Source: Perkinsus olseni (lineage: Eukaryota > Perkinsozoa > Perkinsida > Perkinsidae). From it: DNA of 64,000 bases. Position 1 is the first letter of the stretch. Each line of letters opens with the position of its first letter. The stretch is from assembly GCA_013115135.1 (NCBI GenBank), contig JABANP010000185.1:27682-91681 (forward strand), written 5' to 3'. The position numbers and the translations under genes were made by a program. Under the pieces are notes generated by a model that worked only from the letters and a program-made list of their open reading frames with translations, did not search any database and was not told the DNA's origin. Positions 1-64,000 of the stretch are shown here, piece by piece.

Positions 1-1913
1 AAGTGCCGAGAAGAACGCCAATGGCGTCATCTTGCTGGTGCCTGGCAATGAGAACCCTCCAACGGACGACGACGGATACTATGAAATCATAATCTTAATG
101 CACGCTCAAACTCGCTCATGATCAATAAGAGTGATCGGAAGTGGAAGAGTAACTTTTAATCTGAAGGGCAATCCTGAGCGATGATGATGAAAAAAATACT
201 GAGAATTGCAGACCGAGCGCTTCATTGAATAATAACGCTTACTGAAGGAGGCCCAATGCTTATCGTTCTGATCGTTACTAACGAAACGGGAAGGTAGAGT
301 CGCGCTGAGTACTCCTACTACACATACCGACGTTGTTAGAAGAGTCCAACGTGAAGTGAAAACTCCCAATCTGAGGGAACCCTAGAGGTGCATGCAGAGC
401 GCTCCACCGATGATTCGCTCACGCTGACGCGTCCAATAAAGCGTTCCCCTCCCCGGATACTACTTCACAGCATGCAGCTGGGGCTTAGCGTAAGCCTCCA
501 GAGTAAAGGTTTGCCTAGTAGGCGCCATCCGATAACGACAAAAACTAAGTTAGAAGGGCGCGGAAGTTCTCCCTCTCCACTACCGACTTCAACGCAACTC
601 AAACGATCCACTGAGAGTAACAGAATTGCCATAGTACACAATAGCGACAGCGAGGCTGTCTTGAATCACTGTTGACCCTCCGCTGATCGGAACTTCGGCA
701 GAGCAGTCGAGCCCATTTCCCGCAAGTCTCTCGAGAACTGGTCGAATACACTAGCGTTGAGGGCCTAAGGATGATGCTGGTCAGTTGTAGAAACTGATGA
801 GTGTCACAATAATTTGTATTGTTCACTAAGGTACGCCTTGAGTACCGACGGAATTTCAGAGGGGAAATGATACTGTTGGTGTAAGCCACGACCCAAGTAG
901 TCATAGAGACGTCACAGCGTCGGTAGAAATAAAAAACAGCTAAAACATCAGCAGGAGCATTGGCAGTAGCAGCAGCAGTATTAGTATTAGAATGCACAAC
1001 AGCAGCTGTAAGGCAAACAGCAACAGAATAGACGTTTGCCGTGCCTTCAGGGGCGTGTAAGCACGAATGACGAGAACATGAGCCGCATTAACAGCAGAGG
1101 ATGAAGAGCTGCAGGACGAGGAATAGCAAGAGCGCTCGGGGTAGTAGTATTACCAGTTTGCTGGCTTCATGCTTGTTAATAACAAAGGTCTGTCCGTTAT
1201 CAGTCTCCACCTCTAGCACCCCACCGTCATGTAAGTCCACTGAAGATATCTTCGACCCTGCAGCACTACCATGAGCAACAAGCACCCTCGGAATCCTACG
1301 GTAGTACCATCTTTTTCGCAAGCTTGATCGACAGCATCGAAAAGGTTGTCCAGAACATCGTCAGCTCGAGCGTCGTACTCATCTCCGTCTATCTCGATAG
1401 CATCAGGAGGTGTAACCTAAAGTGACAGAAGTTACAGAAGGAGTGGTATTAACCCCATACTACCGAGCCATGATGCATCTCGGTCGAGAAGAACCTAGCC
1501 ACGACGGCTCGCGAGGCCATGGGCGCTAGGGTCCGGGAAAAGATTCCACCGGAGAGAATTGATGACGCTGACCGCTGAAGAAGGCTTGCAAACATTCTGA
1601 GTATGCCAATTAAAAACAGTAACTATGAATCAGCAACTTGAAGCGAACTAACACTCCGAGAGAAGAGCTGGTGGAATAATAATGACGATAATACTAATAG
1701 TAGTACTGGTAGTAGAAGAAGCGGTAGTAAAAGTACCGCCTTATTACTCAGAGTTCCCTAACACACAGGAAGAAGAGGTCTAACAGTATTGATCGCAGAA
1801 AAGGTGTAGCTCAATCACAGTCACTCCTAGCCCACCTACAGCGCCCCCCCCACTACCAACACTATACTGATGACTATGAAAATGTCAAAAAATATGAATA
1901 TTAATAATCCATG
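1..1913. other. No supported gene
   Basis: I see no ORF with recognisable family motifs or convincing exon structure here. Several short ORFs exist on both strands, but they have no domain signature and overlap each other. Around 1680-1735 there is an AT-rich stretch with simple GTA/ATA runs. Confidence 0.4.
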
Positions 1914-3524
1914 CTAAGGGCCATCACCCTCCTGCTGCTGCGGCTGCCCCTCAAGAATTGGAGCGTACAGCGTTTGCCTTCTCCGACCGGTCCATCCCTC
2001 CACTACTGTCCTCAGCTTCTCCCCTACTCCCCTTAAACTCACCAGCACCACCACTACCACATAAGCGAAGCAAACCATAGAAAGCAAGTCCCCAAGAATA
2101 GCAGCGATCGTCCGAGTACCCCCCAGAGGAACCTCCCCTACCAGTACCCTCTCGACTGGCTCGATGCTCTGGAAGCTAGCAACCACCCTACCCGACCCTT
2201 CGATGATGGCCGAGTCCCAGGCGCCGTCAGCCTTCACCACAGGAATGCCATTTTCGATCGCTCTAAAGACGCTCACGCCGAAATGGTTACGCATAGCGCT
2301 CCAGTCGTTCGAGGGGTTCAGTATAATCGACGCCCCGAGGTTAGCAACTTCCCGAGCGGTGGAAGGGAAGTCCATGTCGTAGCAGATCAGAGTGCCAGCC
2401 TTACCAATGACACTACTATTGGCCACTGCCAGCTCTGGGCGCACAGAGTTGACAAGGAAAGGGAGATCGAATAGGGGATAGCCGTACTTGGCTGTGTTTC
2501 TCTCACCAGCAACCCAGAAGGGACATTGCTTGCCATAGACGCTAACGACTTGGCCTTGCTCATCAATGGTGACTGCTATGTTCTGAGAGGGGTAAACGCT
2601 GACACCCACCGTCAAAATGATGCCGAGTCTTCGGACAGAAGGGGTTAGCTCCTTGTGAAGGAACAGCTGGAGAGATGCTTGGTCGGCGAAGCCACTCAGC
2701 CAAGCTTCGGGCCAGACGACGAGCTTCGCTCCGCTGTCGATAGCCACCGATTCCGTGAGCTCGAGCATCCTCTGGACGCTGCCGTTGCAGGGTAGTCGAC
2801 CACCAACGTGGATGATCTCCTTCCGGCCACCGCAAGCGTAGGGAAGGAGGTTCCCGGGAGTGACAGTAGCGACGGTGACGCTTTCCCTACCAACGCTATG
2901 GCCCATCTTCAGAAGCAACAAGCTTAGCGTCACCCAGAAAAGGAGCACACAGAGAGTTTTGAGAAGACCCTTGCGCAACGTCTGCGAGGAGGCTGTCAAC
3001 AGGGAAGCAAGATAGAGGTTACTGTAGACCAGTAGTAGCTCAATGCCAAACACCCCGACCACCGAGGCTGGCTGAATCAACCAGGGCACAACGTGAAGAG
3101 GCAGGCTGAGGAGCTCGAAGGTCCCGATCTGACTACTAAGGGCGAACCAAAGAGCCACCCACATAACCGAATAACGTAGTGGCTGTGATCTAGGGTAGTC
3201 TTTAGCGAAGACAGATAAGTCCGCTGCCACCAGTAGCGTCCATGCAGCGCCAATCAGAAGGCCGAAGCCGAGCCCTAGGGTCATGGGAAAGCCTTGGATC
3301 ATACAGCGAAGCATGGCGGTGAGAGGGAAGACGATGAGGGCGATGGATGGTACTTGTTGTTGTGCTAGGAAGACCGGTACGAGAGCGACAAAACAAAGCG
3401 GCCAGAGCTCGATGATGGTGTCTATGGTGGGTAGGTGGACGGAGCGAAGGTTATCTAGTATGATGGTTGATAGGCTTAGTAGAAGGAGAGACCTCATCTT
3501 TGCTGAAGGCCATGGAGGGCGCAT
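1914..3524 (-). CDS. Apolipoprotein N-acyltransferase (Lnt)-like, nitrilase-fold membrane protein
   Basis: A single uninterrupted frame of 536 residues. Residues 10-210 form about six hydrophobic segments, 215-470 a carbon-nitrogen hydrolase (nitrilase) domain, and 475-500 a final membrane segment. That is the order seen in bacterial Lnt. The nitrilase triad is visible as Glu273 in WPEAW, Lys332 in YGKQCPFW and Cys381 in LICYDMDFP. Lnt transfers an acyl chain to the N-terminal cysteine of lipoproteins; in a eukaryote the substrate is unknown, so function is inferred from architecture only. The start could also be the Met at residue 10, which leads straight into the first hydrophobic segment. 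It is unusual here in having no introns while neighbours to the right have many. Bacterial origin by transfer is possible but not shown. Length matches the family (about 500 residues). Confidence 0.8.
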   Translation of the reverse strand: MRPPWPSAKMRSLLLLSLSTIILDNLRSVHLPTIDTIIELWPLCFVALVPVFLAQQQVPSIALIVFPLTAMLRCMIQGFPMTLGLGFGLLIGAAWTLLVAADLSVFAKDYPRSQPLRYSVMWVALWFALSSQIGTFELLSLPLHVVPWLIQPASVVGVFGIELLLVYSNLYLASLLTASSQTLRKGLLKTLCVLLFWVTLSLLLLKMGHSVGRESVTVATVTPGNLLPYACGGRKEIIHVGGRLPCNGSVQRMLELTESVAIDSGAKLVVWPEAWLSGFADQASLQLFLHKELTPSVRRLGIILTVGVSVYPSQNIAVTIDEQGQVVSVYGKQCPFWVAGERNTAKYGYPLFDLPFLVNSVRPELAVANSSVIGKAGTLICYDMDFPSTAREVANLGASIILNPSNDWSAMRNHFGVSVFRAIENGIPVVKADGAWDSAIIEGSGRVVASFQSIEPVERVLVGEVPLGGTRTIAAILGDLLSMVCFAYVVVVVLVSLRGVGEKLRTVVEGWTGRRRQTLYAPILEGQPQQQEGDGP

Positions 3525-4585
3525 GAAGCGGGAGTTATCACAACTTGAGACGACCTTTCAAGGCAGGAGGACTAGCTCACCCTCGAACCGCGTCCGAAAT
3601 GACCCCTACCAGCCACGATTGTCGTTACGACCCATCGGGAGCGTTCGGTAAAACCTATCACAAAATTTAGAACAGCTTAATCAGTAGCTCGTCCGTTGCG
3701 AGGGCTTCCAATGCCATGTTTCAAACGGCCCTCGGAATGAGCGCTAGTAGCCCTGATTGTTGTGAATGTAACCCATGACAGGAATTAGAACAGTTCAATC
3801 GGCGACCCTACACTAGCTCCTGCCACTCAAGACAGGACGATGAGTTCCTCAGCCGATTGAAGCTTTTCTTATACATCATGCTGTACATGGTACAATCGCC
3901 ACGAAGGGCTCTCTCAGCACAAAGGGCTCCGGCTGTCACGCCAATAATACACAATATTGATCTTCAAAACTCTTGCTTGAGCTTCTCAATACGGAAGGAA
4001 TTTCCCATATAAACCAGGAGACTCAGGAGCGTGAGGCCCTTGGCCACCTTCCTTGAAGTGAGGACGTTGAAGAAAGAAAGATTCTAGGACCTTTTTCATT
4101 GGACTTACTTTTACTTGTAAAAATTAAGAAGTTACCATAATAGGAACTCAAGTAAATGGTTGAGTGGAATCCTTAGATTCTGCCGATAATGACGCTAATA
4201 AAGTCGTCAACCAGCGACATAATGTGGGGCCTTCAATCAACCAACCCTGAAGCTTAGTCGATTCTGAATTCGTATTTCACGAAAGGAAGTCCAGGATCGA
4301 TTCTGCTGAGATCCAGGTTTAGTTTAATAAATGGTAGGAACATGGTGACATGCAGTCATCTCGCGACGCCGAAGAAGCTAGGAGACGAGTATACCATTGT
4401 GTTGGTGGTGCCGGCTCAGTCTCAATTTCCACGAAAAGAATGTCGTCATTGACCTGGCTACTTTGACAAGATTCTTATTGCGTTGCTTGAAGCAAAACCC
4501 TTGGGTGTGAGTTCTTCGTCCGTGAGAGAGGTAGAGAGTAGTATTCTCCCGTTCTGTATTCTGAGAGTCGCTAGACCGCTCACTA
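3525..4585. other. Intergenic; one dispersed repeat copy
   Basis: No coding exon recognised. The segment includes a copy of the dispersed repeat described at 3862-3985; otherwise I see nothing in it. Confidence 0.4.
3862..3985 (+). repeat. Dispersed repeat, family 'ACAATCGCCACG'
   Basis: About 120 bp resembling 17300-17410 and, more weakly, 17465-17580 and 18105-18135. Shared blocks are GCTGTACATGGTACAATCGC, an ACAAAGG..CCGGCTGTCAC block and ATCTTC.AAA.ACTCTT. Two of the other copies lie inside introns of the acetyltransferase gene. Confidence 0.6.
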
Positions 4586-4666
4586 GTGTCCACAGTTGCT
4601 TCACTAGCTTCAGTGGTCCCTCAGCCTACGTTCTCTCAGCAACTCCATTGCCATCCTTTCTTTGTC

Positions 4667-6447
4667 ATGTCCGTGAGTTCCGTGAGTGATGGTATCAGCT
4701 GCCCTCCTGAGCTGAGCCTCAGTGAGAAAATGAAGGCCTTGGAATCGCAAGAAGATCTCCTCAAAGTCAACCCTCATCGTTACGTGATGTTCCCAGTGCA
4801 CTATGACGCTATTTGGAACATGTAAGTCGCCTTTCGGCAAAATCCTCGTGGTGACGGTAGTGCAGGTATAAGCAACACGAAGCTTCGTTTTGGACGGCGG
4901 AGGAAATTGACCTAGGGCAAGATCTGAGAGACTGGGATACTCTCACAAACAACGAGCAACACTTCATCAAAAACGTACCGCGGCAGTTGCTGTCGGTCGG
5001 TGTCTTTCGCTTCGCTTTGCAGGTCCTCGCGTTTTTTGCGGCGAGTGACGGTATAGTGATGGAGAACCTTGCGTCCAAGTTCTCCTGTGAAGTGCAGATT
5101 CCCGAGGCCAGGGCGTTCTACGGCTTTCAAACGGCTATGGAGACGATTCACTCAGAAACGTAATAACGGTGGTGTGCTTTTTTACTGTAAATATGGAATT
5201 GACTTTTACTAAAGTTACGGTACGATCATGAAACAGCGATGAAAAAATGGGGATTTCTCTGTGAGAGTGTTCGGTGATGTTGTTATTGATTTCAAGTCTT
5301 ATCGAGATTGAATAGCCTTTCTACAGTGGTTAAACTGGTAGAGATGATGATTACGCAGATCAACGATAAACTGTGTTCGAAGAGAGGCGCGAATCTTCGA
5401 CTAGTCACTCGTGCGGTTATTGAATTCAATTATGTATGAGATGAGTCTGACCCTTTAATGAGGAGTCAGTATTTTTTCTAGTGAAGGGTCTTCATCAGCA
5501 TGATGAAATTGATGTAGATGATGATTACGTAGCTCAACGACAAACTCCGCTCAAAGACAGGCGCCGATCTCATTTTTGACAAGTCCTGATTTTCGTTCTC
5601 GGTAGGTATTCGCTCTTGATAGACACCTTCATAGAGGACGCGCAGGAGAAGGAGAGGATCTTCGAAGCCATTGAGACCATACCGTCAGTGCAGCACAAGG
5701 CTGAGTGGGCCTTGGCTTGGATTAACGATGATAACTGTTTTGCTGAACGTCTGGTAGTGGAGGGATGGTCACCTCCAGTGCGCGAGGAAGTGGTGGTTTT
5801 TAGGTTGCGTATGCGTGCGTGGAGGGCATCCTATTTTCCGGCTCCTTCTGCGCTCTGTTTTGGCTCAAAAAGCGCGGATTGATGCCGGGCTTGACGTTCT
5901 CTAACGAGCTTATATCGAGGGATGAGGGTGAGTTGTAGTCTCTTAATGGGTGTCAGAGGTTTGTTGGGAGTCTTGGTGGGGTTCACAATACTCGCTGGTT
6001 AAGCATAACTGGTTTGGCCCTTGCATCACAACGTCTCTTTTCGGTGATTAGAATCTTATTCCATTCTCAGGTCTCCATACTGACTTCGGCTGTCTGCTGT
6101 ACAACATGCTACGTCTCACAAGGCTACCCGAGGAAAGAGTGCAAGACATAGTTAGGGTAGGCGACGGAGTTGATTGGGAGAAAGATACTTTCATCATTAA
6201 TAATTATAATATTAATGATAAAAAATAAGGTTTTTATATTTCTATAAAAAATTGTATTCATGTATAACTAAATTTACTAATATCAATAATCAATAGTTAG
6301 ACATAGTCAGGGTAGGTGACGGGGTCCATTAGAAAGTAAAATACTTTGCTCGTCTTCTTCTGTTATGCAGAGCGCGGTCAACGTGGAAAGGGAGTTCATC
6401 ACGGATTCGCTTCCTGTGGGCCTGATCGGAATGAACTCTGAGCTCAT
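4667..6447 (+). CDS. Ribonucleotide reductase small subunit (R2), C-terminus missing
   Basis: Seven exons: 4667-4821, 4866-4974, 5023-5159, 5606-5753, 5804-5927, 6071-6156, 6371-6447, all with GT-AG introns and matching phases. The joined protein shows the class I R2 core: FWTAEEIDL, the [11 protein letters not shown] iron-ligand helix, the Tyr of HSETYS (radical site), the EGLHTDFG helix and [16 protein letters not shown]2 carries the diferric-tyrosyl cofactor that the large subunit uses to make dNTPs. The frame departs from the family right after MNSELM; the expected last ~60 residues, including the tail that docks on R1, are not seen up to 8 kb. A 9-bp inverted repeat (6451-6478) starts three bases after the break. 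An upstream in-frame ATG at 4586 is a possible alternative start. Either the gene is truncated or a last exon lies unrecognised. Confidence 0.85.
6144..6345 (+). repeat. Local duplication spanning R2 exon 6 donor
   Basis: The segment around 6144-6190 (end of exon 6, its donor and the next bases) recurs at 6300-6345 as a close copy: ACATAGTTAGGGTAGGCGAC versus ACATAGTCAGGGTAGGTGAC. The copy adds a second donor-like site inside the intron. Confidence 0.6.
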
Positions 6448-6450
6448 GGG

Positions 6451-6478
6451 AAGGCGCGACCATGATGGATCGCGCCTT
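6451..6478. repeat. Perfect 9-bp hairpin at the R2 truncation point
   Basis: AAGGCGCGA at 6451-6459 is followed, after a 10-base loop, by its exact reverse complement at 6470-6478. It lies three bases past the last conserved R2 codon. Confidence 0.6.
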
Positions 6479-6626
6479 GGTCACAGTGCTGTCATGAGAG
6501 CAGCCATATGCTATGATGCTCTACTCCCGCAGCGCCATGAGGGGTCAGGTATCATGCCCCGTGGCGGTCGCCAGTCTTATTCGTCTGCACCAACCGCAAA
6601 CTCATCTCATGTTTCCTTCGGCATTA

Positions 6627-6745
6627 GAAGAACTGAGGGTCTTTGGCAATACCGGTGATGACAGAACAAATTCGATCAAGAAAATTCAGACCGACTACAG
6701 GTCACTTGGGTGTGCCGCGGTTAGCGCTCTGTCTCCAGAACCGCC
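6627..6745 (+). repeat. Diverged repeat, copy 1 (copy 2 at 7596-7718)
   Basis: Aligns by eye with 7596-7718 over about 115 bases, sharing GGTCACT and GCTCTCTGTCTCCA-type blocks in the same order with many substitutions. Confidence 0.5.
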
Positions 6746-7300
6746 ACACGTAAAGGGTATCCTACAATGGCACCAAGGTTGAACACTTATAATCAGCACG
6801 TCATCCCAGAATTCATAGGCGTTATTGAGATCGAGTTGGTTCAATAGTATTATGAGTGCAAGTACTCCGAGCTATGTCCACCGGGACGACTCGAACGACG
6901 GCAACTTCCACTCATATCCTTATGAACTACCCCGCAGGAATCGCTCAAGCGCCATCTACCCCATGTCGCAGCGCTCGTGACATCGCTGCATCTAAGGAGT
7001 CTCAGGAAGGCACGGCAAGTCGGCACTGTGTATAGCCTCGGCCGCGTGTTGTCCACTCGGGGCCCCGTGGCGCTGCCAACGGTCGACAGGAGTGCCGACG
7101 GTGACGCCATTCCCCAGCATTCATGGTTCGTTTCATTATCGGATAGTCGACTCGTGTAACACGAGTGAGTGTGGCCTCCTACGATGACCCATGTTTCGCT
7201 ACGTCAATCGAGGAAGCTTGCCGAGGGAACGTTCTGCCAAATCCCGTCCGCGATGCGACACAGAAGGGGGGTATGTCATGCCGGCGTAGGCTCTCAGGTA

Positions 7301-7345
7301 GTGACAGTGTCACTGTCACTGTGACCAACACAGTGACACTGTGAC
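7301..7345. repeat. GTGACA/TGTCAC palindromic cluster
   Basis: Alternating GTGACAGTGTCAC and GTCACTGTG..CACAGTGAC units form overlapping inverted repeats, able to make a strong hairpin. Confidence 0.6.
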
Positions 7346-8018
7346 ATTCTGGTGACACAAAGGTATATATTAGGAGTGGTGGCTCAGTGCAACTATCAAA
7401 GCTATTTCGGATCTCGAGCTCGAATATCACGGCTAGCTTGCATAATGTTAGTTACATTGTCGTCTGGAAGCGCCCGCGTGCCTCAATGCTGTCCCGCAGT
7501 GACACGAAGGGCCACGTGACATGTCCCGGGTGGCCTCCACTTTTCTTTGTCCTCATTCCGCCTTAAGAAAATTTATCTCGTGCTTTCTTCGACGTTGAAG
7601 ACCAACGGGTCTCCGGAAATACCGGCCATAGAAGAACGAATCCTATAGGAGAAAATTGAGACTCACTACGGGTCACTCAGGTGCGTCGCGGCTAGCTCTC
7701 TGTCTCCAAGGCTGTCACTCGTATGTGAACGCGAGCGCTATAGCGCGATAGATTCCCGCTCTCATCGTTCTACTCATGGGCCTGTTTTCCATCATCCGAG
7801 CTTCCTCTCAACCAGCTAGCCGGTCTCGGGCTATAGAGCAGCAGCACTTAGCAGAACATCCCGGGAGTTCCTGATTGGTGTGGCGGCTCCGGGCAGGCTT
7901 CCTCTCAAGTGAGTGGTATCATATTTTTCCACGCTTCCGCCGATGAATGGGGGCCCTGATTCCCTGACTCGGAATGTTCCGACCCTTCCCTTCAGCTTTT
8001 GGACCAAAAGTTTTGGTT

Positions 8019-8441
8019 ATGCCCACTCTCTCCCAACTCATCGTTCTGCTGTTCTGTATCCAACCCTCTCATGGACAGGAATGTCTACCGACGGGTGTCT
8101 ACAGATACCTCAACACAGACGCCGAGCCCGGCTCCCCGCTCGATCTTTATGGCTCCCCGATCACAAGTCTGTCGTTTTACTCCCCATGGGGAGAATTCTG
8201 TGCAGTCCGATTCAATATGACTGTCGATGGAAGATCTGGTTCGTTCGCCGCTCGATATACTGTTGACACTCTTAATTTCGTAGACCTTTACTCTGTTTCA
8301 CAAGTGCCACTTTACTTCAGGCATATGCTGGACAGGGTCGCAATCGAAGGCGTGAGTCTCTCTTTAATACTTCGTCTCATTAGGGAGGACGGATACAGTA
8401 TGTTTTGGGATGATGGAGTTACACGTTACACGCGTTCGTAG
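8019..8441 (+). CDS. Small secreted protein, hypothetical
   Basis: 140 residues from the chosen ATG. Residues 1-20 (MPTLSQLIVLLFCIQPSHGQ) look like a cleavable signal peptide with a hydrophobic core ending in Ser-His-Gly; an in-frame upstream ATG at 7974 would bury it, so I prefer 8019. The mature part starts ECLPTGVYRYLN and has Tyr/Phe-rich segments suggestive of a beta fold. There is an NMT glycosylation site. No family recognised; such small secreted proteins are common in parasitic alveolates, but a role is not inferable. A GTGAGT at about 8351 could be a donor, so the annotated C-terminus may be intronic. Confidence 0.5.
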   Translation: MPTLSQLIVLLFCIQPSHGQECLPTGVYRYLNTDAEPGSPLDLYGSPITSLSFYSPWGEFCAVRFNMTVDGRSGSFAARYTVDTLNFVDLYSVSQVPLYFRHMLDRVAIEGVSLSLILRLIREDGYSMFWDDGVTRYTRS

Positions 8442-9858
8442 AGGTAGATCGTTCTGCTCTCCCGACTTCAAGGTTCACTTTCGTAGAGAAAGTTTCGTCG
8501 CTTGCAGCACCTAGTGGTCTGCGACTTTCATCCTAGTATGCATTTTTTCTGAAGCGAATGGTTTTCTTACAGTATCAATCATTGGCGCTCGATCAGTAAC
8601 AAGATACACATGTTAACTCTCCCTCTATTATCAGCCTCGTAACTCACAAGTCGTAACTTACGCGCCTTACGACTCGTAAGGCGCATCACCGATAGCAGTA
8701 TTCACGGGATGCTGACTGGGAGCGGCATCCTTTGTGCTGCGGCTCGGTGTTCTGCCATTTTGCCAGCTGTGTAACCGAAATGGTTGCAGGCGTATACTCC
8801 GTCTATGTTTATGCGTGCAGAGTAGTCTGGGCAATAGCTCTTTCATAAGATCCATCTCACAAGCTCCCTTTGGCCTTGTGTTCCACGTGTGGGTACGAGG
8901 AATACAACACGGTGCTCTCTATTATATGGAGTCTTCGTATGCTTCTAAGTGTAGTTATCAAGAATTGAGAACAAGTTCAAGGGAGCGGATGGAATCGCGA
9001 GAGAGTGCGGCGCGCGCCCGTGGGCACGAAACGGTTGCCGAGGGCGCCAGAGGGATGACTTGACCAGGGCTGAGTCATCCGTCCGAGCTCTCGTCGGAGA
9101 AATTTTTCTTTTAGTTGGTCGGGAGACATTACCTTCCGAGGGGGGGCCCCTCTTTGGAGGCGTTGGGCCTCTCAAAGGAGGTAATGTGACTATCGGTCGG
9201 AAACCCGCGAGTGGTGAGCCTATACTCAACCTCTCGGGCCGGGTTTTCGACCTGTTAGTCCTCACCCCACACTCCCGATCGACTAAGTTATTAATCGAAC
9301 GACTCCGGGAGCGACTCTGGAACTCATTTCTCGACACTGCTACGGTCAACTCGCCCGTGCTCCCTCCCCTCAGAGGAGTCTTCTGCGCTCTGCTTGAAGG
9401 TGGTAGTCGTAGCGTTGAAAGAACGAACCCTCGAGTCAAGGAGAACCGAACTATCTGCAAAGTCAGACTCACCTACCAATTCCAGCGTGAACCCAAGCTC
9501 TGTGTACGCAAGTACATAGCTTGAGCGGAGCGAACCGTTGCAACGATACGAACTTTGTATTACAAAGGCGTTCCTTCCAAGGGACTGGTATCGCATCAGT
9601 GGCGCAAGAGCTCCGCGAGCAAGGTGAGGGTCACTAAGCCAGTTCCGGAAATCAGAGTCGATCCTGGAAACGCGTCATTTCTTAGTTCAGCGCCGGGATC
9701 GATTCTGAGTTTCGAAATTAGTTTATTGAACGCCGAGGATAAGTCTAACTTGGTAATGAACTGAGAATGGCTAGAACCAAGGAGATTTTCGCTCTAATGG
9801 AAGTTGAGCCCGTTCGCGTCGTGTAGTTGATCATCAAGATGTCGTTCGCCTCGTGAAC
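8442..9858. other. No supported gene; one inverted repeat
   Basis: Overlapping ORFs occur on both strands around 8.9-9.6 kb (154, 175 and 90 codons), none with a recognisable family. Their overlap in opposite frames argues against coding. The inverted repeat at 9126-9187 is the only clear structure. Confidence 0.35.
9126..9187. repeat. Inverted repeat with 9-bp perfect ends
   Basis: ACATTACCT at the left end is matched by AGGTAATGT at the right end. The interior also pairs partially (CTTTGGAGGC with GCCTCTCAAAG), so the whole 62 bp can fold into a hairpin. Confidence 0.55.
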
Positions 9859-10143
9859 ATGAGGTTATCCTTACTTCTAACCCTTCTGCTTTTCCTCTCT
9901 GCAGTCATTGTTGACAGTGGTGGGAGCAGTGACAGTAGGGGTGGTAACGGCGGTAACGGTGGTAACGGCGGTAGCGGTGGTAAGGGCGGCAATGGTGGTA
10001 ACGGCGGCAACGGCGGCAGTGGCAGCGGCGGTGGTAACGGCGGTAACGGCGGCAATGGTGGCAACGGCGGCTCCGATGGTCCTGGTGGAGATGGCGGTAA
10101 CGGCGGCAACGGCGGCGACGGTCGCCTTCTCTTCTTCGCTTGA
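9859..10143 (+). CDS. Secreted Gly/Asn-rich repeat protein
   Basis: 94 residues. Residues 1-20 are a typical signal peptide (MRLSLLLTLLLFLSAVIVDS). The rest is almost entirely GGN triplet repeats (about 20 units of Gly-Gly-Asn or Gly-Gly-Ser/Asp), ending GDGRLLFFA. Such low-complexity secreted chains occur in cell-wall, matrix or adhesive proteins; the role here is unknown. The period-9 DNA repeat gives long ORFs in the other frames too, but only this frame has a signal peptide. The start is taken at ATG 9859. Confidence 0.55.
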   Translation: MRLSLLLTLLLFLSAVIVDSGGSSDSRGGNGGNGGNGGSGGKGGNGGNGGNGGSGSGGGNGGNGGNGGNGGSDGPGGDGGNGGNGGDGRLLFFA

Positions 10144-13100
10144 AGTCGCTCTACAGAGGGCAACTGCTCTCATGAGCGATGTGATTCCATTTTGATCGAT
10201 TTTGTTGACATGCTATTATTGACATTTCTGTTGGGCTTTGGCTCGCATAGCGAGCCGTCCGGTTTTTGTGGCTTTAGCCCTGCCTCTGGTCGTGGTCTGC
10301 GTTCCGAGGCTAGTGCGTACATTCGCTCAAGCTCAGCATATCTGTTGAACAGATTCTGTTCGTATCTTGGGGTTAGCATTTCCTTGCGCGCAAGTCAGTG
10401 TCAACTTGACGGGAATTGAAATTGAATCGATATCCGCAGTATTCGTGACATCACGAAAATCATAACCAAGCTCGACCCTCTGTCCTTTCCCACTGGAGTG
10501 TGGCTACGACGACCCTACTGTTTTCGTCTCATTGGTAACCGATCGAAGCTCTCTCTACATCTTGCGCCGCGAGTCGTGTTGTATCTGGTGCATTCCCAAC
10601 GTCTCTCAGCACTAATGGCGCCGCCAGCCGCCATGCCAACAACACACAATTTTCGTCAAACATGTAGCCCGGTTGCTCTCTCGCGCAGATACCCTCTTTT
10701 GCGTCCTCGACGCCATTTTGATGCCAGTACAACTCTGTCTGACAGAGTCTGTCACCCTGCAGTGGGGCCGTGGCTCTCGACTGACGTAAAAATGTTTATT
10801 ACCTACCAAATTTCCCGCTCTTACCGGATCTACCTCGGATCTGTGTGGTACACAATCCCTGCAATCTCGCGTCCCCCAAAGTCTCAAGCCTTGCCCCTAC
10901 GACCACATCATCGCGGGAAGAGTAGCAGTCGGGTAGACGAGTTGATTACGGACGAGTGCAGCAGCCGAACCATGAGGGATGACTTGTGCATGCGTGCACA
11001 TCTGCACGCAGACACACATGCAGAGTTGCTGTCGAAGGCTTGTTCGTCAGTGCTGAAGCTACTGAGTATTGCTGCTTTGAAGCTTCCTCAAGTATGATGC
11101 TGGTAAGGGCTGGGAATGGTATCCTCAGTGTTGCCTCTATTTGCAATTCACTAGAGACTCTGTTGCCGCCTCCCTTCACTCTTGTGTTAGAGTCAACTGG
11201 GGTACATATGGTAGGATACGGACGACTCGGCACTGGATATACTCGAAGTATCTCACGTAGTTCACCGTTTGCCATTTCAAGAGGGAAGGAGCTCGACCCT
11301 AAGTTTGGGCGAGGCGCTTATTGTGGAGGCTACCATTGAGACCGCTACTAGACCGTGGTCCATGGGCTTCGACTATGGTCTTGATATCAGGGCTTCGTAG
11401 GAAGCCGTCGCCTGTACAGCCGTACCTATTCGTCGCTCTCTCAAGTTCACTCAGTCTGCATGACGATGGGTTCCCTGTGGCGTTGCTCTGTCGTGCATGA
11501 CGTGCCTCAGTTGTATGGACGTGGGGCTGGCTTACTACTCCTGGGGGGCACTTCTCCTTGGGGAGACTTTACTGAGAAAAGTTTTCTCAGTTTGGTCTGC
11601 AGCTAGGGGACTCTAGAGAACATCGTCACCTCGCGCGAGGACAATATACTAGTATATACGGCACTCGTATGTTTTATTATTCGAGGCCTTTTTTCGACTA
11701 TGCGTCCATGATTGTCTCCTCTCGTTGCTCATTCGGTCACGAGTCGTTCAGCCTGTTCTTCGCTGTTTTTCTTTCGAACCATCTTTGCAATTTCAAATTG
11801 TGACTGCGGGTGAGAAGGGAAGTGCGAAAGTCTGCGCATCAAGTCTCGTGAGGCAAGCATGGGGTGTGTGAGTTTACAGTCCAACTCTTACTCGAATCCG
11901 TTGTGCTTAGCGGTGGCGATCGATAGGCATCGGATCAGGCAGACGCCAAAGCTCGGGTGTCGTGTTTTCGATTCGTCGGTCTCTAATTTCTCAGCTTGAC
12001 TCAACCTGAGAAATTAACCTGCTTGAGTATCAGGCCTCCTTTCTCTTGGTTTTTTGGAGCGGGCTTAGATACTTTTCTCTGTCGTAATTTTCGGTTGAAT
12101 CGTCCGAGTGGTGCTGCTCGCTTTCTCGGTTGCGAAACTTAGAATCGTTTTCAGTGAGAAAGCATGAATCCTGCCGTGGAGGTCGGGTTCGAGTGCTCTG
12201 AGTGGACCGGAAGGGACGTACGGTAACTCGACCAACAACCTCGACGCTCGTCGAAGAGGGCGCTTCCAATGACGAATCCGAGCGTCTTTTTAGTGGTGGA
12301 TATTTTCAAAACCCAGATGTCCTTGAGTTGAGTGGCTGCACCGGTAGAGGGTCCGAGGGCGGAGGGGAAATAGTGGCTTCCGTTCCTGGATGCTTCTCAG
12401 AAATGAAGTTAACAGGTGGAAGACGATCCTGGGAGGGCTATTGACATTGAGGAGAAAGGCAGCCTGTGGAAGAGCAAGGCTCGCTCGAAGGAGAGATGTG
12501 CTGAATTTTGGTGAACGCTGGTAGCCTCGCAGCCTCGTCTGTGTATCCACCGTCGATAATTCTGTTGAGTTTTATGAAGTCAATCAGGAGGGGGCCTCGA
12601 ATTTCGTCATCCCGAAAGCATCTTGAAAGGGACTTGAAAGATTCACAATCGCTAATGAAAAACGCCACCACGCAAGCGAGGCTGACAGCGTCCGCCAAGC
12701 GCCTGACGAAAGTAATAGAATAAATCGCCCAACTCCTGTCCTCATCCGCACCCTTCAGGACTTCCATCGACTGCGAGTACGTGTTGAGTCGTATAGGGGA
12801 CCTATCGGGGACTCCCTGGCTGCGGCGTTCTGGGAGTATGCAGCTCCCAGCTGATGATGACTGATGTCCTTCCATTGCTCATCAGGTTGATCCTGGAGTC
12901 CCCTATGTGCTTGAGAGAGATGCGGCGGATCTGCATAGGGCGACAGATGGCACTCAGCGACGAGGAGACGTCGTCGTGCTCCTCGGACGCCGATCGTTCC
13001 AGTTCCCACTCCGCCCAGGGTCGGTCTAGCAGGACGTCTCTGCTCTGATGCTTCTCCTCAGACCACGGTTTCGTCCGGCGTAGGGCTGTCCATCATCAGC

Positions 13101-13732
13101 GAGCGCGAAGGGAGGTTCGAGTGCCGCCATTGCCACTAGGGGTGCGGGCTGACCCGGTAGGCTGGGAATGGGCGGCGTTTTGGTCAAACTTGTTATGAAA
13201 AGTAGTGTCTGAAAATAGACTCGTCACACAGTGGTTATATATTATGTTTAGAACGCTCGGTTTGGAGCGGTATGAAAGTCCTTAGGACGAGATCCCAACC
13301 ACCTTGACGGAAGTACAGTTGAGTAAATATAGTTATGATCCTGTTGTTTGTCTTGTGCCACAATGCTGATCTGGAAGTTCTTACTATCTTTACCGGTCGA
13401 TGATACCGCGCGTCGGTCGACACCTGTAGGGTAATTATCTATGGTCTTTATTATATACTTGATGGGTCGCATGAATTTGGGCCGTATCCTAATCCGAGCG
13501 CATCCTGAGCAGAATTTGCCGGTATAAAAAAGGGAAAATCAGACCTGATTGAACTTTCTGACGCAAGTCGAACTTGCCCACCTGAGTATTATAATTTTTG
13601 ACATAGTAAGAAAAACCAATCGTAAAAAAGTGAACTGAAACTAAACTGGTAAGTAACTAACTAAAAGTGGTATATATAAAACTATAAAAATGCTAAATAT
13701 TCGCACATTGATAACCATCGTCAGCAGGCAAC
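10144..13732. other. No supported gene
   Basis: ORFs of up to 199 codons exist (10498-11097), but with no recognisable motifs and with competing frames on the other strand. A copy of the GTTTACAGTCC dispersed repeat lies near 11868-11900. Nothing else found. Confidence 0.35.
11866..11900 (+). repeat. Dispersed repeat fragment, family 'GTTTACAGTCC'
   Basis: GTGTGTGAGTTTACAGTCCAA resembles blocks at 26823, 28603, 47710, 47898 and 53729, which lie in introns or between genes. Confidence 0.45.
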
Positions 13733-16700
13733 TCTTCGACGTCGTGTCACTTCATTAACGTCCTCACCATCATCATCATCGGAGTTCTCAACGCCCGAGA
13801 GGATCCCAGGTAAGAAGGTGTGCTCACGACTGGCCGTATCAACTGTTGCTGTCTTAGACGCTGTTTTCGCGGCTACTTTGGAGCAGTCTTCGCCGTGTCC
13901 GCCCGCTGTCGAAAATTCAGGTCGGTGAGAAGGGGAGGGCGATGGTGCTGTTGTCGCTTAAAGCTTCGCTCCGTCGTAGCATTAGATTTTTCTGAGCGAG
14001 CTCCGCCACTTCGTCACAGAGGCTTAGTTAATATTATTGGTGTCATGCGAAAGATAAAATAAGCTATACCCATGAGACAGTCTGTCCCACAGTTCTGAGT
14101 CGCATCAAAAAATAGAACGCCACCCATTTTTGACCAACGGTTCAGACCAGCTCGGGACTAATTTCCTTGATCGGAGTGAATTAGAGAATGACTGAACGTG
14201 TTCTGGGGTGGGTTCATGAGAAGATGTGACGATCTCAATCTTGGGATCATCTTCCAGTGAAGATCGGCTCGCCCATGGTTAAACGTTACCGTCTAGATCC
14301 TGAGTGAGGGTCTCTTCCTGAGGACGTCCATAACGGTTCATACCGTGCGTCCAGTAAAAAATATTAATAGCGATGTGATCTATTATCCTGATAATTTTTT
14401 CGCCCTATCTTCTACAGCGCGCAATGCCTTCGTTCCATCGCTTTTTTGCCAAGGCCTAGCTATGTGAGTACCCGTGTGGTTGCTTTAACTGATGTAGCAC
14501 CTGACGCTGGTACAAAACCTGCTTGGGTGCAATAGAGCTGATAACCTAGTTGATTAATATCAATAGATTCGCGAAAGCTTCGCTCAGCTTGCTCTGTGAC
14601 TATGAAGCTCTGTGCGGTCGACCAGCAGACCACACATCTGAGTCGCGGTAACGGCATCTCGCACACGAGCGGCTTTCGAACCTATCCCATTGTTAAATCA
14701 TCATAAACTTGGCAGTTTACTGGCTTCCTCATCATAATTGACGCTTATTAACCGGATTTTACACCGACAAAAGGTAGAAAAATCCCTAATTTTCGAATTT
14801 CCAGATGAAATTTTCCCTTTTTTCGGGTGGGGGTGTTGGTATTCTCATGATACAGATGAGGGAGCCCCTCTCATCGTTAGCTTGCGTTATATGAAATGAC
14901 TTTCCTTATCACTATACAGATACTCTCTCGAAAGCCCCATCGCGTGCCTTCGCCAAACCCGCATTCAATAACGCATGTCCGTCGGAGTCCCCTCCAAGAG
15001 CTGAAGGGCCGATGATGATGGTAAGAGAAGCTCTTCCAAATGCTCCATTCTTGCTCAGCGTGTCCGTCTTTTTCAGAAGCAGCCCGACCTTAACTCCCCT
15101 GAGTGTGTTCAGACGAAGACGTCCGGGCCCGCTGAGAGCAGGCCTCCCGTCGAGGGTAGGCTGATCGATCCTGCTGCTGCTGTCAATCGGAGCGCTGCAC
15201 AGTACTTCGAAAAATCTTGAAATATTTAGCTTTTCCTCATCTCATAATCGTCTTGAAATTTTCCGAAAAATTATCTAAAAATTCCATAAGCAAAATCTTA
15301 ATTAATTTTTAGACAAGCTTGAAATTTTTCATGTCTGTGGCGCGTGCTACCGTCGACGATAATTTCTGAAGTGATTGACGAGCGGTTATTTCATTGCTGA
15401 GAAAACGGAAAAACTCCGTTTGCCAGTGGTGATTCTGATAGCGCCGAGCCGATTCTAGGCGTAGGCAAATTAGTCGGCTGTGGGGTCCCGAGGAGGGATC
15501 TCTTCCGCATAGGGTTGGCCGAGGTTTCGGGAGAATCCTTGCGGTTGTGACGTTGATGCTTGCGCGTAACAGGAAAAAAGATACCATCATCACCACGCAA
15601 AGAAATTATTTCGCGGCCCTGATTTTCTGTAGCTTCGACGTTTTGTCTTTTGTGGGTTGCAGTCGTCCTTGGCAGATTGCCTGCCGGTGGAAAATGTCTT
15701 ATTTACACTGGAAAATTACTGCGCTTATTTGCCAATTTTTTCGCGAAAAATAGAAAATTTTCAGATTTTTTGGATGAGTGTGTTGGTAGCTCCTTGAGTA
15801 TCTTTTTTTCTGTGAGGTGCACGAGTGTCCACGGGCTCGGCGACGGCGGCGTCTCTGAGTGATCTCCCACCGGAACTTCGATGGTGGCCCGCTGAGGGCG
15901 AACGGGCGGGGACTCCAGAGGCCTACCAGGACTTGTCCTGGATGCGACTCGGTATGAGGGCGAGTATCTTAGGTTGACCCGTGCTAGATACAGATTGAGT
16001 TGACTCTGCGGCCGATAATGATCTCTCAGAATCACCACCGAAGGCAGCCGAAAGCCGAAGCGCCGCGCCATCTTTACTGCCACCCCCACCGTCATTGCCA
16101 TCGCTCAGATCCCAGCAGGAAGGGGTGAGGAAAGCGGTTTTCTGATAACATAATAAAAATAATATCAGTACTGCTATTTCGTTAGGTCGGCCCTCGAGTT
16201 CCGTTCATTACTGAGGGCGAGTCAGCTGCAGCAGCCAAGCCCGGTGAGAAGAGGAAAAGCTTTTACTGCGATATTCATTTCCATCAGAATCACCCTCGGC
16301 AGGCAGTCCAGCTGGGTCTGGCGGGATGGAGGCTGCGGTGAGTTCCTCGTGGCCGCCGATCGCGCCGCTATCTGTGCCGGGCTTGGTGATGTGCAGGCGG
16401 TCGGCCGATCGGTCAGTCCTTCGGGTGGGGAGGGAAGGTCTGATGGAGTTAAGGCAGGTAAGGGTATCTTAGGTTGATCCGTGCTTGATACAGAACAGCT
16501 GCACTGATATCAATCTTTCGGTGCTCTCGGCAGATACACCATCATCATCGTCATCATCGTCAAGCAGCCCCATCAGTACATCATCATCACCAGTGGCCAG
16601 TGAGGATGATGACGGCCCTCGGCGGAGTGCCTCGTCGTCGATGCTCCCCTTCACATCTTCCGACGACAGCAGCAGCAGCAGTGACGTCGTGGAGTCTCCG

Positions 16701-19700
16701 GTAAGATGGGTATCTTTGATTCTGTTTGTGACCAGCTTCGACCTTGGCAGCGCTCTTGTGTGATGTTACGTAGACCAGAGTTCAGCGAATTCTCAGGCTC
16801 AAGTCTTCGCTCTTCGAAAATAAGTTATACCAACTTTTGCCGAATTCACGAGTTCTCTCTCCGATATTGCCAAAGTAAACTGCCGTTTCCGAGTTTCCGT
16901 AAACTGAGTTTCCGCGCGAAAAATCAGCAGTTTTGTAACCACTTCTGCTGGATTTCCCTCTGATTTTGACAGCCATCTATCCAAAGACGTGCGTGTGCTT
17001 TCCGCTGCTTGTGGCATCAGCTCACGAGAGCCGACTTTGAAATTTCGAGCGCTCCTATTTCCACCGCCGTAGTCGCCTCAGGTGCGAAGGCCGCGGAAAC
17101 GGCGGTGCGGAGGGAAGAGAGTTCGAATAGTATCACCAGCAGCAGAAGGTATCCAAGGTCGACCCTTGCGTTTCACGAAAGATCTCCTTGGCAGAGATCC
17201 CTCGACGGCGGCTGTCCCTGATTGAGCAGGGCGTGACGGTGGAAGCGTTCAACACCGAGCTGTCGGACATCTTCGGGGTCGAGGTAAGATCGCCGATGGA
17301 AGCTTTTTTTATACATGTGGCTGTACATGGTACAATCGCCGCGTCTCTCATCACAAAGGCCACCGGCTGTCACACAAATTTTACACAAAAGTGATCTTCC
17401 AAAAAACTCTTCCGTCGTCTGCTGCTGCTTAGTATGAGGTCCTGAGCCGTCTTCTCGTTAGAACTTTGCTTGGTTATAATCGCCACGTCTCACTGCAGTA
17501 AGGGTCCTTCCGGTTCAACCGGCGCGATGACAACTTGTCATCACGCCAATAACACACGATTGTGGTTTTCAAGGACTCTTCCAGTGGCCAGCTCAGGTGA
17601 AGCCACCACGGTCGGGGAGATACCTCCGATGGTTCGACAAGAGGGCAGGGGAGACGGCGGGGCCGAGCAGGGAGGAGATGAGGCAGGTGAGTCGCTTGGG
17701 CCTCACTGTTTTCGCGTAGACAGTAATGATTGTTATTTTATTTTGGCGTGAAAAATAGTAGAATTATTTCCTATATTCGTGCTGCGTTTTCCATGACGGT
17801 GGTCGTTCGGTATCATCAACTTCTCCCGATTACGTTATCGGGAAATGCAAATGCTGGCGCCATCCAGAGAGGCAAGAACGTCGTTTGCCTTCGCCTCTGG
17901 CACTATCTCAGTTCGTGTAATTTCGTGCGCGTCATCAGCCGCAGATTTATTGCGATTGAGACCACAGACTAAGCCGGAAAAAGTGTTTTTTTGGATTTTT
18001 TTGCGCCGGGAAGCTCTCCCGGTAAAAGTTGAACTCTAATGGCAAATAGTGTCATTGTTCCTTCACCACTCCCCGCCCATATACTGTATAGTCGCGACGT
18101 TCCTCAGCGCACATGACAACGGCTGTCACGCCGATTTCCTCGTCCTCAGGCGCAGATGCCGCTCCATCGGAAGGTCTTCTTCCTGATGGAGCAGCAATCC
18201 GCCGCCAGAGACCTCCCGGAGGCCCCGGCCGAGCTGCTCGCGGGTACCTTCGGCAAGGCGAAGCTGGCGAGCCTGGAGGTGACCCTCGTCCGCCTTCCCC
18301 CTTCCCTCACGTCTCTTGCCAGGAGGATGCCGTTGTGGCGTGGGTCGCTACCCAGGACCCTGCCCGGATGACCCACCGCATCTGTGCGGCAGCGGTGGTC
18401 GGGTGTAACGGCCGGTGTCCGGGGGGCGGCCCCGCCACCTTCGTCATCCGCCTCTTCGCCACCGCCAAGGAGGTGTCGTTCGGCCGGCGGAAGGTGAGGG
18501 TGATTTGGGCAAGGTGTGGTACGTGAGGAATCCCTACGCACTAAGGATCTTTTCCTTACTAAGGATATTCTGGGTATCTGATTTTCTGCCAAATCAATCA
18601 GCGTCGAATTTTCCGACATCTCGCAGCGTATACGATACAGTCTGTCCAATAAAAATTTTCGCGTTGGGAAATTTTCGCTAGGTGGCACAGGAAGAGTTTA
18701 CGAATCAAACTCAGCGTTCCAGGATAGCCTCAACAATCTCCTTGCAGCCATCGTCTATCGGAATATGGTTACTATTTTAACGTCGCCCTGTGCAACGTTC
18801 TTGCGCAAATTTTTTATCCAAAGCGGAAATTTTTACTAAAAATTTCCGCGTTGGATGAAAAATTTGGAAATTTTTCGGTGGACAGACTGTATCGGGAGAT
18901 GTCATTTATTGTAACGCGGCTTTGATTCTGCATCGCGGTCAACGACAATAGCTGCGATTCCAGATCTTCGTCGATTTGTACACGTTGATTCAGCGTGTGA
19001 GAATCGATCGCGTGATCGATTTTGGATGTTCTCCTCTTCAGGCGAAGGTGCGCGGGTACGGCTGGGGCAAGCTGCTGTTGCAGGAGATCGAGCACCACCT
19101 GGTGGCCCCCCGCAACAGCCCCCACCTGCTCGTCGAAAGCGTGGCGGATGCCTGGCGGTGAGTCGCTCTTAGACGGTCTGATCGAGCTGCTACGACCCAA
19201 TGCTGCTGCTAGCAGCATTCGGGTTCACCGAATGACGCCGCAGAGATCTCATCGTTAAGGGATTAGGCTGACTAAAGCGGCGATGGCGCTGGACTTCAAA
19301 CTCACACAGAAGCCGTTTTTCGCCAACCTTGTGTCGTTGAATCGTTAGAGACCTAGTTTACCGGAGCAAAATAGGATAAGCGATTTATTAAACAATAGAA
19401 GCGTCGTATATTATCAGAGGTCGACCGCTTGGGAAGGACACAACATCCGAGTTTTGCCAACTGGAAGCGAACCTTTCATCTTTTGTCTTCGCATCATCAA
19501 CGCTACAATATAGCGCCTTTGCAGTATCCTGATCCCAAATTGTGTCCCGAATTCTCATAATTTTGGGTCCGTTTTTACACACTAATCTATCTTGATTGGT
19601 TCAAGCTAGTCTCGATCTTCTTTCCTCGTGTAGCATTCTCATCACCCCATCTTTTTGGTCATCTCGCGCTTTCCAACAACCACTTACTACCCTACCCTCT

Positions 19701-20202
19701 TGTGTTGTGATACCGCATTTTGCTGCAGCAAGAGAGGACGAGCATTGGAGTCTCACCCGTGATACAGGAAATTGCTCTGGGCTTCACACCGTCCGTGAAA
19801 GCGTGTGTATTCTCCGCGTTATTCGCTTGCGGCTGAAAACTTTATCACTGACACTGTCATCTTGTGACTAGATGAATATCTTTTCCATCGGTGAAATGCA
19901 TGCTTCAACCTAGGATACTCCTCCTAAAAAGATACTCCCAGAGAGATCATGACATACTGTCGTCGTGTGATATACGAGCTTCCACCACATGAATATCCTT
20001 TCCACCTGTGAAATGCACGCTTCAACCTAGGATACTAGCGAAGCTATCACCACCACACCCCATCAGGTACTGGGCCAAGCTAGGCTTTGAGCTCCGAAGC
20101 TCTCGAGGGGCGGCGTCGAGCGGCTCTGACGGGCAGCAGCTGAGTCGTTACAACGAAACCCTCATCGGTGTGAAACCGGTCCGGTCGTTCCGCCGGCCAT
20201 AA
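13733..20202 (+). CDS. GNAT-fold acetyltransferase with a long Ser-rich N-terminal region (multi-exon)
   Basis: Exons joined by phase: ~13733-13809 (5' end uncertain), 14920-15020, 15077-15155, 15817-15951, 16000-16124, 16186-16243, 16534-16700, possibly one near 16975, 17158-17283, 17597-17686, 18150-18278, 18323-18493, 19042-19157, 20067-20202. The first half is low complexity (runs of Ser, Pro, acidic residues, including DTPSSSSSSSSSP). The C-terminal ~190 residues look like a GNAT fold: a beta strand in ATFVIRLFATAKEV, the acetyl-CoA loop RGYGWGKLLLQEIE (R-G-x-G-x-G), LLVESVADAW, then RYWAKLGFE. GNAT enzymes transfer acetyl from acetyl-CoA; the target is unknown. The exon at 17158 starts inside a GTATCCAAGG element, splicing at CAAG to encode VDPCVSRK. 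The start codon is not located. Introns carry hairpin elements in both orientations and the dispersed repeat seen at 3.9 kb. Confidence 0.7.
15798..15816 (+). repeat. Intron-end motif (A/T)ATCTTTTTTTCTGTGAG
   Basis: It forms the last 19 bases of an intron of the acetyltransferase gene, ending in the acceptor GAG. A near-identical 20-mer, GAATCTTTTTTTCTGTGAAG, occurs at 33261 and 53952, and a partial copy at 32895. Confidence 0.55.
15964..15993 (+). repeat. GTATCTTAGGTTGA hairpin element, intron 3' end
   Basis: Starts GTATC and ends GATACAG, so it closes a 5-bp stem a few bases before the acceptor used (15999). The internal TTAG acceptor would put TGA in frame in this phase. Confidence 0.7.
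16464..16493 (+). repeat. GTATCTTAGGTTGA hairpin element
   Basis: Same 30-nt form as at 15964 (28 of 30 bases shared by eye), with GTATC and GATAC ends. It lies in an intron of the same gene, upstream of the acceptor at 16533. Confidence 0.7.
17149..17190 (+). repeat. GTATCCAAGGTCGA element at an exon start
   Basis: The acceptor CAAG inside the element gives the phase needed for the downstream exon; the remainder of the element is read as codons. Confidence 0.6.
17300..17580 (+). repeat. Two copies of the 'ACAATCGCCACG' dispersed repeat
   Basis: 17300-17410 matches 3862-3985 closely (TATACAT..GCTGTACATGGTACAATCGCC). 17465-17580 is a second, more diverged copy ending in CACGCCAATAACACACGAT. 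Both lie in one intron of the acetyltransferase gene. Confidence 0.55.
19874..19919 (-). repeat. Full-length GTATCYTAGGTTGA hairpin element, reverse orientation
   Basis: On the minus strand it reads GTATCCTAGGTTGAAGCATG ... GAAAAGATATTC, the complete ~45-nt form. It lies in an intron whose gene is on the plus strand, so the element is not tied to transcript orientation. Confidence 0.75.
19991..20035 (-). repeat. Full-length hairpin element, reverse orientation
   Basis: Second minus-strand copy about 115 bases from the previous one in the same intron, sharing almost all positions; flanking bases are also similar, so this is a local duplication. Confidence 0.75.
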
Positions 20203-20926
20203 GTGTATTGCAGCACCAAAAATTGGTGATTCGTGTTGAGAGTTATTTTAGGGCGAGCGAGATTCATTCTGCGCGGATCTTAGCGGAGCGAAGCGATTAT
20301 TGTTTGGCATTTTTGTTGAGAGCAAATAATAATTGCAACCAATCCTAATGACTGATTCGAGCGGCGCTGCGCTGTTGAATCTTTTGCATCGGGGAGGCAG
20401 TCGACCGAAGGCGGGATCTTCTGGAGGTGAGCTGATCGTATTGCGATTTCCATACCACAATTTTCCGAACTCTCGAGTATGAAAATGTCTTTGGGGTGAT
20501 CAGAGCTGTCATTTTAGTATCTTGCCAATCTTCTGGAATCTTCTTTATACTTCTTTATCATAGTATCTTCATTATGCTTTTTTGAGCGAATCTTTATTAT
20601 TTTAGGTAAAATTTAGATTTTTCAAGCGGCCGTCGTATTTTTGCTCGGTTAGAACCTGTCCGCACCGTGACGATTCCTCACTGGCTGAGTAATAATATCT
20701 GTTTTTTTCTGATATCCGATACCAAATTTTATTGCGATTCATAAACGTTGTGATTGTGGTAAACATCATCATCAGCCTGCGGGAAGCCTTTCGGGCGTAC
20801 CGGATTTACACCCACTTTTCGGCGATAGAGCTGTCTCGCAACCGGGCTTCCAGTGCCCCATAATTTGACTTCATTTCACATCGCTATACACGGATTTTTT
20901 TCTGGCGAACCTCCGATAAATCAGGA
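20203..20926. other. Intergenic, nothing recognised
   Basis: AT-rich stretch with TTT-rich runs; no exon or structured repeat was found. Confidence 0.4.
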
Positions 20927-23397
20927 TTGATCCGCGATTTTTTTCGCGCCAAATGCTGTCCCAGAATCGGTCGCGTTGATTTCCAGAATTGCTTTATCGA
21001 TTCTGAGAATGGTCGTTGCTCAGGCAAGGAGCTGCTGGCCCTCCTTAAAGGGAAGCCGACGTCCTGGGACGAGGCCTCGTCGTCCACGGTGGGGTCTTCG
21101 GAGCCCTCAGCATCCCCAGGATTGGATAGGTTGTTTGGTCGGAGCAACGGGACAGAGTAATAACAGTTTCGGTTTTTTTCGAGAAAAATCGTCGGAAATT
21201 TTCGTTTTCGAAGGTGGAAATTTATACTTGAACTGGTATTATTCGTCGAAAATTTCCTAAATTTTATGTCTTTTTGGTGATAATTGGTACGAAGATTGAA
21301 AGATTTACGATTCAAATTTACTGAGAGAAAAAGGAATGGTTGCCCTTGTGTCAGTCAAGGCCAAAAAATTTTCGGAAATTTTAGTTTTTTTTTCCTGAAA
21401 AAGATGTTCTAAGAAGAGAATTTATAATTTACGAATCACTGACAGCGAAAAAACGCAACGGCCGCACTTTCTCGAGAGTCGCTAAAAATCCCCGGAAATT
21501 TTCGTAATTTTATTCTTCCTATCAGATCTTTCTCCCCTCCCCAGACGACCGATGATGAGAAGCCGTATAAAAGAGGTATTTGTGCTGGTACTGGCAGAAC
21601 GGCTATCGCTGCGTCCACGGCGACCACTGTCGATTCGCTCATGGCTTCGGTGACATGGGTCATGGTAGTGAAGGTGAAGCGAACGAGGATGCTCTGGTTA
21701 CGATACACGGCTCGGAGTTCCCTCCGAAAACGCTGATAAAGTGGGAAGAATTCTGGATGTTTTTACCCGCATATAATCGTTCAGATTTCCTTTACTGGGG
21801 TGCGACATTCGCTATCAGAGTGGGCTGTTTTCGCTGGAGGAAAGTGAGCTGTTCTTGTCGATGCTGATGAGCGAAAAGCACGTGTCTTGGAACACTGTTG
21901 GCTACGGCAGGGACGTGGTCCAATTTTCGAGCCCCAAAGGGATGAAGTAAAAAGCTCATCGAAATTTTGGGTATTTTTCTGACACCTCTAGCTAGGTATA
22001 GCTTTTCCGAGAGCGAGTATACAGCGGACGCGTTCCCGCCGTTTGTGCTGGGTATCATGCACAGAGTTAAGAGTGTACTGGAGTAAGTTGGGAGAGGTTT
22101 TATGTAGAATTGCGGGGTTCACGATCGGGCGCGTGATTCCGGATTTTGGTGGTATCGTTATTTGTAGGAAAAATAGCGACAGTCTGCAATTCTCAGATTT
22201 TACGCGCTCAGCTGAGGCTGGGTTTTTTTATTTTTTGTGAGTGATGCCTGTCGGGTTCGAATCGATCAAGATACTTTGGTGGTTTACCTGCTTGGAACTT
22301 TCGCTGGCGGGTGTCTGAAAAAATTCGTAAAAGTTCATCTTTTTTCAGGCCTGTCTATGGTCGGGATAAGGTCCAATTTAATTACTGTGTAGCGAACGTA
22401 TACCGTTCTGGGAGGGCGGGTGAGGGATTCTGTCGGGGTGGGTTGGGATGGTCTCTTTTTCAGGTGTCACTTACCATAGTGACAACGAACCGGAGTTGCG
22501 AAGCGATTGTCCGATCGCATGTGTTAGTTTCGGTGCGGAGAGGATATTTTCGCTGAAACGAATGCGGGCGAGGTAGTGGTGGTGGGTTTGAGGAAATTTT
22601 TTGGATTTTTGTGAAGTCTGGGGTGGTCGAAAATTGTAGAAGTACTAGGTTCGATTAGTGATGAGTATCTAGGTTGAAGCAGGGAAGATTCAGGTGAGGT
22701 TGGAAGTAAGAGTTCGACGAAGAAAATAGTTCGACTTTGAAATTTGTCAGGAGGTTGTTAAAAATGGTATTATTGATTTTTAGAATCTGATAAATGTCAT
22801 TCACAGAATATTATTATTCTGGATACTGATAAATGCCTTAGGGATGATGTTAGTGATGAATATCTAGGTTGAAGCGGGGAAGATTCGGATGAGGTTGGAG
22901 TAGCTGCCCGACTGTAAAATTAATTTTATTAGTTTTATAACGGAAAATTTCTAGATTTATCTTTGACTTCAGAAGATATTAAAGTGGACGACTAAAACGA
23001 CCAATTGATCATCGGTTTCATTTTTGTTGTAAAAAATTGCGCGAAAATGGCGAAAATTAATTCGGTTTTTTTGGTTAATATTGACAGATGGAGGGCCTGA
23101 TGGCGTTTTGTGTCGCCTTCCTAACTGCGCAGAGGTTGAGAGATTTCATTGAAACGGTTGGACTCTAATCGATCGGACGATCGATATGTCAGGTCGAGCA
23201 CGGCGTACCACGTTCGGCTGGAGAATGGGAGTGTTGTCATCATGGCTGGTGACACGCAAAAGAATTACCTCCACCAAATTACGAAGGAAGACTATATTTC
23301 CAGCCACTATCCTAGAGTCTCTCTGACCTTCAGGTGGGGAGGACTGGCGGGTGGAAATTATTTTTCGAGCGGGTTTCGTTCGAGTGACGTGTCGTGA
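20927..23397 (+). CDS. CCCH zinc finger fused to AlkB-type 2-oxoglutarate/Fe(II) dioxygenase
   Basis: Exons: 20927-21156, 21526-~21708, 21819-21946, 21996-22082, 22349-22419, 22464-22572, 23193-23397 (the last could be spliced at 23333). The N-terminal part has one finger, C-x8-C-x5-C-x3-H (CWYWQNGYRC..CRFAH). The C-terminal part is AlkB: FNYCVANVYRSG, the iron motif YHSDNE (H-x-D), then GDTQKNYLHQI (distal His) and RVSLTFR (2-oxoglutarate Arg). AlkB enzymes oxidatively demethylate N-alkylated DNA or RNA bases; an RNA-binding CCCH finger suggests an RNA substrate, an inference. The frame breaks by two bases at about 21581-21585, between KPYKRGI and the first finger Cys, consistent with a TG insertion or a sequence error. 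Its last intron holds two copies of the hairpin element. The start at 20927 is tentative. Confidence 0.8.
22665..22693 (+). repeat. Hairpin element variant GTATCTAGGTTGAAGC
   Basis: Short variant ending GGGAAGATTCAG, inside the last AlkB intron. Confidence 0.6.
22859..22893 (+). repeat. Hairpin element variant ATATCTAGGTTGAAGC
   Basis: Tandem copy of 22665-22693 about 195 bases downstream in the same intron; the flanks TTAGTGATGA and GATGAGGTTGGA-type bases are also shared. Confidence 0.6.
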
Positions 23398-23565
23398 AGG
23401 ACCTAGCGGAAATTTTTTATTTACTCGTATTTTTTGGTTAAGTTTTCGACCAGCGTTGTGAAAATGAGAATTTTCTGTGGTTGACAGTGTGTTGGGCATT
23501 TTTTGGTACCATAAAACTCCCAACTCACCAGAAAACCGTAAGAGACTATAGGCTGTTTTATCAGC

Positions 23566-23600
23566 GTATCTTAGGTTGATGCGTGGTTTTTACAAATTTC
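23566..23600 (+). repeat. GTATCTTAGGTTGATGCGTG element downstream of AlkB
   Basis: If the AlkB gene is spliced at 23333, its internal TTAG is a phase-compatible acceptor that would give a short alternative C-terminus. Confidence 0.5.
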
Positions 23601-24061
23601 GGTGCTTTTCAAGCTATTGAGGATTGGCGGGGTTGAATGAGAGGGAGTTCGTCAATTTCCTGATGTCAGTGCAATATTCAATATTTGATATTAGTACCAC
23701 ATCTCCGCCAAATCTATGGATTGAATAAGAGCTGCCATCCGTGAGTAAATGTATTCGCGGCAGCTGCGCCATCAACGGAGCTTGCGGGTCTTCTGCCTTC
23801 AATTCGGTGGCGTCACGTGACCTCTCTCTCAGGGTGCATCATACGGGCTCGGGGAGCAGCAGTTAAGAGACTTGCAGTTGCCGCAATTTTCCGTCGGAGA
23901 GGCGGATGCGAAAATTTTACATTTGTTCTGTGCGCCCTGTCGAACTCCTTTTCCTTCGGCGGTTGCTTGTCGGACTTGTGGGTGATTGATTGACGAGTTG
24001 GTGAAGTCGCCGTAGATGCAGCAGAATTTTGAGAAGGGTCGCACTGCAGTGATGGGCATTG

Positions 24062-24135
24062 TTGTGTTCTAGTGGTTGAGCGCGGGGTTCGCATTCGGAA
24101 GGTCGTGGGTTCTATTCCCAGAATAGGGTATATCA
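24062..24135 (+). repeat. tRNA-like sequence (degenerate)
   Basis: Contains an A-box-like CTAGTGGTTGAGCGC and a B-box-like GGGTTCTATTCCC at normal tRNA spacing, but the acceptor stem does not pair. It lies just upstream of the UPF3 start and ends GGGTATATCAG. Confidence 0.6.
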
Positions 24136-24157
24136 GCCCCTTGTTTTCGCTATAGCG

Positions 24158-26767
24158 ATGTACCGGCCAAAAGGAAGGGTGATGTTGTCAACAGTGACCG
24201 GGCCGAGGCAGGAGGTGGTGGAGGAAGGAAAGCCGGACAAGCAACCGGAGAGGGTTGCTGAGGCGAAGAATGAGAAGGGGTTACCAACGGATAAGGGAGG
24301 GGATGCCCGGGGGAAGGGCAAAGGGAAGAAGGGCGCTGAGGTAGTAATGGCGGGAACAGTTTCTAACGGAAGGACCGCTAGTTAGTTTGAGAGGGTTGCG
24401 TTTAACTAGTGAAGGATCGAAAATTTTCAAATTTTCTTTGCAAAATTTTTGATAAATTCTCTAAATTTTTCTAAAATTTAAGGTGCTCTACTCCCTGGCT
24501 TCGTGCTGCTGCTACATCGTATTTGTGGTTCGGAGGAATCTCCTTTTTGGTATTATTCTGACCCGAGTGATTTTATTTTCTCATACCCAATTTTTGACTA
24601 GAAAGTGCATTCGTGAGGGATTCTGACGAAAAAAATTTGATTCGGAAGGGGAATTCTGCTCGAGTGCTCTTCCCAGGGTCGAAAGGAGGAGTCCACGCCG
24701 ACGACGCCCGGCAAGGGGAAAGGCGGCGGTCGGGCAGGTAAGGGCAAAGGGAAGGGAAGGATGGGTGATCATGATGATGAGGAGAATTCCAAAGCGAGGA
24801 AGGGGAAAGGGTAAGGGGGTTGTTGCTGCGAAATTGGAGGACTTCGGCGGCATTTGGCGGTTTTGGGCAATTTTTGTGACTGCCGGTGAACCCTGGGCGG
24901 GGAGTGTGGGGGATATGAGACGCGCCTTACGGGTTTGTGAGATAGAGCTTTGGGTAATGGATGGTCATTGAGGAATATACTGTGTTACTAGGCCTTCGTA
25001 ACGAAAAGCGGGGCTAGGAACTAATTCTCGGCGTCGAACGACAGCTCGGGCTTTGGAACTTCCTTGGACTCCTTTCCTCGCGAACTTGGGCATTTTGATC
25101 GATCGTGAACTCGCTTTGTTTTTCCTCGATCAACTATTCTTTTTCAGTGGCAGCGAAGGTGGTAAGTCGAAAAGCAGCACTCCTGAGAAGGGGAAGGAGA
25201 TAGACGAGAAAGGCCCGCCGGGGAGCTCGTAAGTCGCGAGGGGCGCGAGTGAAGCGAATTTTTGTGATGTGATTCAGGAGAAAAGTGGTAGTAAGGCTGC
25301 TTCCACCGACCATTACTGAAGAACAGCTGTGGAAGTCCATACCGGAAACGGTTAAGGGAAGTGTGGTGTGGAGGTAGTTGGCGGGGAAGGGGCCTTCGGT
25401 GCTTGTCGAATGGTCTGGTTGTGATGGAGGTGATCGTAGATTGAGCTGTGGGTGGAGGAGAGTTGAGAACTCGATGCTAACGGGGGTTGGTGAGAATAAG
25501 TTTCTGCTATTTAAACGGTGCAAAATTTTCATTTTTTCCGGGAAATTTCTGAGAAATTTTTTCTGAATTTTCTGTGAGCCAGAGACATGGTGAATTCAAC
25601 CATCCCGTATGCTCGACAGCTTCGAGAGTTCTGCCCGGATTCTCTCCTGAGAGTCTTCCTGAAATCTAGGAGAGGTCGCGGTCTATTGAACATTGGAGAA
25701 AGCGTCGAGATTCGAGTTTCGTCTGTAGAATGAGGATTAAATTTCGCACTTCTCGTCACGGCCCTCCCCTCATAACGGGTACAACTCTATCGGTATCAGA
25801 TATTTCGTGCCGGGCGTGCAGCCGAAGCGACCCTCGATTACCTCACCGGCAGTGAATAGTCGTTGTTACCTCGAGTTTGACTCTAAGCAGAGGGCGGCGG
25901 ATTTCGTTAATTCTTTCCACGGCCATAAGTTTGTAGATCATGTAAGGTGGTCGCCTGCTGCCGGCTGGGGTTGATCGATTGCTCGGTAGTTGGGCGAAAC
26001 TTATCGGGCGGTGGTTTGCGCTGCGCCGTGGGGACGGTGTATGCCTGGGGGGAGTAGCCGAAGGCCTAGGCATAGCAGAGACGTTAAGGAAGGGTCTATT
26101 GACAGGTGCAAGTAGGAGAGTTGCTGACTGGGAGGGGGCGCAGGTTCGATCCCGGCCTCAGGTATTTTAAGGATTTTATTGCGTCTATTGCCGAGGAGGC
26201 CCCGGCAGCGTTGCCAGAACCCTTGGAAGGTGATATTGGGCTTTCAGGGGGATGGAAATTTTGTGGTCGGAAAATTTATTTTCTGTTTTTTCCGCGAAAA
26301 ATCGTGACAGCGTGGAATTCGCAGGAAACGGGTGGAGGAATCTTAGGTTGAAGCTGGTTAGATTCAAAAAAGCCTCAGTTACGTGCGACCCTGCGAAAAC
26401 ACCGCTGGTTGATTATATTAATGACTGGTATAAAGAAAAGGAGAAGCGACGAGAGAAAGAACGGCGGCGGCAAAGGGAGGCGGCGGAAGAGGCTCGGAAA
26501 AAGAAAAAACATGCTGCAAAGTAAAAAAGATGAGTTGGCTGTCATTGAGTAAAGGGAAACGGTTTTAGGGAAGCTAAGAAAGCTGGTGAGAAGAAGGGAG
26601 CGGTAGAACCGCAGGAGGGCAAGAAAAAATCAAATCGAAGCGGACGAAGCAGCAAGGATGACGGTAATTTTCGGTAAATTTTTGTTGAATTTATGGCATA
26701 TTTTTCAGAATGGTGGTACGATCAGAGCTGGTACGGATACCGGGGAGGTCGCCGAGGAGGATGGTGA
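24158..26767 (+). CDS. UPF3: UPF3-like nonsense-mediated decay factor (Smg4/UPF3 domain)
   Basis: Ten exons in consistent phase: 24158-24340, 24677-24810, 25148-25228, 25278-25373, 25800-25941, 25990-26036, 26162-26229, 26379-26520, 26569-26663, 26709-26767 (about 348 residues). A Lys/Gly-rich N-terminus precedes the Smg4/UPF3 domain: KVVVRLLPPTITEEQLW, YFVPG, YLEFDSKQRAADFVNSFHGH, ETYRAVV. Then comes a Lys/Arg-rich charged helix (KEKEKRREKERRRQRE) and an aromatic tail, EWWYDQSWYGYRGGRRGGW. UPF3 binds UPF2 and the exon-junction complex and marks transcripts for decay. The reading frame of the last exon is fixed only by phase. A tRNA-like sequence ends exactly at the acceptor of exon 7, and a hairpin element lies in the next intron. 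The start could also be the ATG at 24182. Confidence 0.85.
26104..26167 (+). repeat. tRNA-like fragment forming an intron 3' end (UPF3)
   Basis: D-arm-like GCAAGTAGGAGAGTTGC and B box GCAGGTTCGATCCCGGC. The UPF3 acceptor AG (26160-26161) lies within the tRNA-like 3' end CTCAG|GTATTTT, so the tail of the tRNA-like unit is the first codons of the exon. Confidence 0.65.
26337..26365 (+). repeat. Hairpin element variant GGAATCTTAGGTTGAAGC
   Basis: Ends GAATC and GATTC pair; located 13 bases upstream of the UPF3 acceptor at 26378. Confidence 0.6.
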
Positions 26768-27204
26768 TCTCCTGGCGGGTGAAACGGTCGAAAGATTCCC
26801 TCACGAGTAAGTGGTGGTCGCATGTGTAATTTTATAGTCCAACTTTATACGGTTCCGGCTTGGACTCTTGTCGATGGGTGGGAAAATAGACCGATCTCGA
26901 AGCACTGGTTATGAGTAGCGATGACATCTGAGTAATGCGCTGCAGCGCGGCAGAAAAACTTGAAATCTGAGAGAATTATTGTGCAGTCTTAGGACAAGCT
27001 TTGCAGCGTCCTGAGGTAGAGCTGGTGGTGATTGGTCTTTTCTCAGGCGGCCATGACCGTAGGTTAGATCGATAGAGGACCGAAGGGTGTTAGCGAGCCG
27101 CTCGGGACGCTCATAACGTGATGATGACGATTATAGTATTTTCCTTGAAAAATATCTACTTTGTGTTTACAAGTTAGTGAAAGATTCGTATCCAAGGTTG
27201 AAGC
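26768..27204. other. Intergenic between UPF3 and TatD
   Basis: No gene. A fragment of the GTTTACAGTCC repeat family (TTTTATAGTCCAACTT) is at about 26830. Confidence 0.4.
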
Positions 27205-27220
27205 ATGCACGCGACGAAGG
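27189..27220 (+). repeat. GTATCCAAGGTTGAAGCATG element overlapping the TatD start codon
   Basis: The ATG of the TatD frame (27205) lies inside the element, so the first residues of the protein are encoded by repeat sequence. Confidence 0.6.
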
Positions 27221-28909
27221 TGATAGATTCCCATGCCCATCCGCAGATGGGCAAGTTGACGAGTGTCGCCGCGAGGGCGGAGTTGGTCCGAAGGTGTTCG
27301 GAAGTTGGAGTTAAGATGGTGGTTGCGTGCAGTACAGGGCCCGAGGATTGGGACGATGTAAGTGTGCATGAGAAAATTTTTTTTACCTCGAAGAATGGAA
27401 AATTATCGGAAAGTTTCCGAAATTTTCAGTTTTTGTCCGAATTATACCCACAAATTAGTGAAAATAACAAAAAAAACAGGAAATTGTATTTTTCCCCAAA
27501 TTTTTCCAAGAATTTGAAAAAATCCGAACTAAAAATATTAAGCGCTTCGCTCCGCTGACTGTTGGTGTATTGCTCAGACCGCTGGACTGGATTCATCACT
27601 ATATAAGCCACAAGTGGGTATTCATCCTTGGTACGTAACCGAGGAGATGGCTGAGGTCGAAGCTGGCACTTCATGGATGCCAAAGATGCGCCGGCTGCTA
27701 GAAGCGAATCCGAGCTTCGGCGTGGGTGAAATTGGAATTGATAAAATTAGGGCGAGAGAGGTGGGGTCGGCGGAGGCGCAAATCGATCGAGTGATCGATT
27801 TGGCAGGTTCCGATGGAAGTGCAGATGAAGGTTTTCAAAAGGCAGCTTGAGTTGGCGGCCGAGCTCGGAAGGCCGGTATCTTTGCACTGCGTGCGTGCCT
27901 ATGGTCAACTTCTGGATACTCTCAAGGAGGTCGACGAGCGGATACCGGCGATTGTGTTACACGCGTAAGGAAGGGCGGTGTCCATACCACATTTCCAGCA
28001 AATCTCAGCTGTGTCCTAGTGAGATGGGTATCTTTCGTGTATCTTCTTGCTTAGAACTCAACGGGTTCCGTTGGAATTTAACTCGACGTCGAAAAAATCT
28101 TCCCTTGAAATAAGTGGCTCACTCCGCAACGAGACGACGGGCAAATCTCGATCGACAGGTACGGCGGAAGCGCCGAGCTGGTGAAGGACTTCCTCAGATG
28201 CACTCAAAAACGTAGGTCATCGGCGTTCAGTGTCCGACTAGCGATGGCGTTGGGCTTGGAACTGACAAAACTCGCGAGAGCCATGTTGTTGTTGTTGACT
28301 CAGGGGTGTATTTTAGCGTCTCGGCAAGGAGCCCTAGTCCGAAGCATCTGCCGGGAGTTCTTAAAGCCGTGCCAAGGGATCGACTATTGATAGAAACTGA
28401 CAGTCCCGACCAGATGCCGCTAGACGTTGAGAGAGCGAGATTAGGTACGTCTCAGAAGCCCGTGGCGACCTATTTTTTTCCGGAAAAATTTGAAAAATTT
28501 CCGATGGTCCCTCGCTTTGTCGAAGCCCAGAAATGATCTTTTAGTAGTGAATTCCCTAGGGCGCGAACGGCGTGCTCCGGCGGGCTTGCAGCGCTCTCTG
28601 TAGTGTGGGTTCATAGTCCAACTAGGCCCGGTAGTATCGGCTTAGCTGGACTTTCCCGAAGTGCTCATTTCCGGGGGAGGCGTCGTGCACAGATCGATGG
28701 AAAGGGGTTATCAGAAGGCTTCCCTCGGGGTCCGCTCTCACATCCACTATTCTTGTTCAGAGCCCGTCGGCGAAGGCATTAACGACAGCGGACTGATCGA
28801 CGTCGTTTTGAAGAGGGTGGCCGAAGCGCTCGGGCAAGACTGTGACGAAGTGGCTGCATTTACCAGCGAAAACGCGGAGAGAGTGTTTGGTGTTTTATCG
28901 CCCCCCTGA
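27205..28909 (+). CDS. TatD-family metal-dependent nuclease
   Basis: Six exons: 27205-27357, 27578-27760, 27807-27964, 28159-28211, 28304-28444, 28761-28909, giving about 278 residues, the usual TatD size. Metal ligands of the amidohydrolase-like TIM barrel are visible in order: DSHAHP (H-x-H), VGEIGID (Glu), SLHC (His), VLHAYGG (His) and LIETDSPD (Asp). VGIHPW is the usual TatD strand motif. TatD enzymes are 3'-5' exonucleases acting in DNA repair and apoptotic DNA degradation; the cellular role here is inferred. Intron 2 is 46 nt. Intron 4 carries a dispersed repeat also seen at 19.28 and 29.12 kb, and intron 5 carries the GTTCATAGTCC repeat. The start is chosen because it precedes the HxH motif by eight residues, as in the family. 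Confidence 0.88.
28225..28275 (+). repeat. Dispersed repeat 'GCGATGGCGTTGGGCTTGGA'
   Basis: Similar blocks at 19278-19310 (GCGATGGCGCTGGACTTCAA) and 29108-29140 (GTAGGCGTTGGGCTTTAAAC), each followed by ACTxACA. One copy lies in a TatD intron, one in an acetyltransferase intron and one between genes. Confidence 0.45.
28545..28735 (+). repeat. Dispersed repeat, family 'GTGCTCCGGCGGGCT / AGTCC'
   Basis: Its left half matches 47785-47935 (CGTGCTCCGGCGGGCT and a CCGGTAGT.TCGGC block). Its right half matches 53725-53850 (GCTCATTTCC, GAGGCGTCG, AGATCGAT.GAA block). It lies in the last TatD intron. Confidence 0.6.
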
Positions 28910-29463
28910 CCGTGTTCCTTTCGAGTAGTTGTTTCTGTTGTGTTGCTGATAAAAAGACACCCGTCGGACGCATCGTGAAACTCCCCGATGAATTATCCAT
29001 ACTATGAGGGTGCACGACGATACACTAGACTGAGATGACCTCGATCTGAGAGCAACATTCCTTGGCCTGTTAAACAGGCTAAACTAATCCTCATCGGTGA
29101 TCCTGTCGTAGGCGTTGGGCTTTAAACTCACATTAGACTGAGATGGGTCTCATAATTGTGTCACGGCTAAGGGACCGTTGTCTCCTTATCATGGTAACAC
29201 AGCTAGTTCCAAAATTGGGCGAATCTTTTTTTACTTGGTCGAAAATATGGTGGTGCCTGGGAGTGTAGCGAAGGAAGAGGAAGTATTACTTTCGATTTGA
29301 CATATAGAGTTGCTGCTCGTTTGCGTTCACCAAAGAAAACAGAATTTTTTCGGAATTTTCCGGAATTTTTTTGCCTAGTGTTCAACGAATATGAAACACA
29401 ATTTTTTTCGGAATTTTCCATCATCATTCGGGTTTAGTGTATTTTTTGTTTTTCTCCTTAGCA
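28910..29463. other. Intergenic
   Basis: Contains a fragment of the GCGTTGGGCTT repeat near 29108 and AT-rich sequence; no gene recognised. Confidence 0.4.
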
Positions 29464-30489
29464 ATGGAAGTAGCCGTGATCGGTAGTGGCATGATGGGTC
29501 GCGGTATCGCCGCCTGTATCGCCGCCGGAGGACCCCACCACGTCCGAATGTTCGACACCAACGCCGAGGCTCTCAAGGACGGGGTTCAGAAGGCTATCGA
29601 GCAACGAGAATTCCTTCGACAAAATCACGTTCCTCCCACTGCTGTCCCCGGTGAGATCTACGCCGCTGAGTCGCTCGAGTCCGCCGTAAAGAACGCCGAT
29701 TTTGTTTTTGAAGCGGTTATCGAAGACACTGCTGTGAAACAGAGCGTTTTCCACCAGATTGAGGCCAGCTGTGAGAAGGAGCACTTCGTCATGTGTACCA
29801 ACACCAGCAGCCTTTCGGTCACGGAGATCGCTTCTAAGCTGGAGAAGCCCGGTCGCATGCTCGCTGCTCATTTCATCGGACCTGCTTATCTGGTTCCGCT
29901 GGTCGAGGTTTGCCCGGGTGAGAAAACAGACGGTGATGCCGTTGAAAAAGTGGAGAAATTTTTGAAAAGCTGTGGGAAGAAAAACCGGCAGTGGTGAGTA
30001 TTTTTTCCCGAAAATTTTCGGTAATTTTTTTGTTTTCAGATGAACAAGGAAATTGACGGGTTCGTCTGTGCTCGTCTTCAAGCAGCTCTCTATCGGGAGT
30101 GTCTCCATCTTGTCAAACTCGGCGTTGCCAGCCCGGAGACCATCGACTCTGTCGTTTACAACGGTTTCGGCCGTCGCTTCAACACCATCGGCCCCTTCCA
30201 GCAGAACGACTTCGCCGGCCTTGACCTCGTCAAGGGAACTCCACGCAAGATTCTTCCCCCAACTCGGAGCGTAAGAGAATGAGAAGTTATGTTATTTTTT
30301 TCGATTTTTTTCTTCGTCAGGGAAACTCACGATGATCGCAGCGAGGCTTTGGTGGCTGAAGGCAGACTCGGTGTTAAGAACGGCAAGGGCAACTACGACT
30401 GGTCTGATGATGACATCAAGCGCGTGGGCGGTGCTCGTGATGCTGAGTTGCTTCGCCGGCTGAAGTTCGACTTCAAAGATGATGAGTGA
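29464..30489 (+). CDS. 3-hydroxyacyl-CoA dehydrogenase family protein, with two apparent frame breaks
   Basis: Three exons: 29464-29993, 30040-30270, 30321-30489. The N-terminus has the NAD-binding Rossmann loop VIGSGMMGRGIA, then FEAVIED, CTNTSSLSVTEIA and AAHFIGPAYLVPLVEV (active-site His region). The C-terminal domain has NKEIDGFVCARLQ and EALVAEGRLGVKNGKGNYDW. The enzyme oxidises 3-hydroxyacyl-CoA (beta-oxidation or butyrate-type metabolism) or a related hydroxy acid. Two breaks disturb the frame. A run of five A at 29980-29984, where three would give the expected KKPAV and a phase-0 donor, is +2. An extra C near 30238-30246, where GTHARFFPQLG would otherwise read, is +1. They may be sequence errors or mark a decaying gene; both exon ends still have good splice sites. 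Confidence 0.82.
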
Positions 30490-30544
30490 ATTTATTGGAG
30501 TACATTTACTATCCAGTTTCTATCAGAATTCATTGTCTTTCTTT

Positions 30545-33233
30545 TTATTGTGACGGAAGGCTCTCGCCGATGGGCTCAGTTGAGGACTCTGTGTAGCGTT
30601 GAAATGCAGTGCAACAATCAGATGGCAATCTTTCATGGTGGTCGAACTCGACCGAAGTGACGGTGGAAATGGTGATAATGTAACGCTCGATAACAACGGC
30701 AGCGAAGACACTCGCCGTTATCATCGAGGCAAGGGAAATTTACGATTCAGATAATTGGTACAATAGCCTTTTATTCTCTTCATTGCGGAGTCCTTCAATC
30801 CATCGCTCGACAGATTAAAACGGACAGTAGAGTCCAACCTGACAAGGAGCCACGCTGCCCACCGAAAGGTCGCGGGTTCGATCCCCACCTGAGCTCTTTT
30901 TCCATCAGCGTCTGAGATATCGCCTTGGCCACTCGTCGCCACTCGGGAGCCTCGTCCTCTTCATGATCGCACATCTCTGGGTTTGACCTGAAAATCACAG
31001 CGAGTGGCCCGAGGCTGCCTTGAAGCGATTCGGACAAAAAAATACGAAAAATTCGTCAAGAAATCCTGTTTTGATACCAACTTTTACACGATTCCTTCGG
31101 AAAAAATACCGTCAAATTTTTCCGCAATTTTCCTCTTCGAATTTTTCCGGTTGATACCAAAACGGTGACGACTCCCCCTACCTTCTGATGTGCAGCTGAG
31201 TCAAACGATAGACCTCATCTTTGAGGAACTTCTCAAAATTGCGGTACTCCTGTGTGTGGTGGTAGCTCTTCAATAACGAAGACCTGTCATTTCCGCTTCT
31301 CTTCTGCGACCGGTATTCCCGAACGCTCCGCATTTTTTTCACCGGCGATGCATCCGAAGTACCACTAGTGTCCGCCGAAAGCGACCTGACGAACGAACAG
31401 TGGCAAACAGAGCAGAGAAGCGAGAGTGCGCGCGATGATGTGGTATCCAGTAAAAAGGAGAATTTCGATATTGAAAAGGTCATAGTTCCTCCCAGACCAA
31501 CTCGTAATGACTGAGTTGCGTAACGGTTTGGGACGGGCAGCCGGGTCTGGAAATATTCGCTCGCCCGAAGCGTAGCAATGTACGATGAAACGGTTCTGAA
31601 ACGTTGTCAACCCAATTCTACTATTGTTATCAGTGCGTGTTCGAAAGGTCATACACCGCTGAAGAAGCCATCTTGAAAAAGGCGCATAAATGCCAAACGT
31701 AGCGTCATGGGAACATAATAATTTTCGGATAATACCGTGCTGAAGTTGGCCAGACTTTATTCCGTAAATCTTCGAATTAAGATTTCCCAACTTCGCAACT
31801 CGGAAGACTCCGGCAGGTTAAACGGCTGCTGGTTTCACTAAGAAATTTACGAGGAAAAAAAGGAATTTTCGAATTTTACGAGGAGAATAACTTCCCTAGT
31901 TTATATGAATAATAATCGATCAACCGTTTCACAGGAGAAATTCTACTACACTCGGACTTCCCATCTGTCCCATCTCGCATGAACAGAATAAATTCCAATC
32001 CACCTGGCGGCCCAATCTACTACCTCTTCCTCGCTGCGTTCTCTTCCATCCCTCGCCGAGAGTCACCATCATCCCGGCTGTTGCTCTCCTGCTCATCATC
32101 ATCCTGTCTGCTCATGGACCTCTGCCGAGCTCCTGTGGAATGGCGATCGTCAACCCGCGCATCAGTCGACGGAGGGGTCGGGGGAGGAGGGGGCGGTTGG
32201 ATGCTCGGGGGTCGGCTAGACCATGCCGAGGAGCTCCAACTCGATGGCACTGGTGGGGTAACTGATAGATAATATTTTCAAAAGATGCCGCCGCCGGGGA
32301 TCGAACCTGTGCCTATCCTGGCTGGAGGCGTGTGGGGAGGGGGTGGCGGAGGAGGGGGAGGCGTCCCCGAAGATGGCCGTCCCGCGGGAGTGTCCAATAC
32401 ATGGCCCCGATAATCTTCGGTGGTATCATTGGCTGTGAGCGTTGCAGGGGGTGACATAAGATCCACTACGGATCCTGTGGGACTGGCCGCTGAGCCCGAC
32501 AGTCTCGAGAGAATCTTTCGACACGCTTCTGACTCGGCATCAACCTAAGAAGCGCACCGCACTGGGAAGAATTTGAAATTTTGAATCAAGCATACGCAAG
32601 CTCTGGAAGGCGCCGTGGGACCGCTGACCCCAGCTCAGTAAACGGTACGAGATCATATCAAACAAATACTGCGAATATTTCCGCATTTTTTGGGGAAAAA
32701 GCCCCAAAAAATTGGTAATTTTCCGGCAAAATCGATGAGAAACTTGCATTGGGGACCTCGATCGGACACAAACCCATATCTTTGGGAAAGTGCTTGCTGA
32801 CTAGCGGAAATGAAGCCTCCATTTCACCGTAAATTTTCCTGACCTGCGAGGTTCACTAAAAAAATTACAAAGCAGAAAATATTTTTCCGACGAAGAATCT
32901 TTTTTTCTGCCATCCGCCAGGTACTACATCAGGATTCTCTGCCACTTTCTTGACGCTATGCAGGACGTCCAAAGCAGAAGTGACCCTCTCCTGGTCGGAG
33001 GCGCTCCACTGGGCAGACTTTTTCACGCGTAAATTGAGCACGAGTTGAAGAGCTAAAAGCGCGCGCGATGTGACGGAGCCTGGCATTGTGTCAGCTAGGG
33101 ACAGGATCTGAGTATCCAGAGGTTGAGCGAGGAAGATACAAAAGAGGTTGAAGCGTACGTATAGTAGAGCGTCGAGGCCGGCTCCCGAACCATCGAACGT
33201 ATCCAAGACCCCTGAGGTCTCTTGCGACATCAA
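30545..33233 (-). CDS. Unknown proline-rich, helix-containing protein (multi-exon)
   Basis: Minus-strand exons fixed by phase, 5' to 3': ~33205-32928 (start uncertain), 32544-32307, 32249-32024, 31385-31182, 30987-30889, 30710-30545 (stop at 30545-30547). The protein begins with a helical domain (DALLYVRFNLFCIFLAQPLD...ALLALQLVLNL), then VDAESEACRKILSRL, a region with two polyproline runs, a charged Arg/Asp/Glu segment, and a conserved-looking block, EYRNFEKFLKDEVYRLTQ. I do not recognise the family. The polyproline runs suggest actin- or SH3/WW-type partners, a weak guess. Exon 2 starts at the TTAG of a hairpin element. Two introns begin within tRNA-like sequence. The gene converges on the dehydrogenase with 55 bases between stops. 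Confidence 0.55.
30828..30896 (+). repeat. tRNA-like sequence antisense to the host gene, at its donor
   Basis: B box GCGGGTTCGATCCCCAC followed by GAGCTCTTTTT (a Pol III-type T run). On the minus strand the host intron donor CTCAG|GTGGGGATCGAACC lies exactly at the tRNA 3' end. Confidence 0.65.
32280..32335 (-). repeat. tRNA-like fragment whose B box supplies a donor site
   Basis: On the minus strand, GGCACAG|GTTCGATCCCCGGC then GGCATCTTTTG. The GT of the B box GGTTCGATCC is the donor of a 57-nt intron in the proline-rich gene; phase across the intron is exact. Confidence 0.65.
32514..32553 (-). repeat. TTAGGTTGATGCC hairpin element at an exon start
   Basis: Minus strand: GCTTCTTAG|GTTGATGCCGAG ... 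AAAGATTC. Splicing at TTAG gives phase 0 and the coding sequence VDAESEAC. Confidence 0.65.
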
Positions 33234-33260
33234 TAGTACATCAAGATACCTGCCACTCGG

Positions 33261-33280
33261 GAATCTTTTTTTCTGTGAAG
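33261..33280 (+). repeat. GAATCTTTTTTTCTGTGAAG motif
   Basis: Identical 20-mer to 53952-53971; here it is opposite in strand to the flanking minus-strand gene. Confidence 0.6.
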
Positions 33281-33383
33281 CGCCAGAGCGACCTACGCTG
33301 TTGTTGCCTTTCCGCCAGGATCAGTTGCCTTGGACGCAGACCGCAGAAACGACGCCAAATGTGCAGCATGTGAGACCTGCAAA

Positions 33384-33470
33384 AATGCCGTCACCGGGAA
33401 TCGAACCTGGGACCTCCTCACCTCAGTCAGAGTCGCCGTTCTTTGGTTAATGAATGGTATTAGCTTCGGC
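33384..33470 (-). repeat. tRNA-like sequence
   Basis: Minus strand: AGGTCCCAGGTTCGATTCCCGG, TGACGGCA, then a TTTTT run. The T arm pairs well; no matching 5' acceptor strand or clear D arm is found. Confidence 0.6.
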
Positions 33471-34060
33471 ACAGTATTAGCTCTTCTGAGTATCGCATCC
33501 CGCGCCTTCGAATGCACCAAAGAAGACCGGCCGGATTTATCTACCGCGTGCGAAAGATACGCCTTTCCGACCTATTCTGTATCTTACCAGCTACGAGCTG
33601 CCGAAGATACTCAAACTCAGCGTCTTTTGACCGACCCCGAGAGGGCAGACCCGTCAAGGAAGATGACATAAACGGGAGCAAACAAGTGCGCCTTCGAGAA
33701 TAATTGCAAGAAACGCGTCGTGTGGGTACCAGGCGAAGATCCGTATAAAAATTACGGTCAAAATGATAGCAGAGAATCTTTTGGTACTATCTTCCACGCC
33801 ATGCAATCTACGACGACCGCTCAAGTTTTCACGTCAAAAATATCTTGTAAATCTGTTGTGCGAGAAATGGAAAATTGAACATCCCAAAGACGTAAGAAAA
33901 TCTCGTTTGCATGACACGCACAAGCTACCAATATCTTGCCAGATTTTTTTTCAGGAAAGTTGCTACCGGAGGTTCATAAAATCAGTTATTTTTTAAACGT
34001 GTGGCGGGTGACGGGTGCTGTAGTACTGTCAAGAAGCAGTACAAAATTCGGTCTTTCTCG

Positions 34061-34308
34061 TAGAGCTGGACAACCGTACTGGGGTCGAGGATAGTACGGT
34101 ACGGAGTACGTTTCAAACTGTCAACCTAGTACGGGTACGGAGAACTAGTACGTATTAAAGAACGCATACGTGTACTGAATAACGCCGTACTTCAAATACG
34201 GCGTACTAGTACGGTACTTGGGAACCGCTGCGACGGGTAGTACGGAGCGGCACTCGTACCCGTACCGTACTCCGTACTAGATCGTACCCGTACTGTCGCC
34301 CACCTCTA
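34061..34308. mobile_element. hAT-like MITE with 8-bp target duplication
   Basis: The ends are an imperfect inverted repeat: TAGAGCTGGACAACCGTAC on the left and, reversed, TAGAGGTGGGCGACAGTAC on the right, in the style of hAT transposon termini. The 8 bases CTTTCTCG directly precede (34053-34060) and follow (34309-34316) the element, the target-duplication length of hAT. The interior has no ORF and is packed with GTACGG/CCGTAC repeats. A non-autonomous element; its transposase source is not in this window. Confidence 0.85.
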
Positions 34309-34937
34309 CTTTCTCGGACTTTTCGCGCGACAGAAAAAACACAATTTCACTGGAGAGGACCTTACCAGAATTTTCCACTACTTTTTCGAAGGCCCGATCA
34401 GTTCTTCCACTAATCAAGCATCTCTTTTCGTACGGAAAATTATTTTTCAGAAATTCGCAGAAGATGCTCCCCGAGATTTTCAACCGTGACATCAAAAAAA
34501 TTGAAAAAAAAATGAAAAAAAATGAAAAAATTCTGCATCGCGATTCTTGCTTCGTAAAAAACGGTCTTTTACTTATTACGGGAGGAACTCCTTAGCGTGA
34601 AACGGCGGAGGCGGGAAAATGAAAATACGTCAATTTGTTATCGAAGTGCATACCATAAAAAACGCAACTTCCAGCGACGAGAATGATGGTCGAAAATTAT
34701 CGTCCATGCAGAGATACGCGACCGAAAAATTGGAGGACCATTATTACCGTAAATTTGGAATTTACGTAAATTTGTGGAACCATTCAAAAAATTTTCGAAC
34801 TTGTAGAAATTTTGCGATAAGACGTCGAAAAAATTCGGGAAAATCCTGGAAATTTCTATATTTTTGAAAATACACACTGAAGTGGGTACTGCATACCACT
34901 CGCCCGACCTCCGTACTACCATTCCTTCCCGGATAAG

Positions 34938-34967
34938 TATCTTAGGTCGACCCATGCTGTTGACAAG
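34938..34967 (+). repeat. GTATCTTAGGTCGACCCATG element
   Basis: Typical left half of the hairpin family, ending GTTGACAAG, with no recognised gene around it. Confidence 0.6.
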
Positions 34968-35619
34968 TAGCAGAAGAACATAGTAATAACGGTTTTGTTA
35001 TTACTCACTATGTTAACTCGAAACAGAATACAAAATTAGAAACGGCTCTTTCCCAGAGAATCATGGTGAATCATCTCCCAGAGGCGAGAAACCTTGATAC
35101 GTGAGCTTGAAGGCCAGTTTGCGCGCTAAATGCGAGGACCTGTCGTGATGCAGTAACATAGCGCGTCGGGAAAAGTCAAAGAGGAACTAAGGAATATGAA
35201 AGAAAGACAAACGAATGGAAATTTTATATTTTTTTATTTATTTATTTTTTAATTTACTTGAATGTTTAATTTTCTTTACCCAGATTTTTTTACTTCTTTC
35301 AGTAATTTTTTCCAGATAGTGATGGGTCGGAAAATCATCGTACTGATCAACCTGCCTGAGAAGAGCTGGCTTCGACCTAAGATTCTCCGGAGAAAGGAAA
35401 AAGTACATGAGCCGCACCGGAAGGCCAGTTTTTTGGAAAAATTTCGCGGAAAATCTGAAGGAGAAACCTTTGATAATCTGCCCAGTGAAAGCGTCTGAAA
35501 TTTTCAAGCCTTTTCTTCTGTTGCACGCAGACACCACTTCTTGCCATCTTGTCAGTTCTTGCGTTTCCTCTACGCTCATCACCCGTCCGACGCCAAAGCA
35601 GCAGCTCGCGTTGCCACTG

Positions 35620-36276
35620 ATGTCGATTGCTTCGAGTACTGTTGTTGACGACTTGGACGACTTTTCGGACGTTGATGATGATTTTGAGGTCCTCGAGAAC
35701 GTCACCGCCCTACCCGTTAACGACTGGCAGCTTCTATGCTCTTCCGTGTCCACGTACAAAGGCGTTCTCACCAGCCGATTAACGGCCCCCATGACGACCC
35801 TCAGCGTGGCCTTCCGGCAAGCAGCCCCGTCGTTCGAGAAGAACCGGTCAAGGTCGAAGAGCGTTCAGTCGACGACGAGCACTAAGGCCAGCAGTGTTAT
35901 GAACTTCGACCAGTGCCGCAGTATTGCCGAAGATTCTTTTAATATCCGAGACGCCCGAACTGACAAGTACGTTCGCAAACTACGAGGGTTGGAAGAAAAG
36001 AGTCGCCAAGGTCACCTCCATCGAGTTCATGACGTTCACTATTGCCGTCAGTGCCTGAATAGGTACTGGCCAAGGCACTTCAAAAGCTGTCGTCTCTGTG
36101 AGAAGGCCGGCGGGCGATACGCCTGGAAGGGCCACGCTGAGGAGGGCATCAACGCCGTCAGTTACTACAGCCACGGTATTGAGGTCATTGATCGTCGTGA
36201 GGGAAGAACGAGGGCTTCTAGGTGGCGAGAGAGGAAGAACGATGAGACGAGAAGGAAGACTGCGGTCGTGTTGTGA
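35620..36276 (+). CDS. Hypothetical protein with a Cys4 zinc-binding motif
   Basis: Single exon, 218 residues from ATG 35620 (an upstream in-frame ATG at 35407 would add an unlikely intergenic-looking segment). An acidic stretch (VVDDLDDFSDVDDDFEVLE) is followed by a Ser/Lys-rich linker. Near residue 140 there is HRVHDVHYCRQCLNRYW, then CRLCEKAGGRYAWKG, which makes C-x2-C-x12-C-x2-C, a treble-clef or zinc-ribbon-like cluster. The C-terminus is basic. I do not recognise the family; nucleic-acid or protein binding through the zinc site is plausible. No introns are seen, unlike the neighbours. Confidence 0.6.
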   Translation: MSIASSTVVDDLDDFSDVDDDFEVLENVTALPVNDWQLLCSSVSTYKGVLTSRLTAPMTTLSVAFRQAAPSFEKNRSRSKSVQSTTSTKASSVMNFDQCRSIAEDSFNIRDARTDKYVRKLRGLEEKSRQGHLHRVHDVHYCRQCLNRYWPRHFKSCRLCEKAGGRYAWKGHAEEGINAVSYYSHGIEVIDRREGRTRASRWRERKNDETRRKTAVVL

Positions 36277-36619
36277 GAATGGTGGCGTTTGTTATTATTA
36301 TTACCTTTTTTCCTTTGTACGGTTTTTTTCAACTGTACGCTGCCAGAGCTGTTCTGTTGTGTGTCTGCCGCTGATGCACAAGGCTCGCAATTTTGTTTCT
36401 GTCGGTGTTGCTTTGGTTCCAGTGGGGGGGGGCCATTGCCGTGGAGTATCTTTCTTCTCGGTGGTAACGTTGTGGGAGCGTTATGACATATCTTTGACCG
36501 TCATGTGAGTTTCCCATCGAACTAGAGAAGGGGTAGTAGTTAAGCGCACGATAAAACTATCTAGCCTTATGTGACTGGAAATGTACTGTGGAATTGATTC
36601 TTACCGACGCTGTTGCGTA

Positions 36620-36681
36620 GAAGCCGACATTAGTCACTAATGTCGGCTTCAGCATCACTAGTGATTAGTGATGCTGAAGCC
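36620..36681. repeat. Two overlapping long hairpins (cruciform-like)
   Basis: A 14-bp stem (36620-36633 with 36637-36650, loop TCA) is followed by a 16-bp stem (36645-36660 with 36666-36681, loop of five). They share bases 36645-36650, so the two hairpins are mutually exclusive. Confidence 0.8.
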
Positions 36682-36773
36682 TGATCTTCAGGAAAGCAGT
36701 TCCGCTTCTCTGTGAATGACGCAAGCGTTCAAACTCATCATCACAAAAGAATATGTCCTAAGGACACATCCTT

Positions 36774-36802
36774 CGAGTTCAAGGACACTGTCCTTGAACT
36801 CG
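36774..36802. repeat. 14-bp perfect palindrome
   Basis: CGAGTTCAAGGACA, one base, then its exact complement TGTCCTTGAACTCG. Confidence 0.75.
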
Positions 36803-37775
36803 GCTTATATTTACAGAAAATTAATATTGAGTTCCACTGGCGCTAGGCTGCACCAAATCATTGTCACAAAATGGTCACAAATAACAGCGAAGCAGAGAAT
36901 AACAGGTGATCGCAAATGGTATCCTCGATTAGAAGGTGTGGAGAGATTGTGTTTTTTGAGTTTCTTAAGTTAAACGGCGAAACCGTCTCGGATAATTTAG
37001 GGCAATTTTCGGCGTTGCACTATTTAGCGTTTTACCTATCGGCGTTGTCTAGCTTAGAATAGCATCGAAGTGTCTTCTTTCCACAAGGATGAGACCAGGA
37101 AAATTTGTAGTAAAAGTGGGACTCCGGCAGAAGGTGGGGCGAAACTAAGATATTCTTTTTCTTCTGGCAGGATCTGTACAAATACGCGGTCTGCGTCTTC
37201 CTGCTGCTACTGCCCGTTAACCTATGCGTTATGAAGGATGTTGGGCAAACAGTTTTTGCAGAAATTGTATCAGTTTCCCTCCCAACAACCAGCCGAGTAG
37301 AGCGTGGGACTCCTTTGCTGCACTCACTGCCAAGGAGCATGGGAAACGACCACTTATCACCAGTACTGACGGCGCACACTGAATAATAATAAGACCGTAT
37401 GCAATCACTTCCAATTACTCCCGATAACAAGCCTGATTATGAAAGAATCTTCAAACAGCGGCGGCATGTCCGAAGGCATCAGTTTTCCCATCGACTTTGC
37501 AATCACTAGAAGTGGTAGTTCAGTTGAGTTGATGATTCCGCAGGAGCCAAAGAGGGCTTCGGAGCGTATATTAATAATTAGCCATCATTACTAACAGCAT
37601 TGAAAGAGTGATGATGAATAAGAGTGTCTGTGCGTGCTGAGATCGATCAGACTTGTAGCTCGAATAAGCGCGCGCCATTCTAATCGATTTGCAGCTCAGG
37701 TTTATGCGTAGTAAACACAGGTGGTAAGATACGGACAAGTCAGATCTTCTTTATTTTAAAAACACACTTTCCGCG

Positions 37776-40123
37776 ATGAGCGCAAATGACTTGGACGTGT
37801 TACTACGAGAGTTGGACGATGTGCGGCAGGTTAAGCTTGCATTGGACGAAAGAGAAGATACTCTAGTCAAAGCCGTATGGGTTATGCAGTTCCCAACCGC
37901 TATTACAGGACAGGTATCTTTGGGTTTACCGCGCAAGATACGAATTAGGTCAGGCTGAGGCATCAGGTGCTATGTGATGCTCGATTGCTGCACCGAATAT
38001 GTAGCTTCAACTCTCTTAAGGAGACTTACCGGGTGGGAACGACTTCATCTTTATTACTTCGGAACCTCGTCGACGGCAACGGCGCATGGGTAGGTCGAGA
38101 TAGGCTCCATCTTATACCACACCAATCGTTTCAGCCGCTGTACCAAGTCGATTCCCGAACTACCCCTTCAGAGCCTGTCAATGTTAACCTGGCCCATCTA
38201 AGTGCACTGAGGATAGTATCTCCACTGAGGGGTTGGATGATGAAGGCTTCATCATGAAGCTGCTCGAGAGGGAGTCCGAGAAGGGGTAAGACTGCTTTTG
38301 TCATGTTACCCAACTCTGTCTCTGCATGTCTCTTGTAGAGTAGGTGATAGTCCATCCACTGTGGGAAGAGGCTGGAACGGTCGAAAATTCGGATTCGCTC
38401 GAATTTTTCCACGTGGTGCAGTTTCGGACGCTCTCAATGAAATTTTAATGAAGAATGAAAACGTATCTTAGGTTGAATATGGTTTTAGACAGGCTGTATG
38501 TGATTGACTCGGAGTTATGTGCACTCTGAAACGATGCCACTATCATACCGGATCTGAGATTGTTGCTCAACCCTCAGAGCCATTGAGGGTCTCTAACGCG
38601 ACTGAGCCAGTATCTGAGTTCTGCCCTAACCCATGCTGCTGCCATTCAGCATGGATGCCTCATTTTTTCCTTGTCGCAGTATTTTCCCTCACAGACTGTG
38701 TAGCACGTCGCACGAGGTTGGTCGGTAGGTTCAATGAACTTACGTCGGCGTATCTTATCGATCCGTCCGAAGCCGTCATGGACCTTCTATTTTATGCTAC
38801 ATTCCTGACCACAATCGCTTACAAGGGAGAATTGTCTCAGTCTCTCCAGTCTCTATTGTTTGCTAATGCATCAAGCCTAGTGGACCTATCGCTGTCACTG
38901 CAAGGCAGCTGCCCGGAAGGTTACACGCTACCGAAAATGGAGAATCTTTTGTCTTTGGACGTCGTGGATGGGCCTTTCGAGTTGTCTCCGAGCCAGCTTG
39001 CTGAAGTACTCGAATCACCGCATCTGGAGGGCCTCTACTTAGCGGGCGTTGATCTGGTCGAAGATGAGGTCGGTAAAACCGGACGGCCGAGGATGAGTTG
39101 TGGGCAATTCATAAAAGCATCTTTGGAGAGCCAGCGACTGATGGAGGTCGTCTTGCAGTGGTCCGACCCTACCTGTGTAAGACAAGCATCGACCTAAGAT
39201 TCCATTTCAACTGCAGTTGGATCGTCTGGCTGGAGACTCTCCTGCCTGGTTGACGCTAGCGAGCATGCGAGGGTCGACACTGTCTCAATGGAGATGGCTC
39301 AGGATCACCAGCACTGGTGGGTAATTACTATGCTTTTGGCGGGGTAGTGTTACTCAGGTGTGATGGGCTTCCAGTATGGAGACCCTCCGGACTTCGCCGA
39401 GAAGATGTTTCTTCAACAGTACAGGGACGTTGATGATGGGGAGAGTCTCATCAGGGCTGAGGTGGGACTTGGCCGAATAGTTTAATTTTCGTTTTAGTTG
39501 TATGGCATGCACACTTCTTTCGAGCCTTCGAAAGAACTCGCTACTTCCGTGTAGGGCAACTGCTGTCGAAGTGACGCTTGTTTTCGTTTTATCCCGGAGA
39601 GCCTTATCAGAGTTGCGGTGGGGTCAGGTATTAGATCTCAGTCTGCTTGATTCGATCTTGGGAGAGTCATCAGCTATAGGAAAATTACATTTTGCGCTTC
39701 GCTCCGCGAAAAATGGCCATTCGTACCATGAGTAAAAGTGCTCGAGTTGAGGACGATTATTGTTGTGATGGCCGGAGTGCTCATCTTATTACAGCAGTTT
39801 TCATGTATCATTCCAGATACGGCTTGGAGACCTTCCTGCTGATTTCTACTGGTATCTTGACGACGAGAAGAAGGCCGTCCTCGGACAAATCGCTTTGAGG
39901 GTTGCCGTAGCAATGGCTGATCGAAACGCCGAGAGGCTCTCCCTAGCAGGTCAGCTGCCTCCTTCTATTCTCTTATTATCTCGTCCTAGATACCCCGCCG
40001 ATGGTACGGCCCGCTAGGAGGAGCAGCGTGTCCACTCGAGAGAGCTTCGGATCTCGCTACGCTCCGTCGGTCATGACCGAGTCCACGAGGGCGAGCAGCG
40101 GTGGTCGGTTTAGTAGCCCTTAG
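37776..40123 (+). CDS. Unknown multi-exon protein, possibly leucine-rich
   Basis: Exon 1 is 37776-37913 (MSANDLDVLLRELDDVRQ...), followed by a 35-nt intron starting GTATCTT and containing AAGATAC, then an exon from 37949. A long coding stretch at about 38600-39176 has repeated Leu-rich turns (LLSLDVVDGPFELSPSQLAE, HLEGLYLAGVDL), suggesting leucine-rich repeats. Later exons give YGDPPDFAEKMFLQQYRDVDDG, then LGDLPADFYWYLDDEKKAVLG, and a last exon, 40008-40123, ending in a Ser/Arg-rich tail with stop at 40121. I do not recognise the family. Several internal exon borders are uncertain because more than one phase-compatible choice exists. One intron (39177-39216) contains a reversed CGACCTAAGATTC element. 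Confidence 0.5.
37914..37941 (+). repeat. GTATCTT...AAGATAC hairpin at an intron 5' end
   Basis: A 7-bp perfect stem whose first GT is the donor of a 35-nt intron (acceptor at 37948). Confidence 0.65.
38463..38492 (+). repeat. GTATCTTAGGTTGAATATGG element, intron 3' end
   Basis: Typical left half, ending AGACAG immediately before an exon-like sequence. Confidence 0.6.
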
Positions 40124-40297
40124 TAGTTCCTTGACGTTACTTTAGTTTGTTTAACGGTGGAAGTAAATTTTCACCGAAAATTTTGGTATGCTGCACGCAT
40201 GCACATGATAACACATTCGTTTCGAGTGTTTTTATTTTTCCTATTTTCCCTTTTTGCGTTTAGTCATCTATTAACAGCTTCTGAGGCTGTTGGGGAT

Positions 40298-43200
40298 ATG
40301 TCATCATCATCGCCAGTCCTCAACGACCGTGCCGGGACGCTGGCGTTCAACGTGCTGGACACGCTCCATCGTGAAGGGTCGTTGTCGAGGGATGAGATGG
40401 AGTTTTATAAAGTGCAATATGAGAGACTTCACAAGACGATAACGGAAAGGTGATAAAAATTGGGAAGATGCGGCGCACCAGTTCGAATTGTATCGGTCGG
40501 TACACTGCCACGATTTTGTGGAATTTTTCGGATATAATTTTCGCAGTTTTTTTTCTGAAGTTTTTTTGTGTTTCCAATATTTTCCGGCGGTCTGGAGCGA
40601 GAGAGAGCTTATTGGGAAGGGAAAAGCCCGGTGGGGAATCTGTACTCTCGCTGATTGCGTTCGTGCCCAGTATGTTGGTTCGGAATTTTTGGGTTGCAAA
40701 AGTCGTGAATATCGGAGGTTGGTTTCTGAGCGGGTAGCGCCCCAATCTTGGACGTTGGATCGTAGTTACGAATCCGAGAGAGAGTTGTTGCAGAAGGGGA
40801 AGGACTTGAATGTGGAGCTTACTAAGGAGATGATAAAAGTAGACGGGAAGGTCCGCGTTAAAATGATACACGAACGTTTATAGCTTCACGATACTGTCTG
40901 GGTAATCTTTTGCGGGAGGCCTTGAGGAATCTGTGTCTTTCCCCGCTTGTCTTGCGGGGGGGGGTATATCGTTATTCAGCAAAGAAAGTTTTAACCCAGG
41001 TCGCGAAGAAGGACAATCCTCTTCGCAACGAAGAATAAAAATCAAATATTTTTTCGCTGGTTTTTGTCTGCCATCTGTCCTCGTCATGAGCTTTGAAAAA
41101 TTTGGTATGAGCGTCTAGTCTCGTTATCGTTGGTGACACGATGATTGTGGTCGAGAGAATTAAACTTGAGGTGAATATACGTTGCAGGTGTGGAGGTAGC
41201 ATAAAAATATTCAGCATTTTCTCTTTGCACTGGTATAATTTTCGTCATTGGAATATCCGACCAGTGGCAAAATCACGTTGTAGTCGTGAGAGTAGCATAA
41301 AATTTGGCAGTGATATCATCTCACGCAGCTTTCCTGGCTATATCTAAGTAATGGGACAAATGGCGTCTTCTGCTGAGAATCTTCCTCTCAGCGATATCAT
41401 GAGTATTTTGCTTACCGTTCATAATTCAAAAATCCAGTTGTTTGTCGAGAAATGCAAAGTAATAATTTTGTGGATGTCAGGTTGAAAAGGCGAGTATAGA
41501 ACAGGCAGATGACGCGGCAGCAGTCGGAGCTGTGAGGGCTAGCGTGAAGAAAATTGCGTCCGAGGTCCAAGTTAGCAACGAGAAGGAGGCAATGTGCGTG
41601 CTACAGGTGATAATTGGCACGGTGGTGGAGAGGGTGATTGATGTCTCTTCCTTGGGCTAGTGATGGACCGCTAGACATGTTGATTGCATAGCGCGATGCA
41701 TCGCAGTTTACGAAATGTCATCAGAACTGCGGATTGTCGATGAGATTGAGATCACAGGTTGTTCTAGTCTCGTTCAGTTAGAGAGTATTGTTTAGCGGGC
41801 TTCGCTGTTCGGTTATCCTTGTTCCTGCGGCGTACCAGATGGGGCGTCTCTGAATTTTGCGAGTGACGAACTGATGAGGATCTCCGTGAAGCGTAGTCTA
41901 CGAAAGCCCCGTGGACTTCATTAGAATTACGGAGTGATTTTTGTGGTATGTAACAGCTAGGTGATGAGAAGGTGGAAACTGTTTTAACGGGCCATCGTGA
42001 TGGTTTTGGGAGATTGTGTAGTGTCGTCAAAGGCTTCTCAGTATGCCCTCTGCAAGGTTTTTTCAATGTTTTTTTAGTGGCCGAATTTATCAATCCTGGG
42101 TTATGTTTTTTGCTATGGAATATCGAATGAGATGTCTCAGAATTTTATGCTACCGTTCCGTTGATAACCTCTCGATGGGATTCATGGCGAATCTGGTTTA
42201 GGCGTTGGAGGTATCTAACGACCTCGTGTCGGTCAGGGAGGACATGGCTGATCAGGAGGCGTACGAACGGGCCCTACTAGAGCCCCTGGAGGAGGAAATG
42301 AGAAAGGGTAGGGTCGGGTAACATCGAGGGAAGTTTAATTGAATTGGGAATGTTGCTGGGGGTTTGTGATGTGATCCGGTTGAGAACTGCTGATCATAAT
42401 TTCTCTTTTTCGCCGCATTTCCGTTTTTCCCTATCATTATTTTTGTATCATTTTTGCAAAAAAAATCACGGCTTGGTGAAATGCGAGATCAAAATGACAG
42501 GAAACAATTCCGTCGATTTTTTTGGGAAAATTTCTGTTTGATAATTTTCTGTCTTCCCATCTTTGTGTGTTCCCGTCATATCTTTCCCGTCAATTATGTT
42601 GTGTCTCACCGTAGCTGTGGAGGAGCTGTCCGAAAAGCTAGCAAATGGGAGACAGGAGAAGGCAGCGGTTGAAGATGATATTAAGAAAACTGATGAGGTA
42701 GTAGGATTGGAAGGCTTCAATCCAGCGGGGAATCGCGGAGGGGTCTTGGTGACTTTTGGTGGCCCTTGGGGAAGGAAAGGTTCGGAAATCATCCGCACGA
42801 AAAAAAAGATTCTCTTCGGGAGCTGGTGAAGGAATCCAGGTCGTCTAGCCAAGTCCGCTCGAGTGGTACGCTCCTACCATCCGGAGTGGTACGCATCCGG
42901 AGAGACGATCCGGATGCGTCTCGCGTGCCGACTAAATTGCTCTGCTGGGGTTTTACTAAGTAGGTCTGGAAATGGTGTAGAAGCATTATGGGGCGAGTCG
43001 TCACATATGTAGGTTTGTTTGGGTTTATCTCAGGAAGTGGGGAAGTTGCGGTATAGAATGGGAGAGGAGAGAAGGGGTCTGAGGGAGGCGGAGGAAGACT
43101 TCCACAGACTGCGGGTGGGAGAGAGAGTTTCAGTGCTTCGAGTGGACGGTGGTTGGGCGATTCAGGATGATCCGGAGAGGTTGGGAAAAGAAATTGGGAG

Positions 43201-46200
43201 AAATCTTGAAGTCTTGGGGAAAATACGAATGGGTGTGGAGGAGGAGAGCAAGGAAATCGCGAAGGTGTGGGGAGGGGCTGTGGGGTGCTTCGAGAACGCT
43301 GCTTCAGTTTTCCGAAAGTGAATTTTGGGATGAAAAATGTGGAAATTTTTTCATTTTTTTCGGGTAAAACTGCACTGTGGTCAGGCGGAGAAAAATATTG
43401 ATAAGAAAGAAGAGAGCATGGTGGAGGTGAGGAAGGAAGCGAAGCCGTTGCGGATGAGAATTCAGACGATTAATGATACGGTAAATTGGGGATCTTCTGG
43501 CCGTAGTAGGCATGCCCATTGACTCTGAATCGATTGGCCTGCTCTTGCGGGAGCTGTTTGTCTGGTTGAGGCGTTGATAAAGGGGTAATTTGTGACCCGT
43601 GTAAGCTACCCATTCTGAACATGTGCAGTTTCGTTTCCACTCACGGTGGAAGGGGAGAGGGATTGTCTGATAGTAGCATTTATTGCGGATTTTCATACTT
43701 CCCTGTCATTTTTTTCTGTCCCTATTTTCATGTTGGTTGTTGCGAATTTTTGACAGAGAAATGCCGGGCCTAGGATTCGAACCCGGGACTCCCGGGTGCG
43801 CTGGCTATGTCGAGTAAAGGAGGCCCGGCATTTCGCCATGAAGGCTTAGTTTGTGATTTTTGTGGGCGTCTTTGTGATGTTCTTCTTTTTTCAGATTGAG
43901 GTGATGAATCAAGGTCTAACGCAGATTAAGGTAAAGCTGTCGAATGAGCGGGAGAGGTAGTAGAAGTACTGGAACCGAGAATCGAACTCGGGACCTATCG
44001 CGTGTGAGGCGATCGTCATAACCCACTAGACCATTCCAGCGGTAGGTATCTTAGGATAGCTTTAGTGTAGGTACATGGAGGAGGTGTCTCGGAAAGTCGG
44101 ACTGGACATGCAGCTGAGGCAGTGCAAGGATAATTTCCTTCACGCTCAAGTGAGATTATGATCTCGTATCCAAGGTCGATGCTGGCTTGTGGCAGAATGA
44201 GGCCAGTCGAAAGGATAAGCAACTCTACAGAGCAAAGAGGGACACTAAGCAGGCGATGATCAAGCAGGAGAGGGCAGAGGCGGCGTTGAAGGCTACGGAG
44301 GTAAATGTGGGTGGCGTTCGAGGGGAAGAAATCGCCATTTTAGCATTAACTGCTGGGTCAAAAGTCTAACGCCTACGATAATACGGCTTAGAACTGATGT
44401 ACTTTTTTTGGGGGAACGAGCTACGAATGTTAGCGTGAGCGATGCGGTCCCCGTCGTCTGTTGGCCAGTGTGGAACACATAAATTTCGTATTTTTTCGAT
44501 ATTTTTTTCAGGGAGGAGAGAATTTTGTTCCGATTTTTTCGGCCGTTTTTTTGTGGAAGAGGTTAAAGATTTTGGTATCAGGGAGAAATAGAAGAGGCTG
44601 TTGACCTGGCGGAGAAGATGGCGACTGATGACAAGAAGCAAGAATCTTTGCTCGAGGAAGTCCAAGCGGAGGTTGACCTCTTCATGGCAGCTTTCATGCG
44701 GCAAGAATCTATGGACCATCATAAAAGTGGGAAATTTTTCGTAGTTGTGGTGGATTTTTCCTGGGCAGAGATGGACTATGAGGGTCTCCTTGCGAGGCTT
44801 GGTGATCAGCAGAAGGAGTTGCAGGTAGTAGTGGAGGATATGCTGTTGATAGCGTGATCTGAAATTCTGAAATTATCGCCCCAACCAAGGCGATGAACTT
44901 TCTTTTCCAGATGGATTAATCTGATCACAGTGCTGGCGAGAGGCTCCCGTTCTCCACGGGCTGCGAAGTGAATTCGCAGAAGTTGGCTTCGAACGAATCT
45001 CTTTCGCACGACCAGTTCTAGGTTAGCGTGCACGCTGAAATTGGGTGGGCTAAGAGTGTTTCTCCTACAGAATTCAGTGCTGCAAATAATCTTAGAATAT
45101 TTCCGAAAAGAGCGATATCTCGGTAACAATCGCGAATCAGAAGCTGTTTCTTGGATATGTTGTGTATAATAGCATTGCATAAAGATTGAAAGTGTAATCA
45201 AAACCGTTTCGTAAGTAGATTCTGAGAAATGGGCGAGCGAAAAATCCCATACTGCATACCATCACAATCGCAACTCATCATCCTACTCCATGGGTTGGTC
45301 CTCCAGGCTTTGGGAAAGGCGGAGGCTTCGGCCAAAGCAGAGGGAAAGGTTTCTGATCAGTCAACGTGAAAAGCTGAACCGGGATACAGAGTTGGTGAAA
45401 AAACTTTGCAAGCAGACCTTGGGCGAGGTATGTCTGTAATCGATCATCCGGGCGCGCGCTAAATGCATCGCATGGTAGGTGCAGATGAAAATAGCGGAGG
45501 AAGCGGACCAGCGGAGGAAAGTGGAAAGTTGTGGTATGCGACAAAAGGAATGCCGGTCAGCCTATGAAATAATCAAGAACGAACGGAATAAGTGCTATCT
45601 TGCTCCCTTGTCCCCACTTGCATTTCCTCAACGCTGAAGGTATCTTAACTTGATCCAGACGGCTTCTCAGAGAGTTAGTGAGATGCAGGAGAAGTACCGA
45701 ATGTTGAATAATGAAGCGGACGTTTTACAAGGGGAAAGTCACGCCAAAGGAAAGGCGGTGGAAAAGGCCAAGACCGAAGCGGCAAAGTGGGGGAATTTCG
45801 TGGCGCAGTGACGATTTTCGAGATTTCTGCGCTTTTTCGAGATAATGGTTTCGGAAATATTTCTCATAGTGATGGGAATGTTGCCATTTGTTATAGATTT
45901 TTGCCGAAACTTTTCGGGTTTTCCGGAATTTTTCCCGTTTTTCCATCAGGCAGAGAAGCATCAGAGATCGACTGTTGAGTGAATATAATAAGATGAACAA
46001 CAAGGGTCACGAACTTAACGATGAGGTTGGGAAAAATTCCCGAAAATTTCCGGAAATTTCTTTCTCGGACAGGTCGAGCGAAATGTTTCGGATATTGACA
46101 AGTTGAACTATATGATAAATAACCTGGAGAGGAAGCTGGAGGATATCGGCGAGAAGTAGTGACGGGTCCGGTGGAGGGAGTTCAAAAATCAGGCGGAGCG

Positions 46201-49200
46201 AAGGTCGTTTTGTATCTAATAAAAGTGCCCCTTCCGAAGCCGGGCCTTGACGCATGCATAAGCTTCGGGGATGCTGAAGAATGGTGATCGATCTCCGAAT
46301 CAACTGTAACTGTTTTGGCCGGCCATTGGCGGTAGTAGTAAGAGTGTTGACGGTGGCTGTGGCGGTGGATATCCTACTTAGTTTGAAGTAGGAGTGAGTT
46401 GGATCTGTTGCGGCTATGTTAGTCAATAGGAAACCATTCATTCGTAATCACGATTTTGAGGGCGATGGGCTTACGCTTCATAGTTGCTTCTTGCGAACGT
46501 ATTCTCTGCTGAAGGGTCTTGATGGTTAGAAATAAGAAATTCGATTTTTTCCGCCCAAAATTTGCAAGGATTACCGATTTGTAAGGCGGAAGAAACGCCT
46601 TAGAAATGGTGGCTTTGGAAGGGTTAAGGTTGACACCAAATTTTGTTGATCGGGAGTTTTTATGATCAGGTATGAGGCGACGCTGGAGGACCGGAATTTT
46701 GCGGGCGTGGAGCTGATTGATCGAAATGACGAGCTCTGCGTTTTATGGGAGAAATTTAATTCTTTGGAAGGGCGGACGGCGAAGGTAGTAGTCGATGGAG
46801 TATCTTAGGTTGATGCGTGCATTTTACGGGTGGGAAAGATACTCACGTAGCTCACGTATATGATACGATGAGAGTAATGATGAGTTTTTTGTAACGAAAA
46901 AACCGGAGCTCCACGCGAACTCTCCGGATTCGGGATCGATCGATCATAGTCGCCGAGAAATAATTTGAACGAACAAAGGAAGCGCATAAGTGATAGTTAT
47001 ATGCTCCGCCCGCTTCTGCAATTTCCCTGGAAGTGTATTTTGAGGAGGTAGTATCCAAGGTTGATGCTCGCATTTCGCGGATGGAAAAGATACTCATGTG
47101 ATTCACGCGGGAGTATCTTTTTTAGGGGTCGATGGCGATGTTGAAGCTCTCGGAAGATATTCGACAGCGGACGTTGGCAGCGGGTCAGCTTCGAGGAGAG
47201 GTAATGAGGGAAACGAACGCTAGAGGTGTCAGAAAAAATTTAAATGGAATTTTTTCAGTTGGATATTATCAAGAAGCAGCTCCAAGTCGCATCCACGAAT
47301 GCTGGAATCGATCGTCAGGGCGAGCGCGCTTTGCAATCGGGTATCGGTTTTGTTGGGGTGGAAATGATAGCGTGTCTTTTAGTTGGGATACACCCGTCCA
47401 GTGTCGGGTCGGGACCGCTGATGGTGGGCGAAGCGGATGGAGCTGTTGTGGTAGAAAAGATGAAGGTGAGCGTATCTTAGGTTGACCCTAGGATTTCACG
47501 GGTGAAGAAGATACCTTTGGTCAGGAGCAGCTGGCTGCGTTGATTGGGAAGTCGGCGATGCTGTCGAAAGAGTTGGAGGACCCGAATAGTGTTTTTCGGA
47601 AATGGCGAGAACTGGAGGGAAAAGTAATTAGGGAAAAATTCGTTTTTTTCCTGAAAATCAAGAAAAGTTTTCGGATTTTTCACTTGCACGGTGGTTGCAA
47701 AAAACTTTTTGTGTGAGTTTACAGTCCGACGCTCGAAAACGAATTATCTGTTCAACAGGGGTGGTAGTGGTAACTTTCCTTCGTCGAGAACGACGTGCTC
47801 CGGCGGGCTAGCGGCGCTTCCTGTTCAACGGTGGAGTTTCTCCCGTGATGTGAATAACATTTCACATTTCACATCGCGAAATTCACATTCAACTGGTTGG
47901 TTTATAGCCCATCTGAGCCGGTAGTCTCGGCCGTGGTTTTACGCTTCTTTTCGATGTGTTGCGTATCTTAGGACCTCGACAGGGACATTCTAGCGGCAAA
48001 GATACGCTTACTCGAGGAGAGGTTGAATGATAAGAAGGAAACACTGGTGGAAAAGGTACGAAATTTTCGGGGAAAATTTCATAAATTTCTGCGTGAATTT
48101 CACGATTTCGCGGAGGATTTTGAACGATGTGGTCGAATGAATTTGTTAGGGTGGAGTTTTTTTTCCGAAAAAATCGGGAAAAAATAGCGGCAATCTTCTT
48201 CGTAAATTTCGCGATTTTCGGAAGACGATGTGTTTCAGGGAATTTTTGAGGGAGGGCTTTTTTCGGAAAATTTTGAGGGAAATAACAGAAAATCCGGGGA
48301 AATGAGTGACAAATTTTTGGACTGTGGTGGGAGAGACGGGAAATTTTTGATCGGGCGTTGATGATCGTTGATTGTAGGATATGATTTTGGAGGAATTGGA
48401 CCCGCTGTGCAGCAAAGTGGCGGCCCAGGTGGCACAAGGAAGAGAAGAAAAATTGGTGTTGATGCAAAAAGTAGAAAATTCTGAGGGGGTAATTTCGTGG
48501 CGCGTGACGGTGGTGTAGGTAAATTCGCTACAGCAAACTCTGCGGGATTTGACGAGGAAGTTGGTTTCGGCGGTGTCGGAGTTGTCGATGTATCAAGCGA
48601 CAGCGTTGGATGGCGAGGGAGAGAATAGGAAGCTGCAGGCTCTGGTTGACGAAGCCGTGGAGAGGTTACGAGTTGGGGATGTTGTGGTACGTAATTTGGG
48701 AGGGGCTGGTGGGAGTATCTTGAGGTTGGTTATGGGTCGATGTGAATTGGTGGATAGAAAGATAGTAAAAAATTTTGTTAGAAAATTGTATGAACTCGTA
48801 AGGTAGCGCTGGATGCGCGTTTTTTCGGGCGGAGCGAAGCTCGTCGTTTTGGAGATGTTAGGGAAAAGCGTCAGATGGATCCTCTTTCGCAATCATCAGT
48901 CAGGAATAGTAATTCTTAGCCGACGCGAAATGACAAGAATTGGTGAATTTCCGGTATCGAATTGGTTTGCGGATGCGTTCAGGTGTAGTTGATTCAGAGA
49001 ATCAGGATGGGAATTAATTATTAGTATCTTAGGTTGACCATGGGCAAAGATGAGGGAGAAAGATATTATTTTCGGTGTTAGGAGCCTGTGGTACCCTTCC
49101 CTGGTGAATCGGAAGTGCTGCTGCAGCGGGCCAGGAGAGGGGAGGAAATTGAACATGAACACACGCTGGAAAGGCAGAGAAAAAAGAAGGAAAAAGAAGA

Positions 49201-49647
49201 AGCTAATGATCCCAATGCTGTTCGGTAAGGAATTTCGTGGCGCGCGGTCATTTTGTGAGCGATTGGTTCCCCCGTGAAAGTCAAGTTCGATTCTGGAATT
49301 TATTTTTACGCACGTGAATCGATTCTGAATTTCGGAAATTGTTAATAAGAAACCAATTTTAAGATAATTTTTTGGAAAAAAATTTTCGGTAATAAAATAA
49401 GTGAATAAACTAAAACTGATAATTTTGACTAATAAATTCGCTCCAGCTGAGTTTATAATAAACCGTTGATTGGTATCTTAGGTCGACCGCGGTACCGCGC
49501 ATGCAACAGTACGTACCTGAAGATGGGAGTATCGGGCTGCCTCGGGCTTACGGTGTTCATGCGCCTTTCTTGCCGAGTGAGGCTGGAGCTAACATGAGGC
49601 ATTTTCGGAAGTCGGGAAGGGAGAAGGGAGGGGATGTCGATTTTTAA
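40298..49647 (+). CDS. CFAP58: CFAP58 (CCDC147)-like cilia and flagella-associated coiled-coil protein
   Basis: About 26 exons joined in phase, including 40298-40449, 40766-40838, 41481-41606, 42202-42307, 42615-42697, 43034-43114, 43385-43480, 43895-43956, 44071-44149, 44196-44300, 44582-44726, 44769-44824, ~45227-45427, 45950-46025, 46073-46155, 46670-46784, 47126-47200, 47525-47623, 47972-48055, 48378-48488, 48519-48686, 49082-49224, 49482-49647. Two exons at 45.49-45.79 kb and one at 47259-47465 have uncertain borders. The product is nearly continuous coiled coil. CFAP58 signatures are AGVELIDRNDELCVLWEK, KWRELEGK..DRDILAAKIRLLEERLN, LTRKLVSAVSELSMYQA and the C-terminal YVPEDGSIGLPRAYG..APF.PSE.G.NMRH. 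CFAP58 is needed for flagellar axoneme assembly. Introns are 30-600 nt and rich in hairpin elements, tRNA sequences and the TTTCGTGGCGC motif. Confidence 0.85.
42891..42919. repeat. 10-bp palindrome in a CFAP58 intron
   Basis: ACGCATCCGG and CCGGATGCGT separated by nine bases. Confidence 0.6.
43762..43829 (-). repeat. tRNA-like sequence in a CFAP58 intron
   Basis: A perfect 7-bp acceptor stem (GCCGGGC/GCCCGGC) and a good T arm (CCGGGTTCGAATCC), followed on the minus strand by TTT. The 68-nt body is short and I find no D arm, so it is probably a decayed tRNA. Confidence 0.6.
43967..44040 (-). tRNA. tRNA-Val (CAC), antisense inside a CFAP58 intron
   Basis: A 74-nt cloverleaf on the minus strand: acceptor GCTGGAA/TTCCAGT (one G-U pair), a D arm with GTC/GAC, anticodon stem ATCGC/GCGAT with loop CTCACAC (anticodon CAC), variable AGGTC, and T arm CCGAG/CTCGG with loop TTCGATT. 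All arms pair. The host intron (43957-44070) consists of ten bases, this tRNA and a hairpin element. No T run follows the 3' end, so Pol III termination is unclear. Confidence 0.92.
44046..44070 (+). repeat. GTATCTTAGGATAG element forming an intron 3' end
   Basis: Ends in the acceptor TAG at 44068-44070 used by CFAP58; the inner TTAG would put a stop in frame. Confidence 0.65.
44166..44195 (+). repeat. GTATCCAAGGTCGATGC element in a 46-nt intron
   Basis: Occupies the 3' two-thirds of the intron 44150-44195. Splicing at the inner CAAG would also stay in frame, adding VDAGLWQ. Confidence 0.65.
45794..45811 (+). repeat. AATTTCGTGGCGCAGTGACG motif
   Basis: Starts seven bases after a CFAP58 donor. 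One of six copies (45794, 48491, 49231, 50377, 52537, 52864). Confidence 0.6.
46800..46842 (+). repeat. Full hairpin element
   Basis: GTATCTTAGGTTGATGCGTG ... GGGAAAGATAC with a 6-7 bp terminal stem, in a CFAP58 intron. Confidence 0.75.
47051..47093 (+). repeat. Full hairpin element
   Basis: GTATCCAAGGTTGATGCTCG ... AAAAGATAC, in the same intron as the 46800 copy, followed by GAGTATCTTTTTTAG, which ends the intron. Confidence 0.75.
47472..47514 (+). repeat. Full hairpin element near an intron 3' end
   Basis: GTATCTTAGGTTGACCCTAG ... AAGAAGATAC, ten bases before the acceptor at 47524. Confidence 0.75.
47700..47935 (+). repeat. Dispersed repeat, family 'GTTTACAGTCC'
   Basis: Contains GTGTGAGTTTACAGTCCGAC, GACGTGCTCCGGCGGGCT and GGTTTATAGCCC, shared with 28545-28735 and 53715-53850. 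Inside a CFAP58 intron. Confidence 0.55.
47963..48005 (+). repeat. Hairpin element spanning a splice acceptor
   Basis: The left arm GCGTATCTT ends the intron (acceptor TTAG at 47971); the right arm AAGATACGC lies in the exon and codes for KIR of CFAP58. Confidence 0.7.
48489..48518 (+). repeat. 30-nt intron made almost entirely of the TTTCGTGGCGC motif
   Basis: GTAATTTCGTGGCGCGTGAC followed by ten bases ending GTAG. Removing exactly these 30 bases keeps CFAP58 in frame and removes an in-frame TAG. Confidence 0.75.
49024..49066 (+). repeat. Full hairpin element in a CFAP58 intron
   Basis: GTATCTTAGGTTGACCATGG ... GAAAGATATT, 15 bases before the acceptor at 49081. Confidence 0.7.
49473..49505 (+). 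repeat. GTATCTTAGGTCGACC element at the last CFAP58 exon
   Basis: The acceptor TTAG (49478-49481) within the element is the only one giving the frame that ends with the CFAP58 C-terminus; the element then codes RSTAVPRMQQ. Confidence 0.7.
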
Positions 49648-49705
49648 TAAGAATGGTGTACTGTTGTGAGAGGTTGTGGTGTTGTAGTGGTAGGGAGATG
49701 GTGGG

Positions 49706-49749
49706 GTATCTTAGATTGAAGCGTGCACTTTGTAGGGTTGAAAGATATG
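49706..49749 (+). repeat. Full hairpin element
   Basis: GTATCTTAGATTGAAGCGTG ... GAAAGATATGC. Confidence 0.75.
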
Positions 49750-49853
49750 CGTTAGGTTGCTCTTAGTTGAAAAGCTATGTCTCGTCAAGCGAGCCCAGTG
49801 GAGGGAGGAGGGGGTTTGGTAGTTTCTTGGAGTTGGATCGAGGATTTTATGTG

Positions 49854-49897
49854 GTATCTTAGGTTGAAGCATGCATTTTGTAAGGTTGAAAGATACG
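49854..49897 (+). repeat. Full hairpin element
   Basis: GTATCTTAGGTTGAAGCATG ... GAAAGATACGA; probably the closest copy to consensus. Confidence 0.8.
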
Positions 49898-49945
49898 AGT
49901 TGGGTTGCTTTCAGTTGAGGAACTATTAATTGAGGAACTTGTGTG

Positions 49946-49988
49946 GTATCTAAGGTTGAAGCATGTACTTTGTAAAGTTGAAAGATAC
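49946..49988 (+). repeat. Full hairpin element
   Basis: GTATCTAAGGTTGAAGCATG ... GAAAGATAC. Confidence 0.75.
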
Positions 49989-50012
49989 GCTTCAGTTAAC
50001 AAACTTGTTGCC

Positions 50013-52675
50013 ATGTCCCATCAAGCGAGTCCAGCGGGAGGAGGAGGATCATGTGGGAGTGCAACGCCACCAACGACAGACCTTGACTCGACTTCCGCGG
50101 GAAATCATAGGTGGCAGGGATCGAACCGGGGACCTTTCGGATGAGAAAATGATATTTCAGGAAAAGGCTTCGGCATCACCAGCTCACCCCGGCGGCTGTG
50201 GCGGGGCAAGCGGAAGCTCTTGCGAAGGAGTTTGTTCATGCTTTGCCCGTAAGATTTTTTTTCTGATTTTCCCGGAAATTTTTCGGGTTGCCTTTCTGAC
50301 TTTCCGATCCTTTTCAAAATTTTCCGAATCTTCCGTGTTATTTATTTTTGGTTTTTTCCTCGGAATTTTCCGGAATAATTTCGTGGCGCGCGGTCAGGTT
50401 GGTACGGTAGTGATTTGCCGTATGGTCGAGCTCGATCAATGGCGGCACGGGACGGTGGTGAGCATAAGAAGAAGGGAGAATCTCCCGGAGGAGCAACCCT
50501 TGCAGCAGGTGGGGAGGTCCCGGGTTCGATCCCTGGTGAGGGTATTTTTTCCAGGCCGGTGACCATGATTATTATGTACATTTTCAACGGATGAATCGAC
50601 GACACGACCGGTGGATCAAATGGGAGGATCTGAAATTATGTGACAGCTCGGAGAACAGCAGCGAATCTAATGGAGTTAGCGTGCCAGGTGGGAAATCTTG
50701 CTCATCTTGAACAATCTTGCTATTACTCTAAATCTGTGAGGGCAGTGATTGTCGATCATCTTAGGTTGACGCGTGCTTTTTTCACGCACCGTTGGTTGGG
50801 TGATTACCCCATGTCTTTTCAACAAAAGTCTTTTTTACCCATTTTTTATCGATTTTTCGCCGAGAATTTCGTTTTTTCCCTTCCTTTTTCTGGCTTGATT
50901 GAAAAACTATTGTTCCCTGTAGAGTATTGGTGGTTGTGATCGGGACATAGAGAATACAAGTTGCTGGGTAGCGGGAAATATTCGACGAATTCTTTTTTTT
51001 TGCGGAAAATTTTTTTCACGCCACAATTTTCACAACTTCCGCGCAAAAGTGTAGTTTGTTTTTTGTGGAATTTTTAGTAAAATTTTCTGACATTTTCAGC
51101 GTCTTTATCGTTACCGGTGGATGATGAGTACAGCGATGATTCTGATCATGAAGGAATGGGGAATGAAGAGCTCGAAAGTTGGGAAAAGGCGACCAGAGTG
51201 AAGCGAATCCAAAAGATATTCTTCCACAAGTAAGCGTGCACTTGACGGAAAAGGTTGGTTTAGTTTTTTTTCAGGTATATTTTTGACGCCTGGTATTGGC
51301 CGCCGTTTCCGGAAGAGTATCAAGATTTGGATATTCTCTACTTTTGCGAATTCTGTCTGAAGTTTTTCGAGTAGGAAATTTGGGGGATTTTTCCGCGGAA
51401 ATTTTCGGAAAATTTGGTATAAATTTCATTAAAGAAATGAAGCGTTTCATCGGCTAGGCTGGAAGAAAGGAAAAAGAAATTTTTCAGCGCGGAGTTTGGA
51501 TTTTTTGGTATTTGACATGAACGGAGCTGCGCAGTTCTCAAGCGTTCGCGGTGACGGAATGATAATTTTTTTGCGGTGATCAAAGATTTCTACGATTCTC
51601 AGCTCGATTGTAGCTGTGATGTAGGGAGTGAGAGCTGTTTTAAAATGGGTGAAAAATTCCGAATCGCACAATCGTTTGTTCTTTTTTCAGCACCCGCGAC
51701 GGTTTGGTATGTCACATGAATCGATGCATCCACCGTCGGCCGCCGGGCGACGAAATCTACAAAGATCCGATCCAGAGAATTTCCATCTTTGAGGTTGACG
51801 GTTATTTTCAGCGAGTTTACTGCGAAAATATTTGCTATTTGGCAAAACTTTTTCTGGACCATAAACGCTTTGATCGATTCACTGTTCACGAATTCTTCTT
51901 TTATGTGCTGTGCGATTGGGGCGAGAACGGCGAGTATCATTTCCGTGGATATTTTTCGAAAGACAAAATCGTGACTCATCGGAATCTGTCGTGTATTCTG
52001 TCGCTTCCGTGCTTCCAGAGGCGCGGAATCGGCAGTTTTCTGATCGATTTTTCGTACGAACTTTCGAGAAGAAGTAAACAGATTGGCTCACCGGAGAGGC
52101 CTTTGTCGGATTTGGGAAAAAGAACTTATTTACGTTACTGGTTGAGCAAAATTTTGGACGTGCTGAAGACGCTGAACGTGAAAGACCAGATCAGTATCCA
52201 GATGCTGTCGGAGCTGACTTACATCAAAGAAGATGATATTGTGATGTGAGTGGAAATTGGGGATTTTCGAGCGCGGTGCATGAGTTTTTGAAAACGCTAG
52301 AATGCTGTTAGGAAATGGGCTCGCTAGAAACGGTTGGTTCTTTAAGTCACTCGTTAGCCGTGTGAGTTTTACGACAAGCTGCTCAGCACCGATTTGGCTT
52401 GTTTTTTTGAAGGGAACAGTTCCGAGGTAAATTTATCGAGTTAGGAATGTTGTGGTCAGGGCGAAAGATACGCTGTTTTCGAGTCACTGGGTGGACACAA
52501 TTTTCTGTCTCCTTTTTTTGTTTTTACTAGTGGAGGAATTTCGTGGCGCAGTGACGTTTTTCAGGACATTGACCGAGTATAATATTTTGGTATACTATAA
52601 AGGGAATCATCATATCGCCTTACCACCATGGAAAATAAAGAAGCTGTACAAACCTCCTTCGGAAAATCATTTAAA
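50013..52675 (+). CDS. MYST-family histone acetyltransferase with chromo-barrel domain
   Basis: Exons in exact phase: 50013-50110, 50161-50248, 50398-50508, 50555-50687, 51100-51229, 51275-51370, 51691-52245, 52565-52675; one further short 3' exon is expected but not fixed (a candidate lies near 52850). Domain order: chromo barrel ([14 protein letters not shown]...[17 protein letters not shown]), the C2HC-type finger beginning [10 protein letters not shown], and the MYST catalytic core. The core shows LDHK (the lysine that becomes autoacetylated), [19 protein letters not shown] (catalytic Cys and the acetyl-CoA loop QRRGxG) and [10 protein letters not shown] (catalytic Glu). Tip60/Esa1-type enzymes acetylate histone H4. 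Three introns contain tRNA-like sequence at a splice site. Two end with, or contain near the acceptor, the TTTCGTGGCGC motif. Confidence 0.92.
50111..50150 (-). repeat. tRNA-like fragment forming a 50-nt intron (MYST intron 1)
   Basis: The intron 50111-50160 reads GTGGCAGGGATCGAACCGGG then GACCTTTCGG, the antisense of a tRNA T arm and variable region; the donor GT is the first base pair of the fragment. Confidence 0.7.
50377..50397 (+). repeat. AATTTCGTGGCGCGCGGTCAG at an intron 3' end
   Basis: The motif ends exactly in the acceptor CAG (50395-50397) of MYST exon 3. Confidence 0.7.
50509..50554 (+). repeat. tRNA-like fragment forming a 46-nt intron (MYST intron 3)
   Basis: The whole intron is GTGGGGAGG, a sense T arm (CCGGGTTCGATCCCTGG), TGAGGGTA, then TTTTTTCCAG. 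The Pol III-like T run doubles as the pyrimidine tract. Confidence 0.75.
50755..50798 (+). repeat. ATCTTAGGTTGACGCGTGC element
   Basis: Copy of the hairpin family in MYST intron 4; an inner stem ACGCGTGC/CACGCACCG is also possible. Confidence 0.55.
52537..52564 (+). repeat. AATTTCGTGGCGCAGTGACG at an intron 3' end
   Basis: Followed by TTTTTCAG, the acceptor of MYST exon 8. Confidence 0.7.
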
Positions 52676-52687
52676 GTAAGTGTCGGG

Positions 52688-52730
52688 TGTGGGGTTCGAA
52701 CCGGGGACCTTTCGATTACCTGCTGTTATT
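52688..52730 (-). repeat. tRNA-like fragment just after the MYST exon 8 donor
   Basis: GGGGTTCGAACCGGGGACCT on the plus strand is the antisense of a tRNA T arm; it begins about 14 bases after the donor at 52676 and closely resembles the fragment at 50111. Confidence 0.65.
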
Positions 52731-53371
52731 AAGGATACATCCGGAGTTCCTCCACTGGGTGCCTTTGAAGTTGCCGGCAGCTGAGACGATACCGTCGTGA
52801 TCGCCTTACGTAAAAAAACTGTATTATTGTTATTGTAAATTTGTTCAGACGTTACATTACGATAATTTCGTGGCGCGTGACGCTGGTCTTGAGTTCTAGC
52901 GTCGGTTGTGAGGCCCTTGCAAGATAGTATTCAGGTTGGTAGTTTTTTATAGGATTCGTGCTTATCGTGTTCTTAGCTCAGTAATTTTGTCATGAAGGAA
53001 TGGTGTAGCGAATTTTACGAGGAAATTTCCGATTTTCTGTCGTGAATTTTGGGGAATTACGGATATTTTTAGGAGAGAAATTCTGTTTCTTGTAGTTGTT
53101 TGTAAAGAGTGTAAAATTGATCATCCAAAAAGGAAATCAGAAAATTAGGTATGCCGGCTGAAAACCTCTATCCTTTTTTTTTCGGGAAAAAGTTCTTTTT
53201 CGTCGGGAATGATCGAGATGCCGTTTTTTTTGTAGGTGTTTGGATTTTACGAGGAAATTTCCGATTTTCTGTCGTGAATTTTGGGGAATTACGAATATTT
53301 TTAGGAGAGAGATTCTGTTTTTTTGTAGTTGTTTGTAAAGAGTGTGAAATTCATCATCACTCTTATTATTA

Positions 53372-56300
53372 ATGGCAAGTTTTTTCACAACTACCACCAT
53401 CAGGAGCCTCAGCTCAGCGGCCCTCGGAGCCTTAGCAACGGGAGGTGAGTTTTCGGGAAGGGAAATATATCTGTTAATGATGAGCGTGCATCTTTCTTAG
53501 GCAAATCCAAAAAACTGAGATTTTTTGTTGTTGACGAAACGCATTTGTAAATGAAATTGGGGTAAAAAATGATATTTTCTATGGACGATTTTTCGACCCT
53601 AGAATCATGAAAAATTTTTTTTATCTATTTACAGAATTTATAACTAAATTGCACGCGGTTTCCAATTGTAATACGCGCGGCGCCCATTGGGTGATTGAAA
53701 CCGCCTACTTATTCTCACCCGCGATTCTTGTGAATTTATAGCCCAATTAACTTCCCCCCGATAAGCTCATTTCCTGGAGGGGCGTCGGGCCAGATCGATT
53801 GGAAGTGGTTATTAGATGGTTCGCGAGAAGGCTTTTCTCTGTTTGGATTGGGAAAGTTAATTTTTTTGTCGTCGTTGTCATTGGTATCAAAACTCAATTG
53901 GATGGTACTCTTCAACGCTATATCGCCACGTGGACAGCTAGATCGGGGGAAGAATCTTTTTTTCTGTGAAGTTCCATGGTGACTTCATCATCAGGTGTCG
54001 CTGCTGTATGCTACAAGAACGGTAACCGCGACCATCACTTCGTGTACTGCCAGGAACCAGCCAAAGCAGCTCAACAGAAAATGTTCGCTTGGGGTTATGG
54101 CGTGATGGGTCAACTCGGCCAGGGGGACGGAAAAAATAAAACTAAACCAGTGTAAGGGGATACAAATTTTTATGCTACTTTTACGACTATAACGTGTTTT
54201 TTTGGCGTTGCCTGCGTGTTAGCGCAACTTTTTATGCTACTTTTACTAGTTTAACGTGTTTTCGGCGTTAGCTGAGTGCCAGCGTCAAGACGTACAGGTT
54301 TTCATGCTACTTTCGCTGCTTTAACGTGTAGTAGCTCGAAAAATTTGCGGGTTGATCTCACAGATAGCGAGTTGCCCTTCAAAAGAGGAAATTGGCCAGT
54401 GCACGCGTATTTCGCACGGGCACGGGGATCAACGCGAACTCACGGAGGTGTGGTATAAGAAGCGCGATTCACAATTTTTCCTGAAATTTTCTGATATTTT
54501 TCGATGAAAATATTTGACTTTGTACAAGGCACATTTCTGCTTTACTGACGACGGATGGAATTTCGTCGAAGATTTTTTCCGTGTCTTAGTCCGGTTGTTG
54601 GCATTGATGGCAACCCTTGGCGGGTGGCGTGTGGCCTGACAAATACAGCTGTTATTACTACCGAGGGAAAGGTAATAATTGAGGGAAAATTATCAAACTC
54701 GGGAATCGATCTCGCGACCTCTGCGTTAGTATCGCATGCGGTTATCCGCTGGACTGTTTGCTACTGATTTATTCTTGTTAGTTGTACACTTGGGGCTGCG
54801 GCCAAGACGGGCAGCTAGCTCATGGCGTGGACAGCAGGCTGAATGCCTTGGTCCCGGCTAGAGCGGAAGGCCTTCCAGATGATAAGAAAGTTGTGTAAGA
54901 TGTTGGTGGGCCGAGCATGATGTTATTTTCTCAGGCGGCATCTCTATTGGTTTCACTATCTACTTTGTGAGAGGTTCCGCATCCGTCTTGCAACGCTCCG
55001 TCCGAATGTTTTGCGATTTTTTCGGCGAATTTTATTTTTCTTATTCGCAGCGAGAAACCAGCTCCTGATATTTCTATCGATATTATTATTTCTATTTTAG
55101 GGCGTATCTTTGGGTGAATCCCACTCAGTGGCAGTAATGGAAGATGGCAGTGTTTGGGCGTGGGGAAAGAACAACCTTGGCCAATGCGGCTGCGGAGTCC
55201 ATGCCAAGTAATATCGATAGAGTTGGGCGAGGCGTGGTATAGAAAAGTCCTCCTGGGAATTCCTTAGGAGGAATTTTCCACAATTTTTTTTCTCATTTCT
55301 TCCCAGAAAAATTGATTTTTATCAATCATAACGGTGGCAGTTGAAAGTTTTGCCATAGAGGGACTCAGTTCGCTCATCGGTTCTCTCGTAAATAGATAGG
55401 TTATAACTTAGGAGGCAGATCGTACGACTGAAAATATGTAAAAATTCGGGTTCTTCTTCTGCGTTTCCACTGTCTTTGCCTGTGATGTTTCAGATCGAAC
55501 GATAATTTGTTCACCACGGGTCGGGAGCTACCAAAGCCCTACTCTCCGGGCGAGGTGAAACTGCCGGCTGGAAAGGTATTGGAGGGGAGGTGGTGCGACG
55601 CTGTCGACTTAGCGTGGCCAAAAATGGGAATAATCCAACCTTTTTGGTTTTTTTCTGGTGAAAAAAATTGGGGTTTTCCGGAATTTTCGTACTATTTTTT
55701 TGACGAAATTTTGGACAAGGTACTGTAGTGGATTCGGTGCATCATAGAAAAATGGAAGATTGTGCGTAAATATTGATTGTGGACCGCACTTTCCGGCTGA
55801 AGATGATGGGCATGCGATATCCGCTGATTTCCCCTTTTTTCATCAGAAAGTGATGTCCGCGGCATCAGGGAGCAATCATACAGTAGCGGTGTGCACTGAT
55901 GGGTCCCTACTCAGTATGGGGCTCTGGTTGGGACGGTCAGCTCGGCACTGGCAACAGGAGGGACGTTTTCATACCGGTCGAACCGGAACAGGGGGAGATG
56001 AGCGGCGAGCATACTGTAATGAGGATGTGTTGTGATTGGTCGAGTTACGTTTTCGAGATCCTCGCCTGCCCGTCTTTGGTCGCCTGTTTTTTGGGATGTT
56101 TTGTGATCCGCTCTAGGGTGAATACGACGAGCAATCTCTCCGGGGTCCTCACTTGCTCGTCCTTGCTCGCCTGTTTTTTGGCCGCGTTTTCGACCCTTTG
56201 GAATAAACAGTCAGAAAGATTCCTTTGGCACTATTTTGTTAGCTTCTGATTGAATTCTCGTGCCGGTTTTCAGTAGCGATGAATGTTTCTTACAAACAAG

Positions 56301-57990
56301 TTGTTCGTGACGATCATCTTGAGGACGGCTCGCTCGTCATGATGAACTGTTCATGTATCTTGTAGCGATTGGACGCGAGCTTTCGCTGAGAATACAAATT
56401 GAGGAACTTTTCACGGGTTTTCGACAGCCCGCTGGTTTGTTAACACTTTCAATGCTGCACTGACTCTATGCCAGAATTCTTCGTTGAGTTGCTGTTTCGA
56501 TTACTCGTGTTTTGCTGTTTCCAGGCCATAAGCGTATCCTGCGGTCAAGATTTCTCAGCGGTGGTCACCTCTGATGGAGCCTTGTACACCTTCGGATCGA
56601 ACCAGTACGGGCAGTTGGGAGTTGGTGACGGATGTAATAGCCAGGGGGAGGCCGCGGGTTAAGCAGGGTTTCAGGGTGGCTGAAATTCCCAGAATTTCCG
56701 GAACTTGTAATGGAAAAACCGCTTCTCAAGAATTTTGAGAATTTCCGAGGAAAAATTATATTTTTCTTCGGCCAGCAAATTGGGTATCATTGAATTAGGA
56801 TTATATTCTCGAGGAACTTGTGTACCACTGCACCAGGAAATGTCCATGGAAAGTTGCACCTGCGGGGATCGAACCAGCGACCTCCGTTTGTGGAATCTTG
56901 CTAGCGCCCTTGTCACTAAGGCCTAGCAGGAAACGAGGTTTGCGTCGAAGACAATCTATGATGCGGCACAGTCGAGCGTCGTATGATGCTCGCGCAATTT
57001 TTCGCGATATTTTTGCGGAATATCTTTCAGCGAGTAGGAATCTTCCGAGTGCGAGTGGACCTCAGGTTTGCGGTCATCGACCCCTCTACGTGTCCGTGGT
57101 CCGCTAGAGGAGAGGAAGATAGTGAAAGTTGCTTGTGGTGGTTCTCACATGGCCGCGGTCACTGACGAAGGAGAGCTTTACACCTGGGGGTGAGTAACGG
57201 TTCGAGCTTACCAGTATCGGAGCTCCGAATGATCAGCTCGTTTTTCCCGATTTCACTGAGTCGCACTATCGCGTCCCGCTGATCGGTTCTGTTCGTCTTT
57301 GCCCTTCTGGGGTCTTCACTTCGTCCAGGAAAATGTAACGGAGTGTCTCTTTCGTTAGATATGGTCGTGATGGTAACCTCGGTCACGGCGACAAGGCGGA
57401 CGTCGGCGTGCCGAAGTTGGTGGAGGCGTTGAAGGGGAAGAGAATCGTTGATGTTGCTGCGGGTGGCGGACACACGATGGCCCTCGATGAGAAGGGCGTT
57501 TTGTAATACCGAGTAATTACGTGATCTCCTTGAGTGAGCGGGTTTCGGCAGATACGTATTTGGCCGAGGGCGAGATGGTCAACTTGGCAGAGGAGATAAT
57601 GTCGAGTCTGTTGCGGCGTATCGGCCGGTCCCGGTCGTAGTGGATTATTTCGGAGCGAAGAAACTCCGGGTTAATGTAATAGTTGAGGGAGTGGTTGCCG
57701 CGGTTCAATGGCTTGGTGGAAAATTTTTGTGGATGAATTAGGTAAAAATTGAAATTTCTCATTTCAGGCAGAAATTTTCAGTTGGAAATTTTCAAATTGA
57801 CGCCGTGAGGTTCTCGTCGATTTATGTGAAATTTTGTAAATAAAATTAGTAGAGTTTGCAGGAATTTTCAATAAGAAAATTGCCGTTGAATTATTACAAC
57901 TGAAAACGTCTTTCCTTAGCCGAGGTTAATGCGTGTTCAATTCAGGCCATCGCTTGCGGTAACGACCATTCAGTGGCCCTCGCGGCGTAA
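53372..57990 (+). CDS. RCC1-repeat (seven-bladed propeller) protein, possibly mitochondrial
   Basis: Exons: 53372-53444, 53995-54151, 54590-54671, 54782-54892, 55101-55207, 55494-55575, 55847-~56013, 56525-56657, 57066-57189, 57359-57502, 57552-57675, 57946-57990. The first 24 residues (MASFFTTTTIRSLSSAALGA) have the Ser/Thr/Arg, acid-free make-up of a mitochondrial targeting peptide. Then come about seven RCC1 repeats, e.g. MFAWGYGVMGQLGQGD, LYTWGCGQDGQLAHG, VWAWGKNNLGQCG, LYTFGSNQYGQLGVGD, YGRDGNLGHGD, YVFGRGRDGQLGRGD. RCC1-like proteins are exchange factors or scaffolds; a mitochondrial RCC1L-type role is an inference from the presequence. One extra base near 55904-55910 breaks the frame between DGS and YSVWGSGWDGQLG. 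Intron 3 is largely an antisense tRNA-like unit. Confidence 0.85.
53715..53850 (+). repeat. Dispersed repeat, family 'GTTTACAGTCC', right half
   Basis: TGAATTTATAGCCC, then GCTCATTTCCTGGAGGGGCG and AGATCGATTGGAAG, aligning with 28600-28735. In the first intron of the RCC1 gene. Confidence 0.55.
53952..53971 (+). repeat. GAATCTTTTTTTCTGTGAAG motif near an intron 3' end
   Basis: Identical to 33261-33280; 24 bases upstream of the acceptor of RCC1 exon 2. Confidence 0.6.
54691..54762 (-). repeat. tRNA-like sequence, near-complete cloverleaf, antisense in an RCC1 intron
   Basis: 72 nt on the minus strand: the acceptor pairs 6 of 7 (AGCAAAC with GTTTGAT), the anticodon stem has four pairs closing loop ATACTAA, and T arm GCGAG/CCCGA has the T54 position mutated to A. 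A TTTT run follows. The host intron 54672-54781 is little more than this unit. Probably a decayed tRNA or tRNA-derived element. Confidence 0.7.
56857..56930 (-). repeat. tRNA-like sequence, antisense in an RCC1 intron
   Basis: Minus strand: A-box-like GGCCTTAGTGACAAGGGCG and B box GCTGGTTCGATCCCCGC; the acceptor strands do not pair. Confidence 0.6.
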
Positions 57991-58547
57991 GCCCAGGGAG
58001 AGATGAGCTGCGGATACTTACGGTTCCGAATACAAATCTGATATATGCGAGAGGATAATAGAAATCGATCAACCGTTTCAGAGTTAATTGCTGCATCAGC
58101 GTGGCAGTTACTTCCACTATAGTTTCACTTGATTTGAGGTGTGTTATGTAAGTAACGAATGACGGTCATTCTGGGCGGATGGCGAACTAGGGAGGTTAGA
58201 TGGTGATGAATGTGTTTTCTCGTATCCGTTTACTCAAGTTGCCTGTCAGAAAGTGCGGATTATAACATACTTATTGGGATGGGAATGCAACGCAACGCCG
58301 TGTCAGCTGACTCCGTTAGAGGCCGTCGAGGTTATGCTCTCATACCATCGTATTCGTACCATTCAACGGTAACCATTTTTATGAATTTAGGAGACTGCAA
58401 AGGATTTCGCTGCAGTGGTGTTGCTGGTCTATGGCAGCTCATCTCTGTCGTGTAGACCAGGGACTGAGCGCGTGGGGGAGGGCTCCGAGTTTCGCGCGCA
58501 TATGTTCGCATTTGTTGTTTTGTTTTCTCTGTGACGGAGACTCTGTC

Positions 58548-59213
58548 ATGTCTACGGCGGGAACGACATCCCCAAAGAAGAAAAGGAAGCTTCCGAGAGG
58601 ACGACTGACGTGCCGTATAGGGTGCCAATGTCCGAGTCACTGGAGGGATCGATATACTCTGACCCTCCCAATACGTGGCTGAGGTTGATGCCGATAAAGG
58701 AAGACGACATAACCTGGGGTGAGGCTCGGCGTTGTGTGCTGGAAACAATGGAGAGTCGTGCCGTGGTGCATTATTTGCTGTGGCGTCGAGAAAAATGTTG
58801 AGTAACCCGTGATTGCTCTGTGTCGCCTGTGACTCAGTCACAGTGACTGTCCGCGTCTCAAGTCAGGGTCCAAATTAGCGCGAATCGGAGCCTTCAGTCA
58901 GTATGATATTGCACCATTACATTTTATAGGAGGTGTTGCTGTGAATCACATTCTTTCCTCAGGGCAAATCTTTCGAGGAGAAGCGCAAGCGCCGGTGTCG
59001 GAGCAGCTACCGGATGATCTGGAGGCCCATCCATTCCAAGGTTCAACCTTCGTCCCTCTCGAGCCCGGGTGTATGGTATACCTCCATCCCCGAGGGGACC
59101 GGGGTCTTCGCTTTGGCGGACGCTACCGGCCTTGGGCTTTGATGGTCAAGCCCGCCGGCATGCCGGTCAATGACGGATATGGATACTCGTCCAGCAATGA
59201 TTTTAACCAGTAG
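58548..59213 (+). CDS. Hypothetical protein, low confidence
   Basis: A possible gene starting MSTAGTTSPKKKRKLPRGR (a basic nuclear-localisation-like cluster). Coding-looking sequence continues in another frame (SESLEGSIYSDPPNTWLRLMPIKEDDITW) to about 58800, and then after TTTCCTCAG at 58972 in a frame ending ALMVKPAGMPVNDGYGYSSSNDFNQ. The frame change near 58610 is either a small intron or an indel. Family not recognised. Confidence 0.3.
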
Positions 59214-61438
59214 TTCAGCGTTACTGTGGCGGCGGGGTGGGGTAGAATTTGTGAAGACGATTGTTGAATGATTAAGTGATCATCTTGCACGACAAGAGTT
59301 GCGTGAGTGTTACTGTTGATGCCATTAACATGAACTTAATGGGTCGGCCGGGTACTCTGTCAACATTCGAGATTGAAGTTTGTTCTCATGCTCCTTGCTG
59401 CTGCATTCCACGACCCGAGCATCCGAATGCGATAAGTTGCCGTTCAGAGAAGAAAGGGTGAGTTTTGCGGATCGTCAGATGTGGATTCTTTGGGGAAAAT
59501 TACACTTATTTGTGCCCCGGTACAGTTCGGAGCTGTCAGTTCCCGAACGAATCGTTCGGAACGAAAATCCCAACGATGGGAATTTAACGCCAGCTATTTC
59601 CAGCCTTCGGCCGGTCGCGATTATGAGATGTCCAACCCTTTAACAGTGACTTCTGGCTGCCGTCACTGGGGGTCATCTCAGTGTGAATGGAGAGAGAACT
59701 CATATCTGGGAGATCTTCCTTCACCGTCACTTAAGGGAAATCTTTCGCTGACGCTTAACCGGTGTCAATAAGCCAACGAGGAAATGATGAAAATCTCAAC
59801 CAGGCGCATTCGCGTATGGTCGCCTTCCCTCACAGCGGAGTGTTGATCAGCAGTTCCACCAGTGATTGGTGGTCGTCAATACTATGACTTACTACTATCA
59901 TCATTCTCGTGGCTGTTAGGAGGAGTCTCGTTCGGCGTTGTGCCTATTAGTAATAGGCTATTACGGACACTGTAGTACCATCCACCCTACGGGCTGGCAG
60001 GCTAGCGTTCAGCATTCCGTTGTTGACCACTCTGCCATGTGCCCAGACAACTTGTCTGAGACAAGTATGAATCTCAATTCTGGGGCCTGCCGGAGACTCC
60101 AGGCTTGTGCGGGCACTCTCGAAGTGACACTCTGGGTGGAAGTTATCAAGGACGTGAGTCACGTCACGCGACTGCGGTACAGACGGCATAGGAATCCCCA
60201 TGCGGAGTCTTCCCAAGCTGGACATGTTTCACTCCCGCTGTGAAATTTGCGGATTGTCTAGAACGCTTGTCGCTCAGCAGTCCGTTGAACTAGCACTGAC
60301 CATGCGCTCACGTGTCCGCGTGTTGTTCGAACATACCGATTAAGCTCACAGGCTGTGAGTCACAGCCTCCTTCAAGGACTGAAAGCTGCGGTGGTCCTCT
60401 CGGGAGAAGGATAGCTTGAAAGACTTCAAGGAAGCAGGGAGCGGCTGAGTGGAGTACAAAAGTTGGATACTCAAGTGACATCTCCAAGGACTGACCTGAC
60501 GTGCCATCAAGTCTTGTGCTGAAGTCAAGTCATACTATGGCCATACTATGGCGCGTCTGCGTTTGGACAGTGCGATAATCGTTGTGACGTGTCGGCCTCT
60601 TTGATTGCTGACTGTAGTAACTGCTTTACGGTAAATCTTGACGCGACCGCCAGGAAATAGCATAGAAGCGAAGAGAGCAGTTCGAGTTAGGCCGACCTCT
60701 TGGTCGGCCGAGGTGAAGCTAGCCGAATATGATTGCGGTATGCAATCTTCTTTGTTAGATGCAGATCGAGACGAAAATTGATTCCTTCACGGTTGGGGCA
60801 ACTTGAACTCTGAGCGAGCTGCATCATCGGAGTCTTGGCAAAATAACATTTACCGGTTGCGTTGGAAATCGTAGTTCGAGTTGAGTTGGGCTGAAAGGCA
60901 GGCTCGATAACGAACTTCCACTGTTCAGCTTCGGCTCGATTCTCGCTGCGAATTTGTCGGCTGAAATCCACTGCACGAAAACCATGTGGTGGCACGATTG
61001 CATTGATCATATTCTCCTCATTAGAAGTCAGTTTACCCCAGTTGGCCTGTTTCTGGTGTCAGGTATCAGAACTAGTCCGTGGCAAGTGTTCATCCGCGAA
61101 GAAATCGTTCGCAGTGCCCGCCCCGTCATGCGCTGGACGAGCCGTACCTTCGGTTCTCATGAGTCGCGTAGGCGTACAGGCTGGCTATTGACCCGTACCC
61201 TTTTCACTGCTTTAGAGTGCCACTCACAGAGTGGCGTGAGCTTGATCTACCCCATCTTGTGCGTCATGTCTCCCCGTGTTAATTCGCATGTGCATCGTAC
61301 CCGTTATTTCGCGGATTTCAATTTCTACCTTCCGGTCTGGTGATAAAGGATGTCAATTATCGGTATTGGATCGCGGACTCCGAACGTAGCTATTGTATCG
61401 CTGAATGGCAGTTAATCCGTTATCTTGAAGGTATCCCC
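59214..61438. other. No supported gene
   Basis: ORFs of about 100 codons overlap on both strands and show no motifs. The sequence is rich in short palindromes such as GTGACTCAC-type and ACTTGTCTGAGACAAGT (near 60050). Confidence 0.35.
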
Positions 61439-62233
61439 ATGCCGTCAGTCCCGCCGCTCATCAGCGAGATACTTCCTCGTGTGGCCCTTGTAACCGTCAT
61501 CGCAGCATTCGTGTACTGGGCAAACTTCCTTCTCAACGACCCTCTCGACTTCGGTTTCAACACCATGGACGTCCGTGGCATAGTCTCCCCACAGACATGC
61601 ACACAATTTGGTCTCTCGGAAACCCTGCATAACTTGCTCGCCTCTGCCTTATTCTTCGCAAGTCACAGTTTGTTTGCTCGCCGAAAAATAAAAGCTCTGG
61701 TCGGCGTCTTGGGTCGCCCCTACGAGAAATCTCTCTACTCTTTCTCTAGTGGGCTCATGTTAATGATATTCACTCATTTGTGGACCCCCGTGAACACCTG
61801 CCGTAGCTTCATCCTCGCCGAGGTCAGCTTTCTCCAAGGCTGTGTCTGGTTCGGTCTCTCCGCAGTAGGATTGGTACTCGTGACGAAATCGAGCGCTTTG
61901 CTGCCTGATCTCGGTTTGAGCACCAAGGTTAGGGAGAAGAGGTTGGTAACACAATTCCCCTATAATATCGTTCGTCATCCCGGTCAAGTCGGGTTCCTTC
62001 TCATGCTCTGGTCTCTGCCTGCTTACACAGTGAACCATTTGCTGTTGGGAGCGCTGTGGACCCTCTACTCTGTGACGGCTGTGCTTCTGCTCGAAGAATG
62101 CGATCTCCGCGATGAAAAACATGGCTTCGGTGCAGATTACGAAAAGTACGCTTCGAAAGTCGGTGCTTTATTCCCCAACCGCCAAACTCTCCGGGGCATT
62201 CTGTGGAACCAGTCGCGTATGAAAGACGGGTAG
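61439..62233 (+). CDS. Membrane methyltransferase-like protein (NnrU/ICMT/MddA-like)
   Basis: Single exon, 264 residues from ATG 61439, chosen because it directly precedes the first hydrophobic segment; the longer frame from 61340 adds a charged, non-hydrophobic leader. About five to six membrane segments. The C-terminal signature FPYNIVRHPGQVGFLLMLW ... VLLLEECDL ... FGADYEKYASKVGALFPN matches the SAM-binding region of the isoprenylcysteine methyltransferase/PEMT-like membrane superfamily (RHP and the EE pair followed by FG..Y..Y). MddA of this superfamily methylates methanethiol to dimethyl sulfide; substrate assignment here is only a possibility. A tandem paralogue follows at 62594-63426. 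Confidence 0.65.
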   Translation: MPSVPPLISEILPRVALVTVIAAFVYWANFLLNDPLDFGFNTMDVRGIVSPQTCTQFGLSETLHNLLASALFFASHSLFARRKIKALVGVLGRPYEKSLYSFSSGLMLMIFTHLWTPVNTCRSFILAEVSFLQGCVWFGLSAVGLVLVTKSSALLPDLGLSTKVREKRLVTQFPYNIVRHPGQVGFLLMLWSLPAYTVNHLLLGALWTLYSVTAVLLLEECDLRDEKHGFGADYEKYASKVGALFPNRQTLRGILWNQSRMKDG

Positions 62234-62593
62234 AGAATTTACGAAGGGTCTCACTTTTTCAATGGTCTCAGTTTGGACTGTGTTCGTGTTGATGCACTCT
62301 GAATGGAGTCGGAAAGACCTTTCGAACAAAGTATCAGCTCGCCCTTGAGCCAAGCGTGCCGGTTACATATCATTATGTGGCTCGATTTTTGACTCACAGT
62401 GACAATCTGTGCGCGTTCACAAGGGCCTGGTGAGAGCATCTCTTACTACTAGTAAGTTACTAGCGCAGCCTTACCTGCGCTCAGGTGGCTAGGGAATGCT
62501 GACTGTCGACGCGCTCTTCTAGAACTGATTTGGAGTGCGGTATCTCGCTGGATCCTTCGGGTAGGTCCTGGGGGATCATTCTCGGAAGTCAAC

Positions 62594-63426
62594 ATGATAA
62601 TTCTTTCGCAAATATTGGCCGGTTTAGCGTTTCCTTTCCCAATGGCCTTCCATCTCGTCGCATATTTCTTCTCTCGTGCTGCCATCATCACAAGTTGCCT
62701 GGTCTTCCCTTACTGGCTCAGTTCCATGCTCAACGACCCTCTGGAGGTTGGTTGGAATACTCTGGACAGTCTCAACACCTTATCCGACGCTGAATGCACC
62801 AGCTTCGACGTACTTGCTTATTCTACTAACATACTCGTGTTCGCTCTCTTCGTAGTCCCTCATACCCTGATGGCTCGTCGAAGTGTTAAGGAGGCTCTAG
62901 GCATCGCCGATCAACCGTACGAGAGGCCGCCGTTCGCCTTCATGAGCCCTATAACTTCTTTCCTGTCTTCCTTCTACTGGAAACCTGTTAGCAACTGCCG
63001 ACGCTTCGACCCAGCAGCTCTATCGCTTGGCCATGTCGTTTATCCGGCAGTATCAGCGTAATCGCAGCCATCTATATAACGGCAGCGCTGCTTGCTTTGC
63101 CCGACCACATATTTGGCACTGAGCGCTACAAACTTAAGCCAGATGAGAAGCCGGAAGCTCGCCTTGTCACTTCCTTCCCGTACAATCTGGTGCGTCATCC
63201 GGCTGGTGCTGGCTTCCTGTGGCTCCTATGGAGTTTCCCCTCTTATACGGTGAATCACATTACGCTGAGTATCATGTGGACCCTGTATGTGGTGCCTGCG
63301 ACACTTCTACTGGAAGAGAGGAGTCTGAAGGGACCCCAAGGGGAATTTGGTCCTGCTTATGATTGTTACTCGCAGGAAGTGAGTGCTTTCGTACCAGGCA
63401 AATCACTGCTGAGGATCGCTCGATGA
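62594..63426 (+). pseudogene. Tandem paralogue of the membrane methyltransferase, frameshifted
   Basis: Residue pattern parallels the preceding gene: SSMLNDPLEVGWNTLDSLNT, PHTLMARR, IADQPYERPPFAF, then FPYNLVRHPAGAGFLWLLW, TLLLEERSL and FGPAYDCYSQEVSAFVPGK. The frame is broken near 63050-63058: an apparent two-base insertion in GCAGTATCAGCG separates ...GHVVYPAV from S.IAAIYITAALLALPDHIFG. Without it the copy would be about as long as its neighbour. It may be a recent pseudogene or a sequence error. Confidence 0.6.
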
Positions 63427-64000
63427 ACTCTTTCGTCAGAAACTTTGTCCTATTCTCCAGTAAAATGATGTACCGGTACATCCTCTTTCGACTGTACTTG
63501 ATCTTTCAGTTGTAAATCTCTTTCAAGCTCAAGAGCGATATACTGGTTGTTGCGTAAGCGCTTGATTGCTGCCTGGATTACTGAGCCGCAAGATACGCGG
63601 GACTCGAATATCCTCCATACTCGGCGCGTTTGAGCTCGAGAGGTCGAGGCTCGACCTCTACTATGCGCTCGACCGTCGAGCGCATAGTAATATGGCATCC
63701 GGCATAGGCTCAGGGTGGGCCACTCAGCCTGTTGCACCACTCCCTAAGAGGGCCGATCCATGTTGAGGAGCCCAATTGTCCACAGTGGACACTGAACTGA
63801 GAGTGTCTCAGTGAAGAGAGGTCAAAATAAGTACAAGTCGCCTCGAAAATTTCGAGTCGAAATGCTAGGCATATTGAATGAGGCGATATGGAATCCTATC
63901 CATTCGTCCGAGGCGCGGAAGCGACTTGTATGATTGACTCAATGAGACTCATTAACCCATCCCTAATTAGTCGACCAGGTTGACGAGTCACTAGTGATGG
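63427..64000. other. Intergenic with palindromes
   Basis: No gene. It contains the palindrome pair at 63640-63689 and a smaller GTCCACAGTGGAC palindrome near 63778. Confidence 0.45.
63640..63689. repeat. Two adjacent near-perfect palindromes
   Basis: GAGGTCGAG/CTCGACCTC (63640-63658, 9-bp arms, 1-base centre), directly followed by TACTATGCGCTCGAC/GTCGAGCGCATAGTA (63659-63689, 15-bp arms, 1-base centre). Confidence 0.8.

Follow-up and report, generated by a model that had tools for sequence, protein, structure and literature searches.

Does the short repeat that recurs throughout a 64-kb stretch of the genome of the clam parasite Perkinsus olseni (the window; 64,000 nt in all) represent a mobile or introner-type element, a motif maintained by selection, or a by-product of splice signals? 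The original prediction had described about 30 copies of a ~45-nt hairpin and proposed the first of these. Having followed the repeat across the genome, we favour, with a probability slightly below even (about 0.47), an old, non-autonomous and very small introner-like family of P. olseni, 28 or 42–43 bp in length.

A dispersed family of short repeats

Pattern searches of both strands of the P. olseni assembly (61.48 Mb, 968 contigs) yielded 2,055 matches to GTATCTTAGGTTGA with at most one mismatch, compared with 16 (6 forward, 10 reverse) for the reversed pattern. The motif is thus far more common than expected by chance, and it occurs in both orientations, as predicted (1,024 forward and 1,031 reverse matches). 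The window lies on contig C96, and its longest ORF matches a P. olseni protein at 99% identity. In the window, where GTATCTTAGGTT with at most two mismatches matched 31 times (4.2 expected; maximum of 10 over 100 shuffles), the family of ~30 copies proved real, and element density was ~7-fold the genome mean (15 copies with at most one mismatch per 64 kb vs. 33 per Mb). A weight matrix built from 176 non-redundant copies—drawn from the window, twenty 10-kb stretches picked around matches and a few 3-kb loci, some of them overlapping—reached at least 10 bits in 216 places but nowhere in the reversed control. Among the 25 window places listed originally, 20 scored 16–44 bits, while the other five (22665, 22859, 32514, 44046 and 47963), which did not reach the cut of 9, proved to be partial copies or variants with indels.

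In line with the predicted spread over many host genes, copies were dispersed and resided in predicted introns of unrelated genes. Local duplications of the element were likewise present, as were tandem arrays: head-to-tail series were found at L032 5121–5760, L033 4514–4820 and L026 4630–4840 (units of 38, 40 and 38 bp, respectively), and beyond the core the unit sequence differs from array to array. Beyond the element, up to 100–300 nt away from copies, a search for further motifs returned nothing consistent. Among the matches listed for open-access Perkinsus literature on introners, intron gain, transposable elements and genome assembly, no title described these elements.

Code-like conservation and two discrete lengths

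Alignment revealed a consensus of RTATCYTWAGGTYGA, followed by HSCNNGS, five free bases and finally A, C/T, R, G/A and A. Conservation of the element is code-like: G20 was kept at 96–98% amid nearly free neighbours at positions 18, 19 and 22–26, also with copies chosen on other positions, and positions 6 and 7 showed solely T/C and T/A (n = 97). This pattern speaks for a functional binding motif: a protein or a base-pairing RNA would recognise a pair of half-sites, set a fixed distance apart, in DNA or pre-mRNA, and selection would keep the motif in introns and intergenic DNA for splicing, chromatin boundaries or replication; the intron site preference described below would then be a separate matter. 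The information content, however, points the other way. Summed over the matrix, the aligned copies hold ~31 bits (an overestimate, since the motif was a selection criterion), about twice the ~16 bits that are enough to mark ~2,000 sites, and copying is therefore favoured over convergent selection.

A partner heptamer, AAGATAC, lies at two fixed places relative to the 5′ motif. Genome-wide, 90 exact pairs of the two were found at gaps of 0–30 nt (some being the same copy on duplicated contigs), with none in the control; 53 of them measure 27–28 bp, 31 measure 42–43 bp and six have other lengths. Among the 176 aligned copies, 47 carry AAGATAC (at least six of seven bases) at positions 22–28 and a further 32 carry it with at most one mismatch at position 36/37. 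Full copies had been predicted to end in complementary GTATCTT/AAGATAC arms, which holds for fewer than half (79/176, both spacings together), whereas 88/176 lack a 3′ arm in the stretch inspected. Part of the copies thus have the terminal inverted repeats that characterise miniature inverted-repeat transposable elements (MITEs), and the anticipated ~45-nt hairpin resolves into two discrete forms, 28 and 42–43 bp long, plus many copies devoid of the 3′ arm. In the 28-bp form, RRAATAGGTC follows the 3′ arm.

The arms do not behave like a conserved stem. Irrespective of the 5′ arm variant, the 3′ arm remains AAGATAC; among 92 variant 5′ arms, 16 pair with the arm at position 22 (15.4 with shuffled arms) and six with that at 36/37 (8.1 with shuffled arms), and the strongest mutual information within the element is between near neighbours. 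As the suggested check for stem covariation thus revealed none, we rejected a conserved RNA stem or structured RNA element, the arms being free of compensatory changes. A shorter GTATC/GATAC stem just before a splice acceptor, also proposed originally, fits some copies (the acceptor score at +30 is good in 11/176) without being typical of the family. Together with TTGAH, which matches a general branch-point pattern, these 11 copies are what favours reading the repeat as no more than a degenerate consensus of the 3′ splice site or branch point; the fixed 28- and 43-bp pairs oppose it.

All of these forms occur in the window. The 28-bp type is represented at 15964..15991 (+; 3′ arm TAGATAC; matrix score 44.2), 16464..16491 (+; 43.3), with a predicted donor 6 nt upstream, and 26338..26365 (+; GAATCTT...TAGATTC; 37.0). 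Two further 28-bp copies have diverged, namely 33583..33610 on the minus strand in its 5′ half, followed by AGAATAGGTC (with AAGATACAGAATAGGTCGG at 33585, same strand), and 37914..37941 (+) in its centre, with AAGATAC and then GAATTAGGTC, as judged from matrix and sequence. Of the 43-bp type, both arms are full at 46800..46842 (+; 42.8) and 49854..49896 (+; 35.1), each an exact pair, and at 47472..47514 (+; 40.1). Arm variants of this type lie at 19876..19918 (−; AAGATAT; 36.5), 19993..20035 (−; AGGATAT; 37.8), 27188..27230 (+; GTATCCAAGGTTGA subtype with the weak arm TAGATTC; 33.7), 47051..47093 (+; GTATCCA...AAGATAC; 33.0) and 49024..49066 (+; AAGATAT; 31.1), while the 43-bp copies at 49706..49748 (+; AAGATAT; 31.9) and 49946..49988 (+; 33.4) are each inside a local duplication. 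Copies without a 3′ arm were found at 17149..17176 (+; GTATCCAAGGTCGA subtype; 34.8), 23566..23593 (+; 39.6), 34937..34964 (+; 33.8), 35358..35385 (−; GAATCTTAGGTCGA; called by pattern and matrix), 38463..38490 (+; 30.9) and 49473..49500 (+; 16.4).

Scanning the whole window against Rfam at the gathering threshold returned one tRNA and nothing else. This tRNA-Val (cac; 43966–44040, minus strand) is located inside a predicted intron (43901–44070) of a plus-strand gene and immediately precedes the partial copy at 44046.

Location relative to genes

Exons and introns were predicted from DNA by a small gene finder written for this analysis. Of 170 copies placed, 75 were intronic in sense and 38 in antisense orientation (P = 0.0006), 49 were intergenic and eight exonic, so that the description ‘mostly in introns’ holds for 113/170 copies. 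Exons were avoided (8/170 copies, vs. ~26% of random positions being exonic), and most copies lay in long introns or between genes. The sense bias was confined to the 43-bp and 3′-armless forms (63:25), the 28-bp form being without strand bias in introns (12:13). Sense copies were concentrated within 10 nt after a predicted donor (16/75 vs. 5.7 expected), whereas antisense copies were enriched 10–30 nt after it (11/38 vs. 5.9 expected) and never found within 10 nt (4.3 expected). Acceptors were not in excess at 20 nt or less from sense copies (6 vs. 11.3 expected).

Both the sense bias and the crowding beside donors add to the case for a binding motif, while the many copies outside genes and the unbiased 28-bp form detract from it. 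The splice-consensus reading fares far worse. Equal numbers on both strands, the intergenic copies and the missing acceptor excess, alongside the fixed arm spacing, refute it as a full explanation, and we regard it as highly improbable; the genome search thus did not reduce the repeat to a degenerate 3′ splice-site consensus, the outcome named beforehand as fatal to the original claim.

Depletion from exons and accumulation in long introns would also suit MITE-like transposon remnants piling up where, unlike in exons, they are tolerated; the compact introns described below would on that account be old introns trimmed around a copy, none of them made by the element. The same holds for a gene-poor stretch of contig C20 (L029 6571 to L030 6063), which harbours 22 copies on both strands within 9.5 kb and in which a search for hidden exons found little coding signal. 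Harder to reconcile with such remnants is the crowding of donors beside sense copies.

Compact predicted introns filled by one copy

Twenty-five predicted introns of at most 130 nt hold a copy (14 sense, 11 antisense). In the best of these, the intron consists of 4–8 nt, the element and ~10–16 nt. Across predicted introns, the element stands at varying distances from donor and acceptor. For instance, a predicted 59-nt intron in the window (47466..47524, plus strand) comprises gtgagc, the 43-bp copy at 47472..47514, which occupies most of it, and ctttggtcag. Other window copies associated with short predicted introns are 44166..44193 (+; GTATCCAAGGTCGA subtype; 34.7), within a 46-nt intron (44150–44195), and 39175..39202 (−), which overlaps, in antisense, a 40-nt intron that the gene finder called in a plus-strand gene. 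Introns of 47–59 nt with an element of 39–43 nt leave almost no older intron to be trimmed, which further weakens the case for transposon remnants.

Eight protein pieces around element introns were run against Pfam, with junction positions obtained by residue counting. Junctions fell inside the best Pfam stretch for a uridine kinase (69-nt intron, sense), a proteasome subunit (50 and 88 nt, sense), RNA polymerase Rpb1 domain 5 (79 nt, sense), a ubiquitin hydrolase (117 nt, sense) and Sec62 (72 nt, antisense). Two tandem DnaJ genes carry their predicted introns (89 nt sense and 52 nt antisense) in the same codon, again with the junctions inside the Pfam stretch. The junction in a kinesin (47-nt intron, antisense) was outside the best Pfam stretch and is judged by the sequence motif. 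For two of these genes, the kinesin and the second DnaJ, the predicted intron ends inside the element, at AAG|ATAC and TAG|ATAC (the bar marking the junction), exon 2 thus starting with ATAC, in which TAC is a tyrosine codon. Individual junctions are uncertain since a rebuilt version of the gene finder shifted a few, with the ubiquitin hydrolase and the window copy at 49854 using the element's own GT as donor. As a group, these compact predicted introns, several of them inside Pfam domains, support the introner-type claim, in that one repeated sequence supplies predicted introns to unrelated genes.

Predicted introns often directly precede RTAY

Because the first gene finder scored sequence context on both sides of a splice junction, its calls might have been self-reinforcing; it was therefore rebuilt with the first four exon bases unscored. 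With the rebuilt version, 54 of 523 predicted introns (window and L015–L034)—about a tenth—lay directly before RTAY, compared with 6.1 expected, and an initial pass with long ORFs as its sole training set already showed an excess (10/147 vs. 1.6 expected). The preferred position was NNR|TAY, mostly before Tyr codons, where 30/262 sites had a predicted intron vs. 0.67% of phase-2 sites; the control sites YTAY, RTTY and RTAR had one in 3/709, 20/888 and 8/515 cases, respectively. Exon-2 starts called by the first finder were GTAC (18), GTAT (18) and ATAC (13), ~10-fold their coding frequency. RTAY introns were less often preceded by G (24/52 vs. 335/470, P = 0.0004) and more often started with GTA (35/52 vs. 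240/470, P = 0.028).

Independently of a gene model, RTAY followed strong acceptors 28 times (11.7 expected). A strict acceptor pattern applied to the whole genome gave an RTAY odds ratio of 1.97, against 1.67 for the all-sequence background and 2.46 for YAG without a tract, so that this test adds little, being weak against local background. RTAY introns were not significantly richer in recognisable copies, be it among those of at most 130 nt (6/25 vs. 21/188, P = 0.10) or among longer ones (6/68 vs. 19/239); N|RTAY, chiefly NNR|TAY, is favoured with or without a recognisable element. We nevertheless join footprint and element into one story because RTAY is a palindrome resembling the element ends (GTAT...ATAC).

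A second short intronic repeat emerged alongside, consisting of tRNA T-arm-like pieces around GGTCCCGGGTTCGATCCCGG in either orientation. It matched 40 times in 264 kb and occurred in 33 of the 523 predicted introns (18 sense, 15 antisense), some of them just 50–68 nt long, with one intron common to this and the element list; examples are window 26112–26161, L020 5410, L021 9331 and L015 2324 (minus strand).

Age, mobility and a possible partner

Three pairs of duplicated sequence, aligned over ~31 kb, allowed copies to be compared: window positions 41,123–60,086 recur on contig C968 (117000–137000; 92.0% identical), part of C192 on C20 (94.7%) and 3 kb of C73 on C107 (96.6%). Such collinear duplications at 92–97% identity are diverged haplotypes or segmental duplicates. 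For 27 elements in this DNA, no clean empty site, and hence no clean presence/absence difference of the kind that a mobile element might leave, was found; one element lay where the compared sequence was cut off, and the 5′ end of the copy at 50756..50783 (+; 21.6), intact on C968, is missing from the window. Nor did the proposed search for target duplications yield anything convincing, the best signal among 6,545 offsets per class being an isolated z of 4.8 with no repeated full match; a bare TA duplication would be indistinguishable from the inverted ends.

Across the duplicated pairs, divergence relative to non-coding DNA is 0.67 at positions 1–14 (15 differences vs. 22.4 expected, P = 0.066), 1.00 at positions 15–26 and 1.93 at positions 27–31; given these ratios, present constraint is weak at most. 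The slower change at positions 1–14 is what a binding motif would lead one to expect, yet it falls short of significance in copies picked for their intact look, and the 3′ positions change almost twice as fast as non-coding DNA. Room for such a motif is left by the code-like conservation and by searches that turned up neither clean empty sites nor convincing target duplications nor a partner; on balance, we consider it unlikely, if a serious contender.

Regarding a partner, 24 matches to DDE_3 transposases, 22 of them above the cut-off, were detected in the genome. The presence of this TA-type family, together with the inverted ends of the element, is compatible with transposon remnants, but neither the element nor its ends were found at the two DDE_3 loci read among the 24. 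One of the DDE_3 (Tc1/mariner-type) transposons, at L041 829–2787 (C188:55500–59500), has a 382-codon open frame and 312-nt inverted arms that are 99% complementary and unrelated to the element ends. Searches for two other families as autonomous partner gave no match, and none in controls either. With no convincing target duplication either, we judge transposon remnants improbable.

The claim of a mobile or introner-type element is accordingly upheld in part: dispersal, inverted ends, both orientations and predicted introns made up almost wholly of one copy agree with it, while covariation, target duplication and presence/absence differences do not add to it. The argument for mobility therefore draws on the number of copies, their information content and the RTAY footprint of introns rather than on an insertion caught in the act.

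Comparison with known systems

MITEs are short, non-coding elements with inverted ends and many dispersed copies, usually far larger than 28–43 bp. The P. olseni element shares their brevity, non-coding nature, inverted ends and dispersal, but is far smaller, shows no target duplication and lacks a same-ended transposon at the two DDE_3 loci. The internal eliminated sequences (IES) of ciliates are TA-bounded, excised, very short and of discrete lengths. TA by both ends, very small size and discrete lengths are seen here too; unlike IES, however, P. olseni copies remain in the assembled DNA and avoid exons, with no sign of DNA excision.

Introners of diverse eukaryotes are reported to have family median lengths of 30 to 654 nt, inverted ends in part of the families and, in some families, a splice site borrowed from the insertion site (PMC9860276). 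Like these, the P. olseni repeat forms predicted introns in unrelated genes, with 28–43 bp placing it at the low end; it differs in that compact introns hold only a minority of its recognisable copies, that the search for a target duplication found none and that distances to splice sites vary. In the alveolate relative Amoebophrya, introner elements are described as having 8–20-nt inverted repeats at intron ends, 3–5-nt direct repeats and non-canonical splice sites (PMC7789003). Introns with inverted repeats able to form a hairpin are thus common to both, whereas the P. olseni arms are constant, 7 nt long and mostly intron-internal, with predicted GT–AG borders.

A small introner-like family as the favoured reading

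The introner-like reading is favoured by copy number, information content and the two lengths, together with predicted introns filled by the element in either direction and the RTAY footprint. The copies that keep both arms, about half, end in R-TA-TCTT...AAGA-TA-Y at two fixed spacings; copies occupy non-coding sequence of both strands, and some short predicted introns consist of one copy, in either orientation, plus a few flanking letters. Under this introner-like scenario, copies would have inserted at RTAY-like sites, some of them in coding regions at NNR|TAY. There, border splice signals—GTA... on the upstream side and, on the downstream side, a YAG or the AAG|ATAC belonging to the element itself—may have let them leave the mRNA. 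Insertion would by now have ended or become rare, with copies decaying. Elements of 28–43 bp look too small for ordinary cut-and-paste transposition, and our guess is therefore an intermediate of single-stranded DNA or of RNA.

More tentatively, and doubtful on present evidence, a single RTAY-recognising insertion machinery might have made a sizeable part of Perkinsus introns via 28–43-bp elements, perhaps also via the tRNA-like pieces, mostly at NNR|TAY and with AAG|ATAC or a following YAG as 3′ splice site. Such a process would be sequence-specific, act in both orientations and operate at the low end of introner sizes.

Intron gain is a long-standing question, and here is a compact genome with thousands of very short copies and predicted introns that are nearly pure element, in which the RTAY site preference hints at how such introns were gained. 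If the link between element and footprint fails, the RTAY preference of introns still wants explanation; if it holds, a sequence-specific process of intron gain would be visible in a relative of the dinoflagellates.
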